DNA of 47,513 nt from Candidatus Omnitrophota bacterium. GTDB lineage: Bacteria > Omnitrophota > Gorgyraeia > Gygaellales > Profunditerraquicolaceae. The notes beneath the pieces were generated by a model. It saw only the letters and a list, made by a program, of their open reading frames with translations. It searched no databases and had not been told where the DNA came from. Both the position numbers and the translations under genes were made by a program. Location: assembly GCA_026387355.1 (NCBI GenBank), contig JAPLLW010000016.1, forward strand, positions 104,358 through 151,870, given 5' to 3'. Every line of letters begins with the position of its first letter. Position 1 is the stretch's first letter. Shown here in pieces: positions 1 through 47,513 of the stretch.

Positions 1-320
1 GAAAAGGATGTTATCCGCCACGAAAACTCTCAAAAGAATACACGGTATATTTGCTGTGACAAAAGAGAACCACCACCAATATACAATAAGCCCTAAATAC
101 ACGCCTCCTCCCACTGTCCAGCGCAAGATCTTCCCCCAATCAATATGTTCTCCCCTGAGGGTCTGGTTAATATACATACCTAACCCGCAGGAAAGCCCGC
201 CGATAACAGCGTTTGCAATTATACTCTGTGCATGAGAAGTACTTACAAATGCCGTGTAACAATCGCCGAAATAGACGATGGCGGAGATGGCGATAATGAT
301 TAGCGCAATGCTTTTTAAAA
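1..320 (-). other. Start of second Mpv17/PMP22-like membrane domain (cut by window edge)
   Basis: Helix ILKSIALIIIAISAIVYFG, then SIIANAVIGGLSCGLGMYIN and QTLRGEHIDWGKILRWTV, GGGVYLGLIVYWWWFSF. The NAVIGGLxxGLGxxIxQ...DWxKxLRWxxxGxxxxxxxxxWW pattern corresponds to the N-terminal half of the Mpv17-like domain at 5.0-5.7 kb. The rest lies beyond position 1. Tentative because truncated. Confidence 0.5.
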
Positions 321-3300
321 TCGCTATGCGCATATCCGGCGTTTTCGAGGAATGGCACCCGACTGGCTGAACAACCGGCGCTTCTGCAACCGGGCAAAAA
401 GCACTAGGCGCGCGTACTCCTAATTTGGCCACACCTGCGTTAAGTCTTTCATACATCTCTCTCTCGCGCTGCGATAAAGCAAACTGCAAGAGATAATTGG
501 AGATGTTTTGATCCGGTTGTTCTGACCAGCGCTTAAAGGCTTTATAGGCTAAAACCGGGGAGAGCAAAATGTGGCAAAGACAACATACGAAATTATTCTC
601 GCTTTCTAAACCTGAGCGCAGGGCAATATATAACCCAATAAGAATAAACGGTATAAATAACAACGCCAGCCCCATCATGAGTGCCGAATCCGGCAGGCTA
701 AAGATTAGCCCGATATCGAAGCCTGCGAAGGAACCTCCGGTACATGAGGTTAACAACATGGTTAACAAACAGAGCACTAATACGGGAGAGATCTTTTGCA
801 GACAAGCTATTAACGACGCCTTTCCTGCTCCCCCTTCTTTTAAAAACCAATCTTCGCCACGCAGGTCAATAAACCCGTGAATCTGCCTCTCTGTCCTTCT
901 GTCATAAATCTCGAAAGATGGCACTAGCGACAAACCGTAGAATACAATTTGCATATCCGCATCGCTCGGGCTCAATGTACGCGAGCGGATCTGAAAGCGC
1001 GCCTCGGTGCGATCCGGGTCATCATGCAGACGGTAACGCAAATCATAATGCCTCTGCAACTCCTCGCGGTTAGCGTATTTACCTTCTACGATTATCACCA
1101 TCCCCTTCCTGAGAATAAATTCCTTAGGCCCATAAGTCTTAGTTTTCTGATCATAGGCATTAGGCACGCTTAAAACCCGAGCTTCATCTCCGGAGACGCG
1201 GAAATCATCAATAGCCTCAAACATTCTCAGTATCTCTTCGTTATCAAAGAATTCTTCTTCGTCGAGATAGTTTCTGCCTTCCCGAATCTTATTTGCCAAT
1301 TTTCCGACAAGTTGCTTTTCAGCCTCATTTAATGCCCTGCCCGTAACCAGCTTCTGTATTGCCAAACGCCAGGCCCTGTTCTTTAATAGCATATCTAGAG
1401 GTATGATAATAGAATCGATCCCGCGCTCCTTCAGATACCTAGCGACCTCTTCGGCAATTGTTGTTTTTCCTGAACCTGAGCCGCCGTCTACGGAGATAAC
1501 CGGCGTTGCTCCGAGAGTATTCCCAAAAACACCGGTTACCCGGTCGGCAATTACCCGGCACACACTCTCCAGCCTCATCCGAAAATATTTCTCCCGACTT
1601 TGCGTAACCGGTTTTCCTGTAAGAGGATCAATAGGAGGATGACCATAATAGCCCTTAGCCCTGGAAACTTCATCCACTATAGGCGGCACAAAAGCGCCAT
1701 CCTGGGTATTGCGGTAATATGTCGAGGAGACATTCAGGTCGATATCCGGATCCTTAACCAGCGCGATATCCAGGATATGCCTGCTCTTAAGCTCTTCTTT
1801 TGACTGGCGGGAGAACTCTTGAAGCTCTTCCAACGTTACCCTTGCTCCGTATTCACCTCTTTGGATAACAGTAAAAGTTATCCGGTGATTCGGATTGCTC
1901 CCAAAGCCGCACTTCTCAAACATTTCATAAGCCTGCCTGATATAATGGCGCATACGCTGTTCATTCTCTGCGCCAATAAGACAAAAAACATGCATCGCGC
2001 GATCAGCGTTCAGGGCCAGGAAACGATGCATCTCTTCCTGGCCTTCGATGTTGTTATTTTCCTCGCTTCCCAGGTCTGTGTAACGCAAAAACGGGAAAAG
2101 TTTCCTGATTGCTTCTTTTACCATATAATGCCTGTCTGCCACGCCTACACATTCACAGGCCAGAAGCTTTTTGTAACTAATCTCTCCCTGAACCCTGATA
2201 ACCACGGTATCAAGGTCCAACGCATTCATACACATAAGCGGAGGAAGCACATGGCCCCAGTTCATGGGATTACCGGTAATAGGAAAAAATCCTACGCGCA
2301 CAGGCCGATCAAGATCATGGAGCCTGGGGTCTTTTTCCTGCTCTGAAAACTTTCTGGTACTGACGTTGGCAAAAGGCGCGATCCTGCCTGAAGCGGCTTT
2401 CTGGCCTACCATCATGAATGTACTCTCCATCGCATGATAAAGCCGCGATAAGAAAGCTGCTTTCTTTTGCGCAACTGCTGCATCGTAACCCTTAATCGTA
2501 ACATCAATATGTTCCCATGAGGCATGCGCTGCCATACTAGCGATGAAATTACGGGTATCCTCCAGGGCCAAAGATTCATCCCTTATGCCCCTGGCTATAT
2601 GCGAGATAAGTTCGTGATATAGGATTGCTATCTGTTCATGTTCGGCTTGGCTCAATGCGAAGAAATACGGATAGATATAGACGATTCTTTGATCGATATT
2701 GCAGGCGGCGACATTACCGCAGGTAAGGCTTAAATCAGTGGTAATTACCAAACGCCAATTGTTTAACTGCGGAGGCGCCCGGCCTAAGATATTTTTTAAC
2801 TGCGCTAACCTGTCTCCTAAAACCTCATAATGATTTTCAATCAATGTATCGGGCTGACAAATATCGAATTCATTCACGGCTACATCAGCCAAGGTCCTAT
2901 TCGCTGCGTACTTTTCATCAATAACCTTCCGTGCTTCTTTCGGGACGGCAAGAGGATAGCTACAGCGAACAGGTGCCTGATTAAATAATTTATTTGGGTT
3001 CTCGCAAATATCCGAATTAAACGCTATAGCCTTTTCTAATAAAGATCTTGCCTTCCCATTTTTATCTTCCTTTAAACCGCCATTAGCCCTAGCCTCGTAA
3101 AATAGCTCACCTCTTTTTCCAGAATATTTCCTAATTAGGTCATTTATAGATACTTCAACTACTCCCCCTTGAAGCAATATCTCAACCATTTCCTTAACAA
3201 AATCAAAGTCAATTTTACGACTACGTAATCTAAAATCTTTTGTTAAATTACGCACAAGTCCGCGTACCGGCTCCTCAAAAGCACTAAAGATTTCTTGACA

Positions 3301-6300
3301 CCGAGCCACATCAGCATTTTCATATTTAGAAGCATAGCTTAATGACTCAAGGTCAAAAGCTCCAAGTAACCCTTTACTTTCCGCCATTTTTACATACGGG
3401 CTACCTGCCTGAACACGCAGGCTTCCAAGAATACGTGAATCTGTTTTAAACAACTCTGTTTCCTCTATAAACTCAATATTTTCTTTTAATTGCTCGAGGG
3501 TTGCAAAAGGATCGAAAAAAATAAAACCAACCTCTATTTCAATTCCTAACTCCTTAATAATCCGTAATGCCTGCCGGTTCTCATCAACCGTAACTCCTTT
3601 TGCGTATCTTTTTAATTGCCTTTCGCTACCCGACTCAATACCTAAATAGAAACGATGAACACGCCCTTTCTCATGTAACGCCCTACAAAGCTCTATTCGC
3701 TTGGCATTCTTGGCCGCGCTATCTTTAGCGTTATAAATATTATGCACCATTACAGAAATGTGGCTGATATAGACAGGCTGTTCCCCTAGTACGGAGAGCT
3801 CTTCATTCAACTGATTAACCGCATCCGCAAAGTCATTTATCCTTTTAGCCGTAGAATCAAAGCTCGCTTCATCCATCGGACCCATGAATTCAGAATCCAT
3901 AGAGAAAAATTTCTTAATCCCATTTTTGGCAAAATACCTGATTTCATCAATGATATTCTTAATGGGAAATGCCCTCCAGGAGATCTTGCATCCTTTCCCA
4001 AACTGTCCCCGGATTGAACAAAAAGTACAATGGCCCCATGGGCAGCCCCTGCTTGTTTCTAATCCATGCTGGAATCCGGCATTAATATCAAATAATTCTG
4101 GCGCAGTTGTCTCTGTAAAACAAGGATATAAATTCAAATCAACAACGTTTCTTGGCCCGCAAATAATTTGACCCCCGAGGTTCAACGCAACATTGTTAAT
4201 CCCACGATAGCACTCAAGATTCTTATAGTCATAAACACCCGGGATTTTTCCTGCGGCAATATCTCCGGCCTTTTTAACAATTTCTTCTAACGCGTATTCA
4301 CCTTCGCCCAAAACAGCAAGGACATTCATGAAAGATCCCATTTTTAAAACAGTTTCGTATCCGAAGGTTGAGCCAATATTTCCTAGAACAAACAATGGGC
4401 TGCGGTCACCCAAACGCTGGTTTAACATAGTAATAATTTTTTCTGCGGTTTTAAAAGTAAACCATTTAAGCGAGAGACCAACAATGACTGGCTGAGTGCA
4501 GACACTTCCGCTAACAACATCAACCACTTGATTTATGGCCTCTTGATATCGCTTTTCTTCTGTGCCCGTAGAAAAACCATTAAGGATTCTTTCCATATGG
4601 ATACAGCTTACATCTATCCCGGGAATAACACTGCGCAGGTAACCTGCAATAGTATAAATTCCTCCAGCTGGCTGACCGCGGCTTGAATGTTCAAGAGAAA
4701 CTAGATTAACCAATATCACCTTAGCAGTCTGCCGGGCCTGAGCAGGAACTGTGAGAGGATAGGTATGTAAGGCTCCGCCCAACAAATTGGTTAATCCTAC
4801 GGCCAAGAAACCAAAGATAAGAACAGAGATAATAAGCATCGGTAAAGGGATTAAAATTCCTAAAATATGAAATAAAATAACTGAATGCAACCCGAAGAAG
4901 CCAATAAATACTCCAATCCCAAAAGAAACGATATTTTTTGAAGAAATATACGAGGCTTTCCCGAGCAAACTGTCTATTTTCTTCCCCAGACTAAAATCTC
5001 CATTTTGATTTGCAAACAATACCCATAAAATGGACCATGGTAATTCCCACGCCGAGCTAGTTGAAACCATTGCCCCTGAAGCTACATCTCTGTTAAGGTT
5101 AAAATAAGTTATCGGACACCAAATGGGCCAGTTGATAAACATTGTCTTACGGAAATTTCCACTTCTTTCTGACCACATCTTTTTTACAATCGCCAGCGAA
5201 TTTAATGTAGATTTTCCATCTATCCGCCACTTTTTATACCCATCGTAAATCCCGGATACAACAAAAGTCCAAAGTACGGATATTACTGCCCCTGCTGTCT
5301 GGTCAACGAAAGACCTAAAGTATTTCCCTAGCTGTGTATCATTGGGGATTAGTTTTTGATACTCAGCATAAAATATATTCCAAATTATGCCGAAGACAAA
5401 ACCATATGCAAAAATGGCCATTCCGATTTTCGTAAAATCAAATCCTTTCTGCTTTCCTTTACGATATGCAGACCATTGCGATATTATCTCTCCAATGCCA
5501 AAATAAACCATAGTATTGCCCCAATAAGGCAATATCCCTAAGACTACCGCCGCCGGCTTATAAAAACAAACCAACGCTGCTAATACCACGGTAAGAACAA
5601 GCCAGAAAATAATAAATTTATCAAATCCTGCCGCTTTTTTAACTATTCTTTGCGTCATCCATTCCAAGGTATCCCCCATTGCCTCATCTTCATTGCGCAA
5701 GCCTTTAGTTATGTGGGATATAAGTTCGTGGTATAGAATCTCTAATTGTTTTGCTTCTGGAAGTTCGAAGAAATACGGATGGATAAAGACGGTCTTTGCA
5801 TCAATATCGCAAACTGCAACATATGATAGGCCTATTTTAGGATCGATGCCGAGATTTTTGGACGTAGCAACAGCGGTTATTTTAATAGTAAATTCCGGCG
5901 GACCGCGTATAAGCTGATTTAACCTTGAAAGCCTCTCCAAAATTATCTCTTCCCAATCTCTTAGGAAAGTGCTTTCTTTCGAAGTAAAAATATATTTATT
6001 ATCAGTTAAGTTAACATCGGCCTTAGCAATATTTGAACTTCCAAATTGCCTAACTACTGCTTCATGCTTTTCTTTTGGAACATTAAGAGGGTAATTATTT
6101 GTGGGGGCTTGAATTTCATCAGTAATGTTTCCTGCGGCAGAAAAGTTAGCGCTTTTTAGTGTGCTATCTTTATCCAAGCGCTCAGAAAGAGTCGCGGCAT
6201 TTTGCCTATCCAAGATCTCGTCTGAATCAAAAATAATTAAGTCAGCTCCTTCATTATCTATAAAAACAAGCTCAAATGTTGTATTTCCGCAATCTTTATG

Positions 6301-9300
6301 CTTTGCTAAAATTACCGGCAGCATAATCCTTTGAGGAGCAAGCCTTAATATATCGCTTAAATAATAGGAAACTCCTTGATATTCTCGTTTTTCTATTTTA
6401 TCTAAATTCTTTATTATTTTATCCGCGTCATATTTCTCTATCAAACCGCTTATCTCTTTTGCAATTTTTGCCTTTTCTTCATCAGTACCTTTTGCGCGCG
6501 CCTGCAACAATTCAATCATTTTATCTCTAAGCGCATGCTCGGCCTGAATAAAAGTTACAAATTTATTTTTGCCAGTTAACTCCTGCGCTTTTAAAGCAAG
6601 AACAATCCTGCTTACGAAATTCTTATCAATAAGGATTTCCTTGCAATCTTGAGAAGCATCGATTAATTGTTTTAATGCTCCCTCTATGGCTTTCCAATTC
6701 TCAACCTTTACACCTGTAATCTTACTCAAAACTTTACAAAATTCGCCAAAAATCGTCAGGCGATCTCTCGCCTCCGGCGCCCTCTGATATGCCCACGTAA
6801 CTCCTTTAAGAGCATCAAGAGAAATCGATACTTTACTTTTAGAATAGTATATATCCCTTAACATAATCCTGCCTTTTAGCCTCTCCAGAAACCGTGCTAA
6901 ACAATCAAACATATTAATGTTTTCATCATTTAACAGAGAGAAATTATCATCCGGCACGCTATTATCTGATTTAATGCTCTTAATAAATTCTTCTTTACTC
7001 TTAAACACTTGAGCTAGATTCACTAACTTGACAATAGCATACCCATCGTGAGTTATCCATATAGCGCCGCCGTTTTCCGTAGCATCCAAAGCGCCCACCT
7101 CTCCGCCCTTCTCAGCAAAAGTAGGATCCAATACTACTAATTTCTTTCCGGCTAATATCCTAATCTGATTATCCTGAATTTTATTATGTCCAACAACCAA
7201 CCGCTCTATGTTACCGCCAAATTCTGTTAAGATGGCATCTACTATCTTTTCTTTAGCAGCATCCTTTAGTACTACATAACCGCTGTCTTTAAGCGTTGTG
7301 TCAACAGAGCCATCATCAAGGCAAAATTCCTGCTTTAAAATGGGCAGCTTTTCAGACAAAACTTTGCCCTTATAAAGAAGGTCATAAATTAAATTAGATG
7401 GTTCGGGTGTATCTTTAGTCACATATTCTATGGCGATTCTTTTGTGCTCCCTTGCATACATAGGGCCATATTTACTATCTGCCAAGCGCGTCATCCATTC
7501 ATCTGCTGGTAAATAAATCTCGGTTGTTGTTGTAGGATCAAACCCGGCAAATAACATTCCAATTCCATTCCAGAAATCTTCCGGATGCGCTAAATCAGCT
7601 TCGCGCTCAAGGAATGCCTTGCGGATCCGGATTAACTCTCCATTTAATCTATCGTAGTAATACTTTACCTTACCCTTAGGAATAGAATTACCGAGTAAAT
7701 CTGCAAATCTGAATTCGTCATTGATTGGAGGCAGGGCATGCATAATCAGAATCTGCTTTTGAGCCTTGGAATTAACAACTCTTACTTTTGCCAACTTCGG
7801 AGTGCGCGGTATCTGTGGCTCTGGCTTAATAATCCGGTAAAACGGCGCTTTAAGAAAATGTCCGATAAGAGAACTCAAAGAACGGGGCCCTTTTTCAATA
7901 GCAATATTCTTATCAGTCAATACACCTGAGATAATTATTTGAATTGCTGACAAAAATTCTTTCTCTTCATCATTCATTAATACTAACTCGCTATTTACAA
8001 TGAAGTGCTTCTCAATAAATTTTTTTGCGGCATTAATCATCGCGGCTTCAGTGTGGGTCCAACTTATATTTTCTTTAATTGTTTCATCTGCCGCCCTTTT
8101 TTCATCTTTTGTCTTTTTCTTATCATTTTTTATTTCTCTTTGTGCCTTTAATTTCCAAAGCATTTCGGCAGTTAAAGGTACTTTATTATACTCACCCATT
8201 AAATCACTTAATGCTTGCTCTGTTACAGGCAATCTAAATAACTGTTGATTAGGATGAAAAGTGTAAACTATAACTTGCGCAAGCTCTTTCAATAAATTAT
8301 CACGCGCTTTGCTATCATTTTTGTAAAGCCTATTGTAGTAAAATTCGTAATACGCTTTTGTAAAAATATACTGGAATACTTTACCGGCAACCTGAGAATT
8401 AGACTTTCCTTTTGTATATTTCGCCCAACCTTTAGGGAGATTTTTTCTAAACTCAAGCGCTTTTTTGATAATATCCCCTAAACCAAGAGCGTTCAATAAA
8501 TCGTCATTTTCATAATTAAATGCCATGCGCAGATAAAGGGCGCTGAAACAAGGACTTACTCCCAAAATACAAGCGATTGCCCAAAGTTCATGATCAGCAG
8601 CAGTAAAATTAGTCACGAGTCTTAATAGCGGGAAAAGATTATGACCGCGGTCGCTTAAGTCGCCCACAATAACAAACGGATCATTAGGAAAAACGCGCAT
8701 AATCCTTAAAACGCCATCCAGCGCAGCATGGGTATCAGATGCCAATAAAATACCGCGAGGCAAAGCATTGGAATCTGCACCCCAGTTCTGCATATAGAAT
8801 TCACTTATTACTTCAAGTATTTGCGGCATCAACTTCACAGAATAGCTGTTTACCTTTTTATCCCCTTCTCCAATTACCTGCATTAAATCTCCGCAAACCA
8901 AAGTAACCGGACCTTTCTTTCCAACTAATGACTTTAAAATATCGGTTACAGTGAAATTAATCAGGCCACTGCGCCACTTACCTATATGCACATGTCCGGA
9001 CAGCCAATCCTTCCTACTTTCTACCTTTGCCTGAAGTTTTACTTCGCTCGAATTAAACCTAATGTCATTGACAACTACGAAGTCAAAGATTGAAGACAAA
9101 TCTCCTCCAGGAATTTCTTTTCTCACAATTTCTTCGATAATCCCTACAAAAAAATCGAAATATTCTTTATCAGAAATACCTTCGGTTTCAGCATCTTTTA
9201 TCGGGTTCAACATCAATATGCGTGGAGTATGCTTTGCCTTAGCCAAAGCTCTGACTACCCCCTCTATCATCAAATGAACAATTACGCTGGTAATCTGCGA

Positions 9301-12300
9301 GCCCGGGCCAAAGATAATCAGGCCTTTTTTATGCGCCCTCTTGGCTTTTCTATTAGCCTCATCTAAATCCTCGATACTTTTAATTACATCCGGATTAGCT
9401 TTAGGGAGATATTTTGCAGGAACAACTTCTTTTCTATTTTTTATAACCCTCTCAATATCTTTTCTTTGAGCAAAAAACACATTCTCTATAGGCGACTCAT
9501 TAGGATTTTTTCCATTTCCGATATGCTGGGTAATTTCCTCCTGCCCGTAAAGGTAACTTTTATCTTTTAATTGAGTCACTAATTCAAGGCTTTCTGTGCT
9601 GCAACCAGTAAGCATAATCTGACTTAATGCTGATGGATCGGCGCGGGCAATCCTGGAGAACTCTTCTAATATGCTCTTCCAGGGACCTTCAGTTTTTCCT
9701 TTACCCATCTTTATTAATAACGCATAAATAATCATATTTTTTACAGAGTGCCGAAAATGACGGCTAATACCTTTGTCTGGAGACTGAATTTTTTCCTTTG
9801 CGGCTTTTTTATTTGCTCCTAAAGACTTATCAAATAACAACTCCTTATTTACTATATTTGGGTTAGTAGAAGCGTCGATTATTTCAGCTAATTCCATAAG
9901 CATATTAAGAAAATCTCCAAATTCTTGCTTTGTTGTGAGACTATTATTATCTTTTCTGCGCTCTTCATCATTAATATAAATATAACGCAGATATTCCACT
10001 ACCTCTGTAAATGTCGTAAATCCTTGGTCTCTCTCAGTAAAATTCGCTACCTTGCCTTCAAATTGCACATACCATCTTGTGAAACGGGCATTCATCAAAT
10101 CTTTTATGAAGCTACAATCAGAACAACTGATTATATTACTGGTAATATCTCCGAGTGCTGGCAAATCTTCATCCCCTGCCATGGCGCGCAGAACTCCGGA
10201 GCTACTGGGGTTATCATAGATCCTTGAAAGAAGTTCTCCGGCATTATTAAAAAATACCCCTCCATCAAGCTGTGTGATAACGCGTATTGGATTATACATA
10301 TCTTTTAAATAATTTTTGTGGAATTTAGCGCCAGCGGCTCCGGAAAAAATCAACGCATTAGGTAAATTCTTAATTTTCGAATCTGCATTTATTCTTGACT
10401 GAGACATTGCGCCAACCCCTACAAACACCAGCATATCGTGTATTGCCTCATCTTCATCGCGCAAGCCTTTAGTTATGTGGGATATAAGTTCGTGGTATAG
10501 AATCTCTAATTGTTTTGCTTCAGAAAGCGTGAAGAAGTAAGGATGGATAAAAACAGTCTTGGCATTGATGTCACACGAGGCAACATGGGTCTGGCAGAGA
10601 TTAACTCCTGTAGTGATAACTAGTCTCCAATGGGATAACTCTGGAGGAGCACGGCCGAGTAGCTGCTCTAGTTGCGCTAATCTGTCTTTTAATACCTGGT
10701 AGTGGTTCTCAATATATTGTGCCTGGCGATATTCTAAGTTTAATCCGGCTACTTCTACTTGAGTAAAGGTATCTTCTCCTATGCCGTGCTTTACTGCCAA
10801 GGCCCTTGCTGCTTCTTTGGCTTCAGCAGGTATGGGGAGAGGGTAATGATTAGACTGAACAAGTTGTGATGGACCGGAGACCTCTTTCGGCAATACAAAT
10901 GAGCCCAGGGCAAGCTCTCTCAGCATAGCCAATACTTTTTTCTCATTACAACTCCTGCCGTAAGTCCGCGCTTCAGGCAACCAGATGGCAGCTGGCTCTT
11001 TAGAAACCGCAGGGTCTCCTGTTTTATACCAATACAGATTATATATCTGAAGGTAACGCGCTTTATTGCTTGCATCAGGCTCGTATAAGAAGAATACCTC
11101 ATCTCCATCCTCGGTATCTAAGATAACTGCACTAATTTCTCCGTTAAAAAAGTTACCGGTGTAAATATCCCCTATACTTTCTACTTCGTTTACTGCGCTT
11201 GGCGGGGATGGATTATTATTAGGGTGGTTGTGAAGAGATATACACTTAAACCCTTCACTTTGAGATGAAAACAACTCCTTTGTGGATAAATCATGCGCAC
11301 TAATCCAGGTTGTAACGGCATAATCGATATTGATAAAATCATCCTTTAATTGTTCGATGCAGCGTAATTTCTCCCTGTCCAATTCATAACGCTTGCTTGT
11401 AGCAACAGAGAACAAACTTATGGTGGATTCATTTAATTGCTCTACCAGATCTTCCGCTTGTTCACGCAAATCTACAGTCAGCTTACGCAATATATCTTCT
11501 CTATCCGGAGAATCTTTTAGGTTTGATAACCTCTCAAAAATCATCTTTAATATATAGATGGTACGCGCAGGTTTTGTAAAATAATTCACTTCCTCGGTCA
11601 CAACAAGCTCGTCCTTTGACCTTGCCCGAATAATCGCAAATTTATTTTCATCGTGCGGGCATTCTAACTTAACAACAACCCCATTTTTTTGGAAAAGCTT
11701 ACCTTCTAATTCAACGTTTAACTTACGCGCTAACCGCACCATATCAAAAAGCTGATCCCTTATTACGAAAGGCACAATCAGGGTCTGCCCTTTTTTGCTA
11801 AAGACTATATTCGACTTTTGCGACGCGTCCAATGAAGAAGCGAGCAGGGAATTATATAGCGCCCTAAAATGCTCTAGTAAAATACTTAAGAACTTCTCCG
11901 TTCCTTTTACCAGGTCACCAAACCAAATAACCTTCTTCATGTTATCGCCTTGACGATTATCAACAGAAATTACCCAGAGCCTCTCTTCTTTTTCCGTCAT
12001 CCAAGCGACTATCTTATCGTTGCCTTCCACAATTTCATCTCCGATATAAATAACCAGGTCGTGCAATTTCAAAAGATCCTGAATTGATAACTGCTTACTT
12101 GCGTCCAATCTTACAAATCCTATAGTAGTGCTACCACTAATCTCATACCTTAAAGTAGCTATCCCTCTTTTACTTAATCTATTTATTATCTCATCGGCAA
12201 TCTTTTTGCGGGTTAACCTTGCAGGATTATAGGTAGCGGCGATAGCAAAATCTTTCTCAAATCTGTATTGCTCCTTGTCTATATTTCCGTAAGGACTGTA

Positions 12301-15300
12301 GTTATACTTAAGATTGCTGAAATTAGCCTCAAACGGCTCAATACCTGAAGCCGTTAATTGATATCTGGCTTCTAACTCATTCCTAATTTCGGCAATTACC
12401 GCCTTTAGCGCCTCTGCTTCGGCCGGAGTAAAGGTACGACTATAATCCGGGTCAATTGAAGGGCACATCTTATCATCAAAAGAGAATTTTCCGGCGCCAT
12501 CAGAGGTATAGACATTGCTAAGCGGAATGTGGTTGCGTACGAATAACTCAAAAAGCGGAGTTAAGGAGCCATATTGAGGTAACTCTTCTACTGATTTACC
12601 GGTTATAAAATAGTTCCCTGCAATAAAATTAACCAGGCCTAATAAAAGCTGGCATATTTTCTCAATAATAGGCTTATTTCTTTCCAGGGTAACCGTATTA
12701 TCGATATCCATGGCAACAGCAATCTTCTTACCTTTAATTTCAGCCAGCAATTTATCGAGCTTAATTTTCTCTCCAATGGAGCACAGAGGAACAGGAAGAG
12801 GATATGCATTTGCCTTTGATTGTTCTACTAATGCCTGGTTTGCCAGCAAATATTCTTCTCTATGCGCGCCTTTGTAATCCACCTGCCTATTACCAATCCT
12901 ATCTGTAAGTGTAAGCTCACGCACATTCCCCTGATGTGTATAAAGTAATAAATTATGCTTACCTTCGGCAAGATACTCAACCGCAGCCTTACCTAATATA
13001 GCGCACATCTCTAAGTCTTTCTTAGATGTGGCGGCTGAACGGTAAAGGTAATCGACTTTCCCGACGATAAGCACATCGATCTTCTGAGACTTAAGCAAGT
13101 GTTTCAATACCGCATGTATTATCGGACCAGCATTCTCTAATTTTGGATGGCCAAACGGATCAAGCTCGCTTGTACCTTCGAAAGCTGCCTTAAGATCTCT
13201 TCTCTTAGCAAATACCTCATCTAATATGCGGCTGTTATTGGCAAATTCTTTTACGATCTTGATCCCCTCGGAAACTACTACAACACCATATCCGCGCCTG
13301 TTGTAATCCTGTGCAACCTGCTCTGCCAATTTCTCAAAATCTAAATACTGTTTAGCTCCCTCATCCGCCTCTTCTGGAATAAGTGTGCGGCTAGCCTCAA
13401 CATTTGCGCCAATACGCATAGCCACAAACCCGGCGCTTCTTCCGAATACCTCAACCACCATTACGCGTCTGGTCGATATCGTATCAACTATACCATTCTG
13501 CACTGCCGAGGTAGCTGCTTCGGTAAAACTATCAAATCCGTAAGTGGCTGCATCCGGATCAGGCAAAGCAATATCATTATCCATGGTTTTAGGCATACCG
13601 ATAATTAAAAACTCCGGATGCTCTTTCTGTAGCTGATATGAAACTCTATTCGTATCGTCTCCGCCACAAGTAATTAGCCCATCGAGGTTAAGCTTACGAA
13701 TATTTTGCCAGATAATTTGAGGCTGACCCTTAGCAATACTTTCATCGCTATAAGGATTAGCTCTCTTCGTATGTAATATTGTCCCACCCTCATTTGCATG
13801 CGGCTCGACTTCTTCCATAGTTAGAGGACGCGCCTGACTAACTAACTTTTCATCGATAAGACCTTTCCATCCGTCCCAAATGGCAACAAGTTCGATACCG
13901 CGCTTTTGCGCCTCTTTAAGTGCCGCATAAATTACCTGGTTATGCCCTGATGCCGGGCCGCCTCCGGTAAGAATACCGATACGCCTGGTTTTCTTTAATG
14001 CCATCTCTTTAAATTGCCTAACGATATCCTCGAACCTTGTCTCTGCAATACTTGTGTCGGATAGCACTTTAGCCAATTGGGCATCGCTAGCATTTTCATA
14101 TCTTTGACGCGCTTTTTCCAAGGTTTCGCCTTCGTTTTTGACAAATAGAACCTCACCAAAAGCTTCTAAAAATCCAACCGGCTTCTGGACCGAAGTGGAT
14201 ATAAAAACGCTGTAACGCCCGTTATTATAGGTAAGGAGCATATTAAAAGGCTGATTTAATTCATGAAGTATGGATATAACCTTAAAAATGAGGACCTTTA
14301 AGGCTTCTTCTTTTTCTCCTGTTAAAACAATGGTCCTTAAGAACCAATCGGGGAGTGTATAGATAGAAATTCCGTCAACTTCAAAAAGTATTTTCTTAGA
14401 AGAATCGGCTTCAATTTCAACCGGGAAGTTTATATCCGGATAATCAATACCATGCAAATGTAGATGGTTGACAGAGGCATTACCGCCACCCGCGCTGTTG
14501 AAAGCCACCTTGTAACTCTTGCGATTAATAATCTTTAAAAATCCTAATGCTACTACTAGCGCTTGAGGAATAAAATACTGGTTATGATTTTTAACCCTTT
14601 CAGGTGTAATCAAAATATGCCCGGGTAAAAGTGGCAAAGAGCATACGAGAATATCTGTATTTATGCCAGCGATATTAATACCCTTAACAATCACCTGACT
14701 TTCATCTACTTTATTAAAATTAAACTTCTCCGGGTCAAATGGCTGGGATATTAAAGTTGAGTCAACTTGAGTCACATCCCTCATCGCTCTTCCGGGATTG
14801 AACATCGCATTTATTCTTACGGCCTTTCTCCTCAAAAGTTCTGAAAGATTATATTTAAAAACCTTACCTGAAGCCATCAGTAGGTCCCAGGAACTGCTTA
14901 AAATATCAAATAAATTTGATTTATTATTAAACGCGATGCTGTTAAAAACACTAACCAATTTCTCTGTATCCCCCATTGCTTCATTTTCATCGCGCAGGCC
15001 CTTGGCTATATGTGATATAAGTTCATGATATAGGATCTCTAATTGTTTTGCTTCTAGAAGTTCGAAGAAGTACGGATGGATAAAGACAGTCTTGGCGTTG
15101 ATGTCACATGAGGCAACATGGGTCTGGCAGAGATTAATTCCTGTAGTGATAACTAGTCTCCAATGGGATAGCTCAGGAGGAGCACGGCCGAGTAGCTGCT
15201 CTAGTTGCGCTAACCTGTCTTTTAATACCTGGTAGTGGTTCTCAATATATTGTGCTTGGCGATATTCTAAGTTTAAGCCTGATACTTCTACCTGAGTAAA

Positions 15301-18300
15301 GGTATCTTCTCCTACGCCATGCTTTACTGCCAAGGCCCTTACTGCTTCTTTGGCTTCAGTAGGTATGGGGAGAGGGTAATGATTAGACTGAGTATTTCTT
15401 GAAGAGATAAGTTTTTCCGCCCAAACCTTAATTAGGCCGCGCGCCTGGTTACGAATATCGCCTTGAGTTAAACCCATACGTAGGGCATTAAAACCAGCTA
15501 AACCATAGTTTTCTTTATTTTTATAATCCTCACAAGCATGCATTAATTCCTCTACGAAAGAAGATTGGTCTGGTTTTAGTTCTCCCGTAGAAGAATGCTC
15601 CTGCCCGTAAATTACGATATAACCTGTTCCTGCGATAATCTTACCTGCGGCATCTCTGATCATGGGCTTAACCCTCTCAGGGATTACTCCGTCAGGAGAA
15701 GCAAAAGACGGCGAACCATTTACCTGCCCCTTACCGAAGCTTGTAGGTCCAGCCTCCATACCCTTCCAGGAAAGCATTCCTCCTTCTTCGGTTGCCTGTT
15801 GCATAAGCCAGGAATTAAACACGTCATGGTTAGAGATAAATATGAGGTTACGCCTTAATCTTGGGTCGCTTTCAAATAACTCTTTTATTCTTTGTATCTG
15901 AAGATCGGCGTACCCTCCAAACCTGCGGCCTCCGATAAAGATCACAGCATCTTTCTCAATGATCTTTTCCCGGAATACCGGGTCATACAATATATCAATA
16001 ATCAAGTCCGCGCATTTATAAGGAACGAACCTGCGCACAAAGGTAAAGAATGGCCGCGCAAGAAGTGCTTCTACGCCTTCGGCTATCAACCCTGATTTAT
16101 CGATCCCGATATCTATTGCCAATTCCTTATGCTCGAATGTGTTGCGGAATAATTCTTCGATAAATAGTTTTTTCTGCGCCTGTTTAACAGCAAGCATTCT
16201 TTGAATGAATTTATTTTTGAGCTTACAATTATTTTCTTTATCCAGCTCGGAGAAAAGAATATAGGGATCATCTACTTTCAGTATATCCATATACTCTTTA
16301 ACCAACCTCTGGAAAACTTCACCCTGCCATCTCTTTACATCCGCTCCTTCGCTATTACCAAATAGTTCGTCTTCGGCAATCTTATGCGCAAATTCTTTAT
16401 ACATATCTTCACGCATGATCTGCGTATGCATCGTAGAGCATCCGGTTATCACATCACTTACCTCACCTGTAATCCTAACCAGGTCTACAAACTTACCGTC
16501 GAGATAACGACGGATATACCGGTCATTCATAAAGCGCTGGTTGAGCTTCAAAAGGCCGGCCATATAATCATGGTAACGCGGCATACCCGCAGGTACAATA
16601 GTATGATTATAATGATGCACTTTAAGCTGCTTGAAATACCCTTTTTGATCTCTACCGAATTCATCATCAATAACTTGAGGAACAACCAGGGTAGTATTGA
16701 CTTCGCTAGTCTGGAATATCATATTACTACTTAACGTTCCATCATCAATACCATCAGTAATAAAACGTAAGGCTACTTTACGGTACAATAAGCTCTGCAA
16801 CGCGCGAAAATCATCGTCGCTTTCTCCGCAGTAAGCCTCATGAAATACATTAGGGCAATAAAGCCAGTATTCGTTTAATTCTGAATAAGGATTCATATAT
16901 ATAATTACATCAACTTTTCCTACCCCCATCATATTCAACTCTATGCCTTGGTAAGTCTTGACTCTAATCAACTGCTCTCTAACCAGATCAATAAGATTCT
17001 GCCCGGTTACGGCTCCGACAGTTTTAATCGCACCCTGGCCTTTAATGGCACCGGAATAAAGTATGCCAAATACATGCAGCATCCTTCTTGCTTCAAGGCT
17101 ACCCCAGAACTTGCGGAGTTCTGCATAAAAACCTCCCACCAGATCCGGCTTGAAACTTCCCAATCCACCAGCCATGAGAATCTTAGCCAACTCTCCGGTC
17201 ATAAATACTGCATCTTCCTGCGAACAGCCCCTAAACTTTATAAGATAATTACAAAATTCGCTCAGGAACTTCATGGATAACTCATATTCCATCTGGAAGA
17301 TAAATATATTGGTTCCTTTAAGCGCCTCCGTAGCCTGTTTCATCATCTGTTCTTTAAAATCCTGCGCCCAGGGAATAGATACGCCATAACCACGAGTGTC
17401 GTCCATCCTGTCTTGAGTACGCATAAGTAGAGAAATTCTTTTCTTTAATTCCGGCTCGTTCAAAATTTCCTGAATTACAGCAGCCTTTGCAGTCTTAGCC
17501 TGCGCATTTAATCTTTTGAGAATTGCATTGAACTGCTCATCCTCCCCTGTTGCAACAAAAATATCATCTGAGTCTTGAGCAAAGAAAGCTTCAGTATCTT
17601 TAAGCGCCAAATCATTCTCATCGCTTAATCCTTTTAAGATATGGCTAATTAACTCATGGTAGAGGATCTCTATCTGTCTAGCTTCAGTTAAACTAAAGAA
17701 ATACGGCTGGATAAATACGGTTTTAGAATCAGTACTACAGGCCGCAACATTGCCTTGGGTTGCGGATAAATCAGTGGTAATAATAAGCCTCCAGCTGAAA
17801 GCTGATGGCTGACAGCTGATGACTAATAAAGGAGGAGCGCGACCTAAAAGCTGCTCAAGCTTGGCTAATCTTGCTTTAAGAACCTCATAGTGGTTATCGA
17901 GAAAACCTTCGGGCTGGGTTAGGGTAAAATTAGTTACTAACATTTCGGTTAAGTTTTTACTCTGGCCGTATTTAGCTTCTGCCTGCTGCTGATCTACCAC
18001 AGGAACGGGAAGCGGATAAGCAGAGTTAACCGCAACAGATTTAAGGGTATCATCTACTAATAATTTAACCGTTTCTTCCTCATAAAGCGGTAGATGCCTT
18101 AACACTGCTCTTTCTGATATTTTTATCTCAAGAGTAGCTAAAAGTTCGGAAAAATTACTCGGGCTATTACTTGCCTCAAGGATACGTATAATATGCCCCT
18201 GCCTTCCGAGAAGCTCATAAATAAGAAGTATACCCTCTGCTACCTGGCTTGCATCATTCACCCTCTGAATAAAATCGCGCAACAATTCGCAGTAAAGCAT

Positions 18301-21300
18301 AAACTTCCCTACTTCACCATTCGATTTTTCGGCGATCTTTTCAAATACAAAAGTAACCAGATACCTAAAGATATAGTAATTTGATTTGGGATCCCAGAAA
18401 CTATGTTCAAAATCCTCCAGATATTGCAGGCAACGGTCATAAGCCTGAACATCCCAGAAATGACGCGCTATTCTGCGTGAACCCTTCAAAAGAGAATGTC
18501 CTTTGACAAACCCGAATGCCTCAGTAAGCTTTTCCAGGAAATAAACTATCTTTTCTCTGGACTTTTTATTATTAGGATCAGTAATCTCTGTGTAATAACC
18601 AAATGCGCTAAAAACCGCTTCCACATCATTCCATGTATCAGCATTCTCCAGCATAGCCATCATACGAGGGCTGATACGCTTATAGAGGCTTACCGGATCA
18701 AAGAAAACAGTATGGAGGTAAACCTTTGCAAGGACTTCAGTACGAGTATCGTTCCTGATCTTTACACCTGAAATCAAACCTTCTAACTTCTGGCATAAGC
18801 TAGTGAAGCTAGGTATAGAGAAATTATCCTGCATTAATTCCCAACCCACTACAACATCATGCCGCTCTCCTCGGGCAAAACGCGCGGAAAGTCCGCGGAT
18901 AGTCCGGTTTAACCGACGTAAGAAGTTTGTGGAAACCTCGCTAATAATATCCATAGATAATACAGAGTCAATAATTCTAGTGCCCTCCTCGCCAAGGCTT
19001 GCGATAAACGCCCTATTATCAAGTATGCCCACCACTTCTGCACAGGCAAAATAATCAGCAAGATACTCAGGGATCATCTCTCCGAGCTCGCCATCGCCTC
19101 CTGAAGCACTTATACCAAGTAAGCACTGGCGGTTATATATTGTCCTGAGCCCGGCCAGCATACCAAGAACAACAGTATCGGTTGCCGGAGACATAACATA
19201 ACGCTCGGGATGCTTACCCTCATTATCACAATCTTTAGGATATGGATAACGCGCTAAAATATCCCCTCCCATATCTAATCCCACAGTCAATACATTTTTG
19301 CCTTCTGTCATACGCGCATATTCTTCTGCAAGCTTTTTAGAACCGACAGAGATGTCCATCATCAATAGTTCTATGCCAGATTTAGAAAGCTGCCGGATGA
19401 TCGCTGCCTCTTTTATGTCCATGGCAAACCGAATTTTATCCCTGTTTATGCGCGAGACAATGTTTTCCTGGTTGAGAAGATAGAAATTATTTGTCCCGTC
19501 CACTGGATCGAGTTTCCTGAATATGCCGTTTTTCATTGTGCCGATGTTAGCTGCAGATGTAGGCCCGCCAAAAGGATTCTCTTCTCCTCTCTTCAGGTTA
19601 GTGGTAAAAACCTTTACCTTTATATTATTCTTGCCTACGCGATCCAGCGCAAACTTAATCTGCATCGCCAAGAATATCGCCCCGATTATGTCGCCACCGC
19701 CACCGGTCGTTACAACATGCAGCTCTTCAAACTTATGCCCCTCTATTAGATCTTTCCATGGCGCTTGCAGATATAATCCTTGATTATTCCTAACCTGAGT
19801 CCACATAAGCGAGCAGGACAAGCTGTGTCTGGCGGCAAAAGCAAAAGTATCTTCTAGTGCTGGCAATTCATCTTTTAACCCTAGGCTAATATGGCTTACT
19901 AATTCATGGTAAAGGATTATGATTTGTTCGCTTTCGGTAAGTTCAAAGAAATACGGCTGGATGTAAACGGTCTTTGTGTCGATGTTACAGGCAGCAACCA
20001 TGCTATTGGTGAGGTTTAAATCAGTTGTAATAATAAGCCTCCAGCTGATAACTGATAGCTGATGGCTGATAGCTGATAAAGGAGGAGCGCGGCCAAGTAA
20101 ATTTTCTAACTGCGCTAATCTCTCACCCAATACCTTCTGATGATTTTCAAAGAAAGAACCAAACCGGCTCAAGTCAAACCCGGATACGGTTACTTCGGTT
20201 ATAATCCTACTCTCACCGTATTTCTCATTTGCGCTCCGTATAGAAACAGGGGGAACGGCTAAAGGATAGGGCTTCGGAATAGAAGATTGCTGCTTCTCTT
20301 GTAATACAAGTTTTAACCTGCGGACAGCAGGCATTACTTTATCGCCAGAGAATATCTTTATTACCTCATCAATAAATAAGTCTTCAAGTAACTTGAATAA
20401 TTTTCTGGTTGCTTCCACCTCTAATCCAAACCCGCATTCCTGCGTCCAGAACCAATCAGCCTTGATTTCTCCCAGGGTAGCCGCATTATAAGTCCTCTTC
20501 TCTTTCTTATTCTCTCCGGATAAAACCGTTATTCCGGGGACAGTCAGGAATGGGAAACCTACGCCTCTGGGTTTACTCTCCATTTCATCGTCAATAGCAA
20601 GAAGCAAATCCCTGTCTGTGCCGGCAAGATGCAGATCTTCAATTAAATTCTCTGCTGCGGCAGCCTTATCTGCATCGCACCTTATAATATCAATGCTCGA
20701 TGAACCTCCCGGGATCACTACCAACTTAACTTCGGGTTCATCTTGCCTTACTAACTTGTCATTGACCACAGCAACCAGTCGCTCAACAATATCGCTGATA
20801 ATTTCTCGCGCAGAATATTCACTCCCCTTTAGCTGCTTTTTGGTAGGATAAATCGGCTTAAGCGTGGCTTGAATTATGCGGTCCGCAACAATGTTCCTCC
20901 TTCTGCTTACCCCGGGCCAATTTTTATACTTTTTACCCTTCAAATCCTCTTCTCCTATTATCGGATCAAGCTGCTCTCTTACAAGATCCTGATAATCTTT
21001 ATCTTTCCCTATTACTTCTGCCTTCAGGATTATAGACAGATGTCTTAAGATAACTTCGATTTTAGCATCTATTTCAGTAACTACCGCAATCTTGAATTTA
21101 TCGAAGAAATAATTATTGAGTTCGGCCATGGGCTGACCTCTCAAAACCTCCCTTATTTTTCCGGCAAGTTCCGTAAGGTTCTCTTTTTCCAATAAACTTC
21201 TGTTTTGTCTTATAGTACGTATGACCTCTTCCCAAATAACGCTTACTTTCTCCAGAACTTCCTCTACCGCCCACTGAATATGCTTCTGGCTTAATCCCTT

Positions 21301-24300
21301 TGTGTAAGCTATATCTTCCTCAAAATTTCTTTTTCCAGGATTAAATTTCGCCTTAACCCCCGCTCCATTAGCGTAAATACTGAAGAATTCAAGGAGTTCT
21401 TCCGGAATAAGCTCGATAAGTGAACGGTCGTATTGTTTACTGTATTCGTTTGCCGATACAACCGCATACCTAAGCCCAAGCATAAGAAATTGACTTATAT
21501 ACGCTAAGTTTACCGGATCTATATTCTTATCACGCAAGGCAGTAGTCTTGTCCATATCGGCGGCGATAGCCCCTTTGCGAACTAAAACAATGCCTTCCTT
21601 AACCCAGTTACTCATCACAAGCCTACCGTTAGAATTAACCATTAACCCTTCCAGAATTTTTCCTTCCCTTTTGAAGAAGTAGCAATCGTTTTCGCAATCG
21701 AAATCTAAAGTTACTCCTACTTTGGCGAAAACAAACAATAATATTCTTCCTTCCAACATTTCCGTCTTATCAACAAATTTCTCTATAAGATTCAAGAGAG
21801 ATTTCCATAGCGGGTATATCTCCTTTAGGCCTAATTCCTTATCTTTATCTAAACCAAGACTCAAAATCTCCTGCCAGATAGCCAAAGGTAAAGCTTTATT
21901 ATATAAATTATCCCATTCCTTTAACGCTAGAGCCTGACGGCGGACAAAAAGATCGCTGTCCTTTGCTTTAACTACTTCTAGAGAATACTGATATTCTTTT
22001 TCTATACGCCAATCCTGCCTCTGCCTTATCAATTCTCTTGCAAATATGTTTATATCTCCAAGGCATGAGAGGTTAATTCTTAATTTATTCTCAATAACCT
22101 TGGTTAGTTTATCCTTTAATACCTGATGTATCTTTAATCTGATTAGCTCAATATTACGCTGATGCGAGAATAATTGTAAAGGAGTGCTGGCAAAATCCTG
22201 CGGATTACTTTTAACACCTTCAATTAAACCATTAAGCGGATAGAATCTTGAGCCAAGAATCTTAATTGTTGAGCTTCTGCCTTTTTCAACCTCTCTGACT
22301 TCCTCGGAGTCCGCAACATAAATGAAGAAACGGCAATATTCAAAGTTTCTCTCCTCTCGCGATGACGAATAAAATACGCCGGACGCATCGTAATAAGGTT
22401 TTTCCTTAAAACCTCTTTCGCCGATTTTACGCTCTCCTATTAAACCGTTCAACATATACAATGAAGCTGGCTTAGGATTGGCTATCCCGGTCTCATCCTT
22501 AATCATACGTAAAGCAGCCGCCTCAAATGACTCACCCTTGTAAAGATGTCCGGTTGCGGAAAGATCTTTCCTGCTTCTTTCCAGATCTCTGTCTACGCGG
22601 CTTTGCACCAATACCTGGCCGGAGGGATTTATAAGTAAGACTTGCGCATTACCATGCCAAACAGCGCCCTTATTTGAATGACCCTTTATCCAATCAACAT
22701 TTTCACCCTTAATTATTTCACCGGTTTGAGGATCCACTATCTGCAGTAAACGATGCACCCTGTATTTGTCTTTATCGTTAGCGCGTATATCGCGTATATT
22801 TAATTCAATCTCTAAACGTAAACTCTCTAACCTTTCGTTGGCATGACCGAAATTTGCCATCCCGTTATGATATTCGGCCAAAGCCTGGTGGAAGAACTTA
22901 AGCGCTTCCCCGTCCTTCGCATCACCCAACAAGCTACACCCTTTTTCATAGCTTTGCTTAACTTGCATAAAGAGGATAAATAGTTGGGTGTCTTCTTTAG
23001 CCTTTTCTTCATCACGTATCACCTTGGTAATATGGCTAATTAACTCATGGTAGAGGATCTCTATCTGTTTATCTTCAGTTAAACTAAAGAAATACGGATG
23101 GATAAATACGGTTTTAGAATCAATATTGCAAGCGGCAACACATCCTTCGGTAAAGTTTAAGTCAGTAGTAATAACTAGACGCCAGGCGGATAATTCAGGT
23201 GGAGCACGGCCAAGTAAATTTTCTAACTGCGCTAATCTCTCACATAAAACCTCCCGATGATTCTCGAGGAATGAACCAGGTTGATTAAGGCTAAAATTAC
23301 TTACAGCCCTGTCGGTCAAAACTTTATTTGCTCCGTATTTTTCATCAGCAGCCTGACGGGACTCAGTTGGTACGCTAAGAGGATACGAGTTGCCCTGGAA
23401 CCCAGCCCTTTTTTCAATAATAAGAAATCCGCCCTTACTACTTACATCATTAACAACATTGAGCGCGTATCCCTGTTCAGTAAAATAGGCTGCAAATGAT
23501 TTTAATAAGGAACTGGAATTAAAACTATTAACATGCCCCCAACCGGCATCCGGAGTTTCTTCATAAGGGACATGTATAAGATGTAGACCTATGTTTCCGC
23601 TGGCGGACATCCCAACAACAACCTCGCTACCGAAATTACTTATATGCTCATAAAAATCATTGGCTAGAACAATAGCTCCTTGCTCGTAGATTACTTTCTC
23701 AGCATATCCTTCACCCAGGTTCACATCGTTCTTGGGCGTTTTATATGTGAAATTCAGACCCTTGCTATTTTCCGTTAATGCGCGATAATCTACTACGCAT
23801 TGCTTATAAGCAGGCTCCCCTAGCTTCTCAAAAGCCGCTAAATCCGGGTCAACAATATAAAAGAAGGCGTTAAGCGCTATGTTGTTTTGTTTTGCCCACT
23901 TATCTAATTGCAAGGCAGCAATAGGAGCAAAAAGTCCTGACCAAGCCCCAACATCATAAATATGCGCGGTTAACAATTTATTAACGAATAAGAATTCCTT
24001 TATACGCTCAATCTCGCTCCCGTAAACATGCGCATAATCCCCGATAAAATCTTTAAAAATAACACTTCCCCTGTATTCAACAGGCACCCTATCCGAAGAA
24101 ATGCCTTCTATTGCTTTTGTATATTCTTGTACGGTATTCTTAAAAAATTCATTAAAGATACCCTGAGCTGCTTTGGATAACTGCTTTAAAATACCCCAGA
24201 AAAGCGCCATCTGAGAATCAAGTAAGAATTTACGCTGCCCTTCCTTAACATCGATATTCTTATATATAAACCTCAACAGTCTATTTAAATGAACAATGAT

Positions 24301-27300
24301 ATTCTGATTGAATCTCGCCGGATCGCGGATAAATTCCCGTATCTCGTCAGCACGATTATTCAACACAAAAACAACTAGAAAATCATGCGCATTCTTATAA
24401 AGCCTTACATCTTTGATAATTCTAGAATAGTATTTAATAAAAGTGGCGACCTGTTCTCCTGCTGCCTTATCCCACGGCGCATAAGGTAAATCTACTAACT
24501 GATCCACCCCCTCCTGAAACGTAGCAATTCTAACCTTAACATCTTTGCCATTGATTGCCCTAAAACCCTCAACTTCAGGAGTGATCAGCGGAATAAACGC
24601 CTCTTCTATTTTACTAACTATTCTTTCATAATAGCCGTTGCTAATTGGCCCACCGGTAATTAAAAACACTTTTACCCCGTAAACTAGCGCCCTTCTAAAT
24701 AAGTCCACCATTTCGCTAGAGATATTTTTATCCAATTCGGAAACAGTGTTATCTACGTCAGCGACAATCGCCACCAGTTTCTCTTCCCCGCGCTCAAGCT
24801 TCTCAACTGCTTCTTTTAGAATTAAATATGCGCCGTGAGTATATTTCTGTGCCAAGATTTTAATATTGGTAGCACCGATTATATCCGAAGGATTCCCTAA
24901 ATAATAACTTCTAAAATCTAAACCCTCTGGCCTTAACATTAAAAATGATATGTCTACGGGAGAATCACCCAATGCAATAACCACGCCTTGATTAAGACCA
25001 TTCAACGCCTTTTCTACTGCGTCCTTTTTATCAAACAAAGTGACTTTTAGGTATTCCGGACCGACAAAGACTTTGAAATCAGAATTCTCAAATCCAGCCG
25101 CCAAACTATCAAGCTTTCCTTCTAATGCTGTTTTACTACCACTAAAGTTTATCCTGCCCTCTAAAGCAGCAATTGTAGCCGGCGGGAAAACCACCTCTAA
25201 CTCTGAAAGTTTGTTTCTAAACACTACTCTTTGTTGCAATCTCGCGCTTATCGCTTGCACAAGCTTATCAATATTATTAAGACCAAATTCATCGATTTTT
25301 GCCAATAAGTCTTTAAAATCTATCTGAATAGCGTTGGCAATTGTCTCCATCACCGTACTTAGTATTACCTTTGCCACAGTCAACTGCTCTTGTTCATTAA
25401 ATTTCCTACCTTCTTCCTTTATAACCTTATCGCCATTGGTTGAGTAGCGTAAAGATCCCCTACCGGAATTAAAATAGAATTCAAAATTGGTGAGCAATGG
25501 AATAAATGCCCTTGCATATACATTATTATATCTACCTGACGCATTAGTATCATTGAGGAAGGCAAGCTTAGCAATCTGGCCTTCCTTGACAATGTTAAAC
25601 ATCGGCTCACCCTTATTCAATCCGAATTCAGGAATCTCTGCAACAGGCCTTACTAATCTAATAGGAGGCACATTACCTTTATATTTTGGATTCCTAATAA
25701 ATTCCGGCATCCCTGCCTTACCTTTAACTACCCAGTAAGGAGCCCCGTTATGACGCTTAATGTATTTAAAGCTGGACTGGGCATTGGTTGAAACCCAGTC
25801 AGTCATTACAAATGGGGTCTCTCCGATATTAATAGTGATATGCTGATATCCCGGAGGAAACAAAACATGATCCCCGGGCTCGGCAAAAACAGCCATTACA
25901 TCTTCTACCTCTTCGTAGCCCGGTTCATTAATAGATGCATCCTCTTCCGGAAGTGAATGTTTTACCTTAAAGAGTAGGAAGATATTTCTACCAAAGTTAT
26001 TTTCATAGACCTCAGGAAGATTGGTTTTATGATGATGGCCTTCGGTACGGACATATTCTTCATAGCGCTGGCCGTTAAGAAAAGCCGGGATTGTACCTGC
26101 GGGAAGCACCGTAACATCAGGCCTTAAATTATGCGCCTTGATAAGATCCCATAGGACTTGATCATCCCAGTAAGACCCTTGTTGACCGCAGTAGAGCACT
26201 GCTTCAGGATCACCGTATTGCTTCAGGTCTGGCTGGGAGGCAATGTTGCCCGCATCATCTGTATATTGATGAGCCATCATCAAGCTCATCCAAAGCGGCT
26301 TGCCGGACATAGCATTTGCGCCAAAGGTCTTCTTCCATGGCTGAACCCAAATCCTTGCCTGCGGGGCATAAAGCACTTCCATATCTTTTTGGTCAACAAA
26401 ACAAGGTAGGCCTACTTGCTTACTCATATCTAACATACCAAAGAAAGAAGCTGTATCAGCTAAAGCCGCGTTTTCATCCCTTAGCCCCTTAGCAATATGG
26501 CTGATAAGTTCATGATAGAGAATCTTGATCTGCATGTATCCGGGCAGGGTAAAGAAATGCGGATGGATATAAGCGGTTTTTGAATCAATGTTACATGCGG
26601 CAACATTTCCTTCGGTTTTATCTAGGCTATTTGTGATTATAAGCCTCTTTTGGTGAAGAATCTCAGGTAGCTTACCTAACATTTGCTCAAGTTCATCTAT
26701 TTTCTCATCCAATAAGTTAGCTAAAGCAGCTCCGTCAAAACCCGAGGCATACCTAAGTTGTATCTCAGCGCTCAAAGGTAATGGGTAGGGATTCTTTTTA
26801 TTTAATCTATTTTTTAATTCTTCGATCTCTCTTACTGCCTGACGTAATTTATTTAAATCGTCCAACTCGCGAGTAGGCATATTTCTAACAAGCTCGCATA
26901 AATGATCAGAAACTTTATTTGACCAACGGTTAAAAAGGAATAGCAAGAATGCTGCTACTGATATTGCTATAGCTGTCATAACAAATTTTAGAGTTAATAA
27001 AATACCAAAATAAAATACAGAAAGACCAAGCAATATAACGGAACCAATAAATATTCCTGTTAATACCTTCTGGCTTAATAAAGATTTACTAGGGGCGCTC
27101 TTTAAGAACCACTCTTCTGAGCGTAAATCAATAAAACCATGGATATTTTTTTCTGTCCTATTATCGTAAGCCACATATGCTGGAACTAAAGACATCCCGT
27201 AGAAGATAATTTGCATATCTGCATCATTAGGACTTAATCTTCTGGAGCGGATCTGGAAGCGCGCTTCGGTTCTATCCGGATCATCATGCAGGCGATAGCG

Positions 27301-30009: not shown

Positions 30010-30033
30010 AACCCAAGAAATTAACTTTATCGC
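29981..30033 (-). other. Frame junction between the two giant frames
   Basis: The upstream frame ends in codons for YYSQVA and then TAG; the overlapping frame, one base later, reads FTIAKSPSADPEDRLACLF and then thousands more codons. Removing one T from the sense-strand run GATTTTTAC (A5 at 30001-30005 on the plus strand) joins them seamlessly as NFLGFDF-TIAKSPSADPEDR. A +1 slip at GCC-TAG-C would also join them. The shift direction (one extra base) fits a homopolymer sequencing or assembly error, a recent inactivating indel, or programmed +1 frameshifting; sequence alone cannot decide. Confidence 0.75.
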
Positions 30034-33000
30034 TCATCATCATTAATCTATAGACTCCTGTCAAAAGCAGCTGCCTAAGAACATCATTCCTCTTAACTTC
30101 TTGCTCTTGATGAGGAAGGTAAATATCTATCTCTTCGTGCACCTGGCCTACAGAGGTCATCTGCGGCTCAGTTCCTGAGACGCGTACCACTGCAAACATT
30201 CCTCTTTCTGGATTCTCTATGGCCATATCCGAATCATTCTTTAGGCCGGGAACAGGACGGAATCCTTGAACGCCAACAATGCTCATAAGATCGTCCTGTA
30301 TTTCACGGAATGTCTTACGCATATCTTCAAGGGATGTGCAAGGAACGCGCAGGTCGGGAGTTTCAGCGTAGAATTTAATTCCCTCTAGGGTCTTTTCGGC
30401 GGATTTTTTGTTTTTGCAGAATACCGAAGCAAATAGCCCTGAGATATAGACCGAATCGTCAAATTTAAAATCCCAACGCGGGAAGAAATGCCCGGTTTTC
30501 TCAAAACCGTAAACACCGCTTCTATCTTTTAGTTTCTGAATAATATTAGTATAACCTGCAAAACCCAAATGGTAAACACATCCGAGCCCCTCAACAATCT
30601 CTTTGACGCAAAAATTATTACGTTCGTCCCCTATGATCACTGCCCCGGGGAATTGCTGTGCTATCTCCTTACAGGTAACTGCGCCAATAAAATCTCCTGC
30701 CAACTCCACATAGTGAAATGGCCAACCCTCTGATTCCACCTTGCGCAATCTTAACACCACAAAGATACGGTCAACATCTGTATCATAACCAAACCCTATA
30801 TCCGCATCCACCTCTTGCATCTTAGCCCTAAGCTGCAATCTGTTTTCATCCAAGGTCGGATCAGGAAGATGGGCAGGGAAGGTTCCGTTTGGATCTGCGT
30901 TTAGATAGGTAATATCCATACCCATCCTCTCTAATTGGCCTTCAACATATTTCTTGGCCATACCATTACCACAATCAACTACAGCCTTAAGCCCTAAGTA
31001 TAGTTGAGGCAATTTTACAGGCTTAAACTTATCCAGCGCCTCTAAAACGCGATAAGGCTGCAATGCGCTCATACAATCCCTGTCTACATTATCCTTAAAT
31101 ACCTCTTCTTCCCATTCGGCAATCTTGGTGCATAATAAAGTTGTTTTTATATCATTAATCATCTGGTCAATAACAGTCGCCCCATTAACCGCGGGTAAGC
31201 GGGTTAAAGAGCCATAACGGTTATTGTTAAGTTTAGTGAACTTGCGCTGATTGGCTTCATAACGGATAACAAAGGTCCCTTTTAACGGCAAAGCATTCTC
31301 CAGTGCGTGCTCAAGCGGTAAATCTTTATCCGGGCCGATAAGAAACTTGTCTCCGGCCCACCTTACTTCTGAGTGAGATGCGGTATTCATACACGCTATA
31401 TTAGCGCTAAGTAAAGGAAGGGCTTCCAGGAGGGCAGGGGTTGAAGTCTGGCCTATATCTACTACATCAATGCCGCTTGTTAAGAAAGCGCGGATGGCTG
31501 CCTCGCTTAATACAGGAATATGCGTTATAGGTTGCAATCCTAACCCCATCCTCTGCACATTCAATTCTTCTAAAGAACGCAAAGTATATTCATTCATCGG
31601 CCCGGAAGCTAAGCGGTCATCGCGGGCAACAACTGCCAGATAATTACTACTGCGCTTTATGCCAAACCTCGAAGAGATCTCCATCTGGCGCCTATGTACA
31701 TCCGCAAAATAACTTTCATTGGCCCCCTTAGCTCTTAATATCTTCCTCTGTTTACTCTCTACCTCAACCATAAGAGAAACTACTACTCGAGTCATATAAT
31801 ACTGCACTTTATCAGTTATATTCTGAGAGATAGACTGGGTATCGGCACGCAAAATCAATTCCGGTATAGCTACCCCTCTTATGTCGTAACTCCTGAATAT
31901 GTTAGGATCTATAAAAATACGCCTATAAGTGATGCGGCCGTTCCTGCCTATTTCTTTCTTCCCGGTTGCATCCATTACCGGATCTGCCTCTTTTACCCTA
32001 TCAATACCTGCATAACGCAAATGCATATCTTCTTCGCGGTCAAGGCTTGCGAAATACTCTAAAGTCGCCTCTGCGACTTTAAGGCTAACGCCGGCAAATT
32101 GCGCATAAGAATCAACGGTAAATGCCTTGTCATGCAATATCATATCAATATAGGCTGCCTTCATCTTCTGGGTGCCCGGGAAATAACGGTTAACGTGATC
32201 AATGAACATAGCGCTACTTGTTCGCGGATAATCCTCCTTGGAACTAATCTTATGCCTAAGAGCACTTTGAAGTATAAGGTTATATTTAACCCCTCCTAAA
32301 TCAGCAACATGATAAGAACCTGCCAAATCTTCATCTTCTATCCCATATGCCAAGTGCGCAACCAGCTCATGATAAAGAACCTCTAATTGCAGACTGCGTG
32401 CGATATTTATAAAGTGAGGATGGATAAAGATGGTATTTTCTGGATAACTAACGGAAGCCTTCTGCTTTAGATTTACAGCAGCAACTTGACCTGCGGTTAA
32501 ACCGAGATTTGCTGTAAATACCAAATCCCATGCAAAAGGAACATATACATGAAGCCTGCTTAAATTTTCAAGAAGATCCTGCATAACTTCGAATTCTTGA
32601 TCTGCGTTTTGCTCAGCATCAAGCAACGTCAGGCCTTCTGCCTTAAAAGCCTTATCCTGATATGTAGCCCAATTTTGCTGGATCGCCTGACTAATATTTA
32701 AATGATAAGTGTTCGGACGGATCTTTCTAAGTAATCTTCCGATAGCCCTATAGTCATCTCCTATGCGCAATGCATTTACTTCTCTGCCGTAAGCGCATAC
32801 TGCTAAATGATTGATCCCTTTTACCCCTAAAGCAGAAGCATCTCCTCCGCCAGGAAAATATTCATCTCCAAAATGATAAACTAGGCGCCTGTCTAATTTA
32901 TGCGATTGGATAAAACTCTCTATTGCGCTAGCTTTATTTACGCCTTTTCTGTTAATATTAATACTGGTTGTTCCGCCAGGAATCATATCATACTTATCTG

Positions 33001-36000
33001 CATTAGGACCTAGGGCAGCTTTTATCTTGTTAATAATAGCCATACGTACTTCTGCCCTACCTACGCCTTCCGGGATTGGGGTAATCGTTAATTCTATGCC
33101 ATCTCTTAAATCCATCCAAGGTACATTTATCTCGGCAGTGAGCTTAAGCTTCTCCTTTGCCATCTGGTCGTCGATTAGGCGAGGTTCCAATAAACGACGC
33201 CCATGACTATCCAAATCATATCCAAATACAAACAGCTTATGTTTTTCACCGCTCATCCAAGGCATAGTAAAACCAATATGCTTATAGCGCGCTGCAAAAG
33301 CACCGTCCTTACCCATCTGCGATCTATATTGATTCAATAGACGAATTCTTACCTCTTCACTTATATTTAAAGCTTCGCTGCTAAATTTATTATTAACAAT
33401 CTGGATTAATGCATTTCTTATTATTTCAAGATCATCCGCTGAAATTGAATACGCGGCATTATGTTCTTCGTCGAGTTTCGCCTGACCCCTTTCATTAAAC
33501 TCAAATTTCATTGCTCCTAAAGAAGTATACAAGAAGCAATTCTTTATTGCTTCAGGCCTACCCAATTCCACAAGCCGTTTGTAAATGGGCGCAACTACGC
33601 GCGGGTGTTGCATACCAAAAGACTGCGCGGTAAGAAATACATTTCTTTCTTTGCGCATCAGGCTAAAACAAATATCATCTCTTAATTCTGTGTATTTTCC
33701 ATCATCAAGCGTTGCCCTCTGATCGGATAACTCAAATAAAGTTCCGTCTATATCAAATATGCGCGCGCCGGAAGAAATTATTTCTGCTCCATGTTTAAGC
33801 ATATCATCAGAAATGCGCGAGAAATTAGCCTCGACTTGAACATTTCTCTGCAAAACTTTCTCTGCCCGATGGGCTATCCTGGGCACATCAAAACCAGGCT
33901 CATCCTGAACATAGATTGGATGCTCACCTCGTTCTGTAATCTGGCCGATAATTGCAGCGTCTATATCTTTAGCATCTAATAACTCTAATATCTTACGCGC
34001 CAAGGCCTCGGGCGCTGTAATTAACAGTCCTCCAGAAGTCTGCGCATCATAAAGTATGGATACCGGAGCTTCATGCGCGCTGTCATCCACTGACACATCA
34101 AGCCCAACAAGATGAGAAAAATAATGCCTATTGCGATTAACGCTACAAGGATATGCCATTAAGTAAAATTCTTCCGAGCCGGGGTATAACGGAACCCGAT
34201 TAAGCCATAATTGCGCTCCCATTTTTCTTGGCTCAAGCATCTCATTCAAATGCCCGATAAGGCTAAACCCGGTAACATCAGTACTAGCGCTTGCCCCTGT
34301 TTCTCTTAGCACCTCGGAGGCTTTGTCGCTTGGCTCAACCAAGCAGCTTAACATGTGTCGATAAGCATCTGCTTCTTTAGCAGTCAAATCCAGGGCTTTA
34401 AGCACCGCAAAACTAGATACAACCCCTGAACCAATAGGTTTGGTAAGAATAATCCAATCGCCTTTATTAACCGTGGAATTACTAAGATACTTATCATGAT
34501 GGCAGATTCCATACATTAATGCGCCGTAAAAAAGATCCTGATTCGGCACAGAATATATACCTAGGTGTTCGCTAGAAATACGCGCAATCTCGGATTTACC
34601 GGCATTCACTATTTTGCTGACTACGCCCTTTTCAATAAGCGAAGGTGTAAACATAACATCAACTGTCCCCTTAGGGAGAATGCCTTTTGCGTATAAGTCG
34701 CTGGCAGCGTGATCAATGGCAATGCGGCTATAGAGCCTTGCTGAGTTAACAATCGGCTTAATAATATCTACGGTAAAGGCAATCGAACGCTCTTCGTCCA
34801 GCCGATATAGTATAACGTCATCTTTAACGTGCACCTGGCCAAAATTATTTAAAGGAAGCTTGCTTATAGCGCAAGAAAGAATCTGGTCCAATTTATCAGG
34901 AGGGTATTTAGCTGCGCACCCTTGAGTGCGATGTGTTGCAATAAGCTTATCTTCTAAAAATGTTATCTCTCCATTATTAGAAGACGCGCTTGGCTCATCA
35001 ATCAAAACAGGTACCTCGGAAGCGGGAATCACCTCCACCAAGGCCATGGTATAAATTACATTCGGGTTATCTACAGTATGGCCTCCTGCAATCGGGATGC
35101 CAATGGCATCAGTTGATTCAACCATGGCGCGCAAGAAGTCCTGCAGGTTCTTAATATCTACCTCAGGGCTTGTCGGAAGACCAAGGATGCTCATCGCAAA
35201 AAGCGGCTTACGGTTCTTTTCAGTTATTACTCTAGCTATATTCTTGACAAATACCCTTGCCTTCTCAGCAATGGTAGCGTTAATATCATCCGGATCAACT
35301 GATACTGTTGCGAAAGTAAAACGTAGTCCTGTCTTTTGATCTACTGCCCCATAAAATTCTCTAATGTTATATTCCGGTTGCAACCTTGCCTTATCGCATA
35401 AATCCAGCAATGCTTCTCTCCACTGCGCATCCGGCACAATTCCGACTGCGGCTAATTTTTCCATATTATCCGTAATCGCCCTTAAGATATGCGCCTGGGA
35501 AAGTAAGAATCTCTGTGTATAAGCATCACCGGATCTCTGGTCTAATCCTAAAAGATGGTGTGATTGGATTTCATCGAAAAGTAAGGAAGTAAAGAAGTAG
35601 CTGCATAGTTTTGATTCAAGATTGGTATTAACAATTACTGGATGCAAGCGCACTACATTTGCTTTATCAGATTCGCTATAAATATACTCGGCGATAATCC
35701 TGCCCTGCGCAGTTGGGCTTGTCTCGGGAGTGATATAGACAATCAGCTCTTCTTTTTCCGGAGGGGCATGCGCAAGATACGGGCGAAGAATATCAAACCA
35801 GCTTGATAGGCGGTCTTCTTGTGTAGATGACAAGTTCCCCTCGTTTATGCTCATCTTAATCCAAGCATCCTTGATAATAAGTTTTAACTTAACAGGAGCA
35901 AAAGTATCATATTTATCGGTAGTGACCGAGAAAGGATAGTGACGAGAAACAGGTAAAGTTGGTTTAAGAGTAATCGCATTTGTTATTTTGTGGACTAAAT

Positions 36001-39000
36001 CAGCTACATTTACACTCTTTAAGTTAACTAAATAAAGGCTCTTATTAAAGTTCTGATGATATCGTGCAAGATAAGCAAATATTAATTTAAGTTTATTAGC
36101 TTCTGAAGTATTTGTCTTGGATTCATCAACAAGTCTCAAAAATGCCTCTACCTGCTCAACTGAAGCCCCTAATTTTTTAACTCCGGATACAAATGCATCC
36201 AGGGTAGCCCCTGAAGTATTATATTCTAAAAGCAACGGTAATAAATCCGTAAACAAATGATGAAGTGACGCAATCTCCTGACACATTCCGCGCTTGATTG
36301 GTTCGCCATTTAAACCATTGATTAAGATCTCATTCCTTTTTAATAATAGGAAGAGGTTAAAAAGAACAACGCTCTGTCTTTCTTTATCCGAAAGAGTAAC
36401 ATCGCTAAAAATACGCTCTGATAAACCTATGCCGCGATCATCATAACCTGCTATAAAGTTTTTAGGAGTAAAGATATTCAGTTTAAGGTTATCCTGATTT
36501 TTGATAAGACCCCTTGCTTGCATCCAATTTAATGCCTGGAAGATAACTTGCTGGCCCGTTAGAATCTTTTCGTCAACTGAAGAGAAATATATTCCGCAGG
36601 CAAGTTTGGCAGTTAATGATTCCAGGGAATCATTGCCTTCAGTGCTGACATTGGTAATATTCTCCTCGGGAATAAGATAAGTATCAATAACGAAGTCTGC
36701 GGCTTTACGAATAGTATCAGTGCGATAACGCATGATGATATTGTGGTAAGGATGATACTGTAAGAAGTACTCCAACCTCTCTTTATCGTCTCCATTTAAG
36801 AGATACTCCATTCTGCGTCTTTCAATAGACTCGATATATACGGTGAAATCTCCTTTAGGCAGGGCCTCTGGGACGTACAACTCAATCACCGTGCCTTCAA
36901 CTAGGATAACTTTGTATTTTCCAGAAGATATCAACGCCTCGTAATCCCGGTAAAAAGCCTGGCTGTCATAATACCAGAGGTCCGGCCGCTTATAATTATT
37001 CACCTCAATAAGCGCAATCTCTGACTTCGCAACAGATCCGGATAAGCCTTCCTTAAGCAGAGTGATGGAATGGGACTTACGATTACCCGGCCTGCCATCA
37101 ATCCTTACAATTACCGGTGTACTCGGCTGAACCTTTAATTTTGCCAAGATCTTATCGCGTAATTGATGAATTCCGGTTTTTAATGATACCGCTTTTCTCT
37201 GCGGCATAACAAAATCAGCATAAGGATGAATACTAAATTTACCGTTAGAGTATTCATTGCGCCTAAAGAAATGCAATTTATAAGCATCATTCTTTACACG
37301 AAGTCCTAATGCCACTTCTAATTCTTCTACCCTGCGGATATAACGGGAAACCCCAAATAACTTATCCCAGAGAATCCTGAGTGAGTTATAAAAAGGAGCT
37401 AGCTGCGGTAGAGGTAAGATCATGCAGTATATTTCCGTATTTAATTTTGGCTTATTTATTCTTCCGTTGGCAAAATACCATCCTTCATTGCGCTCCACTG
37501 CGGCAAATAAATCCCTTAAGGCTTCGGCGTATCTATATACCAAAGCATGGTCTTTCCCCCAGTAGAGCTTATCCAAATCTAAATTAATGCTTTGTTTTAT
37601 CTGCGCTAAGGCAAGCCTTAAGTTTTTCTCTCTTATTGCTTTGATAACTCTTAATAAGTCGCTAGAACCAATCTCTCTAGCAGTCTGCCATAGCGCCTGC
37701 CTGCCTATGCTTGTTAAATTATCTCTTAAATGAGCAAAGTAATTTTCTTTAATCAACTGATTTTGCAGGAATATAACCTTGTTAATATCAAATTGACAAC
37801 CGGTAAATCTATGCATTAATAACTTATATATGCCTGGCCTCGGTAAGACTTCTACTCCTAACTCTTCTTCAATAGCCTGGGCCTCTTTTATATCATCTTC
37901 ATTAAGGGCATAAAGTTTACCTAAGAAGGCGTATTTTCTACTCTGTAGATATTCGAATGCCGCCATATATGCACCGCCTAGGGCAACCGCATAATCTATA
38001 TCAGTATCGCTCAAGCTTATTTTTAAGTTTATGCCTGCAAATTCCTCTAGCAGCGTCTGCTCAATAGCCTGTATAATAATCTTGCCTGCCTTGCCTTCAA
38101 GATTCTTACCTGAAATAATCACTTGTTCATTACCGAAGATACGCGCAAGCTTAACAAACCCGCGCGCAAGATACTGACCGCTTAGAGTAATGATTTTCTT
38201 TGCATCTTCGGGAGTAGAAGATTTTAACAAATCCATTATCTCGTGATAGCTTAACTTTCTTCCTAAAATTTCCTCGGCAATAACTTCGAGTGCCTCTGCT
38301 GTACCATAGCTGCGTAAGGTCCCTCTTACTCCGGTGTGCGGATTAACATGCGCCTTAGGTGAACGATTAATTATAATCTGCCTTATCTCTTCGAAATTAT
38401 CAGTAATATTACCGTTGGCATCAATCATCTTGCCTGCCATTGCCGTGCCCAGCTTAACAACTAAAGCATTGGTAAGTCCGGTTGCAAATCTTTCTCCGAG
38501 CGCTGCCACCTTACCATCCATCTCCACAGAAACAGCAATGCCGCCGAGCCTAGAGGATAAATCATCTTTAAGGTTAGTTACCTTAGCAAAATCTTCATTA
38601 GACAACGACCTGGTTACGTTTGCCCGGGTTAAAATACGGCCATCCTTCATCATGCCAACTGTACCAATACCAATGCCCTGAATCTGCTTTAAATCAATAC
38701 CTGCATCTGCAGCGGTTGAGCGCACAAACTGTTCAATACCTTCTACGAATTGCACATAAGTAGTAGGACGCGCCCAGTCCTTATTGCCGCGCTCAGGATT
38801 CCAAAGTATCTTGCTTGCCTTAGCCACAGTCTCGCTACCCTTCACTATTACGCAACGGGTATAAGTACTTCCTATATTCATACCAATAAATAAAGCTTCC
38901 TGCGGAAGATTAGGCAGTTCTTTTAAATCCCAACGTAGCCTCTCCGGAACATCTAAATAGGCAACTGAACTCTCAGCTCTCTCAAACTCTAAGCACTTAC

Positions 39001-42000
39001 CAAAGAGTAGAACCACCCTCTCACCTATCATTCCCTGATTATCAATTCTAACAAAAGCCTTTACAACTTCTTCAAAATAAAAAGCGTTGCAACCGGAGAT
39101 TATTATGCGCTGGGCAAAATTATTTACTAAGAGATCATAAATCTGCACAGCAATCTCTTCTATGCGCTCTGCGGAGCTTAATTGAGCAGACAGTTCTAAC
39201 TCAAATGTGCTCCTGCCAATATCTGCCTTATCAAAAGTAACCTCGATAGTTTCGTTATTTTCTGGCATTACAAAACCTAATAACCGCAAGATCTCATCCT
39301 GCGCGTTTTCAAAATTACCATTAATTATAATGTTAGCTCCGGCATCAATCAGGCGCTGCCTGGATAAAGCATCCTTAGCAATACCTATAGCAACCGCTCC
39401 CACATTAACCGCTGCCTGCATATCGCTAACTCGGTCTCCAAACTTAACTATTTGGCCATCAACAAGCCCGAGCTCTGCCTTCATACTACTCATTACCTTG
39501 GTCTTAAATGGCTCGATGCGAGTATCTGCTTCTTTACCTTCGGGATGAACGCAAATCAAATCATCAAATAAATCGGTTAATCCAAATGCCTCTGCCATAA
39601 GTCGGATTTTCTGAATATAGGCCCGAGAAAGAGCAATTACCTTAACTTCGGACTGTCTTTTAAACAAAGCTATAAGCTCCTTGACTCCGGGGATAAGTTT
39701 GCCCTGAGTTTCAACTAAAATCTTGAATTCTTTAATATACTCATCCACATACTCCTGTTCACTTCTTAAACCGGTTCTACCTTCAGCCTGGGCCTTGGCC
39801 ATTGCCCAACGCAATACGCCTGGTAAGCCCGCCGGGATAGGAATATCTTTTTCATTTGCTGCGTATCCAAGAATATCTGTAATAATTTTCTTTACAATCT
39901 GCTTAGCTGAGAGGTCCTCTACTGTAGTTCCATCCCAATCAAAAACAATTAGCTTTCTTTGAACTTGAGCAAACGGACGAACTGTTTCAATGCGCGGCAT
40001 ATCTTCTAGCCCGGCAACGCATCTCTTTGTCTCTTCGGTAAGGCTGCCACCAAAACTAAACAATTTTATTATCTCATCTTGAATGCCTTCGAAGTTTCCG
40101 TTGATAATTACATGCGCTCCGGCATCAATCAGGCGCTGTCTTGTACCTGCATCCTTAGCAATACCTATTGCAAGCGCGCCAACATTATTAGCTGCCTGCA
40201 TATCAGCAACCCTATCTCCAAGTTTAATTATCTGGCCGTCACGAAGAGCTAACCTCTTCTTAAGATTACCCATCTCTTTAGTCTTAAGCTTTGCGATATC
40301 AATATCTTTTGTATCTCCGGGAATTAAACAAATAATACTATCAAATGCATCGCTAAGGCCTAAGACTTCGGCCTGCATAAGTTTTTCCTGGATATATGCC
40401 CGCGAAATAGCAATCACGCTTACTCCGAGCTGCTTTCTAAATAAGGCGATTAATTCTTTAACCCCTCCTACAACCCTGGCCTCGTCCTTTACAAGCGGTG
40501 TTAAGTCTTTAACATATTGTATCGCGTAATCATATTCGCTCTTTAAACCGGCCTTGCCTTCTGCCTGAGCTTTTGCTATTGCCCAACGTATTGTTCCGGG
40601 CACGCCGCCATCTGCAGGAAGTTCTAAATCATCCACATCTCTACCAAGAATATTTCTAGCAATACCTTTTGCTGTATCTCTCCACAAAAGAGCCTGCATG
40701 GTAGTATCATCCCAATCAAAAACAACTAACTTTACTTCTACAGGATTAAACTTACGCACTACTTCAATACGCGGTAATGGCTTATTGTTGTTCTGCTCTT
40801 TATTGGGGAATAATTCTTCCGTATCTTTCATTGCATCTATATCGTCACGCACGCCTTTAAGAATATGTGATATGAGTTCATGGTAAAGTATCTCTAATTG
40901 TTTTGTTTCTGGAAGTTCGAAGAAGTAAGGATGGATAAATACAGTCCTAGCATCGATGCTGCAGGCAGCGACCATAGCATTGGTAAGATTTAAATCAGTA
41001 GTAATAACTAATCTCCAGTTGGATAGCTCAGGAGGGCCGCGGCCAAACAAATTCTCTAGCTGCGCTAATCTCTCACCTAAAATCTCTTGGTGATTCTCAA
41101 AGAATGCGCCGAGCTGATTAAGGCTAAAGTTGCTTACGGTTATATCGGTTAAGACCCTGCTAGTACCATACTTCTCTTCAATCTCCTGACGGGAATTAGC
41201 AGGAACGCGCAGAGGATAATTAGCAGGCTGGGATTTTGCTGCGGCGATCTTACCATATTCATCAAGCAGAAACTTACCTACGCCCGCTAATCCATCCATT
41301 CTTTCTTTATTCGTAACTTCCACATAAAGTTTTACTGCCGGCTCAGTTCCTGATGGCCTAAGCATAATCCAATCTCCTGTCGCAAAGACAATCTTTACCC
41401 CATCTATGGTAATCAAATCAACAACCGGGATATTCCAAATAGCTTTAACTCTATTGGCAACCGGGGCTTCAGTTTTAGCTACACCTCTTGCTAAAGCTTC
41501 ATTTGTTTCGCTAACCAATTCTGCAACACCTGCTTTAATACTCTCTTTCCCCCTAACAGTCGTGGTAGTAATCACAAATGCCTTACCGACTTCTTCTTCA
41601 ATCTGCTTCTTGTAAGCACCTAAAGACTTTCCGGTACGGCTGACAATCCACAAGGCAGCAAGGCTAATAGCAATACCATCATCCCAGGATTTCATAAAAG
41701 GCCCGATAGCCACATGAGCGCTCTCTTCTCCGGCAACCAAAAATTCTTTTCCTGCATCTACTGCAAGTTCGGCAAACCATTTGAACCCTACCGGAACTTC
41801 AATAATTTCGAGGCCAAGGTGACTTGCTACGACATTGACTAAATTACTAGTAGCTACGGTTTTACCTACCGCACCCTTGAAACCGAGCGCCTTGTTTAAG
41901 AAATAAGCTAACAGCGGGATCAAGTCGTTAGCGGTAATTAAATCACCGCCAAAATCAACTGTTCCAAAACGGTCTGCGTCTCCGTCAGTACCTAACCCGA

Positions 42001-45000
42001 ATCTGTTCGGGTCAGCCTTTATTAAATCAATTAGCTCTCTTGCGCTATTTATTAAAGTCGGATTAGGCGCACCATTAACCTCTTTAAATTCGGGATCCCT
42101 GTTATTTTTATGAAGAACGATAAAGAAAACCCTGCCGCAATCTTTTGCTAATTCATCAAAGATGGCTTCCATATATTTAACCGCAGTCCCCTGCATCGGA
42201 TCTAAGAAAAGACTAAAATCAGGATGGGCGCGCACATAATTACAGATATCATTCCAAGCTCCGATTGCTTTCAAAGTCTTAATAATGTATTCATGTACAT
42301 ATTCCTGTATAGCCTGCTTAAGGCTAATTTCCGTAATATATTCATTTGCTTTAGCTTCATCATAATTTGCTGTCATATAATATTGGGCTTTATTCGCAAA
42401 TTCCTGGACTTTATCGGTGATTGCTTTCTTAGCAGCTCCGCCGTGGTAAGGCGAGAACTTTAATCCATCATCTATCGCAGGGTTATGACTGGCGCTTAGA
42501 TTAATTACGCCAAAAATATGCTTAGAGTTATTTGCGCGATACGCTAATACCGGCGTAGGAGTAGGCTCTTCTAAAACAATCTCTACCTTTATATTATTAG
42601 CTGCAAGTATACTCGCTGCTTCTACTGCAAAACCAGGATTCCCTCTTCTGGGATCAAACCCGATTAATATAGTATCTCTCTCATCGGTCTTTCCGCTCTT
42701 TGCCTGTTCTGCTTTTTCATAATGATAATAATCGGCAACGCCCTGAACTGTACGTCTGACATTAGGAGAAACGAAATCTTCTCCTAATTGACCGCGCCAA
42801 CCTGAAGTTCCGAATTTAATGCTAAATCCTTTAGCTAAAGGCTCGAGAGGTAAGATACGACTACCTGGAACCTTTTCCTCACAGTTAACAGCCACTTTCC
42901 CAGGGTAATCTTTCGTTCCCGTTACCATATCATCAACGATAAACGGCAGATCCTTCAAAGAAATCACCTTTGATATTATTTTGGGTATTAAACGGGCGCA
43001 TTCGTTAGACTGGAATAAGGTAAGGGTTTCTTCAAAATCAATAGCATATGTCCCATAGACCCCAGTGAAATTAATTGTTTTACCGGATATGGATGCTGTG
43101 CCTATGCCTAGCTTCTCTTTTCTTATCTTATCTATTTCTATTTCCTTAAATTTGTCGTTTTCTTTAGTCCCTCCGTAAAGATGAATGTCTCCGCCAGATT
43201 TAACCATTCCAATACCGGTATTAATAATATCTTGAGTAACTATGGTAGGAGTCAGAATAACTATATCGAACTCGCTGTTGAATCTTTTCGCCTCATCAAG
43301 AAGTAGGCATTTGTTAGCATCAAATAACTCTCTTTCTTTTATAAATTCTAACCTGCCATCAGCTATATTAAATAAAACTGGATCTCCCTTAAAATATTTT
43401 ATCAACCACGCATAGAATAACCCGGCATTGCCTGCACCTACGATAGCGATCTTCTTATTCTGGAAATCCTGCAATTGTAAAACATCCAATAGCCCTTTAA
43501 CGCTATGCAGGACGCAGGAGAACGGCTCAGCAAAAACAGCTACTTCCAACGGGAGATCTCTGGGTATCCTGATAAGTGCTTCCCCTGTTTTTTCTTCAAC
43601 GACAAAGTACTCAGCAAATCCAGTGGTCCTATTCTTGGTTATATTCGGGTTAAATACAACTCTATCCCCTATTTTAAATTGCGAATCTTCACCAACGGCT
43701 ACAACCTCGCCTACTAATTCATGGCCGAAGAGCGGGCCCCTGTCTTCTAAGACGGTTCTTGATCCGCTTGCTTCTTTAATATCCGCCCTACAAACACCAC
43801 TTAATAAAACTTTAACCACAACTCCCTTAACTTTGGATAAATCTAATGCCCCGGTTCTAATTATTACTTTCCCCTCTTTTAACTCGCAATAATTGTAGAT
43901 TGTTTCCTTGGGTAGATCTATGGCAACTTCGTTGCTGCGCTTAAAGCCAAAGTTGTCATAACGCTGCAGTAAGGCAAACCTTGTTATTGCGATCGCGCCT
44001 AACTCTGTATTTCTACTTTGAGCTATCCTGTCATATAAGGCCTTGAAGCGTTCGGGAGAAATAGGAGTGGTTATCCTGGCAAGGGTAATGTGTAGAAACG
44101 GAGTCTCGCGCCGGCTATCCGGAAAAGTTTTATCAAGACTGTCTCTCAAGCCAAAGACTTTTTCATCTGCAACGTGCCCCTGCGCGAATATTCCGCCGTC
44201 AGGGCCGAGGCTTAAACCTCTGATGCTGTATTTGATCTGGCCGGCTTTTACCGAGCTAGACACCGTATCTGTAAATTTACGCACATGCTCCAGATTAAGA
44301 TTTGCGGCCGACTCATCCGAACTGCTCGGGACAATATCGAATAACGTGCTATGCAAAAGTTCAACCGGAGTTATGGTCAGTTCGGGAAAATCCCGTTTTA
44401 ATTCCTCCATTATTTTACTCAGGCAAGCTACTAATTCACCGGGGAATTCAGAAAGAGGGATAATACTTGCGACTCCGTATTCCGGACCCTGCCGAGTAAC
44501 TTTTCCCGGTACTTTTCCGCTCGCAACCATCGCAGTAGTCGTATCCCAGATACTAGTATAGGCATGCTCTAGACTTGAAACATCGGTAACGCGTAAGCGT
44601 CCGGCAACAAGAGCGCCTTTCCGCGAATCAAGATAATCATATGCAGGTTTCAATAAAACTTTATCGGTATGGCCGATTTCTGCAACCATCTGATCAGCTT
44701 TTCTTGCTGCTTCCTGTGCTGAAACATTTCGAATTTCTGCCGCATCTTCATCCGAAATAATAGTTATTAACCCGGTTACATCCGGAACACCACAGGGGAT
44801 GTCTTTCCATGTAGTCAACGGATACCAGTGCGAGCGCGGGATGACGTAAACACGAATAGTAGATGTGCCGTCATTGGCAAAGAACAGATCAACGCCGCTC
44901 TTCCCAACCTTAAACTCCGGCTTCTCATCTTTTAAGAGGTCGATTCCATTCATTAAGCGCACAAAAGAAACGACTTCTTTCTTTAGCGCTTCTTTATCCT

Positions 45001-47513
45001 CAACTTTGGCCTCAAAAACAAAACTAATGCAAGGCCAATTTGGAAGTTCTCCTATGGTAACCGCACCACTCTGCGCCAATACGGAAATTTTCTCATCTTC
45101 GATCGCCGCTTTCTCAAATAAACCCTGACCGTGCATATGATAATAGATGCTTGCGCCTATTCCGTTAGCAATCAGGCGCGCTCCTTTAACTAATGCGGTA
45201 AAATCTATAAAATCTCCGATTTCCGACTCATCAATTCCAATTTGCGGACGGTGCTCTTTATTGATAAGGACAAAATGATGGTTATCAGTTATGGGGAAGG
45301 GCTGCATAACTACAAGCCAATTGCGCCATTCAAGAGCTTCTTCAATTGCCGGCATAAATTGCGGGCAGAGATTACACTTTTGTCTTCCGTCAACAAGCTT
45401 AATTTTCCTACCCATATCCTGACGATCAAGATGCCTGCGCCAAATAATAGAACCTTCTGTTTTTCCGAATTTATTAACTGCATCTTGCTTGCTTTCTGGC
45501 TCGACAAACTTAACACCCTTTCCGTAATTCTTCGGGTCACGGTAGGCAACCTGATTTACCTTGTGCCTGCCTGCCCAATAGGTTTTAATCTGTCCAAGTA
45601 ATCCCGGAGTAATAAAACCAATCTTACGCTGCTTTCCTGAAAGTTGCATAATCTTTTCTGCGCTAATTTCATCCTGAACATTATTTTTCTGCTTTTTTCC
45701 TTTAAGTATATACCAACCGAATATTGAGATTCCCACAGCAACAAGTATGGCCAACACAACCACAGGAGAAGATGTTGCACCTGCCACTGGCGTCCAGGCA
45801 ATGTTGGATAATGCGAAGAAGGCAACTAAGAGAGTGGAAATCACAGCAGTATTATTGTTCGATTTTCCTTCAATCCTTATTAATGCACCTTGCGCTGTCA
45901 CCTTAACACGTTCAGGCTTATTTAACATCCCCCTTAACGGTACAATCGCTTCTTTAAAACCTGATTTGGCAAGCATTTTAATACCCCAAATATTAATTTC
46001 TGACCAACAACTTTCAATGCCAGCAAGTCCGGCTTGATATTGCAATCCGGGATTATTCCCTGCCATCTCCTCGATTGCTTTAGCAGCATCTTCGGCGACT
46101 GCGATATATTCGCTATAATGATCTGAACCGCCCCCTTCATAATAATCTAACCTAGGTGATACTTCCTTAATAGCTCTCCTATAATCATCATCTGAATAAA
46201 ACCTGGAAGGTTCTATTTTAACAAGGCTTTCGATTATTACAAAAGATTCGCTGGCGGTAACTTCTCTGCCGTCAGGAGAATAGTATGTGTCTGGAGTAAA
46301 CGACACCATATAACCAACTCCACCGCAAACATCTGCGCCTGTTAATCCGGGAACTTCCCTGTACCCGTCCCTAAGCCGCTTCTCTCTGTTTATTGTATAT
46401 AGAGACCTTTGAGCAGCTAATAATTTATTACGGATAGCCAATACCAAAATAACTACTACTGCTATAGCGAGAACCGAGACTAAAGCTACCACAGGAGACA
46501 CTGTAGTTGCAGTAGCCGCAACCGGCGCCCAGGCGATGTTGGATAATGCGAAGAAAACAGCCAAAGCAGTAGTAACTACCGCTCCGCTATTGCTTGATCT
46601 TCCTTCTATTTTTATTAATGCATCGTTCGCTGCTTTATATAAACCATATATGTCTCGGCCAGAAGAGTGCTCTTCTTGAATTTGTTTTAACGGTGCGATC
46701 GCTTCTTTGCGGCCTGATTTAGCAAGCATGCCAATGCCCCATATTTCAATCTCTGTCCAACAACTTTTAATTCCCGCAAGACCAGCTTGATATTGCAATT
46801 CTGGATTTGTTCCGGCCATTTCCTCAATTGCTTCGGCCGCTTGTTTAGCAACAGGAATAGAATCACTATAATGATCGGAACCACCACCCTCATCATAACT
46901 TAACCTAGACGATACCTGTTCTATTGCCACACTTTCTGAATGGCTTCCTGAATAATCCTTAATGAGTTCTTCGATCGTTTCAAACGCTTCACTTGCGGAG
47001 ACTTCATTACCTCTAGGAGAATAATAGCTCGTTAATGTCATCGCGTAGCCGCTAAATACATCTGCCCCCGGTGAATTAACGCTTCTGTAGCCCGGTTTAA
47101 GCTGTTTCCGGCTAACTATTCTATATAAGGGCTTCTGGGTAATTGAAACGAACTCGGCATTAACTTTACTCTTTGGTTCTCGATGTAATGCTTTATTCCA
47201 TTTAGCCAAAATTGCGCCAACTGCAATAACCGCTGCCACTGTGACAAAAGCTAAGACTAATACCATTGAGGTTGTGACTGCAGCAGCAGTAGCCGGCATA
47301 CAGGCCATAAAAGGTAAAGAGAGAGCTAATACGGCTGTACTCGCTACCACTTTACCGACACCCGCAGCAGGCGCCGAAGCCTTCTTACTCTTAGCGTCTT
47401 TTTCCTTGATCTTTGCGATCAATTCTTCGCGGTACTTTTCGTTATCGCGGATAAATTCATATGCCTTGTAAGGAGCAAAAACCCAGTTCTCACGGTTTCT
47501 TTCCAAGAGGCAC
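29981..47513 (-). CDS. Giant multidomain polyenzyme, upstream part (5' end outside window)
   Basis: The frame is open from the right edge to a TAG at 29983-29981, about 5,843 codons. A TTG at 47506 is the first possible start inside the window, but the frame is still open upstream of it, so the true N-terminus is probably off the edge. Domains in order (residues counted from that TTG, rough): membrane segment 50-99; two HEAT-like/TM repeats 138-528; DUF4922-type HIT domain 611-924; 2H phosphoesterase 933-1201; MDR dehydrogenase 1203-1556; phosphohexomutase 1558-2088; module M1; two HAD phosphatases 2243-2746; ROK-like 2864-3191; degenerate P-loop kinase 3461-3614; M2; SelD-like 4039-4539; HAD-IIB 4575-4915; M3; second phosphohexomutase 5191-5818. 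The frame stops about 20 residues after the last mutase while the adjacent frame continues with similar modules, so the stop is probably not the natural end. Length and domain mixing resemble giant proteins of Omnitrophota. Confidence 0.93.
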   Translation of the reverse strand, partial: CLLERNRENWVFAPYKAYEFIRDNEKYREELIAKIKEKDAKSKKASAPAAGVGKVVASTAVLALSLPFMACMPATAAAVTTSMVLVLAFVTVAAVIAVGAILAKWNKALHREPKSKVNAEFVSITQKPLYRIVSRKQLKPGYRSVNSPGADVFSGYAMTLTSYYSPRGNEVSASEAFETIEELIKDYSGSHSESVAIEQVSSRLSYDEGGGSDHYSDSIPVAKQAAEAIEEMAGTNPELQYQAGLAGIKSCWTEIEIWGIGMLAKSGRKEAIAPLKQIQEEHSSGRDIYGLYKAANDALIKIEGRSSNSGAVVTTALAVFFALSNIAWAPVAATATTVSPVVALVSVLAIAVVVILVLAIRNKLLAAQRSLYTINREKRLRDGYREVPGLTGADVCGGVGYMVSFTPDTYYSPDGREVTASESFVIIESLVKIEPSRFYSDDDYRRAIKEVSPRLDYYEGGGSDHYSEYIAVAEDAAKAIEEMAGNNPGLQYQAGLAGIESCWSEINIWGIKMLAKSGFKEAIVPLRGMLNKPERVKVTAQGALIRIEGKSNNNTAVISTLLVAFFALSNIAWTPVAGATSSPVVVLAILVAVGISIFGWYILKGKKQKNNVQDEISAEKIMQLSGKQRKIGFITPGLLGQIKTYWAGRHKVNQVAYRDPKNYGKGVKFVEPESKQDAVNKFGKTEGSIIWRRHLDRQDMGRKIKLVDGRQKCNLCPQFMPAIEEALEWRNWLVVMQPFPITDNHHFVLINKEHRPQIGIDESEIGDFIDFTALVKGARLIANGIGASIYYHMHGQGLFEKAAIEDEKISVLAQSGAVTIGELPNWPCISFVFEAKVEDKEALKKEVVSFVRLMNGIDLLKDEKPEFKVGKSGVDLFFANDGTSTIRVYVIPRSHWYPLTTWKDIPCGVPDVTGLITIISDEDAAEIRNVSAQEAARKADQMVAEIGHTDKVLLKPAYDYLDSRKGALVAGRLRVTDVSSLEHAYTSIWDTTTAMVASGKVPGKVTRQGPEYGVASIIPLSEFPGELVACLSKIMEELKRDFPELTITPVELLHSTLFDIVPSSSDESAANLNLEHVRKFTDTVSSSVKAGQIKYSIRGLSLGPDGGIFAQGHVADEKVFGLRDSLDKTFPDSRRETPFLHITLARITTPISPERFKALYDRIAQSRNTELGAIAITRFALLQRYDNFGFKRSNEVAIDLPKETIYNYCELKEGKVIIRTGALDLSKVKGVVVKVLLSGVCRADIKEASGSRTVLEDRGPLFGHELVGEVVAVGEDSQFKIGDRVVFNPNITKNRTTGFAEYFVVEEKTGEALIRIPRDLPLEVAVFAEPFSCVLHSVKGLLDVLQLQDFQNKKIAIVGAGNAGLFYAWLIKYFKGDPVLFNIADGRLEFIKERELFDANKCLLLDEAKRFNSEFDIVILTPTIVTQDIINTGIGMVKSGGDIHLYGGTKENDKFKEIEIDKIRKEKLGIGTASISGKTINFTGVYGTYAIDFEETLTLFQSNECARLIPKIISKVISLKDLPFIVDDMVTGTKDYPGKVAVNCEEKVPGSRILPLEPLAKGFSIKFGTSGWRGQLGEDFVSPNVRRTVQGVADYYHYEKAEQAKSGKTDERDTILIGFDPRRGNPGFAVEAASILAANNIKVEIVLEEPTPTPVLAYRANNSKHIFGVINLSASHNPAIDDGLKFSPYHGGAAKKAITDKVQEFANKAQYYMTANYDEAKANEYITEISLKQAIQEYVHEYIIKTLKAIGAWNDICNYVRAHPDFSLFLDPMQGTAVKYMEAIFDELAKDCGRVFFIVLHKNNRDPEFKEVNGAPNPTLINSARELIDLIKADPNRFGLGTDGDADRFGTVDFGGDLITANDLIPLLAYFLNKALGFKGAVGKTVATSNLVNVVASHLGLEIIEVPVGFKWFAELAVDAGKEFLVAGEESAHVAIGPFMKSWDDGIAISLAALWIVSRTGKSLGAYKKQIEEEVGKAFVITTTTVRGKESIKAGVAELVSETNEALARGVAKTEAPVANRVKAIWNIPVVDLITIDGVKIVFATGDWIMLRPSGTEPAVKLYVEVTNKERMDGLAGVGKFLLDEYGKIAAAKSQPANYPLRVPANSRQEIEEKYGTSRVLTDITVSNFSLNQLGAFFENHQEILGERLAQLENLFGRGPPELSNWRLVITTDLNLTNAMVAACSIDARTVFIHPYFFELPETKQLEILYHELISHILKGVRDDIDAMKDTEELFPNKEQNNNKPLPRIEVVRKFNPVEVKLVVFDWDDTTMQALLWRDTAKGIARNILGRDVDDLELPADGGVPGTIRWAIAKAQAEGKAGLKSEYDYAIQYVKDLTPLVKDEARVVGGVKELIALFRKQLGVSVIAISRAYIQEKLMQAEVLGLSDAFDSIICLIPGDTKDIDIAKLKTKEMGNLKKRLALRDGQIIKLGDRVADMQAANNVGALAIGIAKDAGTRQRLIDAGAHVIINGNFEGIQDEIIKLFSFGGSLTEETKRCVAGLEDMPRIETVRPFAQVQRKLIVFDWDGTTVEDLSAKQIVKKIITDILGYAANEKDIPIPAGLPGVLRWAMAKAQAEGRTGLRSEQEYVDEYIKEFKILVETQGKLIPGVKELIALFKRQSEVKVIALSRAYIQKIRLMAEAFGLTDLFDDLICVHPEGKEADTRIEPFKTKVMSSMKAELGLVDGQIVKFGDRVSDMQAAVNVGAVAIGIAKDALSRQRLIDAGANIIINGNFENAQDEILRLLGFVMPENNETIEVTFDKADIGRSTFELELSAQLSSAERIEEIAVQIYDLLVNNFAQRIIISGCNAFYFEEVVKAFVRIDNQGMIGERVVLLFGKCLEFERAESSVAYLDVPERLRWDLKELPNLPQEALFIGMNIGSTYTRCVIVKGSETVAKASKILWNPERGNKDWARPTTYVQFVEGIEQFVRSTAADAGIDLKQIQGIGIGTVGMMKDGRILTRANVTRSLSNEDFAKVTNLKDDLSSRLGGIAVSVEMDGKVAALGERFATGLTNALVVKLGTAMAGKMIDANGNITDNFEEIRQIIINRSPKAHVNPHTGVRGTLRSYGTAEALEVIAEEILGRKLSYHEIMDLLKSSTPEDAKKIITLSGQYLARGFVKLARIFGNEQVIISGKNLEGKAGKIIIQAIEQTLLEEFAGINLKISLSDTDIDYAVALGGAYMAAFEYLQSRKYAFLGKLYALNEDDIKEAQAIEEELGVEVLPRPGIYKLLMHRFTGCQFDINKVIFLQNQLIKENYFAHLRDNLTSIGRQALWQTAREIGSSDLLRVIKAIREKNLRLALAQIKQSINLDLDKLYWGKDHALVYRYAEALRDLFAAVERNEGWYFANGRINKPKLNTEIYCMILPLPQLAPFYNSLRILWDKLFGVSRYIRRVEELEVALGLRVKNDAYKLHFFRRNEYSNGKFSIHPYADFVMPQRKAVSLKTGIHQLRDKILAKLKVQPSTPVIVRIDGRPGNRKSHSITLLKEGLSGSVAKSEIALIEVNNYKRPDLWYYDSQAFYRDYEALISSGKYKVILVEGTVIELYVPEALPKGDFTVYIESIERRRMEYLLNGDDKERLEYFLQYHPYHNIIMRYRTDTIRKAADFVIDTYLIPEENITNVSTEGNDSLESLTAKLACGIYFSSVDEKILTGQQVIFQALNWMQARGLIKNQDNLKLNIFTPKNFIAGYDDRGIGLSERIFSDVTLSDKERQSVVLFNLFLLLKRNEILINGLNGEPIKRGMCQEIASLHHLFTDLLPLLLEYNTSGATLDAFVSGVKKLGASVEQVEAFLRLVDESKTNTSEANKLKLIFAYLARYHQNFNKSLYLVNLKSVNVADLVHKITNAITLKPTLPVSRHYPFSVTTDKYDTFAPVKLKLIIKDAWIKMSINEGNLSSTQEDRLSSWFDILRPYLAHAPPEKEELIVYITPETSPTAQGRIIAEYIYSESDKANVVRLHPVIVNTNLESKLCSYFFTSLLFDEIQSHHLLGLDQRSGDAYTQRFLLSQAHILRAITDNMEKLAAVGIVPDAQWREALLDLCDKARLQPEYNIREFYGAVDQKTGLRFTFATVSVDPDDINATIAEKARVFVKNIARVITEKNRKPLFAMSILGLPTSPEVDIKNLQDFLRAMVESTDAIGIPIAGGHTVDNPNVIYTMALVEVIPASEVPVLIDEPSASSNNGEITFLEDKLIATHRTQGCAAKYPPDKLDQILSCAISKLPLNNFGQVHVKDDVILYRLDEERSIAFTVDIIKPIVNSARLYSRIAIDHAASDLYAKGILPKGTVDVMFTPSLIEKGVVSKIVNAGKSEIARISSEHLGIYSVPNQDLFYGALMYGICHHDKYLSNSTVNKGDWIILTKPIGSGVVSSFAVLKALDLTAKEADAYRHMLSCLVEPSDKASEVLRETGASASTDVTGFSLIGHLNEMLEPRKMGAQLWLNRVPLYPGSEEFYLMAYPCSVNRNRHYFSHLVGLDVSVDDSAHEAPVSILYDAQTSGGLLITAPEALARKILELLDAKDIDAAIIGQITERGEHPIYVQDEPGFDVPRIAHRAEKVLQRNVQVEANFSRISDDMLKHGAEIISSGARIFDIDGTLFELSDQRATLDDGKYTELRDDICFSLMRKERNVFLTAQSFGMQHPRVVAPIYKRLVELGRPEAIKNCFLYTSLGAMKFEFNERGQAKLDEEHNAAYSISADDLEIIRNALIQIVNNKFSSEALNISEEVRIRLLNQYRSQMGKDGAFAARYKHIGFTMPWMSGEKHKLFVFGYDLDSHGRRLLEPRLIDDQMAKEKLKLTAEINVPWMDLRDGIELTITPIPEGVGRAEVRMAIINKIKAALGPNADKYDMIPGGTTSININRKGVNKASAIESFIQSHKLDRRLVYHFGDEYFPGGGDASALGVKGINHLAVCAYGREVNALRIGDDYRAIGRLLRKIRPNTYHLNISQAIQQNWATYQDKAFKAEGLTLLDAEQNADQEFEVMQDLLENLSRLHVYVPFAWDLVFTANLGLTAGQVAAVNLKQKASVSYPENTIFIHPHFINIARSLQLEVLYHELVAHLAYGIEDEDLAGSYHVADLGGVKYNLILQSALRHKISSKEDYPRTSSAMFIDHVNRYFPGTQKMKAAYIDMILHDKAFTVDSYAQFAGVSLKVAEATLEYFASLDREEDMHLRYAGIDRVKEADPVMDATGKKEIGRNGRITYRRIFIDPNIFRSYDIRGVAIPELILRADTQSISQNITDKVQYYMTRVVVSLMVEVESKQRKILRAKGANESYFADVHRRQMEISSRFGIKRSSNYLAVVARDDRLASGPMNEYTLRSLEELNVQRMGLGLQPITHIPVLSEAAIRAFLTSGIDVVDIGQTSTPALLEALPLLSANIACMNTASHSEVRWAGDKFLIGPDKDLPLEHALENALPLKGTFVIRYEANQRKFTKLNNNRYGSLTRLPAVNGATVIDQMINDIKTTLLCTKIAEWEEEVFKDNVDRDCMSALQPYRVLEALDKFKPVKLPQLYLGLKAVVDCGNGMAKKYVEGQLERMGMDITYLNADPNGTFPAHLPDPTLDENRLQLRAKMQEVDADIGFGYDTDVDRIFVVLRLRKVESEGWPFHYVELAGDFIGAVTCKEIAQQFPGAVIIGDERNNFCVKEIVEGLGCVYHLGFAGYTNIIQKLKDRSGVYGFEKTGHFFPRWDFKFDDSVYISGLFASVFCKNKKSAEKTLEGIKFYAETPDLRVPCTSLEDMRKTFREIQDDLMSIVGVQGFRPVPGLKNDSDMAIENPERGMFAVVRVSGTEPQMTSVGQVHEEIDIYLPHQEQEVKRNDVLRQLLLTGVYRLMMMSDKVNFLGFDFYYSQVA
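30055..31935 (-). other. Alpha-D-phosphohexomutase domain 2
   Basis: About 625 residues, longer than usual. Seen: NIFRSYDIRGVAI; catalytic-loop counterpart NTASHSEVRW (about 31365-31392; ASHNP became ASHSE, Ser retained); DIGFGYDTDVDRIFVV (metal loop DGDxDR became YDTDVDR, 30770-30800); GFEKTGHFF (about 30480-30510); RVSGTEPQM phosphate loop (30150-30185). It resembles phosphomannomutase/phosphoglucomutase of the FRxYDIRG subgroup. Key residues are mostly retained with substitutions around the Ser and metal loops. It ends close to the frame junction. Confidence 0.85.
31940..32305 (-). other. Unassigned helical linker after M3
   Basis: About 120 residues, helix-rich (SAMFIDHVNRYFPGTQKMKA, YAQFAGVSLKVAEATLEYFA). 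No family recognised; links M3 to the second phosphohexomutase. Confidence 0.4.
32310..32715 (-). repeat. HExxH module M3
   Basis: Begins TYHLNIS instead of YPLPVP; then DLLENLSRLHVYVPFAWDLV, FTANLGLTAGQVAAV, NTIFIHPHFINIARSLQLEV and LYHELVAHLAYGIEDED (32335-32382). Zinc-type HELVAH is intact and the downstream acidic cluster is present. More divergent at the N-terminal side than M4-M12. Confidence 0.8.
32765..33785 (-). other. HAD-IIB (Cof/sucrose-phosphatase/PMM-type) phosphatase domain
   Basis: About 340 residues. Motif I RIFDIDGTLFEL (DxD), motif II region VFLTAQSFG, a large insertion, then PGGTTSININRKGVNKASAI and motif IV VYHFGDEYFPGGGDASALGV (GDxxxxGGD). The GGTTSIN..GV.K segment followed by a GDE loop is characteristic of HAD-IIB enzymes that act on sugar phosphates. 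The insertion (about 33160-33480) is longer than usual. Confidence 0.75.
33890..35390 (-). other. Selenophosphate synthetase (SelD/PurM-like) region with extra partial copy
   Basis: The main copy (from about 34980 leftward) shows THRTQGCAAKYPPDKL, VHVKDDVILYRLDEERS, FTVDIIKPIV, DHAASDLYAKG, GDWIILTKPIGSGVVSSFAV, ASASTDVTGFSLIGHLNEML and DAQTSGGLLITAPEAL. These are SelD landmarks in order, with Cys and Lys of GC(x)xK kept and the second Cys replaced by Ala. Before it (35010-35390) lies an additional piece, PLFAMSILGLPTSP and IPIAGGHTVDNPNVIYTMAL, which in SelD belongs in the middle of the enzyme. The region therefore looks like a partial duplication or rearrangement. Canonical SelD makes selenophosphate from selenide and ATP; activity here is uncertain. 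Confidence 0.8.
35515..35945 (-). repeat. HExxH module M2, degenerate (DEIQSH)
   Basis: It aligns with the module plan: HYPFSV at the start, a central helical part, ELIVYITPETS in place of RLVITTDLN, VVRLHPVIV in place of VFIHPYFF, and LLFDEIQSHHLLG (35535-35580) in place of YHELISHI. The first zinc His is Asp, so metal binding is probably lost. The most diverged copy, identified by motif order rather than close identity. Confidence 0.6.
35950..36660 (-). other. Unassigned region between P-loop domain and M2
   Basis: About 235 residues, mainly helical (SLTAKLACGIYFSSVDEKIL, MCQEIASLHHLFTDLLPLLL, FVSGVKKLGASVEQVEAFLR). No family recognised. Leads into the degenerate module M2. Confidence 0.4.
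36665..37125 (-). other. Degenerate P-loop (uridine kinase/phosphoribulokinase-like) domain
   Basis: The strand-loop VIVRIDGRPGNRKSHSI (about 37075-37125) sits where a Walker A would be, but it reads GRPGNRKS, lacking the Gly before Lys. VILVEGTVIELY and the ERRRMEYLL lid-like segment match the organisation of the intact kinases at 27.1-27.9 and 0.85-1.6 kb. It is a diverged, possibly inactive relative of those. Confidence 0.55.
37130..37935 (-). other. Unassigned helical region upstream of P-loop domain
   Basis: About 265 residues with mostly helical composition (for example EAQAIEEELGVEVLPRPGIY, FAHLRDNLTSIGRQALWQTA, LFGVSRYIRRVEELEVALGL). No family recognised. It may be an N-terminal lobe of the P-loop domain that follows. 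Confidence 0.4.
37935..38915 (-). other. ROK-like sugar kinase (ASKHA fold) domain
   Basis: About 325 residues: phosphate-1 loop FIGMNIGSTYTRCVIV, then GIGIGTVGMM, VEMDGKVAALGE, NALVVKLGTAMAGKMI, HVNPHTGVRG, YGTAEALEVI, IISGKNLEG and a final YAVALGGAYMAAFEYL. The layout matches ROK kinases/repressors. Two departures stand out: the first Asp of DxGxT is Asn (MNIGST), and the Cys cluster of the ROK zinc site is absent (RGTLRSYGTAEALE at that place). Preceded by a ~115-residue segment (38920-39265) that is not assigned. Kinase activity is uncertain. Confidence 0.7.
39270..40000 (-). other. HAD-family phosphatase domain (tandem copy 2)
   Basis: Paralogue of the preceding domain with the same landmarks: MPRIETVRPFA lead-in, motif I IVFDWDGTT, motif II IALSRAYIQ, motif III/IV FGDRVSDMQAAVNVGAVAIG, and C-terminal AGANIIINGNFENAQDEIL. 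It has the more canonical DWDGT motif. Catalytic residues are intact in both copies. Confidence 0.85.
40060..40780 (-). other. HAD-family phosphatase domain (tandem copy 1)
   Basis: About 240 residues. Motif I VVFDWDDTT (Asp nucleophile and second Asp), motif II IAISRA, helical cap between, and motifs III/IV in KLGDRVADMQAANNVGALAI (GDxxxDM). C-terminal AGAHVIINGNFEGIQDEI. These are the features of phosphoglycolate phosphatase/beta-phosphoglucomutase-like HADs. Followed 20 residues later by a close paralogue, pointing to an internal tandem duplication. Likely hydrolyses a small phosphate ester. Confidence 0.85.
40820..41221 (-). repeat. HExxH metallopeptidase-like module M1
   Basis: First of twelve copies of a ~135-residue module. 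Order seen: NYPLRVP, KYGTSRVLTDITVSNFSLNQ, FENHQEILGERLAQLENLFG, WRLVITTDLNLTNAMVAAC, TVFIHPYFFELPETKQLEIL, YHELISHILKGVRDD (40840-40890). The HExxH helix preceded by an edge strand (VFIHPYF) is the arrangement of zincin-type metallopeptidases; an acidic cluster a few residues after HExxH might give the third zinc ligand (inference). No protease substrate is known. It separates a phosphohexomutase from two HAD phosphatases. Confidence 0.85.
41245..42835 (-). other. Alpha-D-phosphohexomutase (phosphoglucomutase/phosphomannomutase) domain 1
   Basis: A complete ~530-residue phosphohexomutase. Domain 1: IKFGTSGWRG and the phosphoserine loop NLSASHNP (about 42470-42510; Thr of TASHNP replaced by Ser). 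Domain 2: metal loop GTDGDADRFG (about 41968-42000). Domain 3: GEESAHV sugar-binding loop. Domain 4: phosphate-binding MLRPSGTEP (about 41340-41365). All catalytic features are present, so it could interconvert hexose-1- and hexose-6-phosphates. Length is that of a stand-alone enzyme. Followed directly by module M1. Confidence 0.92.
42840..43900 (-). other. Zinc-type medium-chain dehydrogenase (alcohol/polyol dehydrogenase-like)
   Basis: About 350 residues with MDR features: SGVCRADI (catalytic-zinc Cys region), LFGHELVGEVVAVG (GHE motif, about 43695-43735), IGDRVVFNPN, a 'FAEPFSC' strand and the Rossmann IAIVGAGNAGLFYAW (about 43424-43455). Family members oxidise alcohols or polyols with NAD(P). 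The Cys, GHE and Rossmann glycines are present. The structural-zinc four-Cys loop is not visible. The glycine motif reads GAGNAG rather than the usual GxGxxG spacing. Precedes the first phosphohexomutase. Confidence 0.8.
43905..44710 (-). other. 2H phosphoesterase (LigT/2'-5' RNA ligase-like) domain
   Basis: About 265 residues with the two hallmark HxT/S-φ motifs, LLHSTLFDI (about 44335-44360) and FLHITLARI (about 44073-44100), separated by about 85 residues, as in the 2H family (cyclic phosphodiesterases, LigT, AKAP18-like). Both catalytic His/Ser-Thr pairs are present, so activity is plausible. Members cleave or form 2'-phospho linkages in RNA or nucleotides; substrate here unknown. Lies between a HIT-type domain and a dehydrogenase. 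Confidence 0.75.
44735..45675 (-). other. DUF4922/GalT-like (HIT superfamily) nucleotidyl phosphorylase domain
   Basis: About 310 residues. Seen: a KCNLCPQF motif (45365-45380), then MQPFPITDNHHFVLI, EHRPQIG, NGIGASIYYHMHGQG (45123-45143) and later NLFF-like strands. The Cys pair, the 'PFPI..HFVL' strand and the HxHxQ triad are those of DUF4922/GDP-L-galactose-phosphorylase-like members of the GalT branch of the HIT superfamily, which transfer or release nucleoside monophosphate from nucleotide sugars. Catalytic-type HMHGQ is intact. It is the first soluble domain after the membrane part, immediately followed by a 2H phosphoesterase. Exact substrate cannot be read from sequence. Confidence 0.7.
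45690..45840 (-). other. Membrane segment after HEAT-like copy 2
   Basis: Reads LVAFFALSNIAWTPVAGATS then PVVVLAILVAVGISIFGWYI and basic LKGKKQK. It is a paralogue of the segment at 46425-46590 and marks the boundary between the membrane/HEAT part and the soluble enzyme domains. Confidence 0.75.
45925..46375 (-). repeat. HEAT-like repeat unit, copy 2
   Basis: Second copy of the unit at 46670-47095: GADVCGGVGYMV, YYSPDGREVTASESF, YYEGGGSDHYSEYIAVAEDA, AAKAIEEMAG, LQYQAGLAGIESCW, IWGIKMLAKSG and EAIVPLRGML. Sequence similarity is high along the length, indicating a tandem duplication. Followed by a membrane helix and then the first enzyme domain. Confidence 0.65.
46425..46590 (-). other. Membrane segment after HEAT-like copy 1
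   Basis: Hydrophobic stretch AVFFALSNIAWAPVAATATT then PVVALVSVLAIAVVVILVLA and basic IRNK, at least one transmembrane helix. The FFALSNIAW(A/T)PVA signature is shared with the segment at 45690-45840, so repeat plus membrane helix were duplicated together. Confidence 0.75.
46670..47095 (-). repeat. HEAT-like repeat unit, copy 1 (module-unrelated)
   Basis: About 140 residues beginning GADVFSGYAMTL and YYSPRGNEVSASEAFETIEE, then YDEGGGSDHYSDSIPVAKQA, AAEAIEEMAG, LQYQAGLAGIKSCW and EAIAPLKQI. The last part has the helix-pair spacing of HEAT-like repeats. A near-identical unit follows at 45925-46375, each followed by a matching membrane segment (FFALSNIAWAPVA). Function unknown; probably protein-protein contact near the membrane. 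Confidence 0.65.
47205..47365 (-). other. N-terminal hydrophobic segments (membrane anchor)
   Basis: The translated stretch contains ASTAVLALSLPFMACMPATA followed by SMVLVLAFVTVAAVIAVGAI and a basic AKWNK, giving one or two predicted membrane helices. It follows a charged, Lys/Glu-rich region (REELIAKIKEKDAKSKK). A lipobox-like FMAC is present but is far from any start, so it is not called as a lipoprotein signal. It suggests that this end of the giant protein is membrane-attached. Confidence 0.7.

Follow-up and report, generated by a model that had tools for sequence, protein, structure and literature searches.

In excerpts of the reports on giant open reading frames (ORFs) of the Omnitrophota, these ORFs are linked to adhesion and carbohydrate degradation and described as having membrane helices and few annotated domains (Seymour et al. 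2023, PMC10066038; also West-Roberts et al. 2023, as cited elsewhere); the excerpted text makes no mention of strings of central metabolic enzymes or of a repeated peptidase-like module. Peptidases with an HExxxH motif are also on record, as excerpts of the respective papers describe for TMCP (PMC10499314), TldD (PMC5810440) and DPP III (PMC5805324), the last of which, in family M49, carries HEXXGH in most members and has two domains and a length of about 550-740 residues (PMC5805324). Giant Omnitrophota genes are already known; the points of interest are their function and the integrity of their products.

The window, i.e., the whole stretch of 47,513 nucleotides analysed here, contains two giant open frames, both, like all features listed below, on the minus strand. 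Frame A (5,843 aa; 29984..47512) is open at its 5′ end, where the contig stops, and frame B (11,663 aa in the contig, of which 10,003 aa fall in the window, at 1..30009) overlaps the end of frame A in a different reading frame. At 35 kb, frame B lies above the 20 kb size of the Omnitrophota giant ORF class, and the system shares with the ORFs of the excerpted reports the phylum, the size class and the membrane helices. As judged from sequence, the two frames encode genuine metabolic enzyme domains together with a repeated module. Another contig of the same genome, C17, bears a further copy of the module and a frame of 2,420 aa. We considered whether the latter could be the start of frame A; the orientation is plausible, but the contig ends show no exact overlap of 15-299 bases.

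A recurring unit with a YPLxVP start, VFIHPYFF and YHELISH amid enzyme domains had been described in the first-pass annotation, and it is real and far above chance: in long frames totalling 210,071 aa from this genome and its relatives, a set in which some fetched stretches overlap, YPLx[VI]P occurs 30 times, whereas composition alone predicts 0.16 occurrences. Several particulars of that description have to be amended. Eleven copies rather than twelve are found in the window (2545-41218), the twelfth being the one on C17; the span, measured from the initial Y of YPL until shortly after DT, is 115-148 aa rather than about 135-145; and the motif previously read as HExxH in eleven copies is H-E-x-x-x-H, present in all 12 copies of this genome, whereas a search of frames A and B for HE..H gave zero matches. 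Frame A contains A1 (YPLRVP ... HELISH; 40811..41218, with HExxxH at 40865-40882) and the divergent A2 (YHLNIS ... HELVAH; 32300..32707). Frame B contains B1 (YPLPVP ... HELISH; 29317..29760), the short form B2 (YPLPLS ... HELISH; 26443..26787), B3 (YPLSVP ... HELISH; 22978..23385), B4 (YPLAVP ... HELVSH; 19837..20268), B5 (YPLPVP ... HELISH; 17587..18018), B6 (YPLPIP ... HELISH; 14956..15378), B7 (YPLPIP ... HELISH; 10423..10845), B8 (YPLNVP ... HELISH; 5659..6093), which is followed by a membrane region, and B9 (YPLAVP ... HELISH; 2545..2958). Compared with the first copy, the remaining ten of the window show 29-68% identity, and B2 is about 20 residues shorter between YPLPLS and the next helix. 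Searches of Pfam, NCBIfam and PHROGs yielded no convincing family for the module: the best match, phrog_10840 (no function), reached E 0.0032 at best and covered 6 of 11 members, and PilJ_C matched one member only (E 0.0094). A viral origin was also considered, and a one-pattern scan of viral_contigs returned 3 stretches, none of them related.

The enzyme cargo is diverse. Pfam scans of frame A place a DUF4922 domain (45125..45382) and an alcohol dehydrogenase-like ADH_N domain (43586..43825) ahead of phosphoglucomutase/phosphomannomutase domains I-IV (41285..42820), in which SASHNP, DGDADR and RPSGTEP, presumably the signature motifs of these enzymes, are present. Further along the chain lie a HAD hydrolase (39398..39955, the better of two stretches), a ROK family domain (38012..38887), an AIRS plus AIRS_C pair that we read as SelD-like (33920..34822) and a second phosphoglucomutase/phosphomannomutase domain set (30383..31510). 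Frame B continues with a nucleotidyltransferase-like plus P-loop kinase-like block (27088..28815; TGNPINQGH and GGSGSGKTT recognized by eye, no Pfam match), a glucose-6-phosphate isomerase domain, PF06560 (25711..26148), a NUDIX domain (22477..22650), a DUF1152 domain (19054..19716), a partial carbohydrate phosphorylase match (16144..16494), a phosphofructokinase domain with GGGPA, GGDDT and PKTMDND (13129..13983), a CofD domain (9025..10218), a radical SAM domain (3466..4059) and a second nucleotidyltransferase-like plus P-loop kinase-like block (790..2571). Five of the scanned segments gave no Pfam match at 0.001 (window:26437-30009, L042:171-3821, L063:3575-6205, L063:6206-8329 and L058:2-865).

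The modules do sit amid enzyme domains, as first proposed, but not nearly always between two different enzymes: they are absent at many enzyme junctions, and B8 adjoins a membrane region. Residues 2237-4933 of frame A run without an intervening module through two HAD stretches, ROK, AIRS/AIRS_C and a HAD-3 stretch, and phosphofructokinase lies with HAD-like and HIT-like blocks (the latter two by eye) between B6 and B7. Given that the modules do not part single enzymes, the suggested cleavage into single enzymes is not supported, and processing would give multi-enzyme blocks at best. In another genome (G024), phosphofructokinase resides in a 7,890-aa frame without any module match. Standalone genes for all five enzyme types tested, namely, phosphofructokinase, phosphorylase, CoaE, glucose-6-phosphate isomerase and phosphoglucomutase, are present in the same genome, ruling out that the chain holds the sole copies of these enzymes in the cell, so that the need for freed enzymes is not obvious. 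The embedded isomerase (PF06560) belongs to a different family from the standalone one, and the embedded phosphorylase scored below the cut-off used in the standalone-copy search.

A hydropathy scan detects 6 membrane segments in frame A and about 30 in frame B, including three hairpins in the former (47207..47332, 46433..46582 and 45707..45850) and one at 26935..27072 in the latter. The flanks of the three hairpins of frame A are richer in K/R than in D/E and their loops are uncharged, which would probably put the enzyme blocks on the cytosolic side.

The zincin-like fold anticipated in the first-pass annotation, which named its absence as a ground for refutation, is supported by the AlphaFold2 models of B3 (pLDDT 94.3, pTM 0.89) and B2 (pLDDT 94.7, pTM 0.88), which best match zinc metallopeptidases. 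In Foldseek searches, the best matches were selecase and abylysin, with E-values of 0.033 and 0.045 for B3 and of 0.0054 and 0.0096 (probability 1.00) for B2, none for either model falling below 0.001. Using VIA, B3 and B2 aligned with selecase 4qhi_A at Z 7.8 (rmsd 3.7, 95 aligned) and Z 8.9 (rmsd 3.6, 94 aligned), respectively, values that, the tool cautions, may reflect just a shared arrangement. We take the best 20 structure matches of both models to be zinc peptidases or zincin-like metal hydrolases. Of the three kinds of HExxxH peptidase named above, only the tubulin metallocarboxypeptidases (TMCP) appeared among the matches listed, through MATCAP (rank 50, Z 4.2, rmsd 3.8, 89 aligned); DPP III and TldD were not among the matches listed for the two models, an uninformative absence. 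The sequence profile of the module aligned with selecase 4qhj_A through the motif with one gap, at an E-value (0.34) not significant alone, and placed a PRESAN protein above it (E 0.13). Candidate columns for a third zinc ligand are E132, kept in 47 of 55 copies, and D138, kept in 49 of 54 (alignment A2). The zincin idea stands on the fold match, the HExxH of some distant relatives described below and the occurrence of HExxxH in other peptidases; the two predicted models give moderate support for a zincin core of strands including an edge strand, the motif helix and a further helix.

The YPLxVP arm, previously put forward as a cleavage or docking site, gains some support for a role in its own right. 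It is present in B2 and in 3 of the 4 modules of another genome (G010), although the adjoining 20-30 module residues are gone, and it stands without a module at three places, two in the window that the first-pass annotation left unmentioned (YPLPVP at 12787..12804, ahead of a HAD-like block recognized by eye, and YPLTVP at 4744..4761, ahead of the radical SAM block) and one in a relative (L051). That the arm might be a free linker common along the chains is rejected, given that, of 39 loose matches in the 210,071 aa, 32 precede a module as recognized by regex; of the other 7, those in L077 and L085 belong to modules missed by the regex, those in L080 and P2 do not fit YPLx[VI]P, and the last 3 are the module-free ones (twice in frame B, once in L051).

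We tentatively favour a reading in which the modules act locally and split the chain into enzyme blocks. The chain would be a giant membrane-tethered string of metabolic enzymes, and each module of the window is predicted to be a minigluzincin-like small zinc metallopeptidase with a catalytic helix one residue longer than usual (HExxxH), in which both histidines and an acidic residue of the next helix (E132 or D138) would hold the zinc and the glutamate would activate water. Each module would cut in its own vicinity, most likely at or beside the YPLxVP arm that it carries or the arm of a neighbouring copy, and blocks of one to several enzymes would be released from the membrane-anchored chain. 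Because the copies share sequence, modules would double as crossover points for swapping enzyme blocks. Many intact copies per chain fit local action, since a protease acting in trans would need only one. The persistence of the YPLxVP arm and the dN/dS values of 0.23 (B6/B7) and 0.31 (B9/C17) also favour this reading, although within-genome copying alone can keep copies alike. The more inclusive proposition, that this locus encodes a second central-metabolic enzyme set as a membrane-anchored polyprotein, with blocks freed by a new repeated HExxxH metallopeptidase family whose DNA copies serve as recombination joints, is doubtful; if true, it would amount to a cellular polyprotein whose processing releases metabolic enzymes. 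The module offers a handle on giant Omnitrophota genes, in that it predicts cleavage, points to YPLxVP as a candidate site and provides for a control by point mutation. Should no cleavage occur, the module would still represent a domain family with no Pfam or NCBIfam match, one that is copied whole between unrelated enzymes.

The conservation of the motif bears on whether the module cuts or merely connects. All 30 named module loci are Omnitrophota records; the module occurs in 46 of 384 sampled genomes of this phylum, mostly within very long frames, and is common to several genera. HExxxH is kept in 52 of 56 unique copies covering the motif, four having lost a motif residue, in a set biased because its loci were partly found by the motif itself; an unbiased search recovered it in 16 of the 20 stronger matches, the exceptions being three, all from one genome (G223), that stop before the motif helix and one that lacks the first histidine. 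Among 31 further, mostly weak matches, 10 have HExxxH, 4 have HExxH (3 of which, by eye, continue with a G..DE-like stretch as in the module) and 17 have neither, so that dead copies are common in distant relatives, where, with the motif lost, the module could at most connect. These losses render processing, and also the more inclusive polyprotein proposition, less likely and make it more likely that the module is a non-proteolytic connector, i.e., a folded spacer or docking domain of zincin descent with a structural or relic metal site, to which the G223 copies, the variable length of the N-terminal half of the module and the lack of a one-enzyme-one-module rule also conform. However, H119 (54/57), E120 (54/57) and H124 (52/55) are among the most conserved columns of the closer, partly motif-found set, and a plain spacer need not have kept the motif in all 12 copies of this genome; overall, we consider a connector somewhat unlikely.

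Copying of module DNA within genomes, which the sequence comparisons establish, raises a different prospect. One relative (L049) contains two modules whose DNA agrees without a difference for 449 bp, YPLPVP through DTMGFV, between unrelated flanks; B6 and B7 are 92% identical in DNA over 418 columns, with no match in the flanks; near-identity between B9 and its paralogue on C17 (345 of 360 columns upstream) turns to divergence inside the module; and in the tree, the copies of this genome cluster, with 5 label changes where shuffles give 10.1 and none of 500 shuffles has so few, near-copies contributing to this result. The identical pair, the module-confined similarity of B6 and B7 and the clustering would all be expected of an in-frame mobile domain, copied between junctions like a selfish insert, with any peptidase activity limiting harm or being a relic, but gene conversion among resident modules gives the same pattern. 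Moreover, two genera have DUF1152 next to a module (46% identity across 859 columns), so that some module positions are old; overall, a mobile domain is unlikely. It is also conceivable, if quite improbable, that a predatory or host-attached cell presents the chain to another cell, the modules releasing enzymes or digesting proteins there, much like the release of effector domains by MARTX toxins: signal-peptide-like N-termini are seen in the C17 frame and in the giant frame of G010, and the genes upstream of the latter look Tad-like (all by eye), and excerpts on Omnitrophota giant ORFs discuss them as symbiosis or predation factors (PMC10066038). Nevertheless, the ATP-, SAM-, FMN- and Fe-S-type domains and the hairpin flanks fit the cytosol, and no contig-end overlap links frames A and B to the signal-peptide-bearing frame. 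Finally, the 36-contig draft assembly, the single frame break at the A/B boundary and the single in-frame TAG on C17 might hint at separate genes joined by assembly or gene calling; this is very improbable, given that long frames with the same modules recur in other genomes, up to 70,450 aa, that enzymes are also present in the scanned module-bearing loci there, and that dN/dS is well below 1 (0.23 for B6/B7, 0.31 for B9/C17).

The minigluzincins, the family to which we take selecase MJ1213, abylysin and jannalysin to belong, provide the top structural matches for the B3 and B2 models alike, are of similar size and likewise have the motif helix after a strand. They are, however, short archaeal proteins (PDB chains of 104-112 residues), whereas the modules sit inside long chains, and selecase has HELLH in place of HExxxH, to which the module adds the N-terminal YPLxVP arm. 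DPP III, TldD and the tubulin metallocarboxypeptidases, as described in excerpts, share with the module a six-residue metal motif, one residue longer than HExxH, but are larger proteins. In M49 DPP III specifically, HExxxH is shared, whereas the residue before the last histidine of the module is S or A, with G in a few relatives, and the two-domain size is not matched by a module of 115-148 aa. Within the Pfam-scanned segments, neither RTX repeats nor a cysteine protease domain gave a match. In self-processing polyproteins, and likewise in MARTX toxins as their abstracts describe, a built-in protease domain frees parts of the chain; here, the domain is protease-like by predicted fold and motif, is present in 11 copies in the window, and would, through putative cleavage, act on a cargo of metabolic enzymes.

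Two open frames on the minus strand fill almost all of the 47,513-base window (C14:104358-151870, from a host genome of 1.59 Mb in 36 contigs). Frame A encodes 5,843 aa and is open at the end of the contig; frame B encodes 11,663 aa in full, 10,003 of them within the window. The two overlap by ~50 nt in different frames (window 29981-30033, minus strand), with no clear start for B, which may reflect a true frameshift, B being a gene of its own, or an error in the sequence. Another contig of the same genome, C17, carries frames of 20,993 and 10,977 aa with a single in-frame TAG between them (C17:42441-42443), jointly ~31,970 aa, as well as a 2,420-aa frame (C17:1-7260) that runs off the contig. 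The latter begins like a signal peptide, contains long repeats rich in N/S/T/P, and could be the first part of the gene that encodes A and B. In a relative's genome, G010, a 57,756-aa frame (C2:22777) has a similar signal-peptide-like N-terminus and lies downstream of genes that, by eye, are Tad/type II secretion-like. Pro/Tyr-rich C-terminal tails occur in one C17 frame, P2, and in frames of two fetched loci, L047 and L053, with GSWPGTYNF common to the P2 and L047 tails; judging from these sequences, such a tail is perhaps the common end of giant proteins of this type.

According to Pfam, frame A strings together DUF4922, ADH_N, PGM/PMM (all four domains), two HAD stretches, ROK, AIRS/AIRS_C, HAD-3 and a second PGM/PMM, and frame B GPI (PF06560), NUDIX, DUF1152, a phosphorylase fragment, PFK, CofD and radical SAM, together with a CoaE domain outside the window and a Metallophos match below its cut-off; residues 1-1,191 of B have no Pfam match. 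Motifs that we take to be catalytic were found in PFK and both PGMs, the second of which has TASHSE in place of SASHNP. The host genome also has standalone genes for PFK (two), phosphorylase, CoaE, PGI and PGM, and the standalone PFK, CoaE and PGM score above the embedded copies. Thus, the chain represents a second, divergent enzyme set. The 8,473 residues scanned of the 20,993-aa C17 frame (L019) contain PPDK parts and NuoE/NuoF-like domains (2Fe-2S thioredoxin, FMN-binding, 4Fe-4S). HEAT repeats and an M50-like match under its cut-off were also seen in this frame, and a module-bearing chain in another locus (L063:2-3574) has a Pfam match to Peptidase_M54 (archaemetzincin).

The window holds 11 copies of the module, and C17 a twelfth. 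The first-pass annotation had read the module's metal motif as HExxH; this was a miscount, given that in HELISH three residues separate E from the second His, and HE..H occurs in neither ORF. HExxxH is present in all 12 copies of this genome and in 52 of the 56 unique copies from loci in hand that cover the motif, none of which has another motif length, in a set biased by the fact that most loci were found with patterns including YHEL[IV]SHI. A further sample comprises 51 of 92 listed places, matched by whole-module similarity, a few overlapping the 56-copy set. Here, 20 upper- or middle-ranking places comprise 16 with HExxxH, one with R replacing the first His and three, all from G223, that stop just short of the motif helix; a regex near the expected place finds HExxxH in 10, HExxH in 4 and neither in 17 of 31 further places (27 from the weakest 31). 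HExxxH is thus firmly kept in the window's genome and among close copies, and distant ones have often lost it. True HExxH is found in four distant relatives (HELTH, HEIHH, HERIH and HEQIH in L123, L125, L129 and L132). Motifs of either length therefore occur in one family, and the HExxH copies support zincin descent. In L104, L105 and L107 (G223 C46), and in L120 (G393), the module ends before the HExxxH helix and runs into an SSSPA/NSSPA stretch; such copies may be a non-catalytic form with another linker, occurring three times in G223. At L083:1401-2207, a signal-peptide-like start is followed by a degenerate module lacking the metal motif and, by eye, an inositol monophosphatase-like stretch, where the contig ends.

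AlphaFold2 models of module B3 (41 aligned copies, pLDDT 94.3) and the short copy B2 (39 aligned copies, pLDDT 94.7) place the motif inside one long predicted helix after a strand, with a second helix starting near the conserved D-E-x-x-A-x-x-D-T. In Foldseek searches against the PDB, the nine best matches for B3 (E 0.033-0.6) and the top eight for B2 (E 0.0054-0.05) come from three proteins, selecase, abylysin and jannalysin, in several PDB entries. VIA aligned selecase (4qhi_A) with B3 (Z 7.8, rmsd 3.7, 95 aligned) and B2 (Z 8.9, rmsd 3.6, 94 aligned), and abylysin with B3 (Z 7.2, rmsd 3.0, 87 aligned) and B2 (Z 8.8, rmsd 2.9, 87 aligned), where a Z below 8 can, as the tool warns, reflect only a common arrangement; deuterolysin, Wss1, AsaP1, Spartan and others follow. 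We trust the zincin match because the first 20 rows of both VIA lists are zinc peptidases or zincin-like hydrolases and a plain sequence profile aligns selecase through its motif (E 0.34, ranked below a PRESAN protein at E 0.13 that matches elsewhere). Nor would HExxxH disqualify a peptidase, since it is used by TMCPs (PMC10499314), TldD (PMC5810440) and DPP III (PMC5805324), with both His of TldD binding the metal and the helix distorted to accommodate the extra residue (PMC5810440), and HEISH occurring naturally in one DPP III (PMC5805324).

Residues 1-46 of B3, including YPLxVP, lie outside the coverage of the best structural matches. The strict form is present in 23 of the 50 copies covering the site and a loose form in 47. 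The site is kept in copies without the next 20-30 residues (B2 and three of the four G010 copies) and stands alone, without a module, at three places. This persistence fits a site with its own role, possibly in cleavage or docking.

All 30 module loci from the genome_contigs scan are Omnitrophota records (two peptide patterns against, by the tool's description, 84,980 species, with very near genomes perhaps excluded). In a sample of 384 genomes from the phylum, 46 have a match at E 1e-5, including 35 of the 249 good ones; among 58 near relatives, 9 match at E 1e-3. Most matches fall in frames whose length runs to thousands of residues, the longest 70,450 aa; frames shorter than 1,500 aa account for 8 of 92 places, and the single one examined (G185) runs off its contig. 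Module-bearing frames encode starch synthase, UDPGP, CoaE, radical SAM, DUF1152, CofD and GHMP kinase in G010; starch synthase, NUDIX, PPDK and PGI in L046; PMM and HAD in L063; methyltransferase, a PRPP synthetase N-domain and PGM in L058; and methyltransferase in L042. G010 and the window share the DUF1152 block together with its module (46%), the CofD region (26-32%), the block after GPI (41%) and the phosphorylase block (56%), and one G010 nucleotidyltransferase-kinase block matches both B blocks (62 and 67%); the common blocks stand in different order.

Module DNA has been copied. Two modules in L049 are identical across 449 bp, from YPLPVP through DTMGFV, with unrelated flanks, and the 92% match between B6 and B7 is confined to the module. 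B9 and its C17 paralogue agree at 345 of 360 DNA columns, a stretch that spans the end of the radical SAM block and the module's first ~24 residues; identity then drops to about two thirds over the rest of the module, with unrelated sequence beyond. This switch points to a crossover or conversion within the module. Weaker pairs occur in L046 (70% over 370 columns) and L042 (90% over 176), and no DNA match was found for the L063 pair. Copies from the window's genome cluster on the module tree (5 changes versus 10.1 when shuffled; 0 of 500 shuffles as low), a signal helped by near-copies in a tree with many weak forks. For the three closest pairs, NG86 dN/dS is 0.23-0.31.

Frame A has three membrane hairpins within its first 602 residues and none later; frame B has one at 988-1033 and few more until ~8140. 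The 20-residue flanks of the A hairpins carry K/R versus D/E of 4/0 and 5/2, 3/2 and 6/1, and 4/1 and 5/3, and the loops are uncharged; under the positive-inside rule, the enzyme blocks adjacent to these hairpins would probably face the cytosol. The flanks of the B hairpin, at 3/3 and 3/2, are near neutral and favour neither side; its loop has one K. Hairpins at window 46433-46582 and 45707-45850 share FFALSNIAWxPVA, and a similar repeated block precedes each.

We tentatively favour, at somewhat short of even chances, the reading that the modules act locally as proteases and would cut the giant chain into enzyme blocks. Against such processing count the many enzyme junctions without a module, the many distant copies that are dead or lack the motif helix, and the long frames of relatives that carry enzymes yet no module. 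That the module is instead a connector is possible but less likely. Alongside the copying of module DNA stands the reading of the module as a mobile in-frame domain, which we regard as unlikely. Delivery of the chain to another cell, to be set beside the signal-peptide-like starts on the one hand and the probable cytosolic facing of the blocks by the A hairpins on the other, is quite improbable, and an artefactual chain, set beside long frames recurring in other genomes and the A/B overlap, hardly credible.

The literature searched describes giant ORFs in Omnitrophota, but nothing was found there on metabolic polyenzymes in which modules of a peptidase-like kind recur; a preprint by West-Roberts et al., cited in PMC12057145, may mention them. 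For the module, no Pfam or NCBIfam family was found; the giant frames themselves are of a known kind.
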